From positions 310,001 to 374,000 of the forward strand of contig JAUTCN010000002.1 of the NCBI GenBank assembly GCA_030673965.1: DNA of 64,000 nt, in the 5' to 3' direction. How positions within the stretch are numbered: position 1 is the stretch's first letter; the number at the start of each line of letters is the position of its first letter. The notes below the pieces were generated by a model. It saw nothing but the letters and a program-made list of their open reading frames with translations. It did not search any database and was not told where the DNA came from. Source of the DNA: Fusobacterium sp. JB019. Lineage in GTDB: Bacteria > Fusobacteriota > Fusobacteriia > Fusobacteriales > Fusobacteriaceae. Made by a program: the position numbers and the translations under genes. This document shows positions 1 to 64,000 of this stretch, piece by piece.

Positions 1-16
1 CATTATTTTCTCCTTA
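1..16 (-). other. Start codon and RBS of a downstream gene cut by the window edge
   Basis: Reading leftwards, an AAGGAG ribosome binding site is followed after a short AT spacer by an ATG at positions 3-1. The next gene of the tct operon therefore starts exactly at the edge and nothing of its product can be seen. Confidence 0.55.
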
Positions 17-18
17 TA

Positions 19-1500
19 TTACTTTCTTTTTTTTATATTTTTTATAATAGGCATCATTATAAATAACATAGATAATAAGAATAGCCCTATAGAAATCCCA
101 CTTGATAAGAATATTTTAAAATTATAATTAGAAATAGTTAACGCTTGAATAAAATTCTTTTCCATCATACTACCAAGTATCATACAAAGAATAAGTGGCG
201 ATAAAGGCAAAGATATTTTATTAAACAAATATCCTAAAATACCAAAGAAAATAGTCAAATAAATTGCAAAAACACTATTTAATATAGCATATGATCCTGT
301 AACACATAATATAGTTACTACAACTGCTAATATATCTTTAGGTAAATTTAAAATTATACCTGCAAAATGTCTACAAAATATTACGCCTAAAGGAAACATT
401 ATTATATTAGCCACTAAAAAACTAACCATTATATGAAAAGCTACACCAGGATAATCTGTAAATAATGCAGGACCTGCTTTTACACCTTGAATTGTTAAAG
501 CTCCTAAAAATAAAGCTGAACTTGAATTTCCTGGTATCCCCAAAGATAACAAAGGTACCATTGAACTTGCTACAACAGAATTATTTGCAGATTCTGGAGC
601 TGCTATTCCTTCATCTATACCTGTTCCAAATACTTTATTTTTTAATCTTTTCATTGTTAAATCATAAGACATAAATACTGCCATAATGAAACCTGCTCCT
701 GGAAGTACTCCGCATCCACTTCCTATTAAACTAGATGTTATCCATGTAGGCAAAAGCTTCTTTGCCATCTTTTTACTTATTAAAACAGAACCAATCTTTC
801 CTGGCTTCTTAATTTGTTCTTGTTTCATCCCTATATTCTCAAGAATATTTAATAATGATACCACTCCAAATAAACCGATTAACGCTGGAACAAAAGGAAC
901 GCCTGAAAATAAATTATAATTTCCAAAAGTAAATCTTGTAGTACCAGTTTGAGCACTTATACCAACTAGTGATATAAATAACCCTACAAATAAACTAATT
1001 ATATTTTTCATAATATCTTTTGTAGCCATTCCTAGTACACTACTTATTCCTAATACACCTAACATAAAGTATTCTGGAGGGCCAAACTTTAAAGCTTGAT
1101 TTGCTAAAATAGGAGCAAAAAATAGTAATATCAATGAACTAAATATTCCTCCAAAAACTGAACTAGAAATAGATATTCCTAAAGCTTGATTTGCTTCTCC
1201 TCGTTCTGTCATAGGATATCCATCTAATGTAGTTACTAATGATGCTGCTGTACCTGGTATTTTTAATAAAATTGCAGGAATAGATCCACCATAACAAGAA
1301 GCTGTATAAACTCCTACCAACAAACATAATGCAACATGAGGAGCCATTCCAAAAGTAATAGGAATTAAAACTGCCATTGTTATTGTGTCATTTAATCCTG
1401 GTAAAGCACCTACAAGCATTCCTAACATAACTCCAAATGTTAATACTAGTAAATTTGTAGGATTTAAAACACTTGAAAAACCTAATAATATATGTTCCAT
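19..1500 (-). CDS. tctA: Tripartite tricarboxylate transporter, large permease TctA
   Basis: This is the large membrane subunit of a tripartite tricarboxylate transporter, which takes up a carboxylate delivered by the periplasmic TctC protein using the ion gradient. The 493-aa length is normal for TctA. It is almost entirely hydrophobic, with about eleven or twelve membrane segments. The N-terminal motif GALPGLNDTITMAVLIP matches the family's conserved loop, and a second glycine/proline-rich re-entrant segment (SGCGVLPGAGFIMAVFMS) lies mid-protein. It follows tctB by 9 bp and is translated from the same leftward transcript. The substrate cannot be read from the sequence; the neighbouring sugar-acid-type dehydratase hints at a carboxylate other than citrate. 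Confidence 0.93.
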   Translation of the reverse strand: MEHILLGFSSVLNPTNLLVLTFGVMLGMLVGALPGLNDTITMAVLIPITFGMAPHVALCLLVGVYTASCYGGSIPAILLKIPGTAASLVTTLDGYPMTERGEANQALGISISSSVFGGIFSSLILLFFAPILANQALKFGPPEYFMLGVLGISSVLGMATKDIMKNIISLFVGLFISLVGISAQTGTTRFTFGNYNLFSGVPFVPALIGLFGVVSLLNILENIGMKQEQIKKPGKIGSVLISKKMAKKLLPTWITSSLIGSGCGVLPGAGFIMAVFMSYDLTMKRLKNKVFGTGIDEGIAAPESANNSVVASSMVPLLSLGIPGNSSSALFLGALTIQGVKAGPALFTDYPGVAFHIMVSFLVANIIMFPLGVIFCRHFAGIILNLPKDILAVVVTILCVTGSYAILNSVFAIYLTIFFGILGYLFNKISLPLSPLILCMILGSMMEKNFIQALTISNYNFKIFLSSGISIGLFLLSMLFIMMPIIKNIKKRK

Positions 1501-1509
1501 TTTTCCTCC

Positions 1510-1938
1510 TTAAAAAATACTTGGTAATGGGACCTTTAATACAAAACTAAATAAACTATATACTATAATTGTTGTACCTAAGGATACAATAACAGTTCTT
1601 TTTAAATTAACTTTTTCTGATAACATAAAAAGAATTAAAGCACATAAAATAAATGTTGATATCAAATAACCTGCATATTCTATAGCTATTGAATACACTA
1701 TTAAAGATATAATCATTATTCCTACAACTTTATAGTTTTTATCTTTTAATTTCTCATTATTATTTTCTTTCAATGTAACTAATAGCAAAATAATTGATGT
1801 TAAAATAACTCCGCCACCTATTAAGTAAGGAAATATACTTTCTATTCCTACTACACTGTTTTTAGTACCTACGCATATATATATTCCAAATAATATACCT
1901 AAAATACTAAGAATAATATCAATAATTTTTTTATTCAT
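1510..1938 (-). CDS. tctB: Tripartite tricarboxylate transporter, small permease TctB
   Basis: The 142-aa protein has four predicted membrane helices, the usual TctB size and topology. TctB is the small, poorly conserved subunit that pairs with TctA in the membrane. Recognition rests mainly on its position between tctC and tctA and on topology, as the family has few invariant residues. A rho-independent terminator between tctC and this gene probably lowers its expression relative to the binding protein. Confidence 0.85.
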   Translation of the reverse strand: MNKKIIDIILSILGILFGIYICVGTKNSVVGIESIFPYLIGGGVILTSIILLLVTLKENNNEKLKDKNYKVVGIMIISLIVYSIAIEYAGYLISTFILCALILFMLSEKVNLKRTVIVSLGTTIIVYSLFSFVLKVPLPSIF

Positions 1939-1954
1939 ATTTTCTTCTCCTTTT

Positions 1955-1986
1955 TAAAAATCAAGGAGAGATAAACTCTCCTTGAT
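1955..1986 (-). terminator. Intra-operon terminator between tctC and tctB
   Basis: An 11-bp perfect stem (1960-1970 with 1976-1986) and a 5-nt loop are followed on the minus strand by a run of five T. It sits just after the tctC stop and before the tctB RBS, so it should act as a partial terminator giving more binding protein than permease. Confidence 0.75.
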
Positions 1987-1998
1987 AATAAGAACTAT

Positions 1999-2961
1999 TT
2001 ATAATTGACTTTCAATTGCTTTTAATGACTCACTTTCATTTTTTACTAATTCTTTAAAATCTTTTTGACCTTTATAATTAACTAAATTACCCGCTGATTC
2101 CATCTTTGTTTTAAACTCATCACTTGTAATAATATCTTTAAATATTTTCTCTAATTTATCTAATGTTTCTTTTGGAGTTCCTTTAGGGGCACTAAATCCT
2201 CTAAATACTTCATATTGAACATTATATCCTAATTCTTTAAAAGTAGGAATATCTTTTAGAATGGGACTTCTATCAGCTGTTGTAACTCCTAGTATTTTTA
2301 TTTTATGATCAGAATATAATTTTTCTGCTTCACCAACGGTTAATATTCCTGCATCTATATGCCCACCTAATAATTGAGGTATTTGAACTGTTGCTCCATC
2401 AGTATGTACAAAATTAAGTTTTGAATTTATTGCATTAGAAATTTTTACTCCTGCAATATGCGGTCCACCTTTAAATCCTGATGTGTTTACAGTAATTTCT
2501 TTTTCTTTTGATAGTTTTATAAAATCTTTAAATGTATTAATAGGAGAATTTGTTGGTACAGCTAAAACTGTTCCATCTGTTGTCATTAAAGCTATTGGAC
2601 TAAAATCTTCAGTCTTAAAAGTTGAGTCTTTTATTAAGATCGGTTTACTAATCATAGAATAAGATGTTGCTCCTAAAGTATATCCATCTGGCTTAGCATT
2701 CTTAGCATAAGTTAATCCAACAATAGCTCCACTTCCAGGTTTATTTTCCACAATAAATTTATATCCATTCATTAAATCTGAGCCTACATCTGCTAATATC
2801 CTTGTGTTTGTATCCACTCCACCACCTGCTGCAAATGGAACAATTATTTTAATATTCTTTTCTGGAAAATTCTTTATTACTCCTTGTTTATTTTCTTTCT
2901 TTCCACACCCCACAAACATCAATGTAGCTAAGCCTATTAATAGCAATCCTTTTTTAATCAT
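1999..2961 (-). CDS. tctC: Tripartite tricarboxylate transporter substrate-binding lipoprotein TctC
   Basis: This extracytoplasmic solute receptor captures a carboxylate and passes it to TctAB. The N-terminus MIKKGLLLIGLATLMFVGCG is a lipoprotein signal with a lipobox ending in cysteine around residue 19. The mature part carries TctC/Bug-family landmarks: IIVPFAAGGGVDTNTRILA near residue 40, a PGSGAIVG loop, and a C-terminal PKETLDKLEKIF segment. The 320-aa length is typical. It starts 16 bp after the aminotransferase-fold gene and is followed by an attenuating hairpin. The ligand is unknown. Confidence 0.93.
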   Translation of the reverse strand: MIKKGLLLIGLATLMFVGCGKKENKQGVIKNFPEKNIKIIVPFAAGGGVDTNTRILADVGSDLMNGYKFIVENKPGSGAIVGLTYAKNAKPDGYTLGATSYSMISKPILIKDSTFKTEDFSPIALMTTDGTVLAVPTNSPINTFKDFIKLSKEKEITVNTSGFKGGPHIAGVKISNAINSKLNFVHTDGATVQIPQLLGGHIDAGILTVGEAEKLYSDHKIKILGVTTADRSPILKDIPTFKELGYNVQYEVFRGFSAPKGTPKETLDKLEKIFKDIITSDEFKTKMESAGNLVNYKGQKDFKELVKNESESLKAIESQL

Positions 2962-2977
2962 AATTCTTTTCCTCCTT

Positions 2978-4156
2978 TTATTTTAATCTAATTAAAGCTT
3001 TATTTAATCTCTCCAATGCTTCATAAATTGTTTTATGAGGTACCCCCACATTTATTCTCATAAGCATTTTTCCCTCTTCTCCATATAATGTTCCTGAATT
3101 TAAATATAGTTTTGCTTCATTTTCTATAAAATTAACTAATTGTTCTTGAGTATCAAAACCTACATTTGTAAAATCTAATAAGTATAAATAAGTAGCTTCA
3201 GGCCAAATTAAACTTACTCCCTCTAAATGATCATCCACATATTTTTTAACTATCTCTCTAGTTTCTGTCAAATATGCCATCATTTCATCTGCATAATAAT
3301 CGCATTCATTATATGCAGTTATTAATGCTACTTCACCAAAAACATTTCTACATATAGCTTTATGGGCTATTTGTTTTTCATCCATTTTTTTAAATATTTC
3401 TTTATTTTGAGTAAACCATGCAGCTGTAAATAAACCTGCTATATTAAAAGTTTTACTCGGATTTATAAATGTTATACAATTATTAGCTATTTCCATACTT
3501 ATACTTGATATATTTATATGTTTATGACCTGGATAAATAATATCTTGGTGTATTTCATCAGACACTATTAAAACATTATTCGAAGTACATAAATTTCCTA
3601 TTTTTTCTAATTCTTTTCTTGTAAAACATCTTCCTGAAGGATTATGAGGATTACAAAGTATCATCATAGTTACTTTTTCATCTTTCAATTTTGTCTCTAA
3701 ATCTTCAAAATCAATTTCAAACCTTCCATTTTTTAAAACCAATGGGTTTTTTATTAACTCCCTTCCATTAAGTTCTATTGTCTTTTTAAAATTTTGATAT
3801 ACAGGAGTTTGAATTAATATCCTATCTTTTGAACTTGTTAATGCATGAACAGCAAAAGCTATTCCATTTATTACTCCTGTTGAATAACTTACCCAATTTG
3901 GATTAATTTCATAATTAAATCTTTTTTTTATCCAATTGGCTACTGCTTTTTCAAATTCATAAGTATTATATTCGTATCCAAAATGTCCTACAGATGCCTT
4001 TTTTATTAAAGCTTCAGTTATTTCTTTTGGAGAATAAAAATCTGTATCTGCTATCCACATTGAAATTTGATCTTCTTTAGTTTTCTCTGGACTATATTTT
4101 TTAGCATTTGTATTCCCTTTTCTATTTGGATCATTATTAAAAAATTCAAAACTCAT
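2978..4156 (-). CDS. MalY/PatB family PLP-dependent C-S lyase (cystathionine beta-lyase type)
   Basis: A fold-type I PLP enzyme of 392 aa, the normal length for MalY/PatB proteins, which cleave the C-S bond of cystathionine or related thioethers to pyruvate, ammonia and a thiol. Visible signatures are CNPHNPSGRCFTRKEL (PLP-binding region), SDEIHQDI (the aspartate binding the pyridine nitrogen) and NPSKTFNIAGL, with the Schiff-base lysine. It follows the dehydratase by 26 bp and precedes tctC by 16 bp, so it probably shares a substrate route with the transporter. An aminotransferase rather than a lyase activity cannot be excluded. Confidence 0.85.
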   Translation of the reverse strand: MSFEFFNNDPNRKGNTNAKKYSPEKTKEDQISMWIADTDFYSPKEITEALIKKASVGHFGYEYNTYEFEKAVANWIKKRFNYEINPNWVSYSTGVINGIAFAVHALTSSKDRILIQTPVYQNFKKTIELNGRELIKNPLVLKNGRFEIDFEDLETKLKDEKVTMMILCNPHNPSGRCFTRKELEKIGNLCTSNNVLIVSDEIHQDIIYPGHKHINISSISMEIANNCITFINPSKTFNIAGLFTAAWFTQNKEIFKKMDEKQIAHKAICRNVFGEVALITAYNECDYYADEMMAYLTETREIVKKYVDDHLEGVSLIWPEATYLYLLDFTNVGFDTQEQLVNFIENEAKLYLNSGTLYGEEGKMLMRINVGVPHKTIYEALERLNKALIRLK

Positions 4157-4182
4157 TACACCCTCCTTTAAAGAACTTTATT

Positions 4183-5370
4183 TTATTGATCTACAACCGA
4201 ACCATCAACATTCAATCGAGTATTTATTTCTCTTCTTTGGTAGGGAAATTTTTCTTCTATTCCTTCTACTAAATCAATTCCTAATCCTGGTTTTCCTTCT
4301 AACTTCACATATCCTTGATCTGCATTTGGAACCCATGTAACCATATCACTTTGTTTAAATGAATTAAAATCTACTGAGTTTGTACTACAAAATCTTTCCG
4401 TTGCAGATACTGTACTGTGATCTGGTAGTTCTAATACTGCAAAATTATCAATAGCTGTTGCTAAATGCATGCAAACAGTTGTACTTACAGGACTTAGAGG
4501 ATTATGAGGAACCACTAATATTCCTCTTGCTTCAGCTAATGCTGCAATTTTTTTAGCACCTGTAAATCCTCCACATAAGCAAGGACTTACTCTTGCATAT
4601 CCCATAGCATCTCTTGAAAATAACATTTCATATTCTTGAATAGTGTGAATTCTTTCTCCTGTTGCTATTGGAACATTACTCTTACTAGCTACCAACCCCA
4701 TAGAATCAAAATTATCTGGTATAATAGGATCCTCTAAAAACATTGGAGTATATTTTTCTATTGCTTTAGAAAAAGCTACTGCCTCATGAGGCTTCATTCT
4801 TCTATGTAATTCCAAGCATAAATCTACATCATTACCTACAAGTTCTCTAATATGCCCAATTCTTTCAACTGCTTCATTCACTACATTTGCATATGATGAA
4901 TAAAATCTTTTGCTTCTCGGTTCATCAAGAAATGGTGATAAATGTCCAATAGCTGTATAGCCTTCTTCTTTTGCTTTTAAACAGTTTGCAAATAACTCCT
5001 CATCAGTTTCTCCACTAACGTGATAGTAAACTCTTATTTTTTCTCTGCACTGTCCTCCTAATAAATTATAAATCGGAGTGTTATATTTCTTTCCTGCTAT
5101 ATCCCATAAAGCTATATCTATTGCACTAATTCCAGCCATTACTGCTGCACCTCTAAAGTGATAGCATCTATATAAATATTGCCAATGCTGTTCAATATTC
5201 AGTGGATTTTTCCCTATTAAATAAGATTTAAAGCTTTCAATAGCTTCTGCTGAAGCATCTAAAAATCCCCAAGCTCCACTCTCTCCTATACCATAAATCC
5301 CCTCATCTGTCATTACTTTTACATAAATAAATTTATTTGCTCGTATTACTCTAATATCTGTTATTTTCAT
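4183..5370 (-). CDS. Enolase-superfamily sugar-acid dehydratase (mandelate racemase/MLE family, GalD/RspA-like)
   Basis: The 395-aa protein has the two-domain layout of acid-sugar dehydratases: an N-terminal capping domain and a beta/alpha barrel. By alignment to the family, the metal ligands are E187, E213 (FLEDP) and E239 (ATGER), with H189 and H289 in the positions of the catalytic histidines of galactonate-dehydratase-type members. Glutamate replaces the usual first aspartate ligand. The reaction would be abstraction of the proton alpha to a carboxylate and loss of water, giving a 2-keto-3-deoxy acid. It is the first gene of the leftward tct operon. The exact substrate is uncertain. Confidence 0.8.
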   Translation of the reverse strand: MKITDIRVIRANKFIYVKVMTDEGIYGIGESGAWGFLDASAEAIESFKSYLIGKNPLNIEQHWQYLYRCYHFRGAAVMAGISAIDIALWDIAGKKYNTPIYNLLGGQCREKIRVYYHVSGETDEELFANCLKAKEEGYTAIGHLSPFLDEPRSKRFYSSYANVVNEAVERIGHIRELVGNDVDLCLELHRRMKPHEAVAFSKAIEKYTPMFLEDPIIPDNFDSMGLVASKSNVPIATGERIHTIQEYEMLFSRDAMGYARVSPCLCGGFTGAKKIAALAEARGILVVPHNPLSPVSTTVCMHLATAIDNFAVLELPDHSTVSATERFCSTNSVDFNSFKQSDMVTWVPNADQGYVKLEGKPGLGIDLVEGIEEKFPYQRREINTRLNVDGSVVDQ

Positions 5371-5598
5371 TTTTTTCTCCTCGTTTAATATAAATTTTTT
5401 TTATTTTTTATTTTATAAAAAACAATTAAACATAAACTTAAGCAATTCTTCTTCGGTCTTATAAGTACCTTTGTGAGACTATTATAACGATAAAAGAACT
5501 CTTTGTAAAATATTTTAAATGAATAACCCTATAAAAAAAATTTATTATATAGACAACGACAGATAAATAGTGTATTATTGGATAAAGTACATCAATTG

Positions 5599-5630
5599 GA
5601 CTAAAAAAATTAACAAGAACAAATTTAGTC
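5599..5630. promoter_or_regulatory. Inverted repeat in the LysR/dehydratase intergenic region, possible LysR operator
   Basis: GACTAAA at 5599-5605 is mirrored by TTTAGTC at 5624-5630 within the 287-bp divergent intergenic region, just upstream of the LysR gene. LysR-type regulators usually bind interrupted dyads in such regions. Assignment is by position only; no other site of note was seen in this intergenic stretch. Confidence 0.35.
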
Positions 5631-5657
5631 AAGTATATTGTATCAAAGGAGAATTTT

Positions 5658-6533
5658 ATGACCATTAAACAGCTTCAGCATTTTCAAGGGATTTGTATTT
5701 ATAAAAGTATTACTAAAGCTGCTGAAAAACTATATATTTCTCAACCAGCTCTCACTACATCATTAAAAAATCTCGAAAAAGATCTTAATATTAATTTATT
5801 AAAACGTTCAAAATCTAAAATCATCCTCACCAAAGAAGGTGAATTTTTTTTAAATAAAACAAATGAGTTTCTTAAACATTATGATAGTTTACTCGAAGAA
5901 ACTAAAGATTTTTTAAATGAATATAAATATATTAAAATTGGTATTCCTTTGCAAATAGGTGTTTTAATGTTACCTGTTATTTTTAGTGAATTTCAAAATC
6001 AGTTCCAAGATATTAAAATTGAAATATTTGAAACTGGAGGAATAAGCACTGTCCAAAGAGTGCTAGACGAAGAAATTCATATAGCTATAACTGGTATTCC
6101 TGAAAATTTTTCAAGTGAACTTTTAATTGAACCTTTATTCAAGGATAAGGTATGCTTATGTGTAAAGAAAAATCATAAATATGCTAATTTAAAATCTATT
6201 AAACTTGAAGATGCAATAAATGAAAAACATGTCGGGCTCGGAGATACTTTTTTCGTAAGTAAAATTCTTAAAGAAGAAATAAAAAAAAGGAATCTTGATA
6301 ATAAAATTTTATTTACTACTAACCAATTAGGTACTATTAAAACTATGATTAATTCTGGTATTGCTTCTGCACTTCTTATAAGGTCAGCTATTTCAGAAGA
6401 AGATAATATTGTTGCTATTCCTTTAGAAGAAGACATTACTGCTAATATCTCTATTGTTACTAAAAAAAACATTTCTTTATATAGAGATACAAAACAAATA
6501 AAAGAATTTTTCATCAAGAGATTTAAAAAATAA
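5658..6533 (+). CDS. LysR family transcriptional regulator
   Basis: The 291-aa protein has the standard LysR arrangement: a winged helix-turn-helix in the first 60 residues (AAEKLYISQPALTTSLKNLE, then LLKRSKSKIILTKEGE) and a periplasmic-binding-like effector domain. The start is fixed by AAAGGAG 8 bp upstream of the ATG. It is divergent from the dehydratase-tct operon, the usual geometry for a LysR protein that controls its neighbour, and is probably co-transcribed with the YhcH-type gene 23 bp downstream. The effector is likely the transported carboxylate or a product of it (inference). Confidence 0.93.
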   Translation: MTIKQLQHFQGICIYKSITKAAEKLYISQPALTTSLKNLEKDLNINLLKRSKSKIILTKEGEFFLNKTNEFLKHYDSLLEETKDFLNEYKYIKIGIPLQIGVLMLPVIFSEFQNQFQDIKIEIFETGGISTVQRVLDEEIHIAITGIPENFSSELLIEPLFKDKVCLCVKKNHKYANLKSIKLEDAINEKHVGLGDTFFVSKILKEEIKKRNLDNKILFTTNQLGTIKTMINSGIASALLIRSAISEEDNIVAIPLEEDITANISIVTKKNISLYRDTKQIKEFFIKRFKK

Positions 6534-6556
6534 TATTCTAAAAAGGAGAATTTAAA

Positions 6557-7021
6557 ATGATTTTAGGAAATATTCAAAGCTTTGAGAATAATAATAATAT
6601 TCCATCAATAATTAAAGAAATAATGAGATATTTAAAAGAAAACCCATTTGACAATAATCCCCCTGGTATATATAAAATTAGAGGCAATGAAATATTTGCT
6701 AAAGTTATAGAAAGTACTACAGACATTAAAATTAATCGTCTCCCTGAAGTTCATAGAAAATATATTGATTTACAATATATAATCAATGGAACTTTAAAAA
6801 TTGAATATGGTTCTGATTCTCCGAATTATAAAATTTTAAAAAAATATAATGAAACAAGGGATATTCTTTTTTATAATGATTTTAAAGAGGAAAAAGAAAT
6901 AACCCTTACAAAGGGATCTTTTATTGTTTTTCCTATAAATATAGTTCATAGAACAGATTACTATGAATATAATCAAGCTTTTAAAAAAGTAGTAGTAAAA
7001 ATAAAATCTGATTTACTTTAA
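6557..7021 (+). CDS. YhcH/YjgK/YiaL family protein (cupin-like sugar-acid accessory)
   Basis: A 154-aa protein of the DUF386/YiaL family, a cupin-like metal-binding fold. Family members sit in sialate, ketogluconate and gulonate operons, and some have been proposed to act as anomerases. Recognisable features are the N-terminal MILGNI segment, the EVHRKYIDLQYIINGTLKIEYG motif block (in parts) and the late INIVHRTDY histidine motif. It follows the LysR gene by 23 bp. Its presence supports the idea that the locus handles a sugar acid. Confidence 0.85.
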   Translation: MILGNIQSFENNNNIPSIIKEIMRYLKENPFDNNPPGIYKIRGNEIFAKVIESTTDIKINRLPEVHRKYIDLQYIINGTLKIEYGSDSPNYKILKKYNETRDILFYNDFKEEKEITLTKGSFIVFPINIVHRTDYYEYNQAFKKVVVKIKSDLL

Positions 7022-7050
7022 AAATTTATATTAAATTTGTATTGATTAGA

Positions 7051-7080
7051 AAAGGGTGCCTGTTAATCAGCACCCTTTTT
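7051..7080. terminator. Bidirectional rho-independent terminator between convergent genes
   Basis: AAAGGGTGC (7051-7059) pairs with GCACCCTTT (7070-7078), followed by a T run on the plus strand. The right arm overlaps the last codons of the leftward histidine kinase gene, so the hairpin serves the YhcH gene and may also serve the kinase transcript. Confidence 0.8.
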
Positions 7081-8532
7081 TATTCCCTTAGGAATTATTA
7101 TTTTTATATCAGTTCCCTTACCAACTTCACTATTAATTATTATTTCACCCTTTAAAAATTCTACTATATCCTTTACAATAGTTAATCCTAATCCATGTCC
7201 TCCTGTATCTTTATTTCTAGATTTATCCCCTCTATAGAATTTATCAAATATAAACTCTAAGTCTTCCTCAGGAATTCCTATTCCATTATCTTTAATATTA
7301 ATTACATAATTATTATCGTATTCCAAAGATATATCTATGGGCTTTCCTCTTCCATATTTTACAGCATTTTCTAATAAATTTAAGACTAATTGTTTTAGCA
7401 AGGCCTTATCAGAAAAAATTAAAAAATCTTCCTTTGATAATTTTAAATTTATACTTTGATTTGGATATACTATTTTTAAATTATCAACTATATTTTTTAT
7501 TTTTTCAGATAAATTAAATTCCTCATAATACTTTCTTTTAAGTTCCATATCCTTTGCTAAAAATAATAATTTTTCAACTAATGATATCATGTTCTTATTT
7601 TCATCTTCTATTGAAGAAAGAGCTTCTAATACAATTTCTTTATCCTCAATTCCCCATCTTTTTATCATGTCTATATATCCACTTATTATAAATAATGGAG
7701 TTTTCAATTCATGTGAGGCATTATTTACAAAATCTATTTGAGAATCCATTTGTAATTTTAATCTTTTAACCATATCAATGTATGAAGTCTTTATTAAATT
7801 AAATTCTTCAAATTCATTTTTAAAGTTTAATTTTTTATCAAGTTCCTCTTCTTTTAATTCTAAAGAATTTAAATTTATTTTATTGGTAGAATTATGTAAA
7901 TCTTCTATGGAATTTTTAAATTTTTGATAGAAATTTTTTGTTATATATCTTGCTATTAACAAAGTTATAAATATCCAAATTATAGAAAACAAAGCTAACA
8001 TTCCTAGTCTTTCATATTCCCTTGACATATCTTTTATAACTTTTAATTTTATAGGTTTCATTCCCTCTATAAATACTTCTTTATATAAAATTTTATATTT
8101 ATATCCTACATAATTTCTTATTTTATTCGATGGAAGCATTTTATTTGACTCTTCTAATATATTTTTTATATGTTCTTTTTTTAAATCACTTAATTTATTT
8201 TTATTTAGATTATCTCTATCCTTTATAAATTTATTTGGCATATAAAAATAATTCACACCTTCATATTCTAAATTAATCATTGTTCTCTCTGGCTTAGGAC
8301 TCTCATCTAAGGCTTCTTCAAAAAACACCTTTGGACTTTCTCCTTCAAAATCAACTTCTTTTCTAAAGTCTAAAAACTCATAATTAATAAAAGTCTCAAC
8401 TGTTCTTATTTGATTCTTTATATTTTTATACATATATGAGCTATAAAACCCAATTATACCTATATACGATATAAAAAATATAACTATTAATTTCTTATAA
8501 TTTCTACTTAATTCTTCTGAAATATATTTCAT
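7063..8532 (-). CDS. Sensor histidine kinase of a two-component system
   Basis: The 489-aa protein has one membrane segment near residues 13-32, an extracytoplasmic sensor region of about 140 aa, a second membrane segment near 175-195, a HAMP linker, a HisKA domain with the phospho-accepting histidine in NNASHELKTPLF, and a HATPase domain with N-box (LLENAVKYG), G1 (DNGIGIPEEDL), F box and G2 (GGHGLGLTIV). It follows the response regulator by 14 bp. The pair is divergent from the lipid A/LPS sugar operon, suggesting a PmrAB-like role in sensing envelope conditions (inference from context). Confidence 0.93.
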   Translation of the reverse strand: MKYISEELSRNYKKLIVIFFISYIGIIGFYSSYMYKNIKNQIRTVETFINYEFLDFRKEVDFEGESPKVFFEEALDESPKPERTMINLEYEGVNYFYMPNKFIKDRDNLNKNKLSDLKKEHIKNILEESNKMLPSNKIRNYVGYKYKILYKEVFIEGMKPIKLKVIKDMSREYERLGMLALFSIIWIFITLLIARYITKNFYQKFKNSIEDLHNSTNKINLNSLELKEEELDKKLNFKNEFEEFNLIKTSYIDMVKRLKLQMDSQIDFVNNASHELKTPLFIISGYIDMIKRWGIEDKEIVLEALSSIEDENKNMISLVEKLLFLAKDMELKRKYYEEFNLSEKIKNIVDNLKIVYPNQSINLKLSKEDFLIFSDKALLKQLVLNLLENAVKYGRGKPIDISLEYDNNYVINIKDNGIGIPEEDLEFIFDKFYRGDKSRNKDTGGHGLGLTIVKDIVEFLKGEIIINSEVGKGTDIKIIIPKGIKKGAD

Positions 8533-8546
8533 ACTCCCCCTTTCAT

Positions 8547-9224
8547 CTACTTTTCTTCATGTTTTAATACATAACCAAATCCTCTCACTGTTTTTATATA
8601 TTTTTTATTTTTTGTTTCTATTTTTTTTCTAAGAGAATTAATATATACATCTATTATTTTTATATCTCCTTCAAAATCCCAGCCCCATATTTCTTCTATT
8701 ATTTTTTCTCTAGATAAAACTATCTCTTTATTTAAAATAAAATTATAAATTAAATTATATTCTGTCTTTGTTAATTTTATTTCCTTATCATTTAAATATA
8801 AAATCTTCTGCTCGCTATCTATTTTTAATTCCTCGTATTTAATAAAATTATCTGAATAAAAATTCTTTTTATTTCTAAATATTACCCTCATTCTTGCAAA
8901 TAACTCTTGCATATTAAATGGTTTTGTTAAATAATCATCTGCTCCCATATCTAAAAGCTCTACCTTATTTAATATTTGATCCTTTGCTGTTAATACTATT
9001 ATTGGAATATCTGAAGTTTCTCTTATTTTTTTACAAACCTCTTCCCCTGAATATTTTGGCAACATTAAATCCAAAAGAATTAAATCAAAACTTCCTGATT
9101 TAAATTTTTCAAGACCAATCTTTCCATCTGAAGCCTCGTGAACTAAATATTTTTCATGCATTAATTCCATTTTTAATAATTTTCTTATTTTATCATTATC
9201 TTCAATTATAAGTACCCTTTTCAT
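8547..9224 (-). CDS. OmpR/PhoB family response regulator
   Basis: A 225-aa protein with an N-terminal receiver domain (acidic pair in IIEDNDKIRK, phosphorylated aspartate in LILLDLMLPKYSG, conserved threonine in VLTAKDQ, lysine in YLTKPFN) and a C-terminal winged-helix DNA-binding domain ending in TVRGFGYVLK. All catalytic residues are intact. It is the first gene of the leftward pair with the sensor kinase. Its likely targets include the divergent glycosyltransferase operon, by position. Confidence 0.94.
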   Translation of the reverse strand: MKRVLIIEDNDKIRKLLKMELMHEKYLVHEASDGKIGLEKFKSGSFDLILLDLMLPKYSGEEVCKKIRETSDIPIIVLTAKDQILNKVELLDMGADDYLTKPFNMQELFARMRVIFRNKKNFYSDNFIKYEELKIDSEQKILYLNDKEIKLTKTEYNLIYNFILNKEIVLSREKIIEEIWGWDFEGDIKIIDVYINSLRKKIETKNKKYIKTVRGFGYVLKHEEK

Positions 9225-9366
9225 ATACTACTCCTTTAAATTAAATATAATAAATATTATAACATTATTCTTAAGATTTAATTAATTTTTATTAATTTTT
9301 TATTTTTAATCTAATTTTAATTTTTATAGACTAATATTAAGTTAAATTAAAAAAGGAAGGTGATTT

Positions 9367-9408
9367 ATGATATTAATAATTCTAATTATAATGGCAATTG
9401 CAAGATAA
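9367..9408 (+). CDS. 13-residue hydrophobic leader peptide upstream of the LPS sugar operon
   Basis: The reading frame MILIILIIMAIAR is preceded by a strong AAGGAAGGTG site at the correct distance from its ATG. It ends 25 bp before the TTG start of the ArnT-like gene. The composition (isoleucine/leucine with a single terminal arginine) resembles either a regulatory leader peptide or a tiny membrane peptide. No database-level support is possible here; the RBS is the main evidence. Confidence 0.45.
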   Translation: MILIILIIMAIAR

Positions 9409-9433
9409 TATTTTATAAAAAGGATGTGAAACT

Positions 9434-10831
9434 TTGAGAATTAATTACAAAAAACAAATAATTAAAATTACATTTATATATTTAGCTGTATTTATACCCC
9501 TGTTATTTTTTAGATTTCCTGATATTAGAAATGAAATTAAATATTTAGTTATTACAAAGGAATCTCTAAATAATAATTTGTTCATATTAAAATATTTAGG
9601 AAATCTTTATCCAGATAAACCTCCATTTTATTTTTGGATACTTAAAATAATAGATGTTTATTTTCCAAAATATTTTTTTGAACTGGGAATATTAATAGGA
9701 AGTATTATTCCTTCTTATATTATATCAATACTTAGCTATAAATTCTTATTAAAATTTAAAAATAAATATAGATATATGGAAAAATTAAGTTTTACCATAA
9801 TTTTAGGATTAATAGCCTGTCCTCTTTTCATAGGAGGAACCAATGTACTTAGAATGGATATGCTTATGTACTTATTTATCTTTTCTAGTATTTATTTATT
9901 TTTTAATATTTACTATAATTTTAAAAAAATAAATTTTATTAATCTATTTTTTATGTATTCTTTTATTTTTCTTGGACTTTTTACTAAGGGAATAGTTGGT
10001 ATAGTTGCACCATTATCTACAATTATTGTTTTTCTTTTCCTTAACAAGGATCTTAAATTTTTAAAAAAAATATATTTTATTCAAGGAATAATATTTGTAT
10101 TTTCTTATATTAGTTTGTGGTTTATTAATATTTATTTTTGTGAAAATGGATCTAATTATATAAAACTTTTATTAGGTCAAGAAACTTTAGGAAGAATAAC
10201 TAAAGCTAAAACTCATGTAAGACCGATCTATTATTATTTAAAAACTTTACCTTTAATATCTCTTCCTTATGGTCTAATAATTTTCTTTACATTATTTCAC
10301 TATATAAGAAATATTAAATATTTTAAAAAATGGGAAGAACTAGAAAAAATATTTTTCTCTATGTCAGTTCCTTTATTTATATTACTTTCTATTGCAAGTG
10401 GTAAACTAGTTATTTATCTTCTTCCTACTTTATACGGATTTACAGGGCTGATAGTTTTATATTTTTTAAAATTTAAAGAAATATCTTTTAATAAAACCTT
10501 GAACAAAGGAGCATATATAATTCTTTTTATAATCTTTATTGTTTCTATAAATGGAAACTACTACAGTAAAAATTATACTTTAAAACCTTTATTAAAAAAG
10601 ATTGAAGCTATAAACAAAGATAAAATATATGCCTATAGATTTAATGATTTCAAAAATACAAAATATATGATAGATAAGAATATTATTACAATTTCAACTA
10701 GTAAAGATGAAAATATTTCAAAAAATAATTATATTATTACAAAGGCAAATAAAGCAAAAGAAATTTCTAATGATTTTGAAAATATATCATTAGTATCAAA
10801 AAATAAGAATTATTATTTATATAAAATTTAA
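9434..10831 (+). CDS. ArnT-like glycosyltransferase (GT39/PMT superfamily)
   Basis: A 465-aa polytopic membrane protein with roughly ten to twelve helices. The first extracytoplasmic loop carries PDKPPFYFW, the position of the catalytic acidic motif in ArnT and protein mannosyltransferases, and LRMDMLMY follows later. Such enzymes transfer a sugar from an undecaprenyl-phosphate carrier onto lipid A, LPS core or protein on the periplasmic side. The start is TTG, supported by AAAAGGA nine bases upstream; no in-frame ATG fits better. It opens a five-gene operon with enzymes that make UDP-glucuronate and UDP-galacturonate, so the sugar moved is probably galacturonic acid. Confidence 0.85.
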   Translation: MRINYKKQIIKITFIYLAVFIPLLFFRFPDIRNEIKYLVITKESLNNNLFILKYLGNLYPDKPPFYFWILKIIDVYFPKYFFELGILIGSIIPSYIISILSYKFLLKFKNKYRYMEKLSFTIILGLIACPLFIGGTNVLRMDMLMYLFIFSSIYLFFNIYYNFKKINFINLFFMYSFIFLGLFTKGIVGIVAPLSTIIVFLFLNKDLKFLKKIYFIQGIIFVFSYISLWFINIYFCENGSNYIKLLLGQETLGRITKAKTHVRPIYYYLKTLPLISLPYGLIIFFTLFHYIRNIKYFKKWEELEKIFFSMSVPLFILLSIASGKLVIYLLPTLYGFTGLIVLYFLKFKEISFNKTLNKGAYIILFIIFIVSINGNYYSKNYTLKPLLKKIEAINKDKIYAYRFNDFKNTKYMIDKNIITISTSKDENISKNNYIITKANKAKEISNDFENISLVSKNKNYYLYKI

Positions 10832-10850
10832 TATACAAAGGGGAGATAAA

Positions 10851-11564
10851 ATGAAAAGAATATCAGTAATAGCACCAGTTTATAACGAAAAGGATAATAT
10901 TGTTAAATTCATCAATAAAGTTGAAAAGGCTTTAAAAAAAGGCTTTTCTTCCTATGAAATTATTTTAGTAAATGATGGAAGTACAGATGGAAGTACCAAA
11001 ATATTAAATGAAGCTGCTATTTCAAATGCTCATGTTAAGGTTCTTAATTTTTCTAAAAATAACGGACAAACTGCAGCTCTTGATGCTGGCTTTAAAAAGG
11101 CAACTGGAGATTTAATAGTAACTATGGATTCAGATTTACAAACAAATCCTGATGATATTTATATACTTTTAAAATATATAGATAGATATGATATGGTAAA
11201 CGGTTGTAGAAAAACTAGGGAAGACGGATTAAAAAGAAAAATTTCTTCTACTGTTGCTAATAAAATTAGAAATTTTATTACAAGAGATGATATTAAAGAT
11301 ACTGGATGTCCTTTAAAACTTTTTAAAAAGAAAGTTATTGAAAGTTTCTATTTATATGAAGGAATGCATAGATTCTTACCTACTTTAGCTAAAATAAATG
11401 GATTTAAAGTAATTGAAGTTCCAGTTAGACATTATGATAGAGAGTTTGGAACATCTAAATACGGAGTTTTTAATCGTTTGTTTAAAAGTTTAAAGGATGC
11501 CTTTGCTGTAAGATGGATGAAAAAAAGACATTTACATTATTCATTTGAAAGAAAGGAGATATAA
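10851..11564 (+). CDS. GT2 polyprenyl-phosphate glycosyltransferase (DPM1/ArnC/RgtE-like)
   Basis: A 237-aa soluble family 2 glycosyltransferase. It shows APVYNEKDNI near the N-terminus, NDGSTDGS, the metal-binding MDSDLQTNPDD, and the late VPVRHYDREFGTSKYG block typical of enzymes that load a sugar onto a polyprenyl phosphate. It lacks the C-terminal membrane helices of ArnC, so membrane attachment may rely on the small LAB_N-like protein encoded next, whose start overlaps its stop. It probably makes undecaprenyl-phosphate-galacturonate for the ArnT-like enzyme. Confidence 0.85.
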   Translation: MKRISVIAPVYNEKDNIVKFINKVEKALKKGFSSYEIILVNDGSTDGSTKILNEAAISNAHVKVLNFSKNNGQTAALDAGFKKATGDLIVTMDSDLQTNPDDIYILLKYIDRYDMVNGCRKTREDGLKRKISSTVANKIRNFITRDDIKDTGCPLKLFKKKVIESFYLYEGMHRFLPTLAKINGFKVIEVPVRHYDREFGTSKYGVFNRLFKSLKDAFAVRWMKKRHLHYSFERKEI

Positions 11565-11827
11565 TGACTTTAAATTTTTGGATGATAGTAGGCTTTATTG
11601 GACAAACTTTTTTTTCTATGAGATTTTTAGTTCAATGGGTTGCTAGTGAAAAAGCTGGGAAAAGTGTTATTCCTTTCTCATTTTGGATATTTAGTTTGTT
11701 TGGAAGTAGTCTTTTATTATCCTATGCAATATATAGAAGAGATCCTGTATTTATTTTAGGACAAACTCCTAATCTATTTATCTATTCTAGAAATATCTAC
11801 TTAATACAAAAGGAGCGTGCTAATTAA
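11564..11827 (+). CDS. Small LAB_N (lipid-A-disaccharide synthase N-terminal-like) membrane protein
   Basis: An 87-aa protein with three hydrophobic segments. It carries the LAB_N signature: GQTFFSMRFLVQWVASEKAGK, in parts, then PFSFWIFSLFGS and YRRDPVFILGQ. In many Gram-negatives such stand-alone domains lie between a GT2 and an ArnT-like gene and are thought to work as the membrane partner of the GT2, comparable to RgtF in rhizobia. Start and stop overlap the flanking genes by one base or a few, indicating translational coupling. Confidence 0.85.
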   Translation: MTLNFWMIVGFIGQTFFSMRFLVQWVASEKAGKSVIPFSFWIFSLFGSSLLLSYAIYRRDPVFILGQTPNLFIYSRNIYLIQKERAN

Positions 11828-12846
11828 TGAAAATACTTGTAACTGGAGGAGCTGGATTTATAGGCTCTCATCTTTGTGAAAAATTATTATCCCTTGGGCA
11901 TTCTATCATAAATGTTGATAATTTTCATAATTTCTATTCAAAGGACATTAAAATCAATAATGTTTTAGAAAGTACAAATAATATAGACTACATAAATAAA
12001 ATTAAAGAGATAAAGGAATTAACAAAAATAGTTAACTCTAATAATTATAAACTATACTTTAATGATATTAGAGATTTTCAAAGTCTAGATAATATTTTTT
12101 ATTCTGAAAAACCTGAGTTCATAATAAATTTAGCTGGTCTTGCAGGAGTTAGACCATCAATTGAAACTCCTCTAATTTATGAGGAAGTCAATATAAAAGG
12201 AAGTATGAACTTACTTGAACTTTGTAAGAAATATAAAATATCTAAATTTATTCAAGCTTCATCTTCTTCAGTATATGGAAATAATATAAAGGTTCCCTTT
12301 GAAGAAACAGATACTGTTGATAATGCAATCTCTCCCTATGCTTTTACTAAAAAAGCTTGTGAAGTAATGGGACATGTATATCATAAACTTTATAATATTA
12401 ATATGTTCCAACTTAGATTTTTCACTGTATATGGAGAAAGACAAAGACCTGATTTAGCAATCCATAAATTCATTAATTTAATATCAAAAGATAAAGAAAT
12501 TGAAATATTTGGAGATGGATCAACATATAGAGACTATACATACATTCATGATATTATATACGGAATATTAAAATCTATTGACTATTTAAATTCTCATAAT
12601 AATATTTATGAAATCTTAAATCTTGGTAGTTCTAAACCTATTTCTTTAAAAGAAATGCTTATGACAATTGAAAAGGTTTTAAATAAAAAAGCTAAAGTTA
12701 AATATCTTCCCATGCAAGCTGGAGATGTTGATAAAACCTATGCAAATATTAATAAAGCAAGCACTCTTATAGGATATAAACCTAGTATAACTTTTGAAGA
12801 AGGAATAAAAAATTTCGTTAAATGGTATAAAGGAGGGTTAGTTTAG
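11827..12846 (+). CDS. NAD-dependent UDP-glucuronate 4-epimerase
   Basis: A 339-aa short-chain dehydrogenase/reductase of the extended type. It has the NAD-binding GGAGFIGSH at the N-terminus, the serine in SSSSVYGNN, the catalytic YxxxK in YAFTKKACE, and FFTVYGERQRPDLAIHKF followed by GDGSTYRDYTYIHDI, a pattern typical of UDP-glucuronate epimerases. Together with the adjacent UDP-glucose dehydrogenase it would produce UDP-galacturonate. A UDP-glucose 4-epimerase activity is a less likely alternative. Confidence 0.85.
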   Translation: MKILVTGGAGFIGSHLCEKLLSLGHSIINVDNFHNFYSKDIKINNVLESTNNIDYINKIKEIKELTKIVNSNNYKLYFNDIRDFQSLDNIFYSEKPEFIINLAGLAGVRPSIETPLIYEEVNIKGSMNLLELCKKYKISKFIQASSSSVYGNNIKVPFEETDTVDNAISPYAFTKKACEVMGHVYHKLYNINMFQLRFFTVYGERQRPDLAIHKFINLISKDKEIEIFGDGSTYRDYTYIHDIIYGILKSIDYLNSHNNIYEILNLGSSKPISLKEMLMTIEKVLNKKAKVKYLPMQAGDVDKTYANINKASTLIGYKPSITFEEGIKNFVKWYKGGLV

Positions 12847-14165
12847 TGAATATTACAGTAATTGGTACAGGATATGTTGGATTGGTTCAGGGTGTTATAA
12901 TGGCTGATTTTGGGCATAATGTTACCTGTGTAGATATAGATATTGATAAAATCAGCAGCTTGAAAAAAGGTGAAATTCCAATATATGAACCTTCTTTAAA
13001 AGAACTTCTTCATAAAAATATATTAAGAAAAAATATAAAATTTACAACTGATATAAAAGAAGCAATAGATGAAAGTGATGTTATTTTTATTGCTGTTGGT
13101 ACACCTCCTGCAATGGATGGATCTGCTGATTTAAAATATGTCCTTAATGTGGCTAGTGAAATTGGTGAAAATTTAAAAAAATACACAGTTATAGTTAATA
13201 AATCAACTGTTCCCATAGGAACTGGAAAATTAGTTAAAGAAAAAATAAGAAAAAAATTAAATGAAAGAAATACTAACCTAGACTTTGATATAATTTCAAA
13301 TCCTGAATTTTTAAGGGAAGGTAAGGCTGTTGAAGATTGTATTAAGCCAGATAGAGTTGTTATCGGTTATGATTCTAAAAAAGCTTTAGATATAATGAAA
13401 AAATTATATAAAAAATTAGAAGAAAAAAACATCCCTTTTATTTTTACAAATTTAGAAACTTCTGAAATGATAAAATATGCTTCCAATGCTTTTTTAGCTG
13501 TTAAAATATCATACATTAATGAAATTGCTCTTTTAGCTGAAAAAGTGGGAGCTAATACTGAAGAAATTGCAAGGGCTATGGGAATTGATAATAGAATATC
13601 TCCTAAATTTCTAAACTGTGGTCCTGGATATGGGGGATCTTGTTTTCCTAAGGACACTGAAGCCTTAGTAAAAATTGGTAAAAATTATCATGAAGAAATG
13701 TCTGTTGTAAATGCAGCTATCTATGCTAATAAAAAACAAAAAATTAAAATTGTTGAAAAAATAAACAATGAAATGAAAGATATAAAAAACAAAACTATTG
13801 GAATATTAGGACTTTCTTTTAAACCTAATACTGATGATGTAAGAGATGCTCCTAGTCTAGATATTATAAAAGAACTTATAGCTAGAGGAGCTAAGATTAA
13901 AGCTTATTGTCCTAAAGGAATAAAAGAAGCTAAATGGAGATTAAATAATTTTAATAAAAATATTACCTATTGTAAAAATGAATATGAAGTATCTATTGAT
14001 TGTGATTCAATAGTTTTAGTAACTGAATGGTCTCAATTTAAAGATTTAAACTTAGAAAAAATTAAAAATAAAATGAAAAATAATTTTTATTTTGATTTAA
14101 GAAATCTTCATAGCAAAAATCCCCTAGCTAGAAAACTTTTCAAATATTTTCCAATCGGAATGTAA
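12846..14165 (+). CDS. ugd: UDP-glucose 6-dehydrogenase
   Basis: A 439-aa enzyme that oxidises UDP-glucose to UDP-glucuronate with two NAD. It has the N-terminal GTGYVGLVQGV dinucleotide motif, the VGTPP segment, the NPEFLREGKA block, and the catalytic cysteine in NCGPGYGGSCFPKDT. The C-terminal domain contains GLSFKPNTDDVRDAPS. It ends the operon and is followed at once by a terminator. Confidence 0.95.
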   Translation: MNITVIGTGYVGLVQGVIMADFGHNVTCVDIDIDKISSLKKGEIPIYEPSLKELLHKNILRKNIKFTTDIKEAIDESDVIFIAVGTPPAMDGSADLKYVLNVASEIGENLKKYTVIVNKSTVPIGTGKLVKEKIRKKLNERNTNLDFDIISNPEFLREGKAVEDCIKPDRVVIGYDSKKALDIMKKLYKKLEEKNIPFIFTNLETSEMIKYASNAFLAVKISYINEIALLAEKVGANTEEIARAMGIDNRISPKFLNCGPGYGGSCFPKDTEALVKIGKNYHEEMSVVNAAIYANKKQKIKIVEKINNEMKDIKNKTIGILGLSFKPNTDDVRDAPSLDIIKELIARGAKIKAYCPKGIKEAKWRLNNFNKNITYCKNEYEVSIDCDSIVLVTEWSQFKDLNLEKIKNKMKNNFYFDLRNLHSKNPLARKLFKYFPIGM

Positions 14166-14166
14166 A

Positions 14167-14195
14167 AAAGTCCCATTAGTATCTAATGGGACTTT
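14167..14195. terminator. Rho-independent terminator after ugd
   Basis: A 13-bp perfect stem (14167-14179 with 14183-14195) and a 3-nt loop. It follows the ugd stop by two bases. On the minus strand it overlaps the stop codon of the 46-aa membrane peptide and is followed by a T run, so it serves both convergent transcripts. Confidence 0.85.
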
Positions 14196-14316
14196 CATCA
14201 TTATTATTATATTTATCGTAAATTCTTAAAACTAAACCTACAAAAAACAGCGGAAATAAGAATATAATTGTAAGCCATTTTATTAAACGAGTTGATTTTT
14301 GATTAACAAATTGCAT
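14176..14316 (-). CDS. 46-aa single-pass membrane peptide
   Basis: An ATG at 14316 lies behind a near-consensus TAGGAGG site. The product starts MQFVNQKSTRLIKWL and has one hydrophobic helix (roughly residues 15-32) with basic residues before it, then a hydrophilic tail ending ESPIRY. Its stop codon lies inside the terminator hairpin. It follows the U32 gene by 18 bp and is likely the last gene of the long leftward operon. Function unknown. Confidence 0.65.
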   Translation of the reverse strand: MQFVNQKSTRLIKWLTIIFLFPLFFVGLVLRIYDKYNNNDESPIRY

Positions 14317-14334
14317 AATAACCTCCTACAAATC

Positions 14335-15564
14335 TTAGTTTTCTGCTTTAACTTTTCTAATCATATCTAAAACTTCCATTTTTACATCTGTTTTAACTCT
14401 AACAGTTGAGTTAGGGTTTGCAAATAAAGTTTCTGATTCATGTCCACGTTTGTCAATTAGAATCATTTTAGGTAATTCAAACTTTATAGCCTCTGTATTT
14501 GGAGTAACAACCTCTAAATTATCACCTGTTTCAATTCTATTTCTAATAGCTAAAACATATTCAGTATCAGATACTTTTTCTATAACCTTTGCTACTAATT
14601 GATGTGTTTGGCTATAAGAATTTCTATCATTATAGTTTTGTCCATCTACTCCTGGTTTTCCAAAATAGAACCCTTTAGTATATAATCTATGAGATGTTGA
14701 TTCTAATTCTCTTAACCATTTCTCATCAAAAGCAAATTCTCCAGCATAATATTTGTCAACTGCTTCTCTATATGCTTTTACTACATTAGCTACATAATAG
14801 ATTCCCTTCATTCTTCCTTCAATTTTTAAAGAATCTACTCCTGCATCTAAAATTTGATCTATCATATCTATTGTACATAAATCCTTTGAACTAAAGATAA
14901 ATGTTCCATGCTCATCTTCAAAAACTGGCATATATTGACCTGGTCTTTTTTCTTCCATTAGAGAATATCTCCATCTGCAAGGCTGAGCACAATCTCCACG
15001 ATTTGCATCTCTTCCAGTAAGATAATTACTAAGTAAACATCTTCCAGAAATAGACATACACATAGCACCATGAATAAATACTTCTAATTCTATATCAGGA
15101 ACTTTAGCTCTAATTTCTTTAATATTTTCTAAAGAAATTTCTCTAGCAAGAACAACTCTCTTTGCTCCCATATCTTTCCAAATTTTTACAGAACGCCAGT
15201 TTGTATTACTAGCTTGAGTACTTACACTAATTGGAATATTAGAATTTTCTTTAACTATTTGGAATACTCCTAAATCAGCTACAATAACTCCATCTACTCC
15301 TATTTTATCTAAAAATCTAACATATTCAGGAAGAATGTCTAAATCTTCGTTATGTGGTATTATGTTTAATGTTACATAAACTTTTTTTCCAAGACTATGT
15401 GCATAATTTGCAGTTTTTTCTAATTCTTCATCTGAAAAGTTATGACTTCCAGCTCTTAGGTTAAATATTTTTCCCCCAAGAAATACAGCATCAGCTCCAT
15501 AATGAAATGCCATCTCCATTTTTTCATAGTTTCCTGCTGGTGCTAATAATTCTACTTTTTTCAT
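14335..15564 (-). CDS. Peptidase U32 family protein (TrhP/YrrO-like tRNA hydroxylation)
   Basis: A 409-aa U32 family protein. Family hallmarks include the N-terminal ELLAPAGNYEKMEMAFHYGADAVF (in parts), EVFIHGAMCMSISGRCLLSNYL, the cysteine block around GDCAQPCRWRY, and SLKIEGRMK. Despite the name, characterised members of this size hydroxylate uridine 34 of tRNA (TrhP/YrrO) in an Fe-S-dependent way, so that is the likelier role. It follows dnaB by 38 bp. Confidence 0.85.
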   Translation of the reverse strand: MKKVELLAPAGNYEKMEMAFHYGADAVFLGGKIFNLRAGSHNFSDEELEKTANYAHSLGKKVYVTLNIIPHNEDLDILPEYVRFLDKIGVDGVIVADLGVFQIVKENSNIPISVSTQASNTNWRSVKIWKDMGAKRVVLAREISLENIKEIRAKVPDIELEVFIHGAMCMSISGRCLLSNYLTGRDANRGDCAQPCRWRYSLMEEKRPGQYMPVFEDEHGTFIFSSKDLCTIDMIDQILDAGVDSLKIEGRMKGIYYVANVVKAYREAVDKYYAGEFAFDEKWLRELESTSHRLYTKGFYFGKPGVDGQNYNDRNSYSQTHQLVAKVIEKVSDTEYVLAIRNRIETGDNLEVVTPNTEAIKFELPKMILIDKRGHESETLFANPNSTVRVKTDVKMEVLDMIRKVKAEN

Positions 15565-15602
15565 TTAATAATTCCTTTCTTATCTTTTTTATACTTATAA
15601 TT

Positions 15603-16940
15603 TTAGTCAATTGCAGTTGTAAAATCTCCAAATTTTGTAATTTCATTAAAGAATTTCAATTTAACTGTTCCAACTGGTCCATTTCTTTGCTTACCAATTA
15701 TTACTTCTGTTATTCCTTTTTCTTCAGAATTCTCATTATAATAATCATCTCTATATAGGAAAACAACCATATCCGCATCCTGCTCAATGGCTCCAGATTC
15801 TCTTAAATCTGAAAGCATAGGTCTTCTGTCTGCTCTTTGCTCAGGAGCTCTAGATAACTGTGATAAAGCTATAATCGGAACATCTAATTCCCTTGCTATT
15901 CCTTTTAAGGATCTTGAAATTTCAGAAATTTCCTGTTGCCTATTTTCTCCCTTTCCTGTTCCTTTTATAAGTTGAAGATAGTCAACTATTATAACATCAA
16001 GCTGTCCTGCTATTTTTAATTTTCTTGCTATTGATCTTATTTCCAAAACATTTACATTTGGAGTATCTGCAATATTAATATTTGAGTTTGATATCTGTCC
16101 ACAAGCAATACCAATATTTCCCCATTCTTTATCAAGTAAGAATCCATTTCTTATCTTTTGTAATCCAATTCCAGATTGCATAGAAATAAGTCTTTGAAGT
16201 AACTGAGAACTAGACATCTCCAGACTAAATAATAATATTCCCTTTTTCTCATGAGTTGCCATATTAAGGGCCATGTTAAGAGCTAAGGCTGTTTTTCCCA
16301 TTGCTGGTCTTGCCGCTACTATTACTAGATCTGAAGGATGGAATCCACTTGTTTTATCATCAAAAGATTTAAATCCTGAAGATATTCCCGTAGTCATTCC
16401 TTTATTATTCATAACTTTTTCTAATCTTTTTATCTCATCTGAAATAGCCTGTCTCATATCAACTAAGTCTTTAGAATCCTTTGTTTCAGCTATCTTAAAT
16501 ATTAAACTTTCAGCTTTATCTAATATAACATCAACATCTTCATATCCTTCATATGACATTTCAACTATTTTAGTTCCTGCAGTTCCTAATTTTCTTAAAA
16601 GAGATTTTTCTTTAACAATAGCTGCATAAGAAAGAATATTTGCTGCGGTTGGAACTTCTTCTAAAATATCATAGAATATAGATTCTCCACCTATCTCATC
16701 AAATTTATTCATTTTCTTAAGTCTATTCATTACAAGTAATGGATCAATACTTTCTTGATTTCCATAACATTCAGCCATAGCATCAAATATATATCTATGT
16801 CCCACTTTATAAAAATCTTGGCTTGAAATAACTGCTGCTACTTCCCCGTAAATATCAGGCCTTAGAAATATACCTCCAAGTACTGCTCTTTCTGATTCCA
16901 AACTGCTTGGAACCGACTTTAATTTATCTAATTTTTCCAT
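15603..16940 (-). CDS. dnaB: Replicative DNA helicase DnaB
   Basis: A 445-aa hexameric replicative helicase. The N-terminal domain holds the SLESERAVLGGIFL segment that starts DnaB_N. The RecA-like C-terminal domain has Walker A in ARPAMGKTALALNMA, Walker B in IIVDYLQLI, and LSQLSRAPEQR followed by LRESGAIEQDADMV. The order rplI-dnaB is widely conserved. It begins 3 bp after the L9 stop. Confidence 0.96.
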   Translation of the reverse strand: MEKLDKLKSVPSSLESERAVLGGIFLRPDIYGEVAAVISSQDFYKVGHRYIFDAMAECYGNQESIDPLLVMNRLKKMNKFDEIGGESIFYDILEEVPTAANILSYAAIVKEKSLLRKLGTAGTKIVEMSYEGYEDVDVILDKAESLIFKIAETKDSKDLVDMRQAISDEIKRLEKVMNNKGMTTGISSGFKSFDDKTSGFHPSDLVIVAARPAMGKTALALNMALNMATHEKKGILLFSLEMSSSQLLQRLISMQSGIGLQKIRNGFLLDKEWGNIGIACGQISNSNINIADTPNVNVLEIRSIARKLKIAGQLDVIIVDYLQLIKGTGKGENRQQEISEISRSLKGIARELDVPIIALSQLSRAPEQRADRRPMLSDLRESGAIEQDADMVVFLYRDDYYNENSEEKGITEVIIGKQRNGPVGTVKLKFFNEITKFGDFTTAID

Positions 16941-16943
16941 ATT

Positions 16944-17390
16944 TTATCCTTTTGTTACTATAGTTATTTCAGCCTTTACATCTTTATGTAATTTTACTGT
17001 TACCTTGTGTTCCCCTGTACTTTTAATATTTCCATCTATTTTTTTTCTATCAATTTTTTTACCAAATTTCTTTTCAATTTCTGCAGAAATTTCTTTATTT
17101 GTAATTGCTCCAAATAATTTACCATTATTTCCAACTTTTACTTCTAAAACTAATTTTTCTTTTTCTAATAAATCTTTTACTTCTATAGCTTTTTGTTTTT
17201 CTGCTTCATCTCTTTTTGCTGCTTTTTTCTTATCATTTTCTATTTTCTTTAATGCCTCATCAGTGGCTAGGATTCCTTTGTTGTTCTTAAGAATAAAGTT
17301 CTTAGCATAACCTTCAGAAACTGATACTAATTCTCCTTTTCTTCCTTGTCCTGCTACGTCCTGTGTAAGTATTACTTTTATTTTTGCCAT
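16944..17390 (-). CDS. rplI: 50S ribosomal protein L9
   Basis: A 148-aa two-domain protein of standard L9 length. The N-terminal signature GQGRKGELVSVSEGYAKNF contacts 23S rRNA; a long connecting helix rich in lysine and glutamate leads to the C-terminal domain. It lies between a polytopic membrane protein gene and dnaB, the arrangement found in many Firmicutes and Fusobacteria. Confidence 0.97.
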   Translation of the reverse strand: MAKIKVILTQDVAGQGRKGELVSVSEGYAKNFILKNNKGILATDEALKKIENDKKKAAKRDEAEKQKAIEVKDLLEKEKLVLEVKVGNNGKLFGAITNKEISAEIEKKFGKKIDRKKIDGNIKSTGEHKVTVKLHKDVKAEITIVTKG

Positions 17391-17414
17391 TTCTCTTCCT
17401 CCATTATTCTTTTG

Positions 17415-18254
17415 TTATTTATTTTCTTTATTATTTTCTACACCTATTTTAATTTTTATTATTCTAAAACTATATAATCCACCTAAAACAAAAGCTGTAT
17501 TAGGGAAATAAAATACTACCACTATTGAAAGTATATGTTTTAAAATATCAAATCTAATTTTATTTCCTATAAGATTATATAATATTTTAGCTGCATATAC
17601 AATATAAGTTATTTTTGTAATAATTAAAATATTTTTTAATAGTATACTATCTACATTAAAATACTTGTTTGCTAAAAATGGAATTATATAAAATATAACC
17701 CAAATATAAGACATATGCCAGCTTTTATAAAACTTTCTTCCTCTTGCTAAATATGTTAAATAAGTCATAAGTCCTGAATAAGAGAATATAAGAAAATATC
17801 TATAATCTTTTATAAATTTAAAAGCTAATTTTAAATCACTTTCTGACATTCCATAATTATTAATATACATATCTTCTATTAATTTTTTTATAGATTCAAT
17901 ATCTCCAGCAAGAAATCTCATACATATAACTACTAAAATTGTTGAGATTATTGATGTTATTATTATTCTATCAAAAATTTTAAAATGATAATTTTTAAAT
18001 TTTACATATTTGAATATATAAAATATCATTTCTATTGCTAGAAACACAGATATATATAATAACACATTTTGATAACTAATTGCAGCTGTTCCTGCTAATA
18101 TTACTATATTTGTAAGAATATGCTCTTTTAAAGTAAAGTCTGCTCCGTTTTTTAATTTATAGTTTGGTAACATAAATCCTGTAATTGGAACTATCATTAC
18201 TAAATTATATAAAACAATTGAAATCAAACTATACTTTATCATTTTTTTATTCAT
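17415..18254 (-). CDS. Polytopic membrane protein, DUF2232/YybS-like by position
   Basis: A 279-aa protein with about seven or eight hydrophobic segments. It sits between dnaX and rplI. In Firmicutes this spot upstream of rplI is often occupied by the DUF2232 protein YybS, of unknown function, and the length and topology agree. The C-terminal half contains FVLGGLYSFRIIKIKI, similar in style to the end of that family. The family assignment rests mostly on context. Confidence 0.55.
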   Translation of the reverse strand: MNKKMIKYSLISIVLYNLVMIVPITGFMLPNYKLKNGADFTLKEHILTNIVILAGTAAISYQNVLLYISVFLAIEMIFYIFKYVKFKNYHFKIFDRIIITSIISTILVVICMRFLAGDIESIKKLIEDMYINNYGMSESDLKLAFKFIKDYRYFLIFSYSGLMTYLTYLARGRKFYKSWHMSYIWVIFYIIPFLANKYFNVDSILLKNILIITKITYIVYAAKILYNLIGNKIRFDILKHILSIVVVFYFPNTAFVLGGLYSFRIIKIKIGVENNKENK

Positions 18255-18258
18255 CTAA

Positions 18259-19710
18259 TTATTCTCCCTTTGAAAAGAAATCAACTACTCTAGAAAGTGT
18301 TTCATCCTCTTCTACTTCTATTTCATCTTTTTCTTCTGTAACTATATATTTCATTCTTATTTTTGATTTTGTCATTTCTTGAACTAAATCTTGTAAAGGA
18401 ATATTATAATGTTCAGTTTCTAACTGATCCTTTGCAAATAAACTGTCCCCTAAACTTATATATAAATATCCTTCATCTACCTTAACAGGTTTTGCAGTTA
18501 TTAGAAATGCACCATAAGGAGGTTTCTTAGATCTTGCTTTATCAACAATTTCATTCCACATAGATTTTACATCTTCTATCTTAACATTTACTTCTTCATG
18601 ACTGTGAGAAGTCTCCCCTGCTTCTACTTCTTTATATATAACCTTTTCTCTAATTATTTCTTTTACTGGTTCTTTACTGCTAGTTGCAACTGTATCTTTT
18701 TTTAATAAATTATTAAGAACAACATAACCAAGTAATCTTTTATCTTCTTCATATTTAAATTTATTCAAAGAATCATATACCTTTCCAATAATAGCTAGTC
18801 CCTCTTCAACTTCTATTTCACCCTTAGTTAAAGAATCTTTTATATATCTTGCAAAATCTTTGAAGAATTTTTCAATATCAATTGACTCTTCCCATAGATT
18901 ATCAAGAAAACTAACTCCATTTACCATTGACTTTGATTTTACCTTTTCATAAAAATCCTTTAAAAGACTCTTTGATGTTGCTCCAATAATTCTACTTGTT
19001 TTTTCTTCTGTTATTTCACTACCTAAACAAGAAACTATAACTCTTTCTAATACTGATATGGCATCTCTCATACTTCCACCAGATATATCATAGATAAGTT
19101 CTAAACTTCCTTCGTCTATTGTTACATTTTCAGCCTCACATATTTCTTTTAATTTATCCTTTGATTCTTTTAAAGATAAAATCTGAAAATCATATCTTTG
19201 ACATCTTGAAATAATTGTAGGTAATATTTTATCTGGCTCAGTAGTTGCTAAAATAAATATTACATGTACTGGAGGTTCTTCCAATGTTTTTAAAAGAGCA
19301 TTGAAAGCCTCTTTTGTTAACATATGAACCTCGTCTATTATGTATATTTTTTTTCTACCCTTACTAGGCTGATAATTTATTTTTTCTTTTAAATCTCTTA
19401 TTTCGTCAATACCTCTATTTGAAGCAGCATCAATTTCTATTAAATCAATAAAGCTTCCATTGTCTATCGCTTTACAATTTTCACATTCATTACAAGGAAC
19501 GCTACTAATTCCATTATTTATGCAATTTACTCCCTTTGCAATAAGTCTTGCACATGTTGTTTTTCCTATTCCCCTTGGTCCACAAAAAAGATAAGCTTGG
19601 GACATTCTTCCATTATCTAAAGAATTTTTTAAAGTTCTTATTATATCAGCTTCCCCTGCTATTTCTTCAAAGTTTTTAGGCCTATATTTTCTATATAGCG
19701 TTGTTTGCAC
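18259..19710 (-). CDS. dnaX: DNA polymerase III subunit gamma/tau
   Basis: The clamp-loader ATPase. It begins TTLYRKYRPKNFEEI, has Walker A in FCGPRGIGKTTCA, the four zinc-binding cysteines in the CINN..PCNECENCK region, Walker B in IIDEVHML, and the SRC sensor motif in IISRCQRYDF. The frame could extend to an ATG at 19725, but AAGGGGG lies just ahead of a GTG at 19710, which makes GTG the better start (483 aa). The C-terminus past residue 360 is acidic and variable. Confidence 0.93.
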   Translation of the reverse strand: MQTTLYRKYRPKNFEEIAGEADIIRTLKNSLDNGRMSQAYLFCGPRGIGKTTCARLIAKGVNCINNGISSVPCNECENCKAIDNGSFIDLIEIDAASNRGIDEIRDLKEKINYQPSKGRKKIYIIDEVHMLTKEAFNALLKTLEEPPVHVIFILATTEPDKILPTIISRCQRYDFQILSLKESKDKLKEICEAENVTIDEGSLELIYDISGGSMRDAISVLERVIVSCLGSEITEEKTSRIIGATSKSLLKDFYEKVKSKSMVNGVSFLDNLWEESIDIEKFFKDFARYIKDSLTKGEIEVEEGLAIIGKVYDSLNKFKYEEDKRLLGYVVLNNLLKKDTVATSSKEPVKEIIREKVIYKEVEAGETSHSHEEVNVKIEDVKSMWNEIVDKARSKKPPYGAFLITAKPVKVDEGYLYISLGDSLFAKDQLETEHYNIPLQDLVQEMTKSKIRMKYIVTEEKDEIEVEEDETLSRVVDFFSKGE

Positions 19711-19739
19711 AATAGCCCCCTTCATAAATAGAATTAGAA

Positions 19740-21131
19740 TTAATCTAACTCATAATTTCCCATTTTTGTTCTAAGTGTATTTCTAGTAATTCCAAGTATC
19801 TCAGCAGTCTCAACCCTTTTTCCATTAGTTATTTCTAAAACTTGTCTAATAAGTTCTTTTTCAACTTTAGAAATTATATGAGTATAATAAGCAGTTTTTC
19901 CATTTGATTTATAGGCGTTTATTTCCCCTTCTATCCAATCTCCAAGAATCCAATTTTGAATATCTCCCTTTCTTTTAATAGGTTTATTTCCTAAAACATT
20001 ACTTGGTAAATCTTCAATTAAAATTGATGTTCCTCTGCATAATGCTACAGCTGATTTTATTGCATTTTTTAATTCATTTACATTTCCTGGCCAATCATAT
20101 CTCATGATTTTTTTCATAGCAGGTTTACTTACCCCTCTAACTGTCTTATGAAGTTCACCATTACAGTCAGCCAAATATTTATCTATTATGAATGGAATAT
20201 CATCCTTTCTTTCTCTTAATGGTGGAATATTAATTTCTAAAACTCTTAATTTTAAATATAATTCTTCTATAAAGTCTCCATTAGCTATTGCTTCTTCTAA
20301 ATTTGCACTTGTAGTAGCAATTATTCTAATATCTGTTTTGATTGGATCTGCTCCACCCATTCTAAAAAACTCTTTTTCTTGTAATAAATAAAGAAGTTTT
20401 GATTGAATATCTAAATTTAAGAACTCAATATTTCCTAAATGTAATGTTCCACTATTTGCTTTTTCTAAGTCTCCAGCTTGTGAGAATATAGCTCCTTCAA
20501 AGGCTCCTTTTTCATATCCAAATAATCTTCTTTCTAATAAAGAATTTTGAAATGATGTACAGTTAATACTTATAAATGGTTTTTTAGATGCATCACTAAA
20601 TTGGTGAATAGCATTTGCTACACTTCTTTTCCCTGTTCCCTTTTCTCCTACTACTAAAACTGGAACTTTGTTAATAGCAACTTTTCCTATTTTTTTATAA
20701 ACTTCAACTATTTCCTTAGTTTGTCCTATAAGTTTATCCCCTGTATTTTTATTTTTATCAACTCTTTCAGCTAATAATTTATGATCCTTTACAGATTTTT
20801 CAATGATTTTAATAACTTCTTCACTAGATATTGGCTTTAAAATATAATCATAGGCTCCTGCTCTTATACTTCCTGCTACAACTTTTAAGTTTGAACTTTG
20901 ACCAAGTATTATTATAACAGCTTTCCTTTGAAACTCTTCAACTTTTTTTATAATATTTATTAAAGTATCTGATGGTAATTGCATTTCTTCAATTAATATA
21001 CATTCATATTTCTTTTCCTTCACTGTCTCCATAAACTCTGTCACATTGTTAATTACTTTTAATTCATTATCAATATTATTTTCTAGTTTTTCTCTTAATT
21101 CATCTTCCAATCTAAAACCTAATAATCTCAC
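19740..21131 (-). CDS. NtrC-type regulator with degenerate receiver and AAA+ domains
   Basis: A 463-aa protein with receiver, AAA+ and Fis-type helix-turn-helix domains, the layout of sigma-54 activators. Key residues are altered: the phospho-acceptor aspartate is glutamate (E49 in ILIEEMQLP), Walker B is HLGN instead of FLDE (residues 231-234), the sigma-54-contacting GAFTGA is GAFEGA (209-214), and the sensor II arginine is replaced in GNVNELKN. Walker A (GEKGTGKR, 162-169) remains. The HTH (ETAEILGITRNTLRTKM) looks intact. It is probably a DNA-binding regulator that does not hydrolyse ATP or activate sigma-54 in the usual way. It lies between tonB and dnaX. Confidence 0.8.
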   Translation of the reverse strand: MRLLGFRLEDELREKLENNIDNELKVINNVTEFMETVKEKKYECILIEEMQLPSDTLINIIKKVEEFQRKAVIIILGQSSNLKVVAGSIRAGAYDYILKPISSEEVIKIIEKSVKDHKLLAERVDKNKNTGDKLIGQTKEIVEVYKKIGKVAINKVPVLVVGEKGTGKRSVANAIHQFSDASKKPFISINCTSFQNSLLERRLFGYEKGAFEGAIFSQAGDLEKANSGTLHLGNIEFLNLDIQSKLLYLLQEKEFFRMGGADPIKTDIRIIATTSANLEEAIANGDFIEELYLKLRVLEINIPPLRERKDDIPFIIDKYLADCNGELHKTVRGVSKPAMKKIMRYDWPGNVNELKNAIKSAVALCRGTSILIEDLPSNVLGNKPIKRKGDIQNWILGDWIEGEINAYKSNGKTAYYTHIISKVEKELIRQVLEITNGKRVETAEILGITRNTLRTKMGNYELD

Positions 21132-21148
21132 TTTTTCCCCCTTGTGTT

Positions 21149-22027
21149 TTACATTCCTTTTAATTTAAAAGAATACTCTAATATTACTTTACCTTTTATT
21201 CTTTGGCCTCTTTTGCTTAGATAGATTTTCCAAGTTCTTCCTATAGTTTCTATTGCTGTATTTATTTCAGGAACTCCACTTCCCTTTTCCATAGATAAAC
21301 TGATAACTCTACCATTTGCATCAATGTCCATTTTTACCTTGACTGTTCCTTGCATTCCTGCAAGTTCTGCTTTTTCTGGATAAATTGGTTCTTTATTTAA
21401 TTTATCCCATTTAGCTATAATTTCTGCATCTTCAACTCCTAATTTATATCCACTAGGTAATCCTTCTACTTTTCCTTCCTTTACTTCTATATTTCCACTT
21501 CCATCTTTATTTTTAATCTCTAAAGCTTCATCCTTTGTTTCAGAAACAATTTTATCAATTATTTTAGAATCATTGAATATGGAACTATTTTTATTTACTC
21601 CATCACTATCTTCTCTTTCTAACTTAACTTGTTCCTTATAATTTTTCTCATCAGATTTTACAGAGTTTAATTTTTTATTAATAGCAGATTTTTTAGAAGT
21701 TAATACATCTAAAGAAGGAGTTTTTAAAGATTTTGAAATTTTCATAAGACTTAGATTTTTTTCTCTTTTTATTCTTTTTCTTTCCTCTATTAAATCTTGT
21801 TTAGTTGTATCTAAGGTTTCTCTTTTCTCAGCTTTTTTCTTATTTGGTATCGCTTTCTTTTTAGCTTTAGATGTATATTTTTGTTTTTCTAGTGCAACTA
21901 GTCCAACTTTTAATTTTTTATCCTTTACATCCTCTACTTTATCTAACCCTGGAATACAGATAAGAATTATTAAATTTATAACAATAGCCAAAGAAAATGA
22001 AACCGCATCTCTTTTTTGTATTTTCAT
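21149..22027 (-). CDS. tonB: TonB family energy-transducing protein
   Basis: A 292-aa protein with a single N-terminal membrane anchor (about residues 12-28), a long lysine/glutamate-rich periplasmic linker, and a C-terminal TonB domain with the PIYPEKAELAGMQGTVKVKM segment (in parts), DANGRVIS and the final beta strand. It links ExbBD to outer membrane receptors. It is encoded directly after exbD. The linker is lysine-rich rather than proline-rich, as often seen in fusobacteria. Confidence 0.88.
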   Translation of the reverse strand: MKIQKRDAVSFSLAIVINLIILICIPGLDKVEDVKDKKLKVGLVALEKQKYTSKAKKKAIPNKKKAEKRETLDTTKQDLIEERKRIKREKNLSLMKISKSLKTPSLDVLTSKKSAINKKLNSVKSDEKNYKEQVKLEREDSDGVNKNSSIFNDSKIIDKIVSETKDEALEIKNKDGSGNIEVKEGKVEGLPSGYKLGVEDAEIIAKWDKLNKEPIYPEKAELAGMQGTVKVKMDIDANGRVISLSMEKGSGVPEINTAIETIGRTWKIYLSKRGQRIKGKVILEYSFKLKGM

Positions 22028-22037
22028 AAATTATCTC

Positions 22038-22472
22038 CTATTTTAATACTGTATCAATATCTAATTCCTCTGCTCCAGCCTCTTTGGAAATTGTCATAAT
22101 CTCAACAATAAATCCATAGTCTATAGATTTATCTCCACTAATAATTACATTTTTAGTTTCTGATTTTTCTAATACTTTTGCTAATTTTCCTTTAAGATTT
22201 CCTTTTTTAACTAATATTTTTTTCTTTTCTTTTCCATCTTTATATTTTAAATAAATAGTTTTCTTTCCAGTAATACTTACTTGCAATTGTTCTACAGTTT
22301 TCAATTCCCTAATTGTTGATTTAGGAAGTTCTATTTTTATCCCTGTATCCACATCTTCAAATGTTGTAGCCACTAAAAAGAATATAATAAGTAAGAAAAC
22401 CACATCTATAAGAGGAGTTAATTCTAAAACGATATTTTTATTATTACGTCTTCTGAAATTTTGAAATTTCAT
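22038..22472 (-). CDS. exbD: Biopolymer transport protein ExbD
   Basis: A 144-aa protein with one N-terminal membrane helix. The family motif LTPLIDVVFLLIIFFLVATT includes the aspartate used for proton translocation. The periplasmic part is a small ExbD/TolR domain. It lies between exbB and tonB with 5- to 10-bp gaps. Confidence 0.94.
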   Translation of the reverse strand: MKFQNFRRRNNKNIVLELTPLIDVVFLLIIFFLVATTFEDVDTGIKIELPKSTIRELKTVEQLQVSITGKKTIYLKYKDGKEKKKILVKKGNLKGKLAKVLEKSETKNVIISGDKSIDYGFIVEIMTISKEAGAEELDIDTVLK

Positions 22473-22477
22473 TTTAC

Positions 22478-23086
22478 TTACCTCCTAAAATAGTTTATTA
22501 CCTCAACGCTTCCCTTTTCCATATCATTTACAATATCATCTATTTTTTTATTATAATAATTATAAATAATAAGAGCTGGTATAGCTACAAATAATCCTCC
22601 TGCAGTTGTAAATAATGCTTCTGAAATTCCCTCTGCTAATATAGAAGCATCCCCTGTTCCATGAATTGCTACAGCTTGGAAAGCTTTGATCATTCCAGTA
22701 ACTGTACCTAATAATCCAATAAGAGGTGTTACATGGGCTACCATTGAAAGTATCCACATATTTTTTTCTAAACGAGGAATTTGTGCTAAAGCTTGCTCTC
22801 TTGCTTTTTCCTCTAAAACAACAATACTTTTTGTATCCTTATGACATGATCTAAATATTTCTTTAAGAACCTTACCAGTTGAACATCTAGTTTTTTCCAA
22901 ATATCCAATGGCACCTTTTAAATTCCCATCTTCTAAATATTTTTCTATCTCATCTCTTAAATCATCAAATCTTCTTTTTTCTGCTACTTTAAAGTATATA
23001 AACCTTTCAATTATTACTCCTGTTCCTAGTACAGACATTAAAACTATAAAATACATTAATGCCCCACCATTTTCTATCCAATACAT
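22478..23086 (-). CDS. exbB: MotA/TolQ/ExbB proton channel protein
   Basis: A 202-aa protein with three membrane helices. The conserved region reads VAHVTPLIGLLGTVTGMIKAF (in parts) and ISEALFTTAGGLFVAIPALI, both diagnostic of ExbB/TolQ channels. With ExbD it forms the proton-driven motor powering TonB. Confidence 0.94.
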   Translation of the reverse strand: MYWIENGGALMYFIVLMSVLGTGVIIERFIYFKVAEKRRFDDLRDEIEKYLEDGNLKGAIGYLEKTRCSTGKVLKEIFRSCHKDTKSIVVLEEKAREQALAQIPRLEKNMWILSMVAHVTPLIGLLGTVTGMIKAFQAVAIHGTGDASILAEGISEALFTTAGGLFVAIPALIIYNYYNKKIDDIVNDMEKGSVEVINYFRR

Positions 23087-23102
23087 ATTTCCTCCTAATA
23101 AT

Positions 23103-23435
23103 CTATAAAGCTACTCCTATAGCAACTATTCCAAGTACACCTAATAAGATTTTCATAAAAGAAGAATCTTTTTCAACTTCTCCAGATAATTCTTTTTGTA
23201 AGTCATTATCTTTCCCTAAAACTTCTTGCTTCTCATTTTTCATATTTTTATCAGAAATTCTAGCTCTCATTCCCTCTACATTTTCCTTTTCTAGTTTAAC
23301 TCCACTATCTTTAATTTCCCTCGTTTCAATAGTTTCCTTATTAACTCCTGTAACCTGTTTATCAAGAACTACATTGTCTGCGGCAAATAAACCTGCACTA
23401 CAACTTAACATCATTATTACTAACATTTTTTTCAT
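23103..23435 (-). CDS. Small exported protein with C-terminal membrane helix
   Basis: A 110-aa protein with an N-terminal signal peptide (MKKMLVIMMLSCSAGLFA), a charged middle region rich in lysine and glutamate, and a hydrophobic C-terminus (about residues 92-110). Its start overlaps the end of the TPR gene by 38 bp; an AGGAGG site inside the upstream gene supports this start. Position between a TPR protein and ExbB suggests an envelope accessory of the TonB system. No family is recognised. Confidence 0.75.
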   Translation of the reverse strand: MKKMLVIMMLSCSAGLFAADNVVLDKQVTGVNKETIETREIKDSGVKLEKENVEGMRARISDKNMKNEKQEVLGKDNDLQKELSGEVEKDSSFMKILLGVLGIVAIGVAL

Positions 23436-26298
23436 CTGTAATCTCCTCCTTAGCTTTAATTAAAAATTGTTCGTATTTTTTTGCAGTTTCTTTATTTAAT
23501 CCCATAAGCTCATTATAATATTTATCTGACTTAATTTTATCTTCCTTACGTAAATTTAAAATTAATAACTTCTCAACTAAATATTCTAAATAAGAATCAG
23601 CTTTTGGATCTTTATACACTTCCTCATAAGCCTTTATTGCTTTATCAATATTACCTTTGATTTCATAAATTTCACAGATGTTTATTTTTGAAAGAATTAC
23701 ATATTTACTCTTAGGATATACAACAATTACTTTTGTAAAACCTTGTAAAGCATCATCATATTTTTTATCATTTTTATCTAAGTAAGCTATTCTAAATGTT
23801 GCTAAATCCTTATACAAACTAGCATTTAATTTTAAAGTCTCACCAAAATATCTTCTTGCTTCTTTATTATCTTTTATTTCATAACTATATTCTCCTAAAT
23901 TTTTAAGAGCATAATCCTTATAGAAATCATTTTCAAGCAGAGTTTTTTCTTCTTTTAATGCTTCATTTATCATTTCTTTTTTTCTATAGTAATGAGAAAG
24001 ATAATAACTTTTTTTATATTTATCATTTAATTTATTTATCCAATTTTTTCCTAAATCAATATTCCCCTTTAGAATATATATATCTAGAATTTTTTCTATT
24101 ATTTTATCCTTTTCTAAAACGTCTGTTTCCTTTTCATATAAAGAGGTATATTCCTTGATTGCTCCATCATAATTTTTAAGTTTTGATAAATGCTTACCTC
24201 TTTCTAAAAGTACAGCTTTTAAATATATTGAATCTGGATAGTCTTTTAAAAACTTAGAACTTTCACTTAAATATTTTTCCTCTTCATTTAAATTTAAATA
24301 ACAATTTATAGACCAGTATTCAGCTAGTTCCTTGTATCCTTTTATATCTTTAGAATTGATTATTTCTCTAAATAATTCTAAAGCTTTCTTATAATTCTTC
24401 TCAGTATAATATGAATCAGCTATTTGATATTTTGAATATGAATAGAATTTAGCATCCTTTCCTAAAATCTCATAATATTTTCTAGCATTATTATAATCTT
24501 CTAATCTATAATAGCTTATTGCAATCCTATTTAAAACTTCTAAACTTGAATAGTGATTATTTTCATCTAAATAAAGTTTCCCTTCTTTTATAGTATCTTC
24601 ATATTTTTCCCACAAGAAATAGTTCTTTATAATATTAAACTTAGTTTTTTCTAAAAGAAGATTGTTTGTAGTTTTATCTAAAAGACTTTTTAACAACTTA
24701 TCTGCATCTTCATAATTTCCTATTCCTATATAAGCTATCCCTTTTAAATATATATTGTCATCTGTTTTTTCTTGACTATCTAAATATTTAATTGTAACTG
24801 CATATTTTTTTTGATTTATTAAAAGATCTATTAATTTACCTCTTATCTCTTTATCATCATGATCTTTTAGATAAGTTACATATATTTTTTCAGCTGATAT
24901 TAAATCATCTTTTTCTATTTCATAATCTGCAACAGCTAAATATATTTCCCTTCTATATTCTTCATCATCTTTATACAAAGTTTTATAATCTTCAAATAAT
25001 TTTTCAACTAATTCCTTATCTTCTAACTCAGAAGATATAAGTATATATTTACTTATATTTTTAGCAGTTGGATAATCTTTATATATTTCTTTTATATAAT
25101 GAAAAGCCTTATCATAATCTTTTAATTCATAGGCAGCATTTGATAAAACTAATCTAAGATCATTATATTTTTCACTATCTGAAACATAATCTTCTAAATA
25201 CTTTTCATAATTTATAACAGCTTCATAATCTTTATTTTTATCTAAAGATAAAATAATATAGTATCTATTATTTAAGGTATAAGATCTCCCTCTTATCTTA
25301 CTAAACTCTGTAATCGCCTTTGAATAATCTCCTATTTTATAAAGAGCATATGCATAGTTATATGCACTTTCATTATCTTTTCTTCCATTAATCTTCTCAT
25401 AATACTCTATACCTTTTTTAAATTGTTCTCTTAGAACAAAATAATTACCTATAACCTTTGCCCCTTGATTTCTTAAATAGGTATTACTGATAGTTTCATA
25501 TAATTTGAAAGCTTCTATAACTTCACCACTGTTAAGATATATTTCTATTAAAGAAACTTTTCCTTTTTCAGTATAAAGATAACCAGGAGCATTATCTGCA
25601 AGATAAGTAAAATGTTTTATTGCAGCTTCTGTATTATTTTCTTTATAACTAATAGTACCTTCTATGTATTTAGCTAACACTAAATTTTCTGGTTTTTTCT
25701 TATGCTTAAACTTATAATACTGGTTAACATAAGCAGAAGCTTCTCTATATTCTTTTATATTAACATAAGCTAGAGAAACATATAAAAAACAATCTTCATA
25801 GTTTTTACCCTTTAATGAGATTGCCTTTTCAAATTCTTTTATAGCAGATATATTATTTTCATTATCAACTAATAATATTCCTGTTCTAAATAATGCTTCT
25901 TCATAACTTTTTTTTCTTTTCTTTAATAATTCTTCGTAATAATTTGATTTTTGCACATTACCATATAATTTATTTATTCTATATAAATATGAATAAACTT
26001 CCATTCTTTCGCTTCTACCAGGTTTATAATTTTCCAAAAAGTTTTCAAAGGAATTACTTGCCTTTGAATAATCTTTATTTAAATACTGTACCTTACATAT
26101 TCTTAAAGCTAAATCTTTATTATATTTTGACTCTGGATATTCTGTAATAAATTCTTTAGATTTAATAACTGCTCTATTATATTCTCCTCTTGAATACAAA
26201 TTGTTTAGACTAGTTAAATCTTCTTTCATATCTGCGTAGGCAACATTTGTAACAATGGAAATAATTAAAGCAATCTTCATTAACCTTGTATTCTTCAA
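23398..26298 (-). CDS. Large TPR-repeat periplasmic protein
   Basis: A protein of about 966 aa with a signal peptide and tandem tetratricopeptide-like repeats over nearly its whole length (recurring A-x-x-x-Y/F patterns such as YSKASNSFENFL, YEDADKLLKSLL, YKKALELFREII). Large TPR proteins encoded beside exbBD-tonB act as periplasmic scaffolds. The frame can begin at a GTG at 26307 overlapping the upstream stop, but GAGGAG sits 8 bases before a TTG at 26298, the better start. The C-terminus is lysine-rich. Confidence 0.82.
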   Translation of the reverse strand: MKNTRLMKIALIISIVTNVAYADMKEDLTSLNNLYSRGEYNRAVIKSKEFITEYPESKYNKDLALRICKVQYLNKDYSKASNSFENFLENYKPGRSERMEVYSYLYRINKLYGNVQKSNYYEELLKKRKKSYEEALFRTGILLVDNENNISAIKEFEKAISLKGKNYEDCFLYVSLAYVNIKEYREASAYVNQYYKFKHKKKPENLVLAKYIEGTISYKENNTEAAIKHFTYLADNAPGYLYTEKGKVSLIEIYLNSGEVIEAFKLYETISNTYLRNQGAKVIGNYFVLREQFKKGIEYYEKINGRKDNESAYNYAYALYKIGDYSKAITEFSKIRGRSYTLNNRYYIILSLDKNKDYEAVINYEKYLEDYVSDSEKYNDLRLVLSNAAYELKDYDKAFHYIKEIYKDYPTAKNISKYILISSELEDKELVEKLFEDYKTLYKDDEEYRREIYLAVADYEIEKDDLISAEKIYVTYLKDHDDKEIRGKLIDLLINQKKYAVTIKYLDSQEKTDDNIYLKGIAYIGIGNYEDADKLLKSLLDKTTNNLLLEKTKFNIIKNYFLWEKYEDTIKEGKLYLDENNHYSSLEVLNRIAISYYRLEDYNNARKYYEILGKDAKFYSYSKYQIADSYYTEKNYKKALELFREIINSKDIKGYKELAEYWSINCYLNLNEEEKYLSESSKFLKDYPDSIYLKAVLLERGKHLSKLKNYDGAIKEYTSLYEKETDVLEKDKIIEKILDIYILKGNIDLGKNWINKLNDKYKKSYYLSHYYRKKEMINEALKEEKTLLENDFYKDYALKNLGEYSYEIKDNKEARRYFGETLKLNASLYKDLATFRIAYLDKNDKKYDDALQGFTKVIVVYPKSKYVILSKINICEIYEIKGNIDKAIKAYEEVYKDPKADSYLEYLVEKLLILNLRKEDKIKSDKYYNELMGLNKETAKKYEQFLIKAKEEITDEKNVSNNDVKL

Positions 26299-26303
26299 AT
26301 TGA

Positions 26304-26843
26304 TCACTCCTCACAATACAACTTTTTCAGTACTTCCTCCACCTTATCTAAATCTATATCTGTATTTATACAAGGTGAATCCACTATTCTATTAAATATC
26401 CCATATACATTTTGAGAAAATGCATCATAAATTCCAGAAATTAAATCCCTTTTGCAAGCTACTGCAATAATAAAATCTGGTCTTTGTTTCCTTAGATATA
26501 ATCTTGCTAATGTCCCCCCTGTGGCTATCTTCACATCCACATTATATTTTTCTTTAAATTCTAAGAACTTATAAATTTTACATTTTTTACATCTAATACA
26601 ATTTTCAATATTAGAAGTAATTTTATATTTACAATCATAATTTTGAATACAATGAGGCAGAAGAATTGAAATATTTTTCACATTCTCTTTTTTTAGATTT
26701 TTTAAAACTAATTTATTATTATATTTCACAAAATTTACAGCTATATTATTTTTCTTTTTTTGATCATGGATGTATCTTTCACTTAATAAATATGAAATAT
26801 AATAACCACTATAAATAATCTTATGAAAAAATGTCTTGGTCAT
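26304..26843 (-). CDS. DUF116 family cysteine-rich protein
   Basis: A 179-aa protein of the DUF116 family. It contains LPHCIQNYDCKYK and CIRCKKCKIYKF, a set of cysteines likely to bind metal or an Fe-S cluster, then IATGGTLARLYLRKQRPDF and AVACKRDLISGIYD. The function of the family is unknown. It is the first gene of the leftward operon, with a promoter visible upstream. Confidence 0.82.
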   Translation of the reverse strand: MTKTFFHKIIYSGYYISYLLSERYIHDQKKKNNIAVNFVKYNNKLVLKNLKKENVKNISILLPHCIQNYDCKYKITSNIENCIRCKKCKIYKFLEFKEKYNVDVKIATGGTLARLYLRKQRPDFIIAVACKRDLISGIYDAFSQNVYGIFNRIVDSPCINTDIDLDKVEEVLKKLYCEE

Positions 26844-26880
26844 TTATTCACCCCACTAGGATTTTTTTTTATACACTAAG

Positions 26881-26909
26881 ATTATATCATAATTTTAGAC
26901 TATTTTAAA
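26881..26909 (-). promoter_or_regulatory. Promoter upstream of the DUF116-tonB-dnaX operon
   Basis: On the minus strand TTTAAA (26909-26904) and a perfect TATAAT (26886-26881) are 17 bp apart, 37 bp ahead of the DUF116 start. The -35 box is weak; the -10 box is consensus. Confidence 0.55.
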
Positions 26910-26932
26910 CATATAAAAGTTTTACACAAAAA

Positions 26933-26964
26933 AAATTTGGCACAAAAATGACCAAATTTTTTTC
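26933..26964 (-). terminator. Terminator of the plsY-dnaN operon
   Basis: AAATTTGG (26933-26940) pairs with CCAAATTT (26952-26959) and a T run follows on the minus strand. It lies about 65 bp after the dnaN stop. Confidence 0.7.
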
Positions 26965-27023
26965 AAAAATCTCATTAATTTTAACGCTTAAAAAACAAAT
27001 ATTTCAATTTTAATATTATTTGT

Positions 27024-28148
27024 TTATATATCTTTTAATGCTAGAGGCATAACTACATAAATGTAGTCCTCATTATTTTTACTAGTTAATCTAACAGAAC
27101 TATTTGATTCTTTAAATTCTAAAGTAATAGTATCATCTTTTTCTAAATTTTGTAAAAATTCTAATAAGAATTTTACATTAAGAGATATTTTTAAATCTTC
27201 TCCAGAAAAATTAACCTCACTATCTTCATTTATCTTAGCAATGTCATTTACTCCATTAATAACCATTCTATTATCTGAAAATTTAAATATTGCTCCATTT
27301 TTAGATTCAACATTATTTTTAACAAAAATTAAAACTCTTTTGAATATTTTTAGTATATCTTCATTTGCAGTTATCATTGTTTTATTATAAAGTGCTCCAC
27401 TTAATATTCCTTCATAGTTAGGGAAAGATAGCTCTATAATTCTACTAATAATCTCAACCTCACCTAAAGTAAAGTAAATTTTATTATCTCTTTTACTAAT
27501 GTTTATAATTTCTTCAGAATCATTTTTCAAAAGTTTAGTTATTGCATCAACAGTATTTAAAGGAACACTTACACTTAACTTAGAGTCACTTTCAACTTCT
27601 TTCATTAAATAAGTCAAACGATAAGTATCAGTTGATATAAATCTTGCTACTTTATCAGACATATCTATTCTTATACAGTTTATCGATAGGTTGTCTGCAC
27701 TTTGTGCTGCTGAAAACTTAACTTTTCCAAAAACATTTAATAATTCATTTTCTTTTATAGATAGACATTTTTCAACCTCTTCCATATTTGTATTTGAAAT
27801 TGTAGGATATTCTTCCACATCCATAATAGCAAATTCTGAAGAAGAATCTTCAGTCTCTATTACTAGAGTCTCCCCATCAGTTTTTAAAGTTACAAATTCA
27901 TCGGATATTTCTTTTATATATTCATCTATAAGCTGTGGTTGAAAAACCATTCTTCCTTCTTCGAATACTTCACTTTCCATCTTGGTCTTTATTGTAAGTT
28001 CTAAATTAGTACCACAGAACAAAAGTTTATTACCCTCTGTCCTCACATAAACACAAGAAAGAATTGGTCTTATTTTATTTTCTCCAATTGCCTTTTCTAC
28101 GATTCTTAAATTTTTTAAAAATTCACTTCTATTAACTTTTAGAAACAT
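27024..28148 (-). CDS. dnaN: DNA polymerase III beta subunit (sliding clamp)
   Basis: A 374-aa clamp protein. The three-domain repeat is recognisable from FLKNLRIVEKAIGENKIRPILSCV (in parts), VEEYPTI, RIIELSFPNYEGIL and the C-terminal YVVMPL motif of the third domain. It is encoded last in a leftward operon after a sigma factor gene rather than beside dnaA. It may be the only clamp gene, but that cannot be told from this window. Confidence 0.95.
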   Translation of the reverse strand: MFLKVNRSEFLKNLRIVEKAIGENKIRPILSCVYVRTEGNKLLFCGTNLELTIKTKMESEVFEEGRMVFQPQLIDEYIKEISDEFVTLKTDGETLVIETEDSSSEFAIMDVEEYPTISNTNMEEVEKCLSIKENELLNVFGKVKFSAAQSADNLSINCIRIDMSDKVARFISTDTYRLTYLMKEVESDSKLSVSVPLNTVDAITKLLKNDSEEIINISKRDNKIYFTLGEVEIISRIIELSFPNYEGILSGALYNKTMITANEDILKIFKRVLIFVKNNVESKNGAIFKFSDNRMVINGVNDIAKINEDSEVNFSGEDLKISLNVKFLLEFLQNLEKDDTITLEFKESNSSVRLTSKNNEDYIYVVMPLALKDI

Positions 28149-28161
28149 GTATTACCCCCGC

Positions 28162-28989
28162 TTATTTCATATATAATAATTCTTCTAAATCCTTATTATA
28201 TTTTTTTCTTAATTTTGTTAATGTTTTTTTCTCTAATTGTCTAACTCTTTCACGAGTTATATTAAATTCATCTCCTATTTCTTCTAGAGTATTAATATCA
28301 TACCCATCTAGTCCATATCTTCTTTTTAGAATTTCTCTTTCTCTCATTTCTAAAGTATCTAAGATTTCATGAACTCTTTCCTTACCTAGTTTATCTATTA
28401 TTTTTTCTTCTAAGTTTTTACTGCTACTATTAACTAGTGTATCTTCCAAATAAATATTTTCTCCAACTTCCATATTAAGAGATAAAATTTCTTGGAATTC
28501 TTGCATTATATCTTTTACTTTTTTGACCTTAACTCCTAATTCCTTAGCAATTTCTTCTTCTGTTATATAGTTACCATCTTTAACAAAATTTTTCATAATA
28601 ACTTTATTCACTTTATTAAATAAATCATATTTATATGATGGTATCCTTATTTCTCGGCCTTTATTTATCACAGCTTTAGTTATTGATTGTTTTATCCACC
28701 AAACTGCGTAGGTTGAGAATCTATATCCTTTAGATAAATCGAACTTATCAATAGCATGAATAAGTCCTAAATTTCCTTCACTTATTAAATCTATAAAATT
28801 CATCCCCTTACTCATGTAATTTTTAGCCACACTAACAACTAATCTTAAATTACATACTATAAGTTGATTCTTTGCTTCTGCATCTCCTGCTTTTGCTTTT
28901 GTCAATAAAACTTCTTCTTCTGATTTTTCCAAAATTTTATATCTTCTTATATCTTTTAAGTATAACGATACTAGATCTCTTTCTTCCAT
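28162..28989 (-). CDS. Sigma-70 family RNA polymerase sigma factor, short group 1/2 type
   Basis: A 275-aa sigma factor with regions 1.2, 2, 3 and 4 but without region 1.1 or the non-conserved insert of RpoD. Region 2 reads DLISEGNLGLIHAIDKFD and YRFSTYAVWWIKQ; region 4.2 has FNITRERVRQLEKK. The strong match in the -10 recognition helix suggests recognition of housekeeping-like promoters. It is encoded between gpsA and dnaN. It could be a group 2 factor or a reduced primary factor. Confidence 0.88.
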   Translation of the reverse strand: MEERDLVSLYLKDIRRYKILEKSEEEVLLTKAKAGDAEAKNQLIVCNLRLVVSVAKNYMSKGMNFIDLISEGNLGLIHAIDKFDLSKGYRFSTYAVWWIKQSITKAVINKGREIRIPSYKYDLFNKVNKVIMKNFVKDGNYITEEEIAKELGVKVKKVKDIMQEFQEILSLNMEVGENIYLEDTLVNSSSKNLEEKIIDKLGKERVHEILDTLEMREREILKRRYGLDGYDINTLEEIGDEFNITRERVRQLEKKTLTKLRKKYNKDLEELLYMK

Positions 28990-29001
28990 AAATCCCCCAT
29001 T

Positions 29002-30000
29002 TTAAAATTCTTCTTTTAATTCACGAGACATTAAATACTCAACCATTTCTGTCGCTTTCTTATCCTCATATAAAATTTTATAAACTGCTTCTGTTATTGG
29101 CATGCTTACCTTTAGTTTTTGAGCTTTTCCATGAACAGCTTTAACTGTTGGAACACCTTCAGCAACCATTTCCATTTCATCTAATATTTCTTTCAATGTT
29201 TTACCCTGTCCAAGTTTTTCTCCAACATGTCTATTTCTACTATGTTTACTTGCACAAGTAACTATTAAATCTCCTATTCCTGATAATCCGTTGAAAGTTT
29301 TTGGATTTGCTCCACAAGCCTCCCCGAATCTTATCATCTCTCTAATTCCTCTTGTTATAAGAGCTGCTTTTGTATTATCTCCAAATTTCAAACCATCTGC
29401 TATTCCTGCACCTAAAGCTAAGCAATTTTTAACTGCTCCTCCAAGTTCTACTCCTACCATATCTTCATTTACATAAACTCTGAATTTTGGTGAATTAAAT
29501 ATTTCTTGGATTATCTTAGCTTTTTCAAGTCTTCCTGATGCAACAATTGTAGTAGGCATATCATTTGCAACTTCCTCAGCATGAGTTGGTCCTGATAGCA
29601 CAACTATATTTTTGTGATATTTTCCTAAAATTTCATCTTTAATAACTTCAGATAGTCTCATTTCCGTAGAAATTTCAAGCCCTTTCCCTGTATTAACTAT
29701 TACCAAATCATCTCTTAGTTGATCTGAAAAAATACTTACTACACTTCTTAAAGCTTGAGAAGGAATTGAAAATATAACTGCCTTAGCATCCTTTAATAAA
29801 TCTTCTTTTTCATTAGTAATATGGATGTTTTCTGGTAGCTTTACTCCTTTTAATAGCTTGTTTTCTCTTGTTCTTTGCAATTCCTGTGCAACTTCTTTTT
29901 TGTACTCCCACATATGAACTTCATAACACTTTTTCCTAGCTAAGGTTAAAGCTAATGCTGTCCCCCAGCTTCCGCAACCAACAACTACTATTTTTTCCAT
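29002..30000 (-). CDS. gpsA: NAD(P)H-dependent glycerol-3-phosphate dehydrogenase
   Basis: A 332-aa enzyme reducing dihydroxyacetone phosphate to sn-glycerol-3-phosphate for phospholipid synthesis. It has the N-terminal VVGCGSWGTALALTLA motif, the LSGPTHAEEV block, and the catalytic lysine region GAVKNCLALGAGIADGL. The ATG at 30000 behind GAGAGG is preferred over an in-frame TTG two codons upstream. It follows plsY, which uses the product. Confidence 0.95.
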   Translation of the reverse strand: MEKIVVVGCGSWGTALALTLARKKCYEVHMWEYKKEVAQELQRTRENKLLKGVKLPENIHITNEKEDLLKDAKAVIFSIPSQALRSVVSIFSDQLRDDLVIVNTGKGLEISTEMRLSEVIKDEILGKYHKNIVVLSGPTHAEEVANDMPTTIVASGRLEKAKIIQEIFNSPKFRVYVNEDMVGVELGGAVKNCLALGAGIADGLKFGDNTKAALITRGIREMIRFGEACGANPKTFNGLSGIGDLIVTCASKHSRNRHVGEKLGQGKTLKEILDEMEMVAEGVPTVKAVHGKAQKLKVSMPITEAVYKILYEDKKATEMVEYLMSRELKEEF

Positions 30001-30013
30001 TTGCAACCTCTCT

Positions 30014-30619
30014 TTATTTAAAAACTATTTTAGACTCTGTCCCATTAAGTAATCTAGAGATATTTGCCTTATGTTTGTATATGACAAATGCTCCTATTAT
30101 TGTTACTAAAATACAAAGAGCTGCCTTATCCACACCTTCTCTAACAGGTAATATGTAAACCATTATTGGTAAGATTATAGCTCCTGTAATAGATGATAAT
30201 GAAACGTATCTTGTAAAATAAAGTACTATTAAAAAACCAGCCAATGCAACTAAAACTCCCTTAGGAGATAAAAATAAAAATACTCCTAAACTTGTAGCAA
30301 CTCCCTTTCCACCTTTAAAGTTTAAAAAGCATGAAAAAGAGTGAGCTAATATTGCAACTAATCCTATAAAGACAACAAAAACTGAACTTGCTCCAGCTTT
30401 ATATGCAATAAATACAGGTAAATAACCCTTTAAAGCATCTAATACTAAAGTGGCAATCCCATACTTGGCTCCTAAATTTCTATAAGCATTTGTAGCTCCT
30501 GAATTTTTACTTCCAACTGTTCTAATATCTATTCCCTTAAATGTTTTCCCAAGCCATACCCCGTTAGGTAGTGACCCTAATAAATAAGCTAATACTACTA
30601 AAACTATATTAATAATCAT
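30014..30619 (-). CDS. plsY: Glycerol-3-phosphate acyltransferase PlsY
   Basis: A 201-aa membrane enzyme that acylates glycerol-3-phosphate from acyl phosphate. Motifs are LLGSLPNGVWLGK, GSKNSGATNAYRNLG and FLNFKGGKGVATSLGV, all conserved in PlsY. It is the first gene of the plsY-gpsA-sigma-dnaN run. Confidence 0.95.
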   Translation of the reverse strand: MIINIVLVVLAYLLGSLPNGVWLGKTFKGIDIRTVGSKNSGATNAYRNLGAKYGIATLVLDALKGYLPVFIAYKAGASSVFVVFIGLVAILAHSFSCFLNFKGGKGVATSLGVFLFLSPKGVLVALAGFLIVLYFTRYVSLSSITGAIILPIMVYILPVREGVDKAALCILVTIIGAFVIYKHKANISRLLNGTESKIVFK

Positions 30620-30887
30620 AATTATCTTTCTCCTATCTTAAAAATTTGTTTTTGTTTTTTCTCACTTCCTCTATTATAGCATTTTTCAAGCTTTTTTTCC
30701 ATTATAAAAAACAGGTGCAATACTTCAAGAGATAGTCAAATTGTATACTAATTATCTACATAAGTCAACTTAAAAACACATTTAAAGGATATTATACTTA
30801 ATTTTTACACAACTCCCTTTTATTTTTTCTCATTTCCGTGTATAATAGCATGTATAATCTTTAAGAAATAAAAAGGAGAATTTTGTT

Positions 30888-31748
30888 TTGGATACAAAAG
30901 AAACGTTTAAGGTAACACAAATTGAAAAAAATACCTATAGAATTTGGGAGCTTGGAGGGAATTATTTAACTTTGTTACTTGGAAAAAAGAAAGCAATGTT
31001 AATTGATACTGGTTTTGGATTTTATAATTCAAAGGAAATTATAGAAAAAATTACAGATTTACCACTTATTGTCGTTAATAGCCATGGTCATCTTGATCAT
31101 ACTGGTGGTAATTATTTATATGATGAGATATATCTTCATCACGATGATCTTAAAACTTATTCCCATTATCAAAAAGAAAAGGGATTAATGATAGATACTA
31201 TGAAAAAAAGATTTGATAAGTTAAAGAAGGATTATGTTTGGCCTGAAAATTTTAGTAAAGATGAGTATGTTTCTCAAAAAACTAAGAAATTTATCTTTAT
31301 GAAGGATGTTGAAAAGTTTGATTTAGGAGATAGAATTATAGAATTTACTAAAGTTCCTGGTCATACTCTTGGACAAATGGTTGCCTTTGACTATAATACT
31401 GGAATATTATTTTCAAGTGACGCTGTGGCTTCTAATCTTTGGATATATTATGATGAGGGAGTTTCTTTAATTGATTATTGTGAAAACATAGAAAAATTAA
31501 AAAAATATCCAATTAAATATATTTTAAGTGGACATCTTGATACTAAATTTCCAAGAAGAATAATAGATGCTCTTCAAGCTACTATTAAAGCTAGAAGCGC
31601 TGCTAAGAGTCGTGTATTTATTCATCCAAGAAATAAACATAAAGCTTTATTATTTAAATATAATACTGAAAACATCAAAAACTTTGAGAAAATAGATAAG
31701 ATTCAAAATATGAACTTAATTTATGCTCCCAGTTTATCAACTGATTAA
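30888..31748 (+). CDS. MBL-fold metallohydrolase
   Basis: A 286-aa metallo-beta-lactamase-fold hydrolase with the metal-binding set VVNSHGHLDHTGG, GHTLGQM, SDAV and SGHLD. The start is a TTG at 30888, placed by AAAAGGAG upstream; there is no in-frame ATG nearby. The gene stands alone and is followed by a terminator. The substrate is unknown; the family includes thioesterases, lactonases and phosphodiesterases. Confidence 0.88.
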   Translation: MDTKETFKVTQIEKNTYRIWELGGNYLTLLLGKKKAMLIDTGFGFYNSKEIIEKITDLPLIVVNSHGHLDHTGGNYLYDEIYLHHDDLKTYSHYQKEKGLMIDTMKKRFDKLKKDYVWPENFSKDEYVSQKTKKFIFMKDVEKFDLGDRIIEFTKVPGHTLGQMVAFDYNTGILFSSDAVASNLWIYYDEGVSLIDYCENIEKLKKYPIKYILSGHLDTKFPRRIIDALQATIKARSAAKSRVFIHPRNKHKALLFKYNTENIKNFEKIDKIQNMNLIYAPSLSTD

Positions 31749-31752
31749 TAAA

Positions 31753-31783
31753 AAAGGAATCCTAAGGATTCCTTTATTTTTTT
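31753..31783. terminator. Bidirectional terminator between MBL and ABC transporter genes
   Basis: AAAGGAATCC (31753-31762) and GGATTCCTTT (31766-31775) form a 10-bp stem with a 3-nt loop, flanked by T runs. It lies between the converging ends of the MBL gene and the ABC ATPase gene. Confidence 0.85.
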
Positions 31784-32415
31784 TCTATGATTTTACCATT
31801 CTCTAAATATATAATTTTATCTGCTATACTTGTATCTGCAAAATCATGAGTTACAAAAATAGCTGTTGTATTTGATTTTTTTATAATACTTTTTAAATGT
31901 TCTCTAATATGTTCTTTTAATTCAGTATCTAAATTAGAAAAGGGTTCATCAAGAAGAATTAAATTTGGACTAGGAGCTAGAGACCTAGCTAAAGCTATTC
32001 TTTGTTGCTGACCCCCTGATAATTCATGAGGAAATCTTTTACCAAAGCCTTCCATTTCAACTAATTCAAGCATCTCTTTCACTTTTTCTGATTTGTTTTT
32101 TTTCTTTAAACCAAATTCAATATTCTTTTCAACTGTCAAATGTGGAAAAAGAGCATAATCTTGAAAAAGCATCCCTATATTTCTTTTTTCTGTGGGAACA
32201 TTTGTTTTATCATCTATTAAAACTTTATCATCTATTAAAATAGATCCTTTATAAGGTTGCTCAAATCCTGATAAAATTCTTAATAACGTTGATTTTCCAC
32301 TTCCCGATTTTCCTAAAATAGCTATTATCTCTCCACGTTTAATCTCTAAATTAAAATCCTTCAATATATCTTCTTTATCATATTTAAAATATAAATTATT
32401 AATTGAAATATACAT
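31774..32415 (-). CDS. ABC transporter ATP-binding protein, iron(III) type, short form
   Basis: A 213-aa ATPase with Walker A (GKSGSGKST), signature (LSGGQQQR), Walker B (LILLDEP) and the switch histidine (FVTHDF). It lacks the C-terminal regulatory TOBE region of FbpC and PotA, which are near 350 aa. It is coupled to the two-domain permease upstream and to a ferric-type binding protein. It probably powers iron uptake. Confidence 0.88.
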   Translation of the reverse strand: MYISINNLYFKYDKEDILKDFNLEIKRGEIIAILGKSGSGKSTLLRILSGFEQPYKGSILIDDKVLIDDKTNVPTEKRNIGMLFQDYALFPHLTVEKNIEFGLKKKNKSEKVKEMLELVEMEGFGKRFPHELSGGQQQRIALARSLAPSPNLILLDEPFSNLDTELKEHIREHLKSIIKKSNTTAIFVTHDFADTSIADKIIYLENGKIIEKK

Positions 32416-34025
32416 TATTTTTCCTTTCTACTAAATATTAAAACAGCAATAGAACACATCCCTATTATTATAAGAGAAGGAATGGAACTTTCTTGAATCA
32501 TCTCATCATTTGCGTACTGCTGAACTAAAGTTGCTAAAGTATTAAAATTAAAAGGTCTTAATATTAAAGTTAGAGGCAACTCTTTTGTTATCTCTATAAA
32601 TACCAAAATAAAACTAGAAAAAATTGCTGGTTTTATCATTGGAAGATCCACCTTAAAAAAAGTTCTTGTAATTCCAAATCCAAAAGTTCTAGAAACTTGA
32701 TGAAACTTAGTACCTATTTTTTTAAAATTAGAGTCTATATTTGAATAAGATACTGCTAAAAATCTAACTAAATAAGCAAATATTAAAATTAAATAACTAG
32801 ATGATAAGACAAGAGATTTATCTATCCCTAAAGATGTGTAAACTCCTTTTAAATTCTGATCTAAAAATATAAATATAGTCATTACTCCAACTGCTATAAC
32901 AGCACCTGGAATTGAATATCCCATGTTTACGATTTTAGCTAAAAAAATCATATCTTTTTTTAATCTCATTGTATTTGCTATTATTATGGAAACTGTTACT
33001 ATTATAAAACAAGCTACTACAGTTATTCCTAAAGAATTTTTAAATACTCCTAAAAGTTCAAAATAATCAAAATGTAAATAACTTAATTTTGTCCAATATA
33101 AAAGTTGTAAAATAGGTATTATAAAACTAAATAACAGTATTATCATACAATATGTAAAAACAACAATGCATTTATATCCTTTTAATTTTATTGTTTTTAA
33201 AGGTTTGCTCTTAGTTGAAATAGTATATTTTTTATGACCCCTACTTTTACTTTCAATATATAAAATTCCAAAAATAAATATAACTAAAATAGCTGAAAGT
33301 TTTAAAGCTGAAGTTAAATCTCCTAAAGATAACCAAGCTCTAAATATTCCTATACTAAAAGTATTTACTCCAAAATAGCTAACTAAACCATAAGCATTTA
33401 AAACTTCCATTAGAACTAAACTAACTCCTGATATAATAGCTACCCTAGAAAGAGGTAAAATTACTTTAAAAAATGTTTCTGGAAGAGTCTTCCCTAAAGA
33501 ACGAGAAGCTTCTATCATATTTTTAGAACTTTTATTAAAATATCCTTTCATAATAATAAATACATAAGGATAAAAAAACAAACTAAATACAATAATAACT
33601 CCGTATATATTTAATATGTCTATTCTTAAATTTATTCCTAATTTTGATAAAATTCTAGATATACTTCCTGTAAAAGAAAACATATCTGAATATATATATC
33701 CTGCAATATAAGAAGGGATAGTAAGTGGCAAGATAAGACTTATGGAAAATAATCTTCTACAAGGAAATTCATAAACACTTACAAACCAAGCTAGAGAAAC
33801 TCCTAAAATAGCTGTAATAATAGTAACACCCATTGCTATTATTACAGTATTATATAAATATTCATTTAAAACTGTATTTTTTATATGCTCAAAAATTTCA
33901 TTAGAGGGTAATAATATACCTTTAAATATTAAAAAAATTGGAGAAATTATAGCTAATGTTAAAACAATAGTCATAGTAGACCAAGAGTCTAAGTTTGACC
34001 TTAGACTCTTTAAAAGCTTAACCAT
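32415..34025 (-). CDS. Iron(III)-type ABC transporter permease (two fused MetI domains)
   Basis: A 536-aa polytopic permease. Two binding-protein-dependent transport modules are visible, with EAA-type loops MIEASRSLGKTLPETFFKV (first half) and QVSRTFGFGITRTFFKVDLP (second half). The ATG at 34025 overlaps the stop of the binding protein gene (TAATG), indicating coupling; an in-frame TTG three codons earlier is less likely. This is an FbpB-like fused permease. Confidence 0.9.
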   Translation of the reverse strand: MVKLLKSLRSNLDSWSTMTIVLTLAIISPIFLIFKGILLPSNEIFEHIKNTVLNEYLYNTVIIAMGVTIITAILGVSLAWFVSVYEFPCRRLFSISLILPLTIPSYIAGYIYSDMFSFTGSISRILSKLGINLRIDILNIYGVIIVFSLFFYPYVFIIMKGYFNKSSKNMIEASRSLGKTLPETFFKVILPLSRVAIISGVSLVLMEVLNAYGLVSYFGVNTFSIGIFRAWLSLGDLTSALKLSAILVIFIFGILYIESKSRGHKKYTISTKSKPLKTIKLKGYKCIVVFTYCMIILLFSFIIPILQLLYWTKLSYLHFDYFELLGVFKNSLGITVVACFIIVTVSIIIANTMRLKKDMIFLAKIVNMGYSIPGAVIAVGVMTIFIFLDQNLKGVYTSLGIDKSLVLSSSYLILIFAYLVRFLAVSYSNIDSNFKKIGTKFHQVSRTFGFGITRTFFKVDLPMIKPAIFSSFILVFIEITKELPLTLILRPFNFNTLATLVQQYANDEMIQESSIPSLIIIGMCSIAVLIFSRKEK

Positions 34026-35032
34026 TATTTCCAACCAACTTCATCAAATATTTTAACTGCCTTTTCATTATAAACACCTAAATAATTTAAATCTAAGTTA
34101 TCAGCTTTAAAGTCTCCCCATTTTTTTACTATTTCAGAAGGACTTACCTTTTCATTTACAGGATACTCGTAATTAAGTTCTGCAAAAACTTTTTGTCCTT
34201 CTACACTTGTCATATACTCTAAAAATTTTATAGCATTTTCTTTATTCTTTGAATATTTTGTAATTCCTGCTCCACTTGCATTAATATGATTTCCTCTATC
34301 TTCTTGATTTAAAAATTTAATTTTTAATGCTTTTCCTACTTTTACTTCATATGGATCTTTTGATGTTAACAATCTTCCCATATAATAAGAATTCATAATT
34401 GCTATTTCTCCAACTCCACTAACTACACCCTTTGCTTGATCTCTATCATTTCCTTTTGGAGATCTTGCCATATTTTCAACTATAGATTTAGCCCATTTAG
34501 TTGCCTCTTCTTCACCATCATTTTTAATAATTGAAGCTAATAAAGATTGATTATATAAATTAGAAGAAGATCTTACTAAAATCTTTCCTTTCCATTTATC
34601 ATCTGCTAAATCTTCTATTTTGTTAATACTTGAAGCATCTGTCTTTGTTGGATCATAAGCTATAATTCTTGCTCTATAAGTTAATCCATACCAAAAATCA
34701 TCCTTATCTTTTAAAGTTTCTTTAACATTTTCTGATAATTTTTCTGTTACAACTGGTTGCAATAATCCTTTTTCTTTTGCTCTATAAAGTTTTCCTGCAT
34801 CAGCTGTTATAAATAAGTCTGCTGGAGTATCTTTTCCTTCAAGTTCTAATTTTTTTATAAGTTCATCTCCTTTAGCCTTAACAACATTAATCTTTATTCC
34901 TGTTTCTTTTTCAAAATTCTTAATCAAAATCTTATCTGCATCATAATGTCTTTCAGTATAAATATTCACTTCCTCTTTGGCAAAAGCAGAAATACCTAAT
35001 ACAAACAAACATAATAAAATAATTTTTTTCAT
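34025..35032 (-). CDS. Iron(III)-type ABC transporter substrate-binding protein (FutA/FbpA-like)
   Basis: A 335-aa exported protein with signal peptide MKKIILLCLFVLGISAFA. The mature start VNIYTERHYDADKILIKNFE matches FutA/FbpA-type ferric-binding proteins, in which the early tyrosine and histidine and later tyrosines (LNYEYP, NSYYMGR) bind iron. The ATG at 35032 is used because GGAGG precedes it; an upstream ATG at 35044 overlaps this site. It heads the operon behind a strong promoter. Confidence 0.9.
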   Translation of the reverse strand: MKKIILLCLFVLGISAFAKEEVNIYTERHYDADKILIKNFEKETGIKINVVKAKGDELIKKLELEGKDTPADLFITADAGKLYRAKEKGLLQPVVTEKLSENVKETLKDKDDFWYGLTYRARIIAYDPTKTDASSINKIEDLADDKWKGKILVRSSSNLYNQSLLASIIKNDGEEEATKWAKSIVENMARSPKGNDRDQAKGVVSGVGEIAIMNSYYMGRLLTSKDPYEVKVGKALKIKFLNQEDRGNHINASGAGITKYSKNKENAIKFLEYMTSVEGQKVFAELNYEYPVNEKVSPSEIVKKWGDFKADNLDLNYLGVYNEKAVKIFDEVGWK

Positions 35033-35085
35033 TTTTTCCTCCATAAATAAATATTTTTAACTTTCTATCTTTTGATAGTCAAAAT

Positions 35086-35114
35086 ATAGTATCATGATAA
35101 CATTAATGTGTCAA
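35086..35114 (-). promoter_or_regulatory. Promoter of the ferric ABC transporter operon
   Basis: A perfect TTGACA (35114-35109), 17 bp and TACTAT (35091-35086) on the minus strand, 54 bp from the binding protein start. The spacer and -10 contain short dyads (GATAC/GTATC-like, and CTATC..GATAG just downstream) that could bind an iron repressor; that is speculation. Confidence 0.7.
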
Positions 35115-35172
35115 TAATTTTTATATATGTAGTTTCTTTTTGACATTTATTTCATTTATCTTTTTCCTTCTA

Positions 35173-35212
35173 AAAGTTTAAAGTACAGCTAATTAGCTGT
35201 ACTTTAAACTTT
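35173..35212. terminator. Perfect 40-bp palindrome after the second ABC operon
   Basis: Positions 35173-35192 are the exact reverse complement of 35193-35212, centred on TAATTA. It lies 10 bp after the stop of the leftward ATPase gene and upstream of the next operon's promoter. It is most likely the transcription terminator, though a palindrome without a loop this long is unusual. Confidence 0.65.
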
Positions 35213-35222
35213 CATTATTTTT

Positions 35223-36293
35223 TTATTCTTCTATTATATGAAGAGAATCTGCTTCTAAGGTAAAATCAATTTCTGAATCTAAAGGATAATTTTTTTTATT
35301 TCTAGGATTACTAACTGAAATTTCAATTTTAAGATCTCCTAGCATAGCTTCATACTCATGATAAGCTCCCATGAACATACTTTTTGTTACTTTTCCTCTG
35401 TATCCTTCTTTTGAAATAACTATTCCTTCAGGTCTTGCAACTACTTGAACTTCTTCTCCAACATCTTTTTTAACATTTTGAGGAACTTTAAACTTAACTC
35501 CAAGAATATCAACTTCACATTCTTTTTCAGTTTTAGATATTATTTTCCCCTTAAAGATATTTGCTCTTCCTATAAAATTAGCTACAAAAGTATTTATTGG
35601 ATTTTGATATACCTCAATTGGACTACCTACTTGTTGAATTTTTCCATTTTTCATTATAACAACAATATCTGCAAGTCCCATTGCCTCAGCTTGATCATGA
35701 GTTACATATATTGATGTAATTCCAACTTGCATTTGAATTTTTTTTATCTCATCTCTCATATGTATTCTCAATTTTGCATCAAGATTTGATAGCGGTTCAT
35801 CAAATAATAATACTCCTGGTTCCATAACCAAAGCTCTTGCAAGGGAAACTCTTTGTTGTTGTCCCCCTGACATTTGAGATGGCATTCTATCTGCAAAATC
35901 TTTCATATTCATTAATTCAAGTATTTTATGAACTCTTCTATCTATTTCTTTTTTAGATATTTTTTGTAGTTTTAATCCATAAGAAATATTATTATATACA
36001 TTCATATGAGGAAATAATGCATAATTTTGAAATACCATTGCAGTATCTCTTCTATCTGGGGTTATTCTTTCAACATTTTCTTCTCCTATATATATATGCC
36101 CTTGTGTAGGAACTTCAAATCCTGCAAGCATACGAAGAATTGTTGTTTTACCACATCCAGAAGGCCCTAAAAGACAGACAAATTTTCCTGGTTCCACATC
36201 TAAATCTAATTCTTTTACAGCATTTACTCTTTTCCCGTCACCTGTTATAAAAATTTTATTTATATTTTCAAATTTTACTCTTTTAGCTCTCAT
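35223..36293 (-). CDS. ABC transporter ATP-binding protein (FbpC/PotA/AfuC-like)
   Basis: A 356-aa ATPase with Walker A (GPSGCGKTT), signature (MSGGQQQRVSLARAL), Walker B (VLLFDEPLSNLDAKLR), the switch histidine (YVTHDQAEAM) and a C-terminal TOBE-type domain (VVARPEGI onwards). It is full-length, unlike the short ATPase of the neighbouring transporter. It works with the two-domain permease upstream. Confidence 0.9.
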   Translation of the reverse strand: MRAKRVKFENINKIFITGDGKRVNAVKELDLDVEPGKFVCLLGPSGCGKTTILRMLAGFEVPTQGHIYIGEENVERITPDRRDTAMVFQNYALFPHMNVYNNISYGLKLQKISKKEIDRRVHKILELMNMKDFADRMPSQMSGGQQQRVSLARALVMEPGVLLFDEPLSNLDAKLRIHMRDEIKKIQMQVGITSIYVTHDQAEAMGLADIVVIMKNGKIQQVGSPIEVYQNPINTFVANFIGRANIFKGKIISKTEKECEVDILGVKFKVPQNVKKDVGEEVQVVARPEGIVISKEGYRGKVTKSMFMGAYHEYEAMLGDLKIEISVSNPRNKKNYPLDSEIDFTLEADSLHIIEE

Positions 36294-36310
36294 AGTATTT
36301 TCTCCCCTTC

Positions 36311-37993
36311 TTATTCTGAAATATCATCTATACCCATTCTTTTTAATGTAAATCTCATAAGTCCAACTATGACAAATACAATAAAGATAAGAATAGTACA
36401 ATATGCTGATGCAACACCTATTTTTCCAACATCTATTTGATTCATAATAGCAACTGTAAGTAAATTATATCTAGCTGAAACTAAGAAAATTATTGTACTT
36501 ACTAAAGTCATACTTCTTACAAAAGCATAAACAAGCCCACTAAAGAATGCTGGTTTTATCATAGGTAGAGTAACTGAAGTGAATACTTTTTTACTATTTG
36601 CACCTAAAACACAGGCTGCTTCTTCTATTGAAGGATCTATTTGTTGCAAGGCTGCAATACCAGATCTAATTCCAATTGGCATATTTCTCATTATAAAGGC
36701 TATTATTAAAATAAAAGCTGTTCCTGCAAGAACAAGAGGTTTTTTATTATAAGTTATAATATAACCTAAACCTACTATTGTACCTGGAATTGCTATGGCC
36801 ATCATAGTTATAAACTCAATAAAAGATCTACCAAAAAATTCCTTTCTAACAATTAAAAAGGCTATAATCATAGCTAAAATTCCTGTAATTGGAGTAGAAA
36901 TTAAAGCTAATAAAGTTGTATCTCTAATTGGTTTCATTCCTAAATCAAAAACATATCTATAATGCTCAAGTGAGAAACTATTATTTATTCCCCATAATTT
37001 TACAAAGGATCCTAAAGGTATCATAATATACATTATAAAAACTCCAAGTGTTATTATTGACATTACTATAACTATTGGAAGAGCTATTCCTTTTTCAGAA
37101 ATTTTTTCTCTCTGTCTAGATACTTTTCCAGTTACAGTTACATAGGATTTTTTACTTATATAATATTTTTGAGTGACAAATATAGATACTGACATTAGCA
37201 CTAATATTACTGCAAGGGCTGTTGCACTACCCATATCAAAGTTTCCTATTCCTTGTAAATAAATTTGAACTGCCACTGTTGTAAAATTTCCTCCTATTAC
37301 CATTGGATTTGAGAAATCTGCTATTGCTTGTATAAATATTACAAGTATAGCATTTGCAATTCCTGGAACCATAAGAGGTAAAGTTATAGTTCTAAACACA
37401 TCCCATCTTGAAGCTCCTAAATCTCTTGAAGCTTCTTCAACTGAAGGATCTATTTTTTGTAAAAGTCCAACTAACATTAGGTAGGCTACTGGAAAAAAAG
37501 TTAAAACTTGAACTAAGACCAAACCTTTAAATCCATATATCTCTGCATTTCTTATTCCAAGAAGTGTTCTAGTTATATATCCTCTTCTTCCAAGTAACAT
37601 AATAGCTGATAATGCTATTACAAATGGAGGAGAAACAATTGGAAGTATTGCTATGGAACTAAATACTTTTTTAAATGGCACTTTTATATATGTCATTGCA
37701 TATGCAAAAAAGAATCCTATAGCAGTTGAAATTGTAGATGTCACCACTCCTAATTTCAAAGTATTTAATATGATCACAAAATTTTCATGCATATCCCTTA
37801 CATTTCTATAATGAATCAAAGAAAATTCTCCCTTGTAAGTAAAACTTTCCTTTAAAACATTGAACATAGGTAATAATATAAATAAGATTAAAATTACCAT
37901 TACAAATGTAAAAGTTGAAAATAAGATTGGGTCATAAAACATTTTTTTCATATTTTTTATACTTGTCTCTAATTTTATTCTAAAATTTGACAT
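36311..37993 (-). CDS. ABC transporter permease with two fused membrane domains (AfuB/FbpB-like)
   Basis: A 560-aa permease with two MetI-type halves. EAA loops are VEEASRDLGASRWDVFRTI and IEEAACVLGANSKKVFTSV. The gene lies between the binding protein and the ATPase. It belongs to the same superfamily as the adjacent ferric permease but the two are clearly different in sequence, so this is not a recent tandem duplication. Confidence 0.9.
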   Translation of the reverse strand: MSNFRIKLETSIKNMKKMFYDPILFSTFTFVMVILILFILLPMFNVLKESFTYKGEFSLIHYRNVRDMHENFVIILNTLKLGVVTSTISTAIGFFFAYAMTYIKVPFKKVFSSIAILPIVSPPFVIALSAIMLLGRRGYITRTLLGIRNAEIYGFKGLVLVQVLTFFPVAYLMLVGLLQKIDPSVEEASRDLGASRWDVFRTITLPLMVPGIANAILVIFIQAIADFSNPMVIGGNFTTVAVQIYLQGIGNFDMGSATALAVILVLMSVSIFVTQKYYISKKSYVTVTGKVSRQREKISEKGIALPIVIVMSIITLGVFIMYIMIPLGSFVKLWGINNSFSLEHYRYVFDLGMKPIRDTTLLALISTPITGILAMIIAFLIVRKEFFGRSFIEFITMMAIAIPGTIVGLGYIITYNKKPLVLAGTAFILIIAFIMRNMPIGIRSGIAALQQIDPSIEEAACVLGANSKKVFTSVTLPMIKPAFFSGLVYAFVRSMTLVSTIIFLVSARYNLLTVAIMNQIDVGKIGVASAYCTILIFIVFVIVGLMRFTLKRMGIDDISE

Positions 37994-38013
37994 ATTTATC
38001 CCTTTCTCTTCCC

Positions 38014-39033
38014 CTATTTTTTAGGTGCTTTAGTTTTTGTTGCATTACTGAATTTTACTAGTAAATCTTTTCTATTTGCTCCTGCCCATGAAAAATCATA
38101 GTCAATTAATTTTGTACCCACTATTTCTTGAGCTTCCTTTGGAGGAATAGCATTTTCATTTGTTAAGAATTGGAAAGAACCTACTGTTTGTCCTATTTCT
38201 TGAGCTCTCTTAGATAATGCCCAGTCAACAAATTTTCTAGCAGCTTCTTGATCAGGACCGTTTTTTAAAACTGCAACTCCACCTATTTCAAATCCTGTTC
38301 CTTCCTTTGGAGCAGCAATAATTATATCTTTATACCCTTCTTTTCTATATTTAATAGCATCATGTAAGAATGTTATACCTACTGCAGTTTCTCCCATTCC
38401 AACCATTCTTCCTGGAGCTGTTCCTGATTTTGTATATTGTCTTACTTGTTTATTTAGTTGTTGCATATATTTCATTCCTTCTTTTTCACCCTTTAATTGA
38501 ATTATTGTAGATAGCATTGTATATGCTGTTCCTGAAGAACCTGGATGAGCTGTTACTAATTCTCCCTTGTATTCTGGTTTTAATAAATCTGCCCAAGACT
38601 GAGGCATTTTAGCACCTATTTCATCTAATAATTCTTTATTACCAACAAATCCTAAATATCCTACATATATTCCTGTCCAAACTCCATTAGGATCTTTAAA
38701 CTTACTTGGTATTTGATCTGCAACTGGAGATTTATATGGTTCAATTAATCCTTCTTCATTTGCAGCTACAAATGCATCAACTGGACCTCCAAACCAAACA
38801 GAGGCTGTCATATTATCTTTTTCAGCTCTGACTCTTGCTAAAGTTTCTCCACTACTCATTCTTACAAATTCTGTTTTTATTCCTGTTTCTTTCTCAAATT
38901 CTCTAGTAGATTTAATTGCATAATCTTCCATCAGCCCTGCGTAAATTAATAAATGCCCCTTATCTTTACTTGCCCCTAGTGCTATTGAAGATACTAACGT
39001 AAAAAGTGCCACTTTTTTCAAAAAATTTTTCAT
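38014..39033 (-). CDS. ABC transporter substrate-binding protein (AfuA/iron-type family)
   Basis: A 339-aa exported protein with signal peptide MKNFLKKVALFTLVSSIALG. The mature domain reads LLIYAGLMEDYAIKSTREFE, and later AHPGSSGTAYTML and GMGETAVGITFLHDA. It belongs to the ferric-binding-like cluster that also includes AfuA, which binds hexose phosphates, so annotation as iron transport is not safe. It heads an operon with its own promoter. Confidence 0.85.
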   Translation of the reverse strand: MKNFLKKVALFTLVSSIALGASKDKGHLLIYAGLMEDYAIKSTREFEKETGIKTEFVRMSSGETLARVRAEKDNMTASVWFGGPVDAFVAANEEGLIEPYKSPVADQIPSKFKDPNGVWTGIYVGYLGFVGNKELLDEIGAKMPQSWADLLKPEYKGELVTAHPGSSGTAYTMLSTIIQLKGEKEGMKYMQQLNKQVRQYTKSGTAPGRMVGMGETAVGITFLHDAIKYRKEGYKDIIIAAPKEGTGFEIGGVAVLKNGPDQEAARKFVDWALSKRAQEIGQTVGSFQFLTNENAIPPKEAQEIVGTKLIDYDFSWAGANRKDLLVKFSNATKTKAPKK

Positions 39034-39085
39034 AACCTTATCCTCCTTAATCCCTTTATTTAATTTTATTTGAACTACACTCTTA

Positions 39086-39113
39086 ATAATACCCCGTCTT
39101 TTTCAAAAGTCAA
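39086..39113 (-). promoter_or_regulatory. Promoter of the second ABC transporter operon
   Basis: TTGACT (39113-39108) and TATTAT (39091-39086) on the minus strand are 16 bp apart, 52 bp from the binding protein start. A G-run lies directly upstream of the -10 box. Confidence 0.6.
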
Positions 39114-39116
39114 GGG

Positions 39117-39836
39117 CTAGTCTTCTTTATTTTTTTGCTTCCTTCTTTTATTTATTTTTTCCTTTGCTATATCCTTAACTACTTCTCTAATATTAATACT
39201 ATGAAAAGTTGGAATTAATCTAAAGCCAAGATTAATTATTTTTCTTCTTTCTCCTATTCTCAATTTAAAAGTATCCATATTCAAAGTAAATTCTTTGTTT
39301 TCTACTTCTTCTATTACACCCTTTAAAATATTCATTAAATTCATTTTAATAACTACATCAATTATGAAAAATCCAAAAAACATTCCTAAAAAATATGAAA
39401 AACTTAAATTTGAAAAAAGAAAAGAAACATTTTCTGTAAGTATAGGGCTTACATATAAATAAAATAACTCCCCTAATATCCCCCAGTAAATAGCATATTT
39501 AAAACAAACTATACCATTATAATTAAATCTTTCATCTCTATAATCCCAAAGTCTAATCTTATAATATTTTAAAATAATATATCCACCAATATACTCCATT
39601 AAGGTCATAGACATAGCTATCATAAAAAATCTACTCACATCATTCATTTCATATCCTGATAATATATATAGTATTATTCCACCAATTCCATATATAGGTA
39701 GGTACGGTCCATATAAAAATCCTGGATTGATAAATTTTTTAGTATCTCCAAAATATCTTCGATAAATTAATTCTATAATCCATCCTGATACACTACAAAT
39801 TATAAATATTAAACTATATTTTAATATATCGTCCAT
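39117..39836 (-). CDS. Putative ABC transporter permease, PF06541 type membrane protein
   Basis: A 239-aa membrane protein with about six hydrophobic segments. The start SLIFIICSVSGWIIELIYRR and FINPGFLYGPYLPIYGIGG are the hallmarks of the CmpB/PF06541 family, whose transport role is unproven. The ATG at 39836 behind AAAGGAG is preferred to an in-frame TTG five codons earlier. Confidence 0.82.
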   Translation of the reverse strand: MDDILKYSLIFIICSVSGWIIELIYRRYFGDTKKFINPGFLYGPYLPIYGIGGIILYILSGYEMNDVSRFFMIAMSMTLMEYIGGYIILKYYKIRLWDYRDERFNYNGIVCFKYAIYWGILGELFYLYVSPILTENVSFLFSNLSFSYFLGMFFGFFIIDVVIKMNLMNILKGVIEEVENKEFTLNMDTFKLRIGERRKIINLGFRLIPTFHSINIREVVKDIAKEKINKRRKQKNKED

Positions 39837-40040
39837 AAAAACTCCTTTCAAGTAAAATAAACTTCACTATAAGTATACTCTAAAGTTTAAAAAAATCAAT
39901 TACCTACACTTAAGAGTTAAATTTTTAATCAATTATCTTTTTTTTATATTTTTTCCAAAAATAAATTTGAAAAAGATTTTTAATTGTGGTAATTTGTTAA
40001 CTAGGGTAGCTAAATTTATTTTATACAAGGAGGCATCTTA

Positions 40041-40886
40041 ATGAATATTGGGTTTATCGGAGCTGGAAAGGTTGGATTTTCTCTAGGAAAATATTTTTCA
40101 ACAAAAAATAAAATAGTTGAAGGGTATTACAGCCATAATTATCAGTCTTCAGTTGAAGCAGCTAAATTTACTAATAGCAAAGCATATAGAAATTTAGAAG
40201 AATTAGTTATGAAAAGTAATATTATATTCATAACTACACCTGATGATTATATTGCTGACATATGGGAAGAAATAAAAAATTTCCAAATAGAAGGAAAAAT
40301 AATTTGTCATACAAGTGGCTCATTATCTTCTAAGATTTTCTCTGGTATAAATAAATTAGGAGCATTTTCCTATTCTGTTCACCCTATGTTTCCTTTTTCA
40401 GATAAGTATGAAACATATAAAAAATTAAATAACATTCATTTTACTATTGAAGGACATGACAAATATTTAAGTCATATGAAACAATTCCTAGAAAGTTTAG
40501 GAAATAAAACATTATCCATAGACAGTGATAAAAAAAGTTTATATCACCTTGGTAACGTAACTGTTTCAAACCTTGTGATAGCACTTATTGATTCAGGATC
40601 AAAATATTTAGAAAAATGTGGAATAGACAAACATACTGCTTTAGAAGCTATGTATCCACTTATTAAAAGTAATATCGAAAATATAGGTGAACGGGGAATA
40701 ACTTCTTCACTTACAGGCCCAATTGAAAGGGGAGATAAAAAAACCATAGAAAAACACATGGAAGTTATTCCTAGTGAAAATAAAAAATTGTATAAGAGTT
40801 TGTCCTTACAGCTACTTGAAATTGCGAAAATTAAAAATAAAAATAGAAATTATTCAAAATTACAAGAATATTTGGAGGAAATATAA
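40041..40886 (+). CDS. panG: Rossmann/DUF2520 protein, probable ketopantoate reductase PanG
   Basis: A 281-aa protein with an N-terminal NADP-binding GFIGAGKVGFSLGKYF motif and a C-terminal DUF2520 helical domain (LYHLGNVTVSNLVIALI, SLTGPIERGD). Members of this family replace PanE as the ketopantoate reductase in several bacteria (PanG of Francisella and others). The gene abuts panB with no gap, supporting that role: PanB makes ketopantoate, PanG reduces it to pantoate. Confidence 0.82.
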   Translation: MNIGFIGAGKVGFSLGKYFSTKNKIVEGYYSHNYQSSVEAAKFTNSKAYRNLEELVMKSNIIFITTPDDYIADIWEEIKNFQIEGKIICHTSGSLSSKIFSGINKLGAFSYSVHPMFPFSDKYETYKKLNNIHFTIEGHDKYLSHMKQFLESLGNKTLSIDSDKKSLYHLGNVTVSNLVIALIDSGSKYLEKCGIDKHTALEAMYPLIKSNIENIGERGITSSLTGPIERGDKKTIEKHMEVIPSENKKLYKSLSLQLLEIAKIKNKNRNYSKLQEYLEEI

Positions 40887-41714
40887 ATGAACAATACAGT
40901 TTCAACTTTTGGAAAAGCAAAAATGGAAGGTAGAAAACTTAGCATGATTACATCATATGATTATTCTACAACTAAATTAATAGATGATACAGAAATCAAT
41001 GGTATATTAGTGGGAGATTCTTTAGGAATGGTATGCCTTGGATATGAAAATACATTAAGTGTAACAATGGAAGATATGATTCATCACACAAAGGCTGTTG
41101 CAAGGGGAGCTAAAAATACTTTAGTTGTGGCAGATATGCCATTTATGTCTTATCAAGCTTGTGTGGAAGATGCAGTTAAAAATGCAGGAAGATTGATAAA
41201 AGAAGGTGGGGCTCAAGTTGTTAAACTAGAAGGTGGAGCTACAGTTTGCAAACAAATAAGAGCAATTGTTAATGCAAGTATTCCTGTAATGGCTCATATA
41301 GGATTAACACCTCAATCTGTAAATGCTTTTGGAGGATTTAAAGTTCAAGGAAAAACAGAAGAAACTGCTAGAAAATTAATAGAAGATGCTAAAAAAGTAG
41401 AAGAGGCAGGAGCTTTTGCTGTTGTTCTTGAATGTGTTCCAGCAAAACTAGCTGAGTTAATAACTAAAAATGTTAATATTCCAACAATTGGAATAGGTTG
41501 CGGTACTGGTTGCGATGGACAAATATTAGTTTATCAAGATATGCTTGGTATGTTTTCAGATTTCAAACCAAAATTTGTTAAGCATTATGCAAATGTAGGA
41601 GAAATGATGAGGACTGCTTTTAGTAATTATGCAAAGGAAGTGCAAGAGGGAGTATTCCCAGCAAAGGAACATACTTTCAAAATAAATGAAGATGTAATAA
41701 GTAAATTATATTAA
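40887..41714 (+). CDS. panB: 3-methyl-2-oxobutanoate hydroxymethyltransferase
   Basis: A 275-aa enzyme adding a hydroxymethyl group from methylene-tetrahydrofolate to ketoisovalerate, the first step of pantothenate synthesis. It has [49 protein letters not shown] and [21 protein letters not shown] (in parts). It directly follows panG. panC is not in view. Confidence 0.96.
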
Positions 41715-41730
41715 ATATAAATAAATTTAA

Positions 41731-41758
41731 AAGAGGACAAAAGTCCTCTTTTTTTTTA
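41731..41758 (+). terminator. Terminator after panB
   Basis: AAGAGGAC (41731-41738) pairs with GTCCTCTT (41743-41750) and is followed by eight further T. The mirrored A-run upstream means it can also serve the leftward LDCC gene. Confidence 0.9.
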
Positions 41759-41768
41759 TAATTATAAT

Positions 41769-41906
41769 TTATTCCTTTTTCTTATTTCTTTTTACTTCCT
41801 TATTAAGAGAACAACAATCTAATTTTTGATCTCCAAATGTTTTCTTGTTTTCCGCTGCAATTTTTTCTAAAAAATGGTTAAAAGCCGTTTTTAGTTTTTG
41901 TAACAT
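41769..41906 (-). CDS. 45-aa LDCC-motif small protein, putative metal binder
   Basis: The product starts MLQKLKTAFNHFLEKIAAEN, an amphipathic helix, followed by KKTFGDQKLDCCSLNK and a basic tail. The adjacent cysteines in LDCC with surrounding polar residues match a small family of putative metal-binding proteins seen in anaerobes (recalled, not searched). AGAGG lies 8 bases before the ATG at 41906; an ATG two codons upstream is too close to that site. It has its own promoter with a G/C-rich palindrome at the likely transcription start. It may bind copper or another soft metal. Confidence 0.75.
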   Translation of the reverse strand: MLQKLKTAFNHFLEKIAAENKKTFGDQKLDCCSLNKEVKRNKKKE

Positions 41907-41927
41907 AGCCATCACCTCTCTAATTTT

Positions 41928-41981
41928 ATACCCCCCTACAGGGGGTTAACTAATCTTATCATTTTTTGATTTCTTTGTCAA
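41928..41981 (-). promoter_or_regulatory. Promoter and palindromic operator of the LDCC gene (CsoR-like site)
   Basis: On the minus strand a perfect TTGACA (41981-41976), 17 bp and TAAGAT (41958-41953) are followed at the expected start site by TAACCCCCTGTAGGGGGG (41949-41932), whose CCCCCT/AGGGGG arms form a hyphenated palindrome. In a genome this AT-rich such G/C runs are striking. The layout resembles operators of CsoR/RcnR/FrmR-family metal or formaldehyde sensors, placed to block transcription. Confidence 0.65.
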
Positions 41982-41985
41982 CGGA

Positions 41986-42019
41986 AATAAGCCCACCTAC
42001 AAATGTAGATGAGCTTATT
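41986..42019 (-). other. Long stem-loop downstream of the PH-domain gene
   Basis: A 16-nt arm (41986-42001) pairs with 42004-42019. On the minus-strand RNA every position pairs if two G-U wobbles are allowed, whereas the plus-strand version would have two mismatches. It lies about 75 bp after the leftward PH-domain gene and just upstream of the LDCC promoter. It may be a terminator; a remnant of an IS200/IS605-type end is another possibility, but no transposase is nearby. Confidence 0.5.
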
Positions 42020-42092
42020 AAATCATGGGTATTGCTACTAATATAAGTATATCACAAAATATAATTTTATTTATTTAAATAAGTAAAATAAA

Positions 42093-42599
42093 TTAAGATT
42101 TCATTAACATCAATATTTTTTTATAAACTAAATTAGGTTCTTTAATATCTTTAATTATAAGTCCATTAAAAATTCCTTTTTTATTAAAATTTGGAATAGA
42201 AAGATAAATACTTCCTAATTTATTTTTTTCTTGAAAAATGTTTATTTTTAAATTTATTTCTGTTATTTTTGTAAATAATATTGTTTTTATTTCAATATTA
42301 AAAAAACCTTCTTGATATTCTATTCTATCAGAATAAATCAAATATTTTGTTTTAAGATAAACTTTTTTTAAATAATAATTAGATAAAAAAGGAAATAATA
42401 AAAACACAGAAACACCTACAATTAAACCTAGATTATTTATTCTTATATTAAAATTATCAAATATCAATACTTCTAAAATTTTAAAAAATATCCCTAACCA
42501 AAAACTTGCAAATATTTGTAAAGGAATAAATCTAAAAAATATTATTTTTTTATTAAAAATCGGTTTTAATTCCATAATAAAACTATCATTATTATTCAT
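42093..42599 (-). CDS. Membrane protein with bacterial PH-like domain
   Basis: A 168-aa protein with two N-terminal hydrophobic segments (about residues 25-45 and 52-75) followed by a small beta-rich domain with YLIYSDRIEYQEGFFNIEIKT and LFTKITEINLK, the pattern of bacterial PH-like (YdbS/YdbT type) domains. Function unknown. It stands alone between the LDCC gene and the CRISPR array. Confidence 0.7.
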   Translation of the reverse strand: MNNNDSFIMELKPIFNKKIIFFRFIPLQIFASFWLGIFFKILEVLIFDNFNIRINNLGLIVGVSVFLLFPFLSNYYLKKVYLKTKYLIYSDRIEYQEGFFNIEIKTILFTKITEINLKINIFQEKNKLGSIYLSIPNFNKKGIFNGLIIKDIKEPNLVYKKILMLMKS

Positions 42600-42706
42600 A
42601 TTTTCCTCCTATAATTAAAGTTCATACTACTGAAATTATAGTACCATATGTGACTTGTTTTATCAATATAATTTAAAACTTTCTTCTATATCAATAAATA
42701 AAAAAT

Positions 42707-43209
42707 AGTTGTATTTCATATTGGTTAGATTAAATTAAAAAGATCCATATGTTATTGATTTATGTAAAACATAATTTACATTTCACATTGGTTAGATTAA
42801 ATTGATAGAGGATTCAACAGGCTTTCAGGAGGAATCAGATTATTTACATTCCACATTGGTTAGATTAAATTTTAACAGATATATCTCCAGACCAGTATGA
42901 TAAGTTATTAAGATTTACATTCCACATTGGTTAGATTAAATTTATGGTTAGTGATTATGGGCTTTACATAATATCAAGATTTACATTCCACATTGGTTAG
43001 ATTAAATTTGCAAAGGAAACAGGGCGAGTGCTTACGGCTACAGTATTTACATTCCACATTGGTTAGATTAAATTCAAAGAAGAATTAGAGAGAACATTCA
43101 AAGACAATTTAGATTTACATTCCACATTGGTTAGATTAAATTATGCTAGGAAGGCTAGAGCAATAGCTTATAGAAATAGAATTTACATTCCACATTGGTT
43201 AGATTAAAT
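42707..43209 (-). CRISPR. CRISPR array, eight 29-nt repeats, seven spacers, type I-B-like repeat
   Basis: Repeats start at 42707, 42774, 42842, 42913, 42979, 43045, 43113 and 43181. On the plus strand the repeat begins ATTTACATTCCACATT and ends GGTTAGATTAAAT; read leftwards it ends GGAATGTAAAT, the handle typical of type I-B. Spacers are 38, 39, 42, 37, 37, 39 and 39 nt. The leftmost repeat has five changes and the second has one, while the other six are identical, so the left end is the old trailer and transcription runs leftwards from 43.2 kb. No cas gene is in the window. None of the spacers was recognised in the window by eye. Confidence 0.96.
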
Positions 43210-43404
43210 TAGGTACCCTTGTAACCTCCCTAAAATTATAACATAAGAAAGTCGTTTCTGTCGACCCCCTAAATTTTTATGATTTTTGCTATAAGTTTTT
43301 CTTATTTATCCTTGGGATTTTTAGATAAATTATTTGTTTTATTAACTTTATATAAAACTGTCGATCTATAGGTAAATTTGCCTTACTGGAGGTCGACAGT
43401 TTTT
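43210..43404 (-). promoter_or_regulatory. CRISPR leader region with GTCGAC dyads
   Basis: The stretch next to the newest repeat is AT-rich and contains three related elements: CTGTCGACC at 43258-43266, and an 11-bp inverted repeat AAAACTGTCGA (43354-43364) with TCGACAGTTTT (43393-43403). Leader-proximal position and repeat conservation make this the leader. The dyads might be sites for adaptation factors or structured RNA ends. The rest, 43405-43640, holds no gene I can support. Confidence 0.6.
43235..43264 (-). promoter_or_regulatory. Leader promoter of the CRISPR array
   Basis: On the minus strand TCGACA (43264-43259), 18 bp and a perfect TATAAT (43240-43235) lie 26 bp before the first repeat. 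This direction agrees with the position of the degenerate repeats and with the predicted crRNA handle. The -35 box is part of one GTCGAC element. Confidence 0.7.
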
Positions 43405-43640
43405 GAAATTAATCTCTTATTTGGTAACACTATTTAGTTACAATCTTTATCCTATGAATTTCAAGAAAAAAGCACCCTCTTATCTCCAAAATAAAAGCAT
43501 TTTTCAATCCTCCCTTTGTAATTACATAGGCTAATTTTTCCCTTCTAAAAAGCACCTATAAGTCTCTTAGAATCTGCCTGTAATCTACTGATTTTAAAGG
43601 ATTTAAGATGAATATTTTCTGATTTTAACCAAAAAAAGCA

Positions 43641-43709
43641 AAAAAACACTTAACTTTACCATTACTCGGACAAATGTCCTTTTAATTAGTACAAAATCAA
43701 GTGTTTTTT
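43641..43709 (-). terminator. Nested stem-loop downstream of arsC
   Basis: An outer 11-bp stem (43641-43651 with 43699-43709) encloses a small GGACAAATGTCC hairpin (43668-43679). T runs on the minus strand follow the outer stem. It lies 16 bp after the arsC stop and probably terminates that transcript. The large loop with an inner hairpin is unusual for a simple terminator. Confidence 0.55.
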
Positions 43710-43725
43710 GTTAATTTCACCCATA

Positions 43726-44133
43726 TTAAAGGGCTATTTCTTTGTTTTTAACTAGCCTTATTAATTCTTCTACTTTTAGCTTTATAAGATCTCTTGTTTT
43801 CCTAAAATCTTCTATTGGGCCTCCTGAAGGATCATCAAGTCCCCAATCCACCTTATATTTATTTGGAATATATGGACATACAACATTACATCCCATTGTT
43901 ATTAATATATCAACTTTAGAAGGAATTTCTGAAAGTAATTTTGGTCTATGACCTTTCATACTAACTCCTATCTCTTCCATAACTTCTACTGCAAGAGGTT
44001 TCACTTCCTTATAATCTTCTGTTCCAGCAGAATAAACTTCAAACATATCACTACCTAATTTTTTTGCCCACCCTTCTGCCATTTGACTTCTACAAGAATT
44101 GTGAACACATATAAATGCAACTTTGTATTTCAT
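43726..44133 (-). CDS. arsC: Arsenate reductase, thioredoxin-coupled low-molecular-weight phosphatase type
   Basis: A 135-aa protein with the CX5R phosphatase loop FICVHNSCRSQMAEGW (C9), the redox cysteines C82 and C86 in TMGCNVVCPYIP, and the general acid in DWGLDDPSGG. This three-cysteine layout is the thioredoxin-linked ArsC of the pI258 type. No arsenite pump or ArsR gene is adjacent. Confidence 0.9.
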   Translation of the reverse strand: MKYKVAFICVHNSCRSQMAEGWAKKLGSDMFEVYSAGTEDYKEVKPLAVEVMEEIGVSMKGHRPKLLSEIPSKVDILITMGCNVVCPYIPNKYKVDWGLDDPSGGPIEDFRKTRDLIKLKVEELIRLVKNKEIAL

Positions 44134-44230
44134 ATTTCTCCTTTTTAATTAAAAACATTATTTATAAGATACGCTATAATAAATTCTAACATTTTTCACT
44201 GTAAATATAAAGTTATCTTTATGCTATTAA

Positions 44231-44518
44231 TTAAATGATCTTGTTGTATATATTTATTTCTCCTTCTTTAGTCCTTAATTGTGACAACTTAGGAACTATT
44301 CTAGTGAAATGTTCTGATTTTAAATGTCTCTCTAAATCTTCTTTATTTTCCCACTCTTCTATAAAGGTTAATATACTAGAGTCTTTTTCATCTTGATATA
44401 ACTCATATTTTATACAACCTTTTTCTTTTCTCGTAGCATCAGCTAATTCTTTACAAAGTTCTATAGTTTCATCAATTTTATTTTTTTTAGTAAAATTTTT
44501 TGCAATAACTTTTATCAT
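44231..44518 (-). CDS. Antibiotic biosynthesis monooxygenase (ABM) domain protein, YgiN-like
   Basis: A 95-aa dimeric ferredoxin-like fold protein. MIKVIAKNFTKKNKIDETIE and GCIKYELYQDEKD, FIEEWENKEDLERHLKSEHF are the standard ABM motifs. Such proteins act as quinol monooxygenases or heme-degrading enzymes, or have unknown roles. It is encoded 15 bp after the nitroreductase, suggesting a shared role in quinone or electrophile handling. Confidence 0.88.
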   Translation of the reverse strand: MIKVIAKNFTKKNKIDETIELCKELADATRKEKGCIKYELYQDEKDSSILTFIEEWENKEDLERHLKSEHFTRIVPKLSQLRTKEGEINIYNKII

Positions 44519-44533
44519 ATTTCTCCTCTTTAA

Positions 44534-45040
44534 TTAAATTTTTTCAAAATGTACTCTTGATTCATCATATCTATCAATAAATTTATTTCCTAATCCTTCT
44601 GCTGGATAGCCTAAAGCAATCACACAATAAGGTCTTAAATTATCATTTAGTTGGAATAGATTTTTAATATTTTCTTCTCTATCTTCAAAAGGTGCTACTC
44701 CAAGCCAAACTCCTCCTAATCCTAAATCTGTAGCTTCCAACAAAATATTTTCAGCTGCGGCTCCCATATCTTGTTGCCAATTTTGAGGATATTTTAATCT
44801 TTCCTCATCTGATAATAAAACTATTGCTAAAGGTGCATCTTCAACAAATTTTGCAAAAGGACTCGCTAAAGAAAGTTCTTTCAAAGTATGTTTTTCTTGA
44901 ACAACTATAAACTCCCATGGTTGTTGATTCCCTGCTGACGGAGCTTGCATAGCTGCTTTTAAAAGCTCAATAATTTTATCCTTTTCTACTACTTGATCCT
45001 TATATTTTCTTACACTCCTTCTATTAAATATAGCTTCCAT
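44534..45040 (-). CDS. Nitroreductase family flavoprotein
   Basis: A 168-aa flavoprotein. It has FNRRSVRKYKDQVVEKDKI, APSAGNQQPWEFIVV and ALGYPAEG, the FMN-binding landmarks of the nitroreductase fold. It would reduce nitro compounds, quinones or flavins with NAD(P)H. It is the first gene of a small leftward operon with the ABM protein. Confidence 0.92.
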   Translation of the reverse strand: MEAIFNRRSVRKYKDQVVEKDKIIELLKAAMQAPSAGNQQPWEFIVVQEKHTLKELSLASPFAKFVEDAPLAIVLLSDEERLKYPQNWQQDMGAAAENILLEATDLGLGGVWLGVAPFEDREENIKNLFQLNDNLRPYCVIALGYPAEGLGNKFIDRYDESRVHFEKI

Positions 45041-45177
45041 AATAACTACACCTCCTAAATTTATTTTTTAACCTCTTTACTAAAAGGATACTTCATATTT
45101 CTTTATTTATCAATCCTTTTTAATAAATAAGCTACATTTTTAGGAAATATTTATTAATTATCTTGAAGTACTTAGAT

Positions 45178-45212
45178 AAAAATCCTTCAGCTCAAACTGA
45201 AGGATTTTTTTA
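45178..45212 (-). terminator. Terminator of the BREX-like operon
   Basis: A 13-bp perfect stem (45178-45190 with 45197-45209) with a 6-nt loop lies 9 bp after the brxL stop, with T runs on both sides. It gives a clean end to the defence operon and argues that brxL is not cut by rearrangement. Confidence 0.9.
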
Positions 45213-45217
45213 TTTTC

Positions 45218-46609
45218 TTAATATTGAAGATTAAATTTTAAATGCTTATTAAAAGTCAAATCTCTATTTATTTTAAAATTTTGATCATTTACAAATTGTC
45301 TATATTCTACTGCAATTTCTGTTATTTCTTGCAATTCAGAATCTGTTAGTTCTCCATTAGGATATGCTAATTTTATTAATCCGCTAACTATTTTTTCAAT
45401 AGCTCTTTTATCTCTTATAGATGCTCCTTCAATATTAAGTCTATTCATAACAAATGGATAACTTTTTCTTCTAATTTTATGTAAAATTTCACTAAAATAA
45501 TCTGCTGCAAATCCATAATTTTTAGTAAATGCAAATTTAGGATCTTTAATACTATCTAATTCCCATCCAGGAACTATTCCAGCTAATCTATCTAAAAATG
45601 CTGTATGCGTATTACTTTCATGTAATAAATTTGATAAAAGATCTTGCTTATTGAATTCTCCGCTTGGAAGGTTTCCAACCATCATCATTCCACACTCACT
45701 ACTTTTTTCAACACTCCCTCTATCAAATTTTCCAGACTCTAAATATTGATAAAGTTTCCCATTTACTTCATCACCAAGACCTTTATTACTTATTTTATCT
45801 ATTTCATCAAAAAGAAGAACATCATATTGTACTAATAAACCATCTTGCCTTGTATTTAAATTATAAAACAGTTGTGGTACACTAACCTGGCTTCCTGAAA
45901 TAACTCTAGAGTAAGAAGAAATATTTTCATAAGCATAAGTTTTCCCTGTTCCTGGATGACCAAATTCCATCATAAATAAATTATTTTCAACCATTGGTAA
46001 AAGCCTTGATAAAAGTATAAATTTTTCTCTTCTACTATAGTTAGAACAATTCAAACCTATTGTACTTATCATTGCATTTATCCATTCGTCTGTAGAAAAA
46101 TTTGATCTTGCATCTACAAATTCATCTACATCTATATCTGGAAGTTGAAAAGGTTTAAATGCTTTTAAAATAACTTGTCCAGAATCATAATTATATAAAA
46201 CTTCTCCCATTCCCCATAATCCATCAATCATAAGTCTAGGATAATCTTTTAATAACTCAGAAGTAACTTCTGCATCATTTATTCCCATACTTGGGATTTC
46301 CATTTGAGTATTCTGTTTATTCTTTTTTAAATTAATTTTAACTTTAAATTTATCAATCAATTTAAAACTACTTTCATCTTGTAATCTAAATTTTGCTTTT
46401 TCCCTTTCTTTACTCTCTACTCTATGCTCTGCTATATATGATTGCATAGATTTTAATCCACTTTCTTCTATCTCATCTTCACAAAAAAATCCTAAAAGAT
46501 ATTCTGAAACATATCTTGGAAGACTTTGTACTTCATTATTTAATGCTTTTTGTTTATCAACAACAGCACTTCCAAAATTTTCTTTTAACTTGCTTTCCCA
46601 AAGCTCCAT
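45218..46609 (-). CDS. brxL: BrxL-like AAA+ protein lacking the Lon protease domain
   Basis: A 463-aa protein. The N-terminus (FGSAVVDKQKALNN, LPRYVSEYLLGFF) matches BrxL, and the AAA+ domain has Walker A GHPGTGKT (217-224) and Walker B VLLFDEIDKI (263-272). Type 1 BrxL is near 680 aa because of a C-terminal Lon-like serine-lysine protease domain; here the protein ends after the AAA+ lid and no protease motif is present. No Lon-like sequence was seen in the short gap before the terminator. It begins 9 bp after pglZ. In known BREX, BrxL binds DNA and is needed for phage exclusion. The short form may be normal for type 4. Confidence 0.85.
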   Translation of the reverse strand: MELWESKLKENFGSAVVDKQKALNNEVQSLPRYVSEYLLGFFCEDEIEESGLKSMQSYIAEHRVESKEREKAKFRLQDESSFKLIDKFKVKINLKKNKQNTQMEIPSMGINDAEVTSELLKDYPRLMIDGLWGMGEVLYNYDSGQVILKAFKPFQLPDIDVDEFVDARSNFSTDEWINAMISTIGLNCSNYSRREKFILLSRLLPMVENNLFMMEFGHPGTGKTYAYENISSYSRVISGSQVSVPQLFYNLNTRQDGLLVQYDVLLFDEIDKISNKGLGDEVNGKLYQYLESGKFDRGSVEKSSECGMMMVGNLPSGEFNKQDLLSNLLHESNTHTAFLDRLAGIVPGWELDSIKDPKFAFTKNYGFAADYFSEILHKIRRKSYPFVMNRLNIEGASIRDKRAIEKIVSGLIKLAYPNGELTDSELQEITEIAVEYRQFVNDQNFKINRDLTFNKHLKFNLQY

Positions 46610-46618
46610 ATAACCCTC

Positions 46619-48982
46619 CTACAATAAACTTCTGCTTTTTTTTAATTTTTTAGATATTTTAGATTTTCTAGATTCTAAAGATTCTATATCTATATTTAAT
46701 TCTGCTTTCTGGGTTTTACCATACACCTTCATTTCTATCACTACTTTTTCAGGAATTTTTCCTATTTGCTTTATAGTTAAAGGAATAACTATCTGTTTAT
46801 TTCCTTCAATATTATTAAAAACTTCACTTGCTCCATTATAAGCTAAAGATACTTCCAAGCTATCTATTTCATTTTCATTTATAAGAAGAAGTATTATTTC
46901 ATCTTTTTCATTAGCTGTAACTTTTAATTTTTTAGTTTCTAATTTTATTGGTTTATATTCTTTTATATTTTTGCTCAATACAGCAAAAGGAATCATTACT
47001 TCTTCCATTGCTATTCCACCGTGAGTACATTCTCCGCTTCTAATAGGAGCATATTTTCCTTTGTACATCAAATAACAATATACCTCTTTATTTCTAATAG
47101 TTTCTTTTAAGTAATAATTATTTAACTTATCTCTTGAAATAACATGATACAAATCACTTTTTTGTAAGCTTTCAATTAAAACATTATAAATTTTTTCATC
47201 AAAATATAATCCCGATATTCTTATATATCTTCCATGATTTTCTATCTCTAAATTTTTTTCTTTTATAAAATTTCTAAATTCAATATTTTTTGTATTTTCA
47301 CTATTTATAGCTACACATCCATGATCAGTACAAACTACAACATCAGTATCTTTCTCTTTTATATATTCTAACACTGGTTTCATTCTATGATGAAGTATAC
47401 TTTTTAAATATTCTATTGTTAGATCTTTAGACTTATGAATATTTTCGTCCATTTCTAAAATTTCATATATATTTATATCTGAGTTTTCATCTATATCTTC
47501 AAATTTTGAAATATAATTTACTTTATATTTCATAAAAAATTCTTTAATTTCATCTGCATAAGACATATTTTCATTTATATCATTATATTTTTTACCTGAA
47601 AATAATATTTTTTTACAATGATTAGTAACTGTTGGAATCATACTTAAAATTAAATCATCCTTTTGAACAAAATAATCTAATTTATTAAATTCTTCTTTGT
47701 AACTTGCCCATACATCATATCTTAAGCAATCTACAAAAACTATAAAAACTTTTTTACCTTTTAATAATATTTTCTTTATTTCTTCTAATTTATAACTCAA
47801 CCCTTCTTTAATTTCAGAGCTCATTAATTGATTATAATTGTTTAAAAAATAATTTTGAAATTTCTCATCGATATTTAACCATTTTTTCTGAATATTTATT
47901 CTAATATTATTTAATTCAATTTTATATTTTTTTTCACAATCTTTTATTATCTTTTCAGTTTTATCATCACTTAAATCATTATTTAAAATAATATATTCTT
48001 TTTTAAAGAATTTTTTCCAATTTTGTAAATCTTTAATATTTTCCATTTCAAAATTGATATCTATATTTTGAATGGCTTCTACTCTTTCTAATAGTCTTTT
48101 TATTAAAATTTCTTCTGGAAACTTTTCTAAAAACTTTTCATAACTTATTTTTTTATTTTCAATATCCAAGTTTTCATTAAAGTTTTCTAAAAATTTAGCT
48201 ATAAAAAATGTTTTCTCAAAATTTAAGTAGCCAGACACTCCATTTAAATACTCATTTTCATTATAATTTATAAATAAAGGTAATTTTTTATAGTTTTCTT
48301 CTAATTTTTTTTCAATTTTTTCAAAATTAATATCTTCTAATGCTTCCAAAAATGCATTATTTAATTCTTCATTTTTTTTATAAAATTTATAACTTTCTTC
48401 AACTTCATCCCAAATCCCAAATATTCTATAATTAATTTCAAAATATTTTGAAAAAATATAACCTTCTAATAATTTTTCTTTAAATATTGTTGGATGTTTT
48501 AAAAATAATTTTTGCATTTCTTCAGGATAATTTTTAAGATAAATATTTTTGAAATTTACTAATAATTCTGAATTAGAAAATGAAATATTTTCTAAAACAT
48601 TTAACAACTTAAATATATTTTTTTCTTCTTGAAAATGATATCTAATTAAATCTCTATCAAAATTTTTATTTCCTTGACTTAAATCATAAAATTTTTCAAA
48701 ATTAGTTATTCCTAAACTTTTCATTTCATCTATAGTAATTTCTAATTTTACCTTAGGAGATTTTTTTTCTACAACTACTCTAGTATCTTCTTCTAAATCA
48801 AGAAAAAAATTAAATAAGCTTTCCTTTTTTATCACTATTTCCATAGCTTCATCTCTATTTTTATATCTTTCATATAATTTTCTAGCTTCTAAGTAGGAAT
48901 AGAGATCTTTCACTTCTATCCCTATTCCCTTTACTTGATAATTAATTCCACTATCTTTTATTAAATGTATTATTGTCCTCAC
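46619..48982 (-). CDS. pglZ: PglZ alkaline phosphatase-superfamily protein
   Basis: A 787-aa protein and the signature component of BREX/Pgl systems. The C-terminal PglZ domain has VFIVFVDCLRYDVW (metal ligand D418), MIPTVTNHCKKILFSG with the presumed nucleophile threonine near 451, VVVCTDHGCVAI (D553, H554) and CTHGGIAMEEVMIPFAVL. The N-terminal 400 residues are helical and poorly conserved. The start is a GTG directly after the stop of the ATPase gene, with no gap, so translation is coupled. PglZ is thought to control the modification complex. Confidence 0.92.
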   Translation of the reverse strand: MRTIIHLIKDSGINYQVKGIGIEVKDLYSYLEARKLYERYKNRDEAMEIVIKKESLFNFFLDLEEDTRVVVEKKSPKVKLEITIDEMKSLGITNFEKFYDLSQGNKNFDRDLIRYHFQEEKNIFKLLNVLENISFSNSELLVNFKNIYLKNYPEEMQKLFLKHPTIFKEKLLEGYIFSKYFEINYRIFGIWDEVEESYKFYKKNEELNNAFLEALEDINFEKIEKKLEENYKKLPLFINYNENEYLNGVSGYLNFEKTFFIAKFLENFNENLDIENKKISYEKFLEKFPEEILIKRLLERVEAIQNIDINFEMENIKDLQNWKKFFKKEYIILNNDLSDDKTEKIIKDCEKKYKIELNNIRINIQKKWLNIDEKFQNYFLNNYNQLMSSEIKEGLSYKLEEIKKILLKGKKVFIVFVDCLRYDVWASYKEEFNKLDYFVQKDDLILSMIPTVTNHCKKILFSGKKYNDINENMSYADEIKEFFMKYKVNYISKFEDIDENSDINIYEILEMDENIHKSKDLTIEYLKSILHHRMKPVLEYIKEKDTDVVVCTDHGCVAINSENTKNIEFRNFIKEKNLEIENHGRYIRISGLYFDEKIYNVLIESLQKSDLYHVISRDKLNNYYLKETIRNKEVYCYLMYKGKYAPIRSGECTHGGIAMEEVMIPFAVLSKNIKEYKPIKLETKKLKVTANEKDEIILLLINENEIDSLEVSLAYNGASEVFNNIEGNKQIVIPLTIKQIGKIPEKVVIEMKVYGKTQKAELNIDIESLESRKSKISKKLKKSRSLL

Positions 48983-51900
48983 CTACTCACAAAATATTTT
49001 TATTCCTTCATAGCCTTCATTTTTATATCTTTCTAAAAGTTGGTATATTTTATCATTAAACTCATTTAATGTTATCTCTTTTTTTCCAAGAATCATTAAG
49101 TTTTCATTTAATTCTTTTCTCATTTTATCTATTTCAATACTTTTTCCAAATGATTCTTTTTTATCTTCCAAATAATTATTTAATGATTCTTTTATAGAAA
49201 CAATTTTCTCTTTTAAATTATCAACATGTTCATAATTTCCTGATTCTATCTGTCTCATATTTATCATTAAATCAAAGAAATCATCATTATTTTGAAAAGA
49301 AGTTTGGATATCTTTTAAAGAACTTTGATATCTTTGGAATATCCCACTAATATGAGCCTTTTTCTTGCTAAATTTTTCTTCTAACTCTTTTAATTCAGTG
49401 CTAGCTTTTCCCAAAGAATTTATTTTACACATACATCTCATTTCTCCATTTTCTTCTTTACAAGAACATTTTTCAAAACTATCTAATTCTTCTAAAAATG
49501 GTTTTATTGATGCTACATTTCCAAATTTAACATCCTCAAAGTACTTAATTGCCTCTATTTTACCTTTTTCTTCTCTTTCTAACTTTATTTTTAAACTTTC
49601 ATACTCTTCATAATAACTATCATGAATTTTTTTAAATTCTCTATAATAATTTTCCTTTAAACCTTCAGATTTAATTCCTAAGTCTTCTAAAAGCTCCAAA
49701 TTTAAATAATCATTTTTATAATTTTCAAAACTATCTTTTATATCTTTTAAAGTAGATTTAAAAGATTCATATCCTTCTAAATTTTCTATTTTATAATCTA
49801 AGTTACTTAAAATATCTTTCACAAAATATATTCTATTATCTTTTAATTTATTATATTTAAGAATTGTACTTTTTAATTCTTCTATATTTTCTTCATATGT
49901 TGTATTTCTAAATAAATAAGGTAATTCTTCTAGTTCCTTAAACTTTTGTTTATTATCACGTTGTTTTTGAATAGAATTTAACTTATTTGATAAAGTTTTT
50001 AACTTTCCTGTTTTAATCCCATAACTACTTAATTGAATTTCTTTTTTAGAAATTATTTTGTAAATGTCTACCATTTCTTTTGATAATGTTAATTCTACAT
50101 TAAAGTCATTCCTTGAATCTGCTTTTACCTTTTTAGCTTCACTTTTAATTCCATTTATTCTTCCTAATGCTTTCCAAACAGATACCACTTTTTCAGGAAC
50201 ATAAATTATTTCATTTTTTTTCATTTCATAATCTTGAGCTTTTGAACTTAATTTTTTTGTGTTTTCTCTTTCTAGTGGAAGTGGTCTTCCGGTAGCTTTA
50301 TTAACTATATAGGTTCTTCCTAGTTTATTTGAAATAAAGAAATAAAGATCTATTAAAGGTACATTCAAACCATAAGGTGATGATTCTAATATTTTATATT
50401 TTTCAGCAATACTAATCTCTTCTTCTTTTGATTCAACTATATTCATTATTTCTTTTGATAAAGAACTATTATTTTCATTAGGAACTTTAAACTCAACACT
50501 TTCCATATCTACTTTTTCTGTAACACTTATTAAATCTAAAGGTTTTAAAGTAGCATATACATTTTTAGCTTCTTCTGAAGTTCTATCTTTCTTTGAAATA
50601 TCTGCATTACCATCTAAGAATATTTTAATTAATCCATTCAACGGACTTCTTGTATTAAAGTTTTCAACTTTTATTTCATGAGGAAATTTACTATAGAAGT
50701 TATACAATAATTCTTTATATAATGCTATATCTTGCCTTAAATCATCTCTTATTTTTCCTTTAGAAAATATAAATGTAAAGTTTCTTAAATTTGAAAATTT
50801 TCTTAAATACTTATTTCTAATTTTATCTTCTAATTTTCTTCTTCTTTGAACAACTAATTTCTTTATATCTTCATTCTTAGCAATGTTTTCATTATTATTT
50901 TCTAAATTTAATAATGCACCATATTCAATTAATTCTTCTTTATTAAAAACAATTTCTTTCGGCATTGCTAAACAAACATTAGCTTCTAAATCATTCATTG
51001 CTATTTTGTAATCATCAATTATATTATTTTGATTATATTCTTCTTCAAAATTAGGAATTACAAAAAATATTTTTCCATCTACTTCCATTTCTTGTTTCGA
51101 TGATTCTACAATGGCTCTCTTACCCATTTTTCTTAAAGCACTCACTGTAAATATTTCTCCATTTAGTTTTCTATCCATAGGATATAATCCAATACTATAA
51201 TTTAAATTATAATGCTTCTTTATAAATATTCTATCTTCTGCTTTCTCTAATATTTTATCCCTTATAAAATTAGGATTTATTATTTCTTTTTCTTTATTTA
51301 ATAACATTTCTATATTTATTCCACTAGTATTCACAAACATTCTATACTTACCATTAATTTTTTGAATATTTATATGATTTACTGAAGCTACTGGACCTAA
51401 TTTTCTCTCAACTTCTTCTTCATTTGATTTTTGATATAAAGTTGCAAAATCACTTGCAGTAAACTCAGTTTTATTATTACTTTTTACTAAAGAGTTTGAA
51501 TAAGCTAATACTAAAGCCTTAGCATAATTTATTAAGTCCTCATCTTCTCTTACTTCATTATATATTTGGTTAAATTCTTTCACTAAATTTTTGTTTCCTT
51601 GTTCTATTTCTTTTTCAAAATAATCATAAAGATCACTTAATGTTATTAAATTTATTTTCCCATTTTTCTCAACAGGTTCATTATAGAATTTTCTTCTAAT
51701 AACTTCTTCTAAAAAAGTAAATGTTGTTCTTGTTTTTTGAGCATATTGGTTACTTATTGGCTCTAAGAAAGCTGCTGTTGCAGGATGCAAAGGATAAAAA
51801 TCCATTAATTTTCTATTGAATTTATCTTCCGCTTCATGCACAAAATTACTATATTTATAAAATAAATCTTCTATTTCTAGTTTATCTTTTATTTCAATAG

Positions 51901-52933
51901 TACTTTTTAATAACTCTTCTCCTTGATTAAAACTAAGAACATGCCCTCCAAATCTTCCAAAAACTTTATCTAACATATCTTTTTTACTGCTATCATATTT
52001 CCCTACCATTTGAACTATGTCTGTATGTGTAGAGGCAATAAAGGAAACATCAATATTAGTAGATTTAGATGTTAACTGTGCTATATTTTGAATTTGACCT
52101 AAGTCTTTATTTAATCTATTATTTTCCATTGATGCACTTATATAAGCTGAAAATTCATCAAAAATAATAATTAATTCATCATAACCTTGTTCCTTTAAAA
52201 CATCATTAGCATCTTTTAAAAAATCTTCTAGCTTATCTAGTTCTATCTTTGGTAAAAAGCCAAGTACTTCTTTAGCAATTTCTTCAAATTGACTTATTCC
52301 CTCTCTCTTATGATGAAATAAATTGGCTTCTACATCTCTAATTGTATAATCTTTCATTAATAAAAAATCTTCTATCTTATTTCTATTAGCTCTAACTACT
52401 CTATCAAAATTTTCCATTGTTTCTTTATATACACTAGACAAAGAAATATCTTCAAATTTTTCTTCCAATGCTCTTGTTACTTCTGATTGTATTACATCTT
52501 TAAAATCTTTTTCATTTTCATTTTCTCCGTTTATACGAACAAGAAAATATTTCTTATCTTTTCTTATTAAATTTAGTTGATATTGTAATTCTGGAAAATT
52601 ATTAAATCTAGAAATTAATTCATCTGCTAAACGACTATTTTTCATTTCTAAAACAACACTTAACATCAATAAAAAATAAGATTTCCCAGTACCATATTGT
52701 CCTGATAATATATGTGCTCTTTTCATAGATGGATTTATATCTTGCAGTTTTGCTCTTCTAGTACTACTTCTTACCATAGTAATACTTTCTAAAATATCCA
52801 CAAAAATTTCTGCTAAATCCTCTGTCATTATATAATTTGCTAACAATCTTTCTTGCTCATTTATATTTCCTGCCCATTTTAAATTTATTACAGGATCAAA
52901 ACTTTTTAAATTTATTAATTCTTTAATCAGCAT
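48983..52933 (-). CDS. brxC: BrxC/PglY-like giant ATPase
   Basis: A 1316-aa P-loop protein. The AAA-like ATPase core is at the N-terminus: Walker A in ILSGQYGTGKSYFLL (about 78-85) and Walker B in LIIIFDEFSAYI (about 255-263), followed by a helical part and, past residue 900, coiled coils. A cysteine cluster (CSCKEENGEMRCMCKIN, near 1160) could bind zinc. BrxC/PglY proteins of 1100-1300 aa carry the same core and are essential for BREX. It overlaps the small P-loop gene by 11 bp and is joined to pglZ. Confidence 0.88.
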   Translation of the reverse strand: MLIKELINLKSFDPVINLKWAGNINEQERLLANYIMTEDLAEIFVDILESITMVRSSTRRAKLQDINPSMKRAHILSGQYGTGKSYFLLMLSVVLEMKNSRLADELISRFNNFPELQYQLNLIRKDKKYFLVRINGENENEKDFKDVIQSEVTRALEEKFEDISLSSVYKETMENFDRVVRANRNKIEDFLLMKDYTIRDVEANLFHHKREGISQFEEIAKEVLGFLPKIELDKLEDFLKDANDVLKEQGYDELIIIFDEFSAYISASMENNRLNKDLGQIQNIAQLTSKSTNIDVSFIASTHTDIVQMVGKYDSSKKDMLDKVFGRFGGHVLSFNQGEELLKSTIEIKDKLEIEDLFYKYSNFVHEAEDKFNRKLMDFYPLHPATAAFLEPISNQYAQKTRTTFTFLEEVIRRKFYNEPVEKNGKINLITLSDLYDYFEKEIEQGNKNLVKEFNQIYNEVREDEDLINYAKALVLAYSNSLVKSNNKTEFTASDFATLYQKSNEEEVERKLGPVASVNHINIQKINGKYRMFVNTSGINIEMLLNKEKEIINPNFIRDKILEKAEDRIFIKKHYNLNYSIGLYPMDRKLNGEIFTVSALRKMGKRAIVESSKQEMEVDGKIFFVIPNFEEEYNQNNIIDDYKIAMNDLEANVCLAMPKEIVFNKEELIEYGALLNLENNNENIAKNEDIKKLVVQRRRKLEDKIRNKYLRKFSNLRNFTFIFSKGKIRDDLRQDIALYKELLYNFYSKFPHEIKVENFNTRSPLNGLIKIFLDGNADISKKDRTSEEAKNVYATLKPLDLISVTEKVDMESVEFKVPNENNSSLSKEIMNIVESKEEEISIAEKYKILESSPYGLNVPLIDLYFFISNKLGRTYIVNKATGRPLPLERENTKKLSSKAQDYEMKKNEIIYVPEKVVSVWKALGRINGIKSEAKKVKADSRNDFNVELTLSKEMVDIYKIISKKEIQLSSYGIKTGKLKTLSNKLNSIQKQRDNKQKFKELEELPYLFRNTTYEENIEELKSTILKYNKLKDNRIYFVKDILSNLDYKIENLEGYESFKSTLKDIKDSFENYKNDYLNLELLEDLGIKSEGLKENYYREFKKIHDSYYEEYESLKIKLEREEKGKIEAIKYFEDVKFGNVASIKPFLEELDSFEKCSCKEENGEMRCMCKINSLGKASTELKELEEKFSKKKAHISGIFQRYQSSLKDIQTSFQNNDDFFDLMINMRQIESGNYEHVDNLKEKIVSIKESLNNYLEDKKESFGKSIEIDKMRKELNENLMILGKKEITLNEFNDKIYQLLERYKNEGYEGIKIFCE

Positions 52934-53387
52934 CCTTTTTCCTCCAAATAATAATATTTTCTTCTGGTAATTTACTTTTTTCTAATATATTTTCAAGCTT
53001 CATTTTTTTTATATTTGAAATAATAAAAATTACTTTACCAGTATAAGCTTGCATTATCATACTATCAAAAAATTTCTTTAATCCATTTTCATTTTTTTCT
53101 AAATTATAAAGTATATTTTGAACAAATTCTAAATTATCAATCACTACTATTCCCCTATTGTAATCTATCAGTCGCTCTATATATTTAAAGAAAATTCCTA
53201 TCTCAAATAAAGTTAAGCTAAGCATTTCTTTATCAAAAAATTTCTTTGCTTCCTCTAAAAAATTGATATACTTTATATTTTCTATTTTTAATAATTCTTT
53301 AGTTTTCCCGCTTCCTACTTCTCCTAAAAGAATATAAGATTTTATTCTTGAATTATTATTTCTTATAGCTTCTATAATATTTTTCAT
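52923..53387 (-). CDS. Small P-loop ATPase, BrxF-like
   Basis: A 154-aa protein with Walker A in YILLGEVGSGKTKELLK and Walker B in GIVVIDNLEF, then a C-terminal NIIIWRKKDAD. Small ATPases of this size accompany BrxC in some BREX types (BrxF in type 3, BrxD elsewhere). The frame extends upstream to 53417, but GGAGG sits before the ATG at 53387, which is preferred. It overlaps the giant ATPase gene start. Confidence 0.7.
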   Translation of the reverse strand: MKNIIEAIRNNNSRIKSYILLGEVGSGKTKELLKIENIKYINFLEEAKKFFDKEMLSLTLFEIGIFFKYIERLIDYNRGIVVIDNLEFVQNILYNLEKNENGLKKFFDSMIMQAYTGKVIFIISNIKKMKLENILEKSKLPEENIIIWRKKDAD

Positions 53388-53403
53388 AAAAGTACCTCCA
53401 TTT

Positions 53404-54216
53404 TTAGGCTTCTTCAATTATTCTATTCAATATATCTTCTTTAGTTATATTTTTCTTTATTCTTATTTGATTTAGTCCTGCTCTTTTTTCAATTTCAATT
53501 AAATTTAGAGCTTGTATTTCAAGGAGAGTTTCTTCTATTGCATCTGCATTCATTAAAAACATTCTTCCTAAATTATATTTTTCATTAATTATGTTGGTAA
53601 TTTCCATAGCTGTTTGACCATCTTTCCACATATCATAAATAATATATGCTCCTACTAATGGTTCTATCCAATACGAATGAACTTCTACAACTTCATCTTT
53701 TTCATTTTTATTTGTTTTCTCTAATATGCCCATTTTACCAAAGCCTGATTGTGAATCTATTAAAGTTTTAAATGCTGAGCTTATAAATTTAGGATATTTA
53801 GGATCTGCTCCTATTTTAATAAGTTCACTTTTTATTTTTTCTAAGCTTATCGTATTTTCATAATCAAATACTGTATTATAAAATAATTCATTAACTAATG
53901 TTGAAAAATAATAATGCCCATCATTTTCACTTGAATAAGGATCTCTTAATAAATGATATAACATTAACGGCTCTAAATAATCATCACTTTCTTTTAATCT
54001 TATATATGCTTCTCCTAAGTTTGTTAATTTTAAGTTTAGTCCTATTACTTCTATCGATCCTATATACTTTAACCACTGAATAAATGTTACTATTCTATTT
54101 TCTCCAGCTCCTGTTACATCTTTTAATCCTTCTTTTGTATTTACTCCACTTTTTATTTTTTCTAAAAGTAATATACAATAGTTCACTTCAAATTTAAATC
54201 CTTGCTTTGAATTCAT
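53404..54216 (-). CDS. DUF4007-like winged-helix protein (second copy)
   Basis: A 270-aa protein. Its middle reads VTGAGENRIVTFIQWLKYIG, then LTNLGEAYIRLKESDDYLEP and LMLYHLLRDP, which parallels the DUF4007 protein at 58340-59206 (ELGIGSVMVLSLKFWLTSLD, DPYFQNNNTLWLLHSYI). The C-terminus contains another helix-turn-helix-like segment. It precedes the small ATPase and the 1316-aa ATPase, as the other DUF4007 protein precedes the 1134-aa ATPase. The relationship is my own alignment by eye. It may act as a specificity or DNA-recognition subunit. Confidence 0.65.
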   Translation of the reverse strand: MNSKQGFKFEVNYCILLLEKIKSGVNTKEGLKDVTGAGENRIVTFIQWLKYIGSIEVIGLNLKLTNLGEAYIRLKESDDYLEPLMLYHLLRDPYSSENDGHYYFSTLVNELFYNTVFDYENTISLEKIKSELIKIGADPKYPKFISSAFKTLIDSQSGFGKMGILEKTNKNEKDEVVEVHSYWIEPLVGAYIIYDMWKDGQTAMEITNIINEKYNLGRMFLMNADAIEETLLEIQALNLIEIEKRAGLNQIRIKKNITKEDILNRIIEEA

Positions 54217-54236
54217 ACATCTCTCCCTTGAAAATT

Positions 54237-54935
54237 TTATTTTAATATATTCATTTCTAAATTTTGAAATTTTTCTATTTGGTTTTCTATTTTTAAATAA
54301 AGAGGCTCTGTTAACTCCAAATGATTTTTTTCAAAATAACTTTCAATATCATAATTTCCTTTATTTAATTGTTTTAGAAATTCAATCATTCTATAATTAT
54401 TAAGCTTTTTTAAAACATATAAATTTCTCTTAAAAAAAGAAAGAAAATATTTATTAAGCACCAGCTTTTCTGTTTTCTTTTCAAAAGAATAAATAGTTCC
54501 GTTAAAATCATTATATAAAGCTCCTAGCACATTAATTTTTAAAATTTTTTTTGTTTCAGTTATATAATCAAGTTTTACAAAATAAGACAAACTATTAAAA
54601 TTAATATTTTTTAAATTATAATCTTTTTTTGTTTTTTCAATAATAATTTCTTGACTAGATTTATAAGATTTTCCGTTATACATAGTTATTTTTAAATTGT
54701 TATTATTTTTAAAATCCCAATACTTTTGAGCAAATTTTATTGAAGCAATCTCAAAAATATTAATTTCATCAGTTTCTACAGAACTCTCAAGTAATGATTC
54801 ATATAGCAATATTTTATATATAGTCTTCATTACTGTCTTTTTCGAAAAAAACTTCTTATGTTTTTCCCATAGTTCATAATCAGTTAAACAATTTTTTTTA
54901 ACTTCACCTTCTTTTAAATCCCATCCACTCATCAT
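54237..54935 (-). CDS. Unrecognised 232-aa protein in the BREX-like operon
   Basis: No family is recognised with confidence. The N-terminal third (TVMKTIYKILLYESLLESSV, INIFEIASIKFAQKYWDFK) is helical and resembles N-terminal domains seen in some HNH-type nucleases, but no HNH motif, metal site or P-loop is visible. The start ATG overlaps the stop of the 1134-aa ATPase gene (ATGA), so it is translationally coupled to it. It carries many lysines and is probably cytoplasmic. Confidence 0.6.
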   Translation of the reverse strand: MMSGWDLKEGEVKKNCLTDYELWEKHKKFFSKKTVMKTIYKILLYESLLESSVETDEINIFEIASIKFAQKYWDFKNNNNLKITMYNGKSYKSSQEIIIEKTKKDYNLKNINFNSLSYFVKLDYITETKKILKINVLGALYNDFNGTIYSFEKKTEKLVLNKYFLSFFKRNLYVLKKLNNYRMIEFLKQLNKGNYDIESYFEKNHLELTEPLYLKIENQIEKFQNLEMNILK

Positions 54936-57900
54936 TCAGCTCCTAACAATATCTCTGTTAATATTTTTTTCTTTTCCTCTAAAGGAATTGATTGTCCCAT
55001 ATTCTTAACTGCTGATTCTAACTTCTTTTTTAAAAGCTTTCCATGCATAGTTTCTTTTAGTCTCATGTCCACACTTATATTTTTATTGTCATATTTTATA
55101 TTAATTGTCCCTCTTGTGATTTCTTTATGACTTTCTCCTTCTTTTTTAGATTCTAAAATAAACTTTTCTTTAAATTCTTCTACATCTTTTTTGTTTCTCC
55201 AATTTTCATAAGAAAATCCCTTTATTCTTTCTGTTATTTTTATTAATATTTCTTCATCTCTATAATCTTCTAAAGTTAAAATATATTTTTCTATTTCATT
55301 TAAATTTTCTTTAGTCTTTAACATTTTTATTAACTCTTTAAAACTTTTATTTATACCAAGAGAACATATAATAAAATTAGTAAGTTCATTTCTAAAATTT
55401 ACTTTGCACTTTTCTAAATTTTCTAAATCTGTTTTCATTTTTTTAATTAATTCTAATAAATTATATTCTTTATATACTTTAGGAATCGCTCTTAATGTAA
55501 ATTCACGTCCATTATTAACACTAAAAATTCCTGAAAATAATTTATTCATCATTTTGTTTTCTCTTAAAAAGATTCCATTCATATATCTTGGCAAAGATAT
55601 TATATAATTTTTCATTCCTGCTAAAACTCTATTAGCAATTGTATTTTTATTTTTAGGAATATATAATTCAAATATTTCACTTAATTTTTTGACATATTCT
55701 ATTTCTTCTTTTCCCATAGAATAATAACTTATTTCATAACGTTTTGGATTTTTTTCTATATCATCTAATATTTTTAAATCTAGTTCAATTTCTCCTTGAG
55801 TTGCCTTTAAATTTAATCCTATAAACTCACTATTTTCAATAAATAATAATCCTAAAATAAATGTAAATATTCCTTTTCTTATACCATATTCTCCCAAGTT
55901 TGATGTATACTTTCTATATATATCCCCTAAATTTATTTTATTTAGCTTTATGTCTTCTAAAACCTCTTTATAAACTGAATAATATATACTTCCATTTAAT
56001 TTTATTTGACCTAACTTATATATATTTTGATTTTTAAGTAAGATTCTAGCCACACTTCCCTCTGCTGTAGTCTTATTAAAATAACTTTCATCAGTTAATA
56101 TTTCTTTATTCTTTAATTTTGTTAAAATATCATATCTTGCTTTTTTCATAGGAAAACTCAGATTATTTTTATTAATTAGTTCATAATTAACTCCTATATA
56201 TTTAGTGTATTTATTCTTTAAATATTTAGTTGTAAAATCCATTAAATTTAACTGATTGTACTTTAAGTCTTTATCTATAATTCCATTTAAAAAATAATCA
56301 TTAAGTTCATCAGTTAGTTTCTCTAATACTTCTTGTTTGAAAATTTCTAACTCACTTTTTAAAACTCCTTCTGTAGAATATTTTTCATCTTTAGCAAATA
56401 ATATTTTTATTGTTTCTAATTCTTTTAAAAGATCCAATATTTCTAAATTTTTTCCATATTCATTGCTTATTAAAACTATCTCTTTTTTTAATAACCTATT
56501 TTTTATCTCTTGATAGTTAACATTTCCTTCTATATTTGTTAAATATATTATCTTTCCATCTTCTGTTTCATTTTTCATTATCTCATCTATTTTACTTAAA
56601 TAGCTTACATCTAAATAATATCTTCCCATATACCTAGTTATATTATTCTTATCGTTATATTCCAACGGATAATAAGCTTCTCTATTTAAATTTTCTTCCA
56701 AAGTTTCCATATAGTCAAAATTACCTAATTTATTTTCTATATAATCTTTTATCTCTTTATCTACATTTACATCTATATCCTCTACTAATTTATAGTGATT
56801 ATAATGTTTTCTATAACCTAATAAATTTTTTGACTTTAATTTATTTACAATCTTATCTATATTTTCTATGTTTAAAATTGCCTTCATTACTTCAGGAGTA
56901 GGTTCTAATTCAGAAAATTTATTATATATATATATCATGGCTAAAGATTTTATAAATTTTCTTTCTAATTTTTCTTCTGGCTTTAAACTATTTAATAAAT
57001 TTTTCGAATTTATATATACTTTATATTCACTGCTTTCATTTGATAAAAATTTAAAATTATCTTTAAAATATTCATATAGACTATCTAACCCTATAAACTT
57101 ATCCGTTGTATTTAAGATAGTATTTTTTAATCCTTTTTCTTCATTTCCACAAATATAAGCAAATAATGATCTTTCATTTTGAGCTAATTTTTGAGATAAA
57201 TCCGGAAGCATATTTGCTCCTATGTAATCTAGTGGATAATATCTTTTTACGCATTCTTTTGCCTCTCCAGAAAGCATTCCTGTTTCTTTTAATAAAATTT
57301 CTTTTCTTGAAAATTCTTCAAAATTATTTTTTCTATATTCTTCATAATTTTTTTTCAAAAGAATATCTTCTAAAATATCCATTACGTTTATTTTTTCATA
57401 AGAAAGATGTTCTTTTAAAAACCTTCCACTTACTTTTTCCCATTCATCTAAATTTTCTTTACTTTTTAATTTGTTAGTATATTGAAAAACATCTTTATGA
57501 GTTATCATAAATAAGTTAGAACTATTGTCTTCATTACAATATTCTGCCATATCTTGAATTTCTTTTACATCAATATTGTTTATTCCTGTCTCTAAATATC
57601 TTCCAAATTCATCAAAAATATAAATAACACCATCATATCCTACTTCAATAGCTTGCTTTTCTACATCACAAACTAATTCCTTCATGCTAGAAGTCTTTTC
57701 TAAAGATATAAATTTTTCTCCTGCAAAAATTTCTGAATATATTTCAGAAAAAATATTTATAGCTTTTTCATTCTTTTCTTTTAAAAATCTAAAAAATTGA
57801 TCTTCTAATTCTTTTTCTTTTAATTTACTAATAAATAAATTATAAGTTTCATTATGATTTAGTTTCCATTTACTTATTTTTCCTTCTATGATTTCATAAT

Positions 57901-58336
57901 TAGTAGATAAATTTAATTTAATATTTCTATTTTTAACAGCTCTATATACACCTAATAAAATTGATTGCCAATAATTATCCCCATTATCATCCCCAAAAAT
58001 TATTAAATATTTTTTATTTCTATATTTTTTTAAAATATTCTCTATATTATATTTTTTATTGCTTTTCATTAAAAAAGAATTAAAATTATTTATATTAAAT
58101 CTTTCATCTAAAATATTTAACAAAATAGATATTAAGTATGACTTTCCTGTTCCATAAGCTCCTGATAATAATACAGAACCTTCTTTCTTTTTATCAATCA
58201 TCATTAAAAATTTATCTAATAATTTTAAAGTTTTATAAGATGGATAATAATTATTAATTTTATTCTTATCTTGATAATCAGCTTCTATATTTATGGAATA
58301 TTTATTTGTTTCTAATACATTAATTATATTTTTCAT
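54932..58336 (-). CDS. Second BrxC-like giant ATPase
   Basis: A 1134-aa P-loop protein with the same plan as the 1316-aa ATPase: Walker A in VLLSGAYGTGKSYLISILL (about 59-66) and Walker B in GVIYIFDEFGRYLE (about 222-232), then an ITHKD sensor-like motif. The SG-YGTGKSY and IFDEF motifs are shared by the two proteins, indicating paralogy. The rest is divergent, so duplication is old or the copies were recruited separately. It follows the DUF4007 gene by 3 bp and overlaps the next gene. Confidence 0.8.
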   Translation of the reverse strand: MKNIINVLETNKYSINIEADYQDKNKINNYYPSYKTLKLLDKFLMMIDKKKEGSVLLSGAYGTGKSYLISILLNILDERFNINNFNSFLMKSNKKYNIENILKKYRNKKYLIIFGDDNGDNYWQSILLGVYRAVKNRNIKLNLSTNYEIIEGKISKWKLNHNETYNLFISKLKEKELEDQFFRFLKEKNEKAINIFSEIYSEIFAGEKFISLEKTSSMKELVCDVEKQAIEVGYDGVIYIFDEFGRYLETGINNIDVKEIQDMAEYCNEDNSSNLFMITHKDVFQYTNKLKSKENLDEWEKVSGRFLKEHLSYEKINVMDILEDILLKKNYEEYRKNNFEEFSRKEILLKETGMLSGEAKECVKRYYPLDYIGANMLPDLSQKLAQNERSLFAYICGNEEKGLKNTILNTTDKFIGLDSLYEYFKDNFKFLSNESSEYKVYINSKNLLNSLKPEEKLERKFIKSLAMIYIYNKFSELEPTPEVMKAILNIENIDKIVNKLKSKNLLGYRKHYNHYKLVEDIDVNVDKEIKDYIENKLGNFDYMETLEENLNREAYYPLEYNDKNNITRYMGRYYLDVSYLSKIDEIMKNETEDGKIIYLTNIEGNVNYQEIKNRLLKKEIVLISNEYGKNLEILDLLKELETIKILFAKDEKYSTEGVLKSELEIFKQEVLEKLTDELNDYFLNGIIDKDLKYNQLNLMDFTTKYLKNKYTKYIGVNYELINKNNLSFPMKKARYDILTKLKNKEILTDESYFNKTTAEGSVARILLKNQNIYKLGQIKLNGSIYYSVYKEVLEDIKLNKINLGDIYRKYTSNLGEYGIRKGIFTFILGLLFIENSEFIGLNLKATQGEIELDLKILDDIEKNPKRYEISYYSMGKEEIEYVKKLSEIFELYIPKNKNTIANRVLAGMKNYIISLPRYMNGIFLRENKMMNKLFSGIFSVNNGREFTLRAIPKVYKEYNLLELIKKMKTDLENLEKCKVNFRNELTNFIICSLGINKSFKELIKMLKTKENLNEIEKYILTLEDYRDEEILIKITERIKGFSYENWRNKKDVEEFKEKFILESKKEGESHKEITRGTINIKYDNKNISVDMRLKETMHGKLLKKKLESAVKNMGQSIPLEEKKKILTEILLGAE

Positions 58337-58339
58337 TTA

Positions 58340-59206
58340 TTACTCACTTTCTAATATTCTAGTTATTATTTCTTTTTCTGATATTTCTTTTTTTAAAATT
58401 ATGTTTGCTAATCCTCCACCACGATCAACTGATATATATTCTTTATTTTCTAGCTTTACTAAAAGTTTTTCATATTCATAATGTCTCATTCTTATAATCC
58501 CATTAAATTTTTCATAAGCATCTTTAACTGCTATTTGTCTATTTTTATTTTTTAGAAAATTTCTATTTAATAAAAAATATACTATATACTCTGATATTTC
58601 TTTAGCCATTATATTTCTAAATCTATATTCCCCAGATATATTTTTTTCTAAATAATTTAATCTAATAAAAGGTGAATACATATTATTTTCTGGATCTAAT
58701 TTTTCTTCTTTTTCTTGGTAATACATTTTTATAAAAACATTAATGCTGTCTTTTATACTTTTTTCTGAAAACTTTAATTCATGCTCTTTTAGAAAAATTT
58801 CTACTTGATTTTTTATCTTAGCATAATCAAAATTATTAAGTTTTTTAGATTGTAATATCAGTTTCCATAATAGAAGTACCTCATCTTCATTATCTCTCTC
58901 CATAATATAACTATGTAATAACCATAGAGTATTATTATTTTGAAAGTAGGGATCTTTTTCTAAAATAAGATCTATCCATCTTTTTGTTATATATGTTTTC
59001 TTTTCTTTTTTTATTAAGTCCAGTGATGTTAACCAAAATTTTAGTGATAACACCATTACACTTCCGATTCCAAGCTCATCTATTGCTTTTATATTACTCT
59101 TACTAAAAGCATTATCTTTATTATTATTTTTTATATACTTTATTCCTTTTTGTATCCAGCCTTCTCTCACATAAAAAGAGCTATGACCTACTAATAAATA
59201 ATTCAT
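58340..59206 (-). CDS. DUF4007 family protein
   Basis: A 288-aa protein of the DUF4007 family, often found beside PAPS-reductase-like genes. It opens GHSSFYVREGWIQKG, then has IDELGIGSVMVLSLKFWLTS and LEKDPYFQNNNTLWLLHSYI. A C-terminal winged-helix-like region includes RMRHYEYEKLLVKLENK. It begins 9 bp after brxP. In the operon it probably supplies the DNA-binding or target-selecting part of the sulfur-modifying complex (inference). Confidence 0.85.
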   Translation of the reverse strand: MNYLLVGHSSFYVREGWIQKGIKYIKNNNKDNAFSKSNIKAIDELGIGSVMVLSLKFWLTSLDLIKKEKKTYITKRWIDLILEKDPYFQNNNTLWLLHSYIMERDNEDEVLLLWKLILQSKKLNNFDYAKIKNQVEIFLKEHELKFSEKSIKDSINVFIKMYYQEKEEKLDPENNMYSPFIRLNYLEKNISGEYRFRNIMAKEISEYIVYFLLNRNFLKNKNRQIAVKDAYEKFNGIIRMRHYEYEKLLVKLENKEYISVDRGGGLANIILKKEISEKEIITRILESE

Positions 59207-59215
59207 CTTATTCTC

Positions 59216-60928
59216 CTATTTTTTTATTTTTAAAGCTGACGAAATTAAACATCCTGTTTGAAATCTTGATACACAATTAAGACAATGTACGCACTTATTT
59301 TCATCAATTTTATAACTATTATCCCCAACTGATATTGCCCCAAATTTACATGTTGAATTACAAGCTTGACAATATACACAAGAATTATATTTATTTAATT
59401 GTCTTTTTATTTTTCCATATAAATATCTATCTTTTGTATCTACTAAAGTTATTTTAATTTCAGGATTTTGTTCCCTATAAAAAATTTTAAATAATACTTT
59501 TCCTTCTCTTGAAAGAATATATATTTCTTGTTTATTTCCTTTGTTTGTAAAAATAAGTTTTCCAAATGGTTTTAATAATTCAAAAAGCTCTTCTTGAACA
59601 TTTCTATTTAAAACAAATCTATAACTATTTTTTTCATTAATACATTCTTTACTCTCTAATACAATATTAGAACTTTTTTCTAATCCTGCTCCTCCCTGCC
59701 TTGCCTTCCATTTTCCTTCATTAACATAATTTTTTATCTCTTCAGATAGTTCATTTTTTGATAATTTTTTACCAATACCTTCGTTATAATCCAATATTAT
59801 TTTTTTAGCAAACTTATATAAAAAATTTTCCCAATCATTATAATCCACTTTTAAACTCGGATTAATTTCTTTTAAAACATATAATTTGCCTAATAATTGA
59901 GACCAATCAGAATTATTTGGACAAACCCAACAGCCTACTCTTGAAAAGCCATATCTATAAGAATCATTAAATTTTATCTTTTCTGTTAGCAAATATAGCC
60001 AAATATCAATATCTAACCAATCTATTACTGGCGATGCTACCATTTCACCATGAATTTTAGGAGTTAGATTAATTTTTTCATATTTACTTCTTGCAATCGA
60101 CTCTTTTCTTCTAACTCCATAAAAAGTTAAAAATTTTTCGTCAAAATTTGACAAAGTTGTTCCCATCGGTCCTGTTTTAAATATTGAACAACACCAAGAT
60201 TTAACTCTACTCGGAGGTCCTATTTCTTCACACATTTCAAAAAAATTATTCTCTTCATTTTTTTCTTCAAAAAATGGAGTCATAGGATTGTCAATTTTAA
60301 ACTTTTCAACATATTCATAGGTTTTGGGTAATTCTAGAGTTGTATCCCCAAATATATGCAATATGCTTTGATCATTTAATGCTTTTCTTACTAAATGAGA
60401 TACAGCAGTAGAATCTTTCCCACCACTAAAAGAAACCATTTTGATCCTATCTTTATGCTTTTGTGATACTTCATTTATAAATGGATAAGCACCTATAAAA
60501 TGTCCTTCATTATCTCTCTCTTCTGATTCTAATAAATAATACAAATGTTGATAATTTAATTTTATAAATTTATTAATTATTATTTTTTCTTTTTCAATCA
60601 TTTTATTAGTTTTTTCAAAAGAAAATATTTTAATTCTAAGCTCTTCGATACTTTTAATTTCCTTCATTGCTTTTATATAACTTTTTTTTAACCAGCCTCC
60701 ATCTATAATATATTTACCTAATTTAGTACACCATACTGAGCTTTCATAAATACTTTCCTCTAAAGAAAATAATTCTTTTATTAAATGTTTTTCTTCTAAA
60801 AATACAGGCCTAAGATCAGTTGTTAAATATTCTAAATTATCTGTTTTTATTTTAATATTATCTGTTCTTTCGTCTATAATTATTGGAACTTTTTCTTTAC
60901 TGTTCCAATATACTTTAAATTCTCTCAT
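59216..60928 (-). CDS. brxP: BrxP-like PAPS reductase/DndC-type enzyme fused to a dicluster ferredoxin
   Basis: A 570-aa protein. After an N-terminal domain of about 140 aa comes a PP-loop ATPase domain with SFSGGKDST (166-174), GVRRKES (271-277) and the Fe-S cysteines C246, C247, C333 and C336 in the CC...CxxC layout of sulfonucleotide reductases and DndC. The last 60 residues are a ferredoxin with two four-cysteine motifs, CVYCQACNSTC and CVHCLNCVSRFQTGC. DndC-like enzymes activate the DNA backbone with ATP for sulfur insertion. It is the defining gene of type 4 BREX, and the fused ferredoxin suggests it carries its own electron supply. Confidence 0.88.
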   Translation of the reverse strand: MREFKVYWNSKEKVPIIIDERTDNIKIKTDNLEYLTTDLRPVFLEEKHLIKELFSLEESIYESSVWCTKLGKYIIDGGWLKKSYIKAMKEIKSIEELRIKIFSFEKTNKMIEKEKIIINKFIKLNYQHLYYLLESEERDNEGHFIGAYPFINEVSQKHKDRIKMVSFSGGKDSTAVSHLVRKALNDQSILHIFGDTTLELPKTYEYVEKFKIDNPMTPFFEEKNEENNFFEMCEEIGPPSRVKSWCCSIFKTGPMGTTLSNFDEKFLTFYGVRRKESIARSKYEKINLTPKIHGEMVASPVIDWLDIDIWLYLLTEKIKFNDSYRYGFSRVGCWVCPNNSDWSQLLGKLYVLKEINPSLKVDYNDWENFLYKFAKKIILDYNEGIGKKLSKNELSEEIKNYVNEGKWKARQGGAGLEKSSNIVLESKECINEKNSYRFVLNRNVQEELFELLKPFGKLIFTNKGNKQEIYILSREGKVLFKIFYREQNPEIKITLVDTKDRYLYGKIKRQLNKYNSCVYCQACNSTCKFGAISVGDNSYKIDENKCVHCLNCVSRFQTGCLISSALKIKK

Positions 60929-60946
60929 TTTATCCCTCTATACTTT

Positions 60947-63859
60947 CTAATATACTATTATTATTCCTCTTTCTTGCAATACTTCTTCAACATCATAATA
61001 ATCTTCAACATCTATTTCTTCTTCAAAATCAATAGAATCAATCCATTTACTTTTTACTTTACCTGCTCTTAATCCTTCAGCTAACAAGGTATCAAATGTC
61101 CAAATTTTTTCTACATTTTCAATTGGTGTATTTTGAATTTTTTCTTCTTCTGTATTTTCTGAAATTTCCATATTAATCTCATCAGTATTTTCAATTTTTG
61201 GTAATTTTTCATAATTTTCTTCAGATTTTTTTGATAAATTTTCATTCTTATAAAAAATTTCATTTTCAAATTCATCCCATTTATATAATCTAATTATTTC
61301 ATTATTCAAATAAACCAAATAAAAATACATTCCCTCTTTTATTCCTACATTTGAAAAAACTTCTGATATTCCTTTTATTATAGCTCCCTCTTCTCTATCT
61401 GATATGTTTAACTTATATTCTAAATCTTTATATCTTAATAATATTTGTGAAAATAATTTATATACAAAATATTCTCCTAAATTTAACCCTCCATTTATTA
61501 TTATATTTTCTTTATTTACGCAATGTAAACTTACTAATTTTCCATTCTTTTTAAACTTTCCTTTATTACAAGTTCCTACTTTATTTTCCATACTAGCTTC
61601 TATTCTATTTTTAGAAATATAGTATCTTTTACTTAACTCAAAATTATCTGCCCATTCTTTTAAAGCTAACTTCCCACGGCTATATGAAAAAACTTCTTTT
61701 GGCATAGAAGCTAATGCTTTTAGTGTAGTGTTATTCGCTCTTGTTTTTTCACTTATATTCTCTACTATTTCTTGTATAGTAGCTGGTGCTCTTTTTTCTC
61801 TTAAATAAGCAACAGTTAAATCAGCTGTATAAATATGTCTTTGACCTCCCCATTTCGTTAATCTATAAATACCTGTAAAAACTCTTGTAAAAATTTTATC
61901 TTCTAATTTTATTATTATATTTCTAAAACTATTATTTTCATTATAATACTCATTATATAAATCTGCAGCTTCTGCTAGTTTTAATTCCCTTTGTTCTACT
62001 TCAAAAACCATTTGTAATTTATCTATCATATTTATATTTTTATTTGAGTACATAACTAAATTTTTACATTTGCATATTTTTTTACTATTTTTTATAATAT
62101 TACTAATAAAATCTTCTGATTTTATTCCTATTTTTTCAAATTCTTGTTTAAATTTATCAAAAGTTATTACTTTTTCTTCTATTCCTTTTAAATTTTCATA
62201 TATATCTTTTTCTTTTATTAAGCTATAATAATTTTCGAAATAAATATTAACTACTTCTTCTTTAAAAAGTTCATATATTCTAATAATCTCTATTATTTTT
62301 AATTTATCAAAAGCTTTATATTTTCTTATTTCTTTTTCTAATTCATTTTTTGTTAAAACTTTATTTTCATTAAAAATATTATCTAAAATATCAAGATAAC
62401 TATTTATACTTTTTTTCTTATGTAATTCTAATTTCCCTTTTACTTTAATTTCTATTTGGCGAACTCTTTCTCTTGTTACCCCAACATGCTTTGCTGCTTC
62501 TTCTAAAGTCATCCTTTTAAGCAATCTAAGTTTAAATACTTTCTTTTGAGGATCAGTAAAAGTTTTCATTATATCTATAATTTCTAAAACTAAACTATTT
62601 TTAAATTCAGAATATTTTAAACTTTTTCTATTAACATAACGATAAAAATCTACACATTTAAACTTTAAAGAATTATTTAAAATTTCTTTTATTACTATTT
62701 TAGATATTTTTTCCTTATATAACCATAATTTTTCTTCTATTTCTTCTACACTTAAAGGTTCATTTCTTAATAATACCAACAAAATTTTCTCTACCTGATT
62801 AATGTTAAATGCTACAGGAGCTTCTTCTTCTATTATTTTCATTGCTTCTATTATTTTTGCCAATTCATCTTCTAAAGTTGTTTCTTCTATTTTTTTATAA
62901 ATTTTATTATCTATCACTTTATATTTTTTTCTTATACTTTGAAGATATTCTTCTAAAGTACATAATATTTCTATAAAATTTTTATCTGCTCTAAAAAATT
63001 TATTGTTTTCTCTTAAATATCTATCTAATTCTTTTCTATTTATAGACTTTGATTTTAATTTATCTACTAAAAGATTTTCTATTACTTTATAAGGCAATTT
63101 TTTTATATCTCTATCTATTATTAAAGCTCCTAAAAGAGGTTTGAAAAAAATATTTTTATTACTAGCAATGTAAAATAACTTATTATTTTTGACTAATTTT
63201 TTTGATAAAATATAAGGCATACACTTTAATATTTCTTCTACTTCTTTTCCAGCCTTTGATCTATTTTCCGCTATATGATTAAATCTTAATGAAACTCCTG
63301 TTTTCAATATAAAGTCTATTACATATTTTTCTATATCTTCTACTTCATAATTTATTTTATTTGTTCCTAAATTTTCATAAGCAGTAAATATTTTTGTTTC
63401 TTCTTCTTTTTCTATTTTTTGTTTTATTTCTTGCCTTGTTTCTTTTTCTATTTTTTTATTTTCATGTCTATTTTTATCCCTATTATATATTTCTTTGTAA
63501 ATATTAAATATTTTTTCTTTCTTTTCTTGATCCGATTTATATTTATCAAATAAATTTTTTATTTCTAAATCTGATAATCTTATAAAATAATGACGATTTA
63601 TTCTACTTATAATGTTATCCTTATCTTTTATACTTTTATAAAAATTCATAAAATGAGTTTTACAAACAAAAGAATTTTTTTGAATCTCAAAAATTTCTTT
63701 TTTTTCTAATAACCATTCTTTAACTTTTTCTTTAGTATATTCAATACAAAAACTAGCATGAATTCTTTGTTGAACTTCATCAACAGTTATTAACTTATTA
63801 TTTCCTATTACATCATTTTTTATTATCGTTTCTAAATACTCCCTACATTCCTGTTTCAT
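60947..63859 (-). CDS. 970-aa multi-helix-turn-helix protein with a sigma-70 region 4 domain
   Basis: The protein has several predicted DNA-binding modules. The central one, about residues 433-482, reads FTDPQKKVFKLRL then MTLEEAAKHVGVTRERVRQIE, which is the region 4.2 helix-turn-helix of primary sigma factors. Winged-helix segments resembling HARE-type domains lie near 20-65 (VDEVQQRIHASFCIEYTKEK) and 690-760 (TADLTVAYLREKRAPATIQE). There is no sigma region 2, so it is not a working sigma factor. The C-terminal 120 aa are acidic. It may recognise target sites, regulate the operon, or sense phage transcription. It precedes brxP by 18 bp. Confidence 0.75.
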   Translation of the reverse strand: MKQECREYLETIIKNDVIGNNKLITVDEVQQRIHASFCIEYTKEKVKEWLLEKKEIFEIQKNSFVCKTHFMNFYKSIKDKDNIISRINRHYFIRLSDLEIKNLFDKYKSDQEKKEKIFNIYKEIYNRDKNRHENKKIEKETRQEIKQKIEKEEETKIFTAYENLGTNKINYEVEDIEKYVIDFILKTGVSLRFNHIAENRSKAGKEVEEILKCMPYILSKKLVKNNKLFYIASNKNIFFKPLLGALIIDRDIKKLPYKVIENLLVDKLKSKSINRKELDRYLRENNKFFRADKNFIEILCTLEEYLQSIRKKYKVIDNKIYKKIEETTLEDELAKIIEAMKIIEEEAPVAFNINQVEKILLVLLRNEPLSVEEIEEKLWLYKEKISKIVIKEILNNSLKFKCVDFYRYVNRKSLKYSEFKNSLVLEIIDIMKTFTDPQKKVFKLRLLKRMTLEEAAKHVGVTRERVRQIEIKVKGKLELHKKKSINSYLDILDNIFNENKVLTKNELEKEIRKYKAFDKLKIIEIIRIYELFKEEVVNIYFENYYSLIKEKDIYENLKGIEEKVITFDKFKQEFEKIGIKSEDFISNIIKNSKKICKCKNLVMYSNKNINMIDKLQMVFEVEQRELKLAEAADLYNEYYNENNSFRNIIIKLEDKIFTRVFTGIYRLTKWGGQRHIYTADLTVAYLREKRAPATIQEIVENISEKTRANNTTLKALASMPKEVFSYSRGKLALKEWADNFELSKRYYISKNRIEASMENKVGTCNKGKFKKNGKLVSLHCVNKENIIINGGLNLGEYFVYKLFSQILLRYKDLEYKLNISDREEGAIIKGISEVFSNVGIKEGMYFYLVYLNNEIIRLYKWDEFENEIFYKNENLSKKSEENYEKLPKIENTDEINMEISENTEEEKIQNTPIENVEKIWTFDTLLAEGLRAGKVKSKWIDSIDFEEEIDVEDYYDVEEVLQERGIIIVY

Positions 63860-63893
63860 TTATTTCCCCTTAACTTATTATATTTTTAACTTT

Positions 63894-64000
63894 TTATAAA
63901 ATTTCTTCTAATACTTCGATTAATTTTTTAAAATCTTTTTCTCTCGTAAAGTATGAAATTGAAAATCTAATAGTTCCATTTTCATCAGTTTTCATATGTT
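63894..64000 (-). CDS. Cysteine desulfurase (IscS/NifS/DndA type), C-terminal fragment
   Basis: Only the last 34 codons are in the window; the gene continues beyond the right edge. The visible end is HMKTDENGTIRFSISYFTRE followed by KDFKKLIEVLEEIL and a stop. The G-x-(I/V)-R-(F/I)-S and Y/F-T-x-E-x-D pattern is the usual C-terminal signature of class V aminotransferase-fold cysteine desulfurases. It lies 34 bp upstream of the 970-aa protein gene in the same orientation. It would deliver sulfur from cysteine to BrxP. The catalytic cysteine and PLP lysine are outside the view. Confidence 0.7.
   Translation of the reverse strand, partial: HMKTDENGTIRFSISYFTREKDFKKLIEVLEEIL

What the first reader, a model, noticed from the sequence alone, without database searches (positions are those of the whole stretch)
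45218..64000. Type 4 BREX-like defence operon with a sulfur-transfer modification module
Eleven co-oriented genes encode a probable cysteine desulfurase, a DndC/PAPS-reductase-type enzyme, DUF4007, BrxC-like ATPases, PglZ and BrxL, but no PglX methyltransferase. The brxP-brxC-pglZ-brxL core is the established definition of type 4 BREX. I infer that the self mark is a phosphorothioate in the DNA backbone rather than a methyl group. From memory, unverified, recent work links type 4 BREX to such modification. The operon here holds more components than the four-gene core.
Basis: partly seen in the sequence, partly recalled or inferred. Interest (0 to 1): 0.88.

Follow-up and report, generated by a model that had tools for sequence, protein, structure and literature searches.

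The report
BREX core wired to sulfur-marking module
A Fusobacteriota genome carries one 12-gene block that joins a complete DNA-sulfur-marking kit (the Ssp type) to a complete BREX-type phage-restriction core, each with its own DNA-binding protein and ATPase; the same pairing was assembled independently in Chloroflexota, so the restriction core looks like a part that can be plugged onto different self-marks.

Summary
Observation confirmed. Eleven tightly packed co-oriented genes (minus strand, down to 45218) run from a cysteine desulfurase, mostly outside the window, to BrxL; a small HTH gene lies upstream. The reading "type 4 BREX" is only partly right. Ten canonical type 4 loci fetched for comparison have one fused BrxP and one ATPase. 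This locus has two complete sets. Set 1 (desulfurase, Fe-S PAPS reductase, DUF4007-A, SspC) is an Ssp phosphorothioation cassette: its reductase, SspC and DUF4007-A nest inside the Ssp clades, outside the type 4 clades. Set 2 (DUF4007-B, small P-loop NTPase, BrxC/DUF6079, PglZ, BrxL) is a BREX core without a methyltransferase. Set 2 recurs in one more Fusobacteriota genome and seven Chloroflexota genomes, always in genomes with SspC. In one Bacteroidota and one Desulfobacterota genome a related core carries an Eco57I-type methyltransferase instead. A single common origin of the two-set SspCs is rejected (p-AU 1e-53), so the modules were joined more than once. Best reading: Ssp writes the sulfur mark, and the core, with PglZ as nuclease, restricts unmarked DNA. 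The mark and the polarity are inferred, not shown. New variant of a known kind.

The parts
63894..64000 (-). C-terminal end of a cysteine desulfurase (DndA/IscS-like, 375 aa; whole gene is L003:3895-5022, i.e. to window-equivalent 65021). Sulfur donor, set 1.
   Evidence: Tail read; whole gene; Pfam Aminotran_5 1.4e-58; PLP-lysine HKT and catalytic-cysteine motif GMHC present.
60947..63859 (-). 970-aa DNA-binding protein with an embedded sigma-70 region 4 and no detected region 2; probable regulator or adaptor. Kept in G043 (1070 aa, 32%).
   Evidence: Sigma70_r4 6e-9, MzaA-type match; G043 homologue. An analogue with RNAP alpha-CTD + sigma r4 + HARE-HTH sits in front of BrxP in L124.
59216..60928 (-). 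PAPS-reductase-type sulfurtransferase with ferredoxin-like C-terminus ('BrxP', here an Fe-S SspD). Writer, set 1.
   Evidence: PAPS_reduct 5.9e-31, PADLOC BrxP 4.5e-83, SGGKDS loop, invariant cysteines; tree places it in the Ssp clade.
58340..59206 (-). DUF4007-A = SspB-type DNA-binding protein, set 1
   Evidence: DUF4007 9.5e-52, SspB 5.4e-35, solved SspB 6juf 1e-4; Ssp-specific clade 98/98.
54932..58336 (-). SspC-type ATPase (1134 aa), set 1
   Evidence: PADLOC SspC 2.7e-66; Walker A GAYGTGKS; SspC clade 97-98.
54237..54935 (-). 232-aa protein; matches the N-terminal half of the 457-aa DUF4007-B of G043, so probably a split-off domain of DUF4007-B
   Evidence: 26% over 180 aa, E 2.6e-6; no Pfam hit.
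53404..54216 (-). DUF4007-B, DNA-binding protein of set 2 (the core)
   Evidence: DUF4007 5.7e-13; profile match to DUF4007-A 99.9%; outside the SspB clade.
52923..53387 (-). Small P-loop NTPase (154 aa from the ATG with a good ribosome site), set 2; occupies the brxB position
   Evidence: Walker A GEVGSGKT; family alignment A8; AF2 pLDDT 82, Foldseek to AAA+ cores 8.7e-5. No sequence match to BrxB.
48983..52933 (-). BrxC/DUF6079-type ATPase (1316 aa), set 2
   Evidence: DUF6079 1.9e-9, BrxC_BrxD 4.3e-6; GQYGTGKS and IIFDE motifs; G043 51%.
46619..48982 (-). PglZ, probable metal-dependent nuclease of the core
   Evidence: PglZ 2.3e-10; PorX structure 7pv7 6.7e-7; D418, T451, D553, H554, H654 present.
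45218..46609 (-). BrxL, AAA+ protein, short form without the C-terminal Lon-like domain; last gene of the operon
   Evidence: TIGR02688 3.9e-126 over 2-447 of 449; Walker motifs GHPGTGKT and LLFDE.

Best explanation
The operon is a composite phage-defence system of two modules. Module 1 (desulfurase, Fe-S SspD/'BrxP', DUF4007-A = SspB, SspC) takes sulfur from cysteine and places phosphorothioates at a short DNA sequence. Module 2 (DUF4007-B, small P-loop NTPase, BrxC/DUF6079, PglZ, BrxL) is a BREX core in which DUF4007-B and BrxC survey DNA, BrxL loads on or moves along unmarked foreign DNA, and PglZ cuts or nicks it; marked host DNA is spared. Each module has its own ancient DNA-binder/ATPase pair, so marking and restriction can evolve and be swapped separately. 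Shown: gene content, order, homology, intact catalytic motifs, module-specific ancestry of set 1, repeated assembly, co-occurrence of the core with SspC. Inferred: that the mark is phosphorothioate, that unmarked DNA is the target, and that PglZ is the nuclease.
For: Tight operon. Same block in G043, with two of the genes fused and one extra gene. Reductase in the Ssp clade, sister to same-phylum Ssp loci (100); SspC one clade, 97-98; SspB-type DUF4007 one clade 98/98 excluding DUF4007-B. Chloroflexota repeats with different writers: Fe-S reductase (L122/L078), short SspD (L125/L150, L126, L127). Core and cassette unlinked in G178, where SspBCD stands with no core genes next to it (L129, L167). 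All 7 Chloroflexota genomes with the core have SspC, which about 25 of 301 sampled genomes have. Related core with an Eco57I methyltransferase instead: L141, L147. PglZ keeps residues matching by motif those tested in type 1 BREX, T538 and H741. Ssp writes phosphorothioate and SspFGH attacks unmarked DNA (PMC8092258).
Against: No experiment. Window BrxC, BrxL and DUF4007-B are deeply diverged from the Chloroflexota cores, and one common core clade is not shown (not rejected either: BrxL p-AU 0.166, BrxC 0.45, DUF4007-B 0.271), so 'the same core' rests on gene order and families more than on trees. SspE-type systems use phosphorothioate as an activating signal, so polarity could be the reverse. 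The 970-aa protein has no assigned role in the model.
Confidence: 0.62

Rival explanations
1. It is an ordinary type 4 BREX system with duplicated genes: the second ATPase and second DUF4007 are local duplicates with no separate role.
For: All four named type 4 components are present by family. BrxL and BrxC of the window may be grouped with canonical type 4 without being rejected (p-AU 0.467; support 29).
Against: The two DUF4007s and the two ATPases are old: the Ssp copies form clades (98) that exclude the core copies across phyla. The reductase is not in the type 4 clade. Ten canonical type 4 loci have one ATPase.
Confidence: 0.13
2. SspE-like polarity: the core senses phosphorothioate and is switched on by it, so it is inactive rather than toxic without the mark.
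For: SspE, a partner of Ssp cassettes, works this way (PMC8092258). In the same phylum this cassette lineage pairs with SspE-like GmrSD_N proteins.
Against: Related cores pair with methyltransferases, and BREX type 1 marks self by methylation; a shared core is simpler if the mark blocks it.
Confidence: 0.2
3. Two independent defence systems that merely sit side by side in a defence island and do not cooperate.
For: The modules are separable: convergent operons in L122/L078, different contigs in G178. The site next to rlmD is a variable spot that holds another Ssp system in G033.
Against: In the window they form one operon with overlapping or near-overlapping genes, order kept in G043. All core-bearing Chloroflexota genomes have SspC. 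Set 2 has no writer of its own.
Confidence: 0.05

Closest known systems
Type 4 BREX (brxP-brxC-pglZ-brxL)
   Same: PAPS reductase, BrxC-type ATPase, PglZ, short BrxL, desulfurase; sulfur chemistry in place of PglX
   Different: Canonical type 4 has a fused 759-816-aa BrxP and one ATPase (L123, L140, L142-L146, L148, L149, L153). Here reductase and DUF4007 are separate and Ssp-type, there is a second DUF4007 and ATPase, and a separate small NTPase.
SspABCD with SspE or SspFGH
   Same: Set 1 is this cassette, with the desulfurase in the SspA role; the Fe-S form of SspD is already reported in some Ssp systems (PMC12839542)
   Different: The effector is a BREX core instead of SspE (GmrSD-like) or SspFGH (FtsK-type). 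Proteins of both those families sit next to close relatives of this cassette in the same phylum (L020; L018).
BREX-related capture (BRC) system (PMC12839542)
   Same: PglZ + DUF6079 + active STAND NTPase + DUF4007
   Different: BRC is defined by a HerA/FtsK translocase, and its listed parts include neither BrxL nor an Ssp cassette; here BrxL is present and HerA absent.
Type 1 BREX (brxA-brxB-brxC-pglX-pglZ-brxL)
   Same: Same order of roles, with DUF4007-B and the small NTPase at the A and B positions
   Different: No PglX. No sequence homology of DUF4007-B to BrxA or of the NTPase to BrxB (hhalign probability 0.2-0.3%); positional resemblance only. BrxL lacks the Lon-like part (463 against 707 aa).

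Membership tests
Type 4 BREX | brxP, brxC, pglZ and brxL in one operon and no PglX | tested here: met
   no methyltransferase in the operon
Type 4 BREX | BrxP of the type 4 lineage, fused to DUF4007 (the common form) | tested here: not met
   570-aa unfused protein in the Ssp clade; PADLOC match stops at 514/779
Type 4 BREX | A single BrxC/SspC-type ATPase | tested here: not met
   Two ATPases (1134 and 1316 aa); ten canonical loci have one
Type 4 BREX | BrxC and BrxL of the type 4 clade | tested here: inconclusive
   Canonical copies form clades (100), but grouping the window with them is not rejected (p-AU 0.467; support 29)
Ssp phosphorothioation module | SspB (DUF4007), SspC, SspD plus a desulfurase, in the Ssp clades | tested here: met
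Ssp phosphorothioation module | Phosphorothioate in host DNA at a short motif | not testable with these tools
   Needs LC-MS/MS or iodine cleavage
BREX (general) | PglZ and BrxC with intact catalytic motifs | tested here: met
BREX (general) | Blocks phage DNA replication without blocking adsorption | not testable with these tools
   Needs phage assays
BRC system | HerA/FtsK translocase in the locus | tested here: not met
   No such domain among the window operon proteins
Type 1 BREX | PglX methyltransferase and BrxA/BrxB families | tested here: not met

The most novel reading that the evidence does not exclude
The DUF4007-B/NTPase/BrxC/PglZ/BrxL set is a portable restriction core that does not read the chemistry of the mark. 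Depending on the lineage it is served by a sulfur writer (SspBCD, with either an Fe-S or a short SspD) or by an Eco57I-type methyltransferase, and self/non-self information reaches it through its own DUF4007 and ATPase. It would be one answer to which partners serve the large majority of sspBCD loci (83.9% in PMC8092258) that have neither SspE nor SspFGH.
Probability: 0.35. Interest if true: 0.8.

Novelty: new variant of a known kind. Interest (0 to 1): 0.62.

Why it matters
PMC8092258 found that most sspBCD loci had neither known restriction partner and suggested undiscovered ones. This locus and its Chloroflexota counterparts point to a BREX core as one of them, including a case (G178) where the core is unlinked to the cassette. 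It also has one DNA-binder/ATPase pair for marking and one for restriction, where canonical type 4 has a single ATPase. That makes the question of which BREX parts write and which restrict open to clean gene-deletion tests, and offers related cores with sulfur and methyl writers to ask whether BREX reads the mark at all.

Tried and rejected
A PADLOC BrxP hit as proof of type 4: rejected, because Ssp loci score the same. Homology of DUF4007-B to BrxA and of the small NTPase to BrxB: no profile signal. First AF2 model of the NTPase from 3 sequences was poor (pLDDT 63, no Foldseek match below 0.001); redone with 10 sequences (pLDDT 82, AAA+ core). Plasmid search with BrxC gave only weak ATPase matches. 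A common clade for all cores could be neither shown nor rejected. Iterated HMM hits for the 232-aa gene in L061/L067/L108 were judged to be profile drift and not used. One row labelled SspE in the BrxP tree (L065) is in fact a second, type 4-like BrxP of that contig. The label SspE in that tree was given by neighbourhood size class, checked by Pfam only for L038 and L020. The BREX type 4 phosphorothioate preprint (10.1101/2024.06.03.597175) is not held, so I cannot exclude that it mentions such loci.
Full report
What is there. The minus strand of 45218-63859 holds ten complete ORFs and the tail of an eleventh; the genome completes the eleventh as a 375-aa cysteine desulfurase, followed upstream by a 126-aa HTH gene and then an RlmD-like methyltransferase gene (the name rlmD is my reading of the sequence). 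Gaps from the 970-aa gene to BrxL are -11 to +20 bp; a terminator-like hairpin lies between the HTH gene and the desulfurase. In order of transcription: HTH, desulfurase, 970-aa sigma-r4 protein, Fe-S PAPS reductase, DUF4007-A, SspC, 232-aa, DUF4007-B, small NTPase, BrxC/DUF6079, PglZ, BrxL. The operon genes are 20-28% G+C against 32% for the next gene downstream. The genome is Fusobacteriota by its PNPase (72% to Fusobacterium vincentii, at most about 53% among the other top hits).

Two modules, not one. The PADLOC BrxP hit (4.5e-83) looks decisive but is not: Ssp loci with a GmrSD_N (SspE-like) effector score the same, and only canonical type 4 proteins match the whole model. In trees, the reductase sits in the Ssp clade beside three Ssp loci of the same phylum (support 100), apart from the type 4 BrxP clade (100). 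SspC copies form one clade (97-98) that excludes all core ATPases and all type 4 BrxC. SspB-type DUF4007 forms one clade (98/98) that excludes the core DUF4007s and the type 4 fusions. So the two DUF4007s and two ATPases of the operon are old, module-specific families, not local duplicates.

Canonical type 4 for comparison. Ten loci (L123, L140, L142-L146, L148, L149, L153), reached from Selenomonadales, Clostridia, Desulfobacterota, Bacteroidota and Chloroflexota samples, have BrxP of 759-816 aa, one ATPase (split into two frames in L153), PglZ and BrxL, often with a desulfurase, and no second ATPase or small NTPase. L142 has a 243-aa frame with a weak DUF4007 match after BrxP.

Recurrence. 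A mixed SspC/BrxC profile, or the window BrxC, was run on samples of six groups. Two ATPases in one locus were found in 2 of 98 Fusobacteriota (window and G043) and 5 of 301 Chloroflexota (L122/L078, L125/L150, L126, L127, and L128, whose core is broken), and in 0 of 391 genomes of the class of G401 (Clostridia), 346 Bacteroidota, 297 Desulfobacterota and 374 Spirochaetota (group names follow the titles of the loci used as centres). Two more Chloroflexota genomes hold the core and SspC apart: G395 on short contigs, and G178, where an SspBCD set lies on another contig than the core (L129, L167). All 7 Chloroflexota genomes with the core have SspC; about 25 of 301 have it (a Fisher test gave 1e-8, but five of the seven are linked, so this is not an independent count). 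Only two candidates per genome were scored, so further copies would be missed. The writer differs: Fe-S reductase in the window, G043 and L078; short SspD in L125-L128 and L167.

Independent assembly. Holding the SspCs of two-set loci in one clade is rejected (p-AU 1e-53): each nests with stand-alone Ssp of its own phylum. In Fusobacteriota the same cassette lineage is found with the BREX core (window, G043), with a GmrSD_N protein (G011) and next to an FtsK-type protein as in SspFGH (G002).

A methyl-writer version. L141 (Desulfobacterota sample) is DUF4007, small NTPase, Eco57I-type methyltransferase (1.5e-19), Schlafen-type protein, BrxC, PglZ, BrxL. L147 (Bacteroidota sample) is Eco57I-type methyltransferase (5.5e-21), DUF4007, NTPase, BrxC, PglZ, BrxL. 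Neither genome showed a second ATPase of the SspC kind (in G1231 only two of four candidates were scored). Their BrxL has 658-676 aa, against 462-498 in the sulfur-linked loci and 707-709 in two type 1 loci of the window's phylum.

Mechanism. Shown: families, motifs, ancestry, recurrence. PglZ keeps residues that correspond by motif (my assignment) to T538 and H741 of E. fergusonii PglZ, which matter for its metal-dependent activity (PMC12205998), and matches PorX. The small NTPase is an AAA+/STAND-like P-loop protein (pLDDT 82; Foldseek 8.7e-5), with degenerate members in L127 and L141. Inferred: set 1 writes phosphorothioate as Ssp does (PMC8092258), and set 2 restricts unmarked DNA. The reverse polarity (SspE-like) is a live rival.

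Setting. In G033 of the same genus the site next to rlmD holds a different Ssp locus; in G031 it holds other genes. It is a variable defence site, in line with horizontal gain.

Comparison with the literature. PMC12839542 describes type 4 with one BrxC, reports the desulfurase and a small HTH-like protein as frequent partners, and describes a BRC system with PglZ, DUF6079, STAND NTPase and DUF4007 together with HerA. I found no held paper describing SspBCD joined to PglZ/BrxL. The one directly relevant preprint could not be read. Verdict: real, intact, recurrent; a new variant that bridges Ssp and BREX.

Noticed in passing
window 30619-64000 and on to rlmD (L003:5896): Variable site: the same-genus genome G033 has a distant Ssp locus with its own desulfurase here (L029/L030), and G031 has other genes. 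Looks like a defence hotspot.
   Followed up: partly
L141 1995-17592; L147 2-13069: BREX cores with DUF4007 and a small NTPase carrying an Eco57I-type methyltransferase (L141 also a Schlafen AlbA_2 protein); I know of no named BREX type with this set.
   Followed up: partly
L128/L154 (G224:C2): A two-set locus in decay: core BrxC, PglZ and BrxL are broken into pieces with other ORFs between, while DUF4007-A, SspC and SspD stay intact. Suggests the core can be lost before the writer.
   Followed up: partly
BrxL, all loci compared: Every sulfur-linked BrxL compared is 462-498 aa, without the Lon-like part; the methyl-linked ones are 658-709 aa. Small sample.
   Followed up: partly
window 60947-63859; L016:4467-7679; L124:2608-4962: Large DNA-binding proteins with a sigma-70 region 4 (in L124 also RNAP alpha-CTD domains and a HARE-HTH match) sit directly before the sulfurtransferase; role unknown.
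   Followed up: partly
G363:C1 (L132 and L153): One Chloroflexota genome holds both a stand-alone Ssp locus and a canonical type 4 locus, in which BrxC is split into two frames.
   Followed up: no

Follow-up and report, generated by a model that had tools for sequence, protein, structure and literature searches.

Results

The brxP gene run

The window, i.e., the whole stretch of 64,000 nucleotides analyzed, carries a run of minus-strand genes around a brxP gene. The following features were found, from left to right:

45218–46609, minus strand: BrxL, 463 aa (Pfam BrxL_ATPase E 2.5e-92; NCBIfam TIGR02688 E 3.9e-126, over cut-off)
46619–48982, minus strand: PglZ, 787 aa (Pfam PglZ E 2.3e-10)
48983–52933, minus strand: second BrxC/DUF6079-like ATPase, 1316 aa (Pfam DUF6079 E 1.9e-9, BrxC_BrxD E 4.3e-6)
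52923–53417, minus strand: small NTPase-like protein, 164 aa, possible STAND/BrxB counterpart on a weak match (best Pfam nSTAND_NTPase5, E 0.044, under cut-off)
53404–54216, minus strand: second DUF4007/SspB-like protein, 270 aa (Pfam DUF4007 E 5.7e-13)
54932–58336, minus strand: SspC-like AAA+ ATPase, 1134 aa (PADLOC SspC E 2.7e-66)
58340–59206, minus strand: SspB/DUF4007 protein, 288 aa (Pfam DUF4007 E 9.5e-52; PADLOC SspB E 5.4e-35)
59216–60928, minus strand: brxP, PP-loop sulfurtransferase-like protein with a C-terminal 2[4Fe-4S] ferredoxin, 570 aa (ORF; PADLOC BrxP)
60947–63859, minus strand: 970-aa protein directly upstream of brxP, with sigma-70 region 4 (Pfam Sigma70_r4 E 6e-9) and weak winged-helix matches
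63894–64000, minus strand: 3' end of a cysteine desulfurase, 375 aa; the gene runs past the right edge (contig C2:373894–375021; L101, L107) and was assigned by sequence identity to the desulfurase of L097

Downstream of brxP the order is SspB, SspC, a 232-aa gene, the second DUF4007 gene, the 164-aa NTPase-like gene, the second BrxC/DUF6079 gene, PglZ and BrxL. Upstream, the 970-aa gene and the desulfurase are preceded by a 126-aa helix-turn-helix gene, which heads the run beyond the window. At the junction between brxP and SspB (59195–59230), SspB starts 9 bases past the BrxP TAG stop, in the same frame and three codons apart, and a Shine-Dalgarno-like AGGAG overlaps the stop. BrxP and SspB/DUF4007 are separate, in-frame genes here, in contrast to the single fused protein of the long family form described below.

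The desulfurase at the window edge is 43% identical to the one in the BrxP operon L097 and 34% identical to those in L058 and L015; two further desulfurase-like proteins encoded in this genome are 33% and 24% identical to it. The 970-aa protein resembled NCBIfam MzaA weakly (E 9.6e-10, far under cut-off), and a profile search found it, apart from the window's own copies, only at L009 (genome G043).

Domains of BrxP

The match to the PADLOC BrxP profile spans almost the entire protein (E 4.5e-83, residues 19–568) and is better than that to the SspD profile (PDLC02782, a short form lacking the ferredoxin; E 1.4e-13). Scores with the DndC model TIGR03183 (24.1 bits, cut-off 290.4 bits) and with the APS/PAPS reductase models TIGR02055 (47.7 bits, cut-off 235.3 bits) and TIGR00434 (47.2 bits, cut-off 165.1 bits) all stayed under the curated cut-offs. 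The NCBIfam PRK13795 models matched residues 147–555, ferredoxin included (E 1.2e-51). The PP-loop motif FSGGKDST is present, and an AlphaFold2 model was confident throughout (mean pLDDT 94.1, pTM 0.91). It is near certain that this is a BrxP/SspD-type enzyme; its initial annotation as a BrxP-type PP-loop protein agrees with the BrxP match and with the PAPS_reduct match of its core. Within brxP we distinguish:

59249–59380, minus strand: two-cluster ferredoxin domain, residues 517–560 (NCBIfam FdxA family; all eight cysteines kept by each of the 105 intact BrxP rows)
59384–59656, minus strand: alpha+beta linker domain, residues about 425–515, with C429 (secondary structure of models)
59915–60439, minus strand: PAPS_reduct/PP-loop core, residues 164–338 (Pfam E 5.9e-31)
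59921–59932, minus strand: C333-x2-C336, the remaining half of the core cluster motif (all 105 intact rows)
60188–60193, minus strand: C246-C247, first half of the APS-reductase-type cluster motif (C246 in 105, C247 in 103 of 105 intact rows)

The tail cysteines are arranged as C517-x2-C520-x2-C523-x3-C527 and C546-x2-C549-x2-C552-x7-C560; in the second motif, the spacing ahead of the final cysteine is long and varies among relatives. Single Pfam Fer4 models all remained under cut-off on this tail (best E 7.6e-4). The NCBIfam FdxA family matched residues 515–554 (E 1.1e-9), although below the cut-off that this family has for whole proteins. The solved clostridial ferredoxin 1fdn was matched by a profile built from 57 relatives (E 1.5e-6). 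We therefore retain the initial reading of the two four-cysteine motifs as an added two-cluster ferredoxin. The pattern is not due to chance, since the 57-sequence alignment shows no variation at any of the eight tail cysteines or the four core cysteines, and the eight are kept in every intact relative. As had been proposed, the ligands suffice for as many as three [4Fe-4S] clusters, and three clusters in one polypeptide are predicted from them. Modeled alone, linker and ferredoxin reached a pLDDT of 87.3 and gave weak fold matches (best Z 7.2, rmsd 2.2, 81 aligned), mostly in the alpha+beta part, which PMC12839542 assigns as Mog1p/PsbP-like.

The core fold matched the APS reductases 2goy (Z 16.6, rmsd 3.1, 194 aligned) and 7lhr (Z 16.8, rmsd 3.0, 194 aligned), and the fold matches of the protein also include TtuA (Z 13.3, rmsd 3.1, 191 aligned) and NcsA (Z 11.7, rmsd 3.0, 179 aligned). 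To our knowledge, solved iron-sulfur APS reductases of the 2goy and 7lhr type have no ferredoxin. They act in a different pathway from BrxP, with the same CC...CxxC cluster motif, the W-CC...CxxC pattern that marks iron-sulfur APS reductases (PMC3125206). DndC shares with BrxP the PP-loop core, the CxxC and the first cluster cysteine. Four DndC sequences over the cut-off (L125, L126, L127, L129) and the SspD L110, however, have W-C-T in place of W-CC and no ferredoxin, and for DndC a different cysteine, C273, has been predicted as the fourth cluster ligand (PMC12193691). The description of the core as DndC-like, given initially, is true at the superfamily level but, judged by these sequences, false for the cluster motif; the accompanying statement that standard DndC has only the core cysteines agrees with the lack of a ferredoxin in the DndC, and SspD, sequences fetched. 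The core motif itself is not entirely fixed, i.e., C247 is replaced by His in L134 and L135, long BrxP proteins of methanogens with a three-cysteine core and all eight ferredoxin cysteines.

Survey of BrxP relatives

Relatives were gathered by similarity to the window BrxP or to a BrxP profile with the ferredoxin. As query and profile contain the ferredoxin, this sampling favors fused forms. Peptide patterns from the core were also used as query; unfused homologues surfaced, and none of them falls on the BrxP branch of the core tree described below. The collection comprised 109 BrxP rows, named genome-contig relatives included, of which 105 were intact; set aside as damaged were L046 and L059 (contig ends) and L076 and L045b (sequence diverges ahead of the ferredoxin). 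Left out before counting were L001 (same as L010), L014 (DUF4007 only), L068 (in pieces), L074, L091 and L165 (incomplete), as well as the repeats L174 (of L019), L112, L114 and L119, and L115–L118, L120 and L122, whose genomes were already counted.

In the window's phylum, 13 of 98 genomes matched the BrxP profile, although in one of them (L014) the match is confined to DUF4007. The phylum around L019 gave matches in 34 of 398 genomes, and 30 loci were read. Among the matches listed for the methanogen class, 6 of 119 genomes carry a long, DUF4007-fused BrxP (about 770–790 aa, one 695 aa). For the 251 genomes of the Ktedonobacter locus's phylum, a threshold of E 1e-50 was too strict, with no match even in the genome of L058, and does not imply absence.

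BrxP occurs in two kinds, a short one with a separate SspB (84 intact, window included) and a long one fused to DUF4007 (21 intact). Both retain the full set of ferredoxin cysteines, and the ferredoxin fusion, as read from these rows, is general in the BrxP family as sampled. A core tree of 102 rows, which omits about 47 near-copies and others and has several very long branches, grouped the BrxP rows on a single branch (SH-aLRT 100), where every intact row has the ferredoxin and the window protein falls among the short forms. L088 is a BrxP, and the ferredoxin of L172 contains an insertion. The archaeal L086, L087 and L089 (453–501 aa) are marked as desulfurase-fused in this tree by number range only. 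L078 (Methanoculleus) and the similarly long L079–L085, L090, L092 and L093 are PP-loop proteins of about 860–970 aa; by eye, L078 ends in a cysteine-desulfurase-like half, a kind described in PMC6286981.

Outside the BrxP branch, L123 (Thermoprotei) also has an eight-cysteine tail. Because of this tail, of the archaeal PRK13795 models that include a ferredoxin and of the very long branches, the fusion may be older than BrxP; the same observations undercut a single origin of the fusion, which we had considered.

Most of the named hosts of BrxP relatives appear to be anaerobes, from the gut or elsewhere. The BrxP of Ktedonobacter sp. SOSP1-85 (L058), which we take to be an aerobe, has a complete ferredoxin too, however. 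If the strain is indeed aerobic, the fusion is not confined to anaerobes; we therefore rejected the ferredoxin as a marker of anaerobes, and the initial view of the architecture as suited to an anaerobe is not supported. Five unannotated human-faecal phage records (MT835506, MT835493, MT835963, MT835511, MT839469) encode BrxP relatives, two of which cover over 99% of the query.

Cysteines outside the ferredoxin were compared as well. Four N-terminal cysteines form a zinc-ribbon pattern in 72 of 87 short-clade rows; at the corresponding residues 9–28 of the window protein they are gone, as in the whole of its clade. C429 was a candidate for a universal persulfide cysteine, being present in 73 of the 74 first sequences; it was abandoned when none of the 21 intact proteins of the long clade proved to have a cysteine at this column. 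In the short clade it is found in 84 of 84 intact rows, and there C429 is a possible persulfide carrier. Among the 105 intact rows, no cysteine outside the cluster motifs was common to the whole BrxP family. A separate persulfide cysteine cannot be universal, since ahead of the ferredoxin L162 has only the four core cysteines and L134 only three. The persulfide path within the enzyme suggested initially is thereby weakened as a family-wide mechanism. As the cluster ligands are the only cysteines common to the whole family, the comparison favors sulfur handling without a family-wide thiol carrier, with sulfur held on a cluster or directly on the core cysteines.

Effector genes of the locus

Read together, the genes at 45218–58336 and brxP form a composite defence locus, i.e., a phosphorothioation set (BrxP, SspB, SspC) joined to a second DUF4007, a DUF6079/BrxC protein, PglZ and BrxL. 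The type-4 BREX gene set (BrxC, PglZ, BrxL, DUF4007) is complete in it, with two DUF4007 and two BrxC/SspC-like genes. Among the phylum's 98 genomes, the second BrxC occurs in two, that of the window and G043, and gene order is the same in G043. By eye, the 232-aa gene and the second DUF4007 gene (53404–54935) correspond to a single 457-aa gene in G043 (L096 10417–11790); one of the two versions may be split or fused.

Of the short-form loci, 48 had enough sequence, i.e., at least 6.5 kb, downstream. A desulfurase was present in 44 of these loci, a gene like the 736-aa one of L016 in 27 and a DndD-like gene in 14, where the names PLD-helicase (for the 736-aa gene), DndD-like and DUF262 are readings of sequences and not results of a profile search. 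PglZ together with BrxL, searched with L058-based profiles, occurred in just one, that of Ktedonobacter (L058). By its relatives, the window BrxP is closest to the ferredoxin-type SspD of Ssp-like systems, yet it is wired to BREX effectors.

Discussion

BrxP belongs to phage defence and probably inserts sulfur into the DNA backbone. Its ferredoxin domain is real, well conserved and already known. PMC12839542 (January 2026) describes a ferredoxin fusion in the type-4 BREX PAPS reductase and in a subset of SspD and calls its role "unclear"; BREX-4 brxPCZL has also been listed among phosphorothioation gene families (PMC11931770). Being in all 105 intact relatives and in print, the fusion is both universal among the relatives examined and already described, which had been named at the outset as a ground for refutation, and the novelty initially attached to it does not stand.

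The type-4 BREX BrxP of PMC12839542 has, like the window protein, a PP-loop core, an extra alpha+beta domain and, after these, a conserved region of the 4Fe-4S ferredoxin type that is rich in cysteines. In both, the neighboring genes include BrxL, PglZ and BrxC, and the paper reports a desulfurase in 56% of taxa. DUF4007 is often fused there but is a separate gene in the window, whose second DUF4007 and second BrxC/DUF6079 are extras. The SspD proteins with extra domains, a subset noted in the same paper, are short like the window protein; SspB and SspC are encoded separately, and a desulfurase is mostly present. Most ferredoxin-type SspD-like loci in our collection have other effectors and no PglZ or BrxL, unlike the window. 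Its second module shares PglZ, DUF6079 and DUF4007 with the BREX-Related Capture (BRC) systems of PMC12839542 and differs from them by BrxL. A HerA/FtsK translocase is universal in BRC according to that paper; among the profile matches of the ten proteins scanned from 45218 to 63859, no HerA/FtsK was named. Archaeal PAPS-reductase homologues (PRK13795; PMC6286981, 2018) also resemble BrxP in having extra 4Fe-4S domains, N- or C-terminal, and some have a C-terminal cysteine desulfurase domain instead. Electron transfer was suggested for the extra domains, and no tie to BREX or Ssp operons is described in that paper's account of these proteins.

For the BrxP/SspD-type DNA phosphorothioation enzyme of the window we propose a cycle of four steps. 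The neighboring cysteine desulfurase would provide activated sulfur. Using ATP, the PP-loop core would adenylate a phosphate of the DNA that is selected together with SspB and SspC. Sulfur would then be taken up by the [4Fe-4S] cluster of the core, at C246/C247/C333/C336, and passed to the activated phosphate. The C-terminal 2[4Fe-4S] ferredoxin would deliver electrons of low potential to the core, allowing persulfide-level sulfur (S0) to leave as sulfide. Domains, ligands and partner genes are read from the sequence, whereas the steps, the occupancy of the clusters and the electron role are what we infer. Overall we give this cycle, with the ferredoxin as electron donor, an even chance. The electron role taken alone stands at about the same level, and electron supply is most plausibly, and most economically, the part that the ferredoxin plays. 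The fused ferredoxin is not needed for phosphorothioation chemistry as such, since the DndC and SspD proteins fetched lack it and their systems make phosphorothioates.

Sulfur handling on a cluster has a precedent in TtuA, a PP-loop sulfurtransferase in which an open iron of a [4Fe-4S] cluster is proposed to handle sulfur (PMC7138817). BrxP has no obvious open iron site because its core offers four cysteine ligands, except in L134 and L135, where C247 is His. Alternatively, the ferredoxin could be a sulfur relay and not an electron relay, with one of its clusters binding or sacrificing sulfide and handing it to the core. Auxiliary clusters act as sulfur source in some sulfur-inserting enzymes, and both the lack of a family-wide free cysteine ahead of the ferredoxin and the variable spacing to the last ligand (x7 in the window) would suit such a relay. 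The invariance of all eight ligands, however, is a better fit to fully ligated redox clusters than to an open iron, and we regard a sulfur relay as quite unlikely.

Unlikely as well is a mainly structural ferredoxin, or one that docks SspB, SspC or DNA, its clusters being folding supports or a redox switch. The TtuA and NcsA fold alignments end at 560–561, within the BrxP ferredoxin. TtuA has a zinc finger at its C terminus, and by this analogy a docking role is possible if the ferredoxin is located where that finger sits. Moreover, most short-clade relatives have a second metal module, the N-terminal zinc ribbon, which was lost in the window's clade, and the pTM of the model would suggest a fixed arrangement. 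Docking alone, on the other hand, is not expected to keep eight ligands in every intact relative while certain lineages have lost their zinc ribbon.

The APS-reductase-type core motif and fold, together with the archaeal homologues whose extra 4Fe-4S domains have been proposed for electron transfer (PMC6286981), could also indicate an APS/PAPS reductase of sulfate assimilation that brings its own electron donor and does not modify DNA. We consider this highly improbable, as the gene sits among SspB, SspC, PglZ, BrxL and a desulfurase, matches the BrxP profile so closely and, unlike a core assimilation enzyme, has matches in only a small part of the phylum's genomes. SspA and SspD form a complex (PMC7188994); since, in addition, a desulfurase lies in the gene run and in the loci of relatives, the evidence points to cysteine-derived sulfur destined for DNA and not to sulfate reduction.

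The four-step cycle could be extended to the locus as a whole. BrxP would then be a self-contained reductive sulfurtransferase that carries sulfur only on clusters, has no thiol carrier and receives electrons from its built-in ferredoxin. The locus fed by it would be a composite one for defence, with a modifying half and a PglZ/BrxL killing half that are each equipped with a separate DUF4007 protein and BrxC-type ATPase. We hold this wider reading to be rather unlikely.

For specialists, the fusion itself is no surprise now, and the interest lies in its function. The ferredoxin-fused family offers a direct handle on the route of sulfur into the DNA backbone, a question for DndC too. If the ferredoxin clusters are needed, phosphorothioation in BREX-4 and ferredoxin-type Ssp systems would be reductive, and the input of its electrons would be defined.
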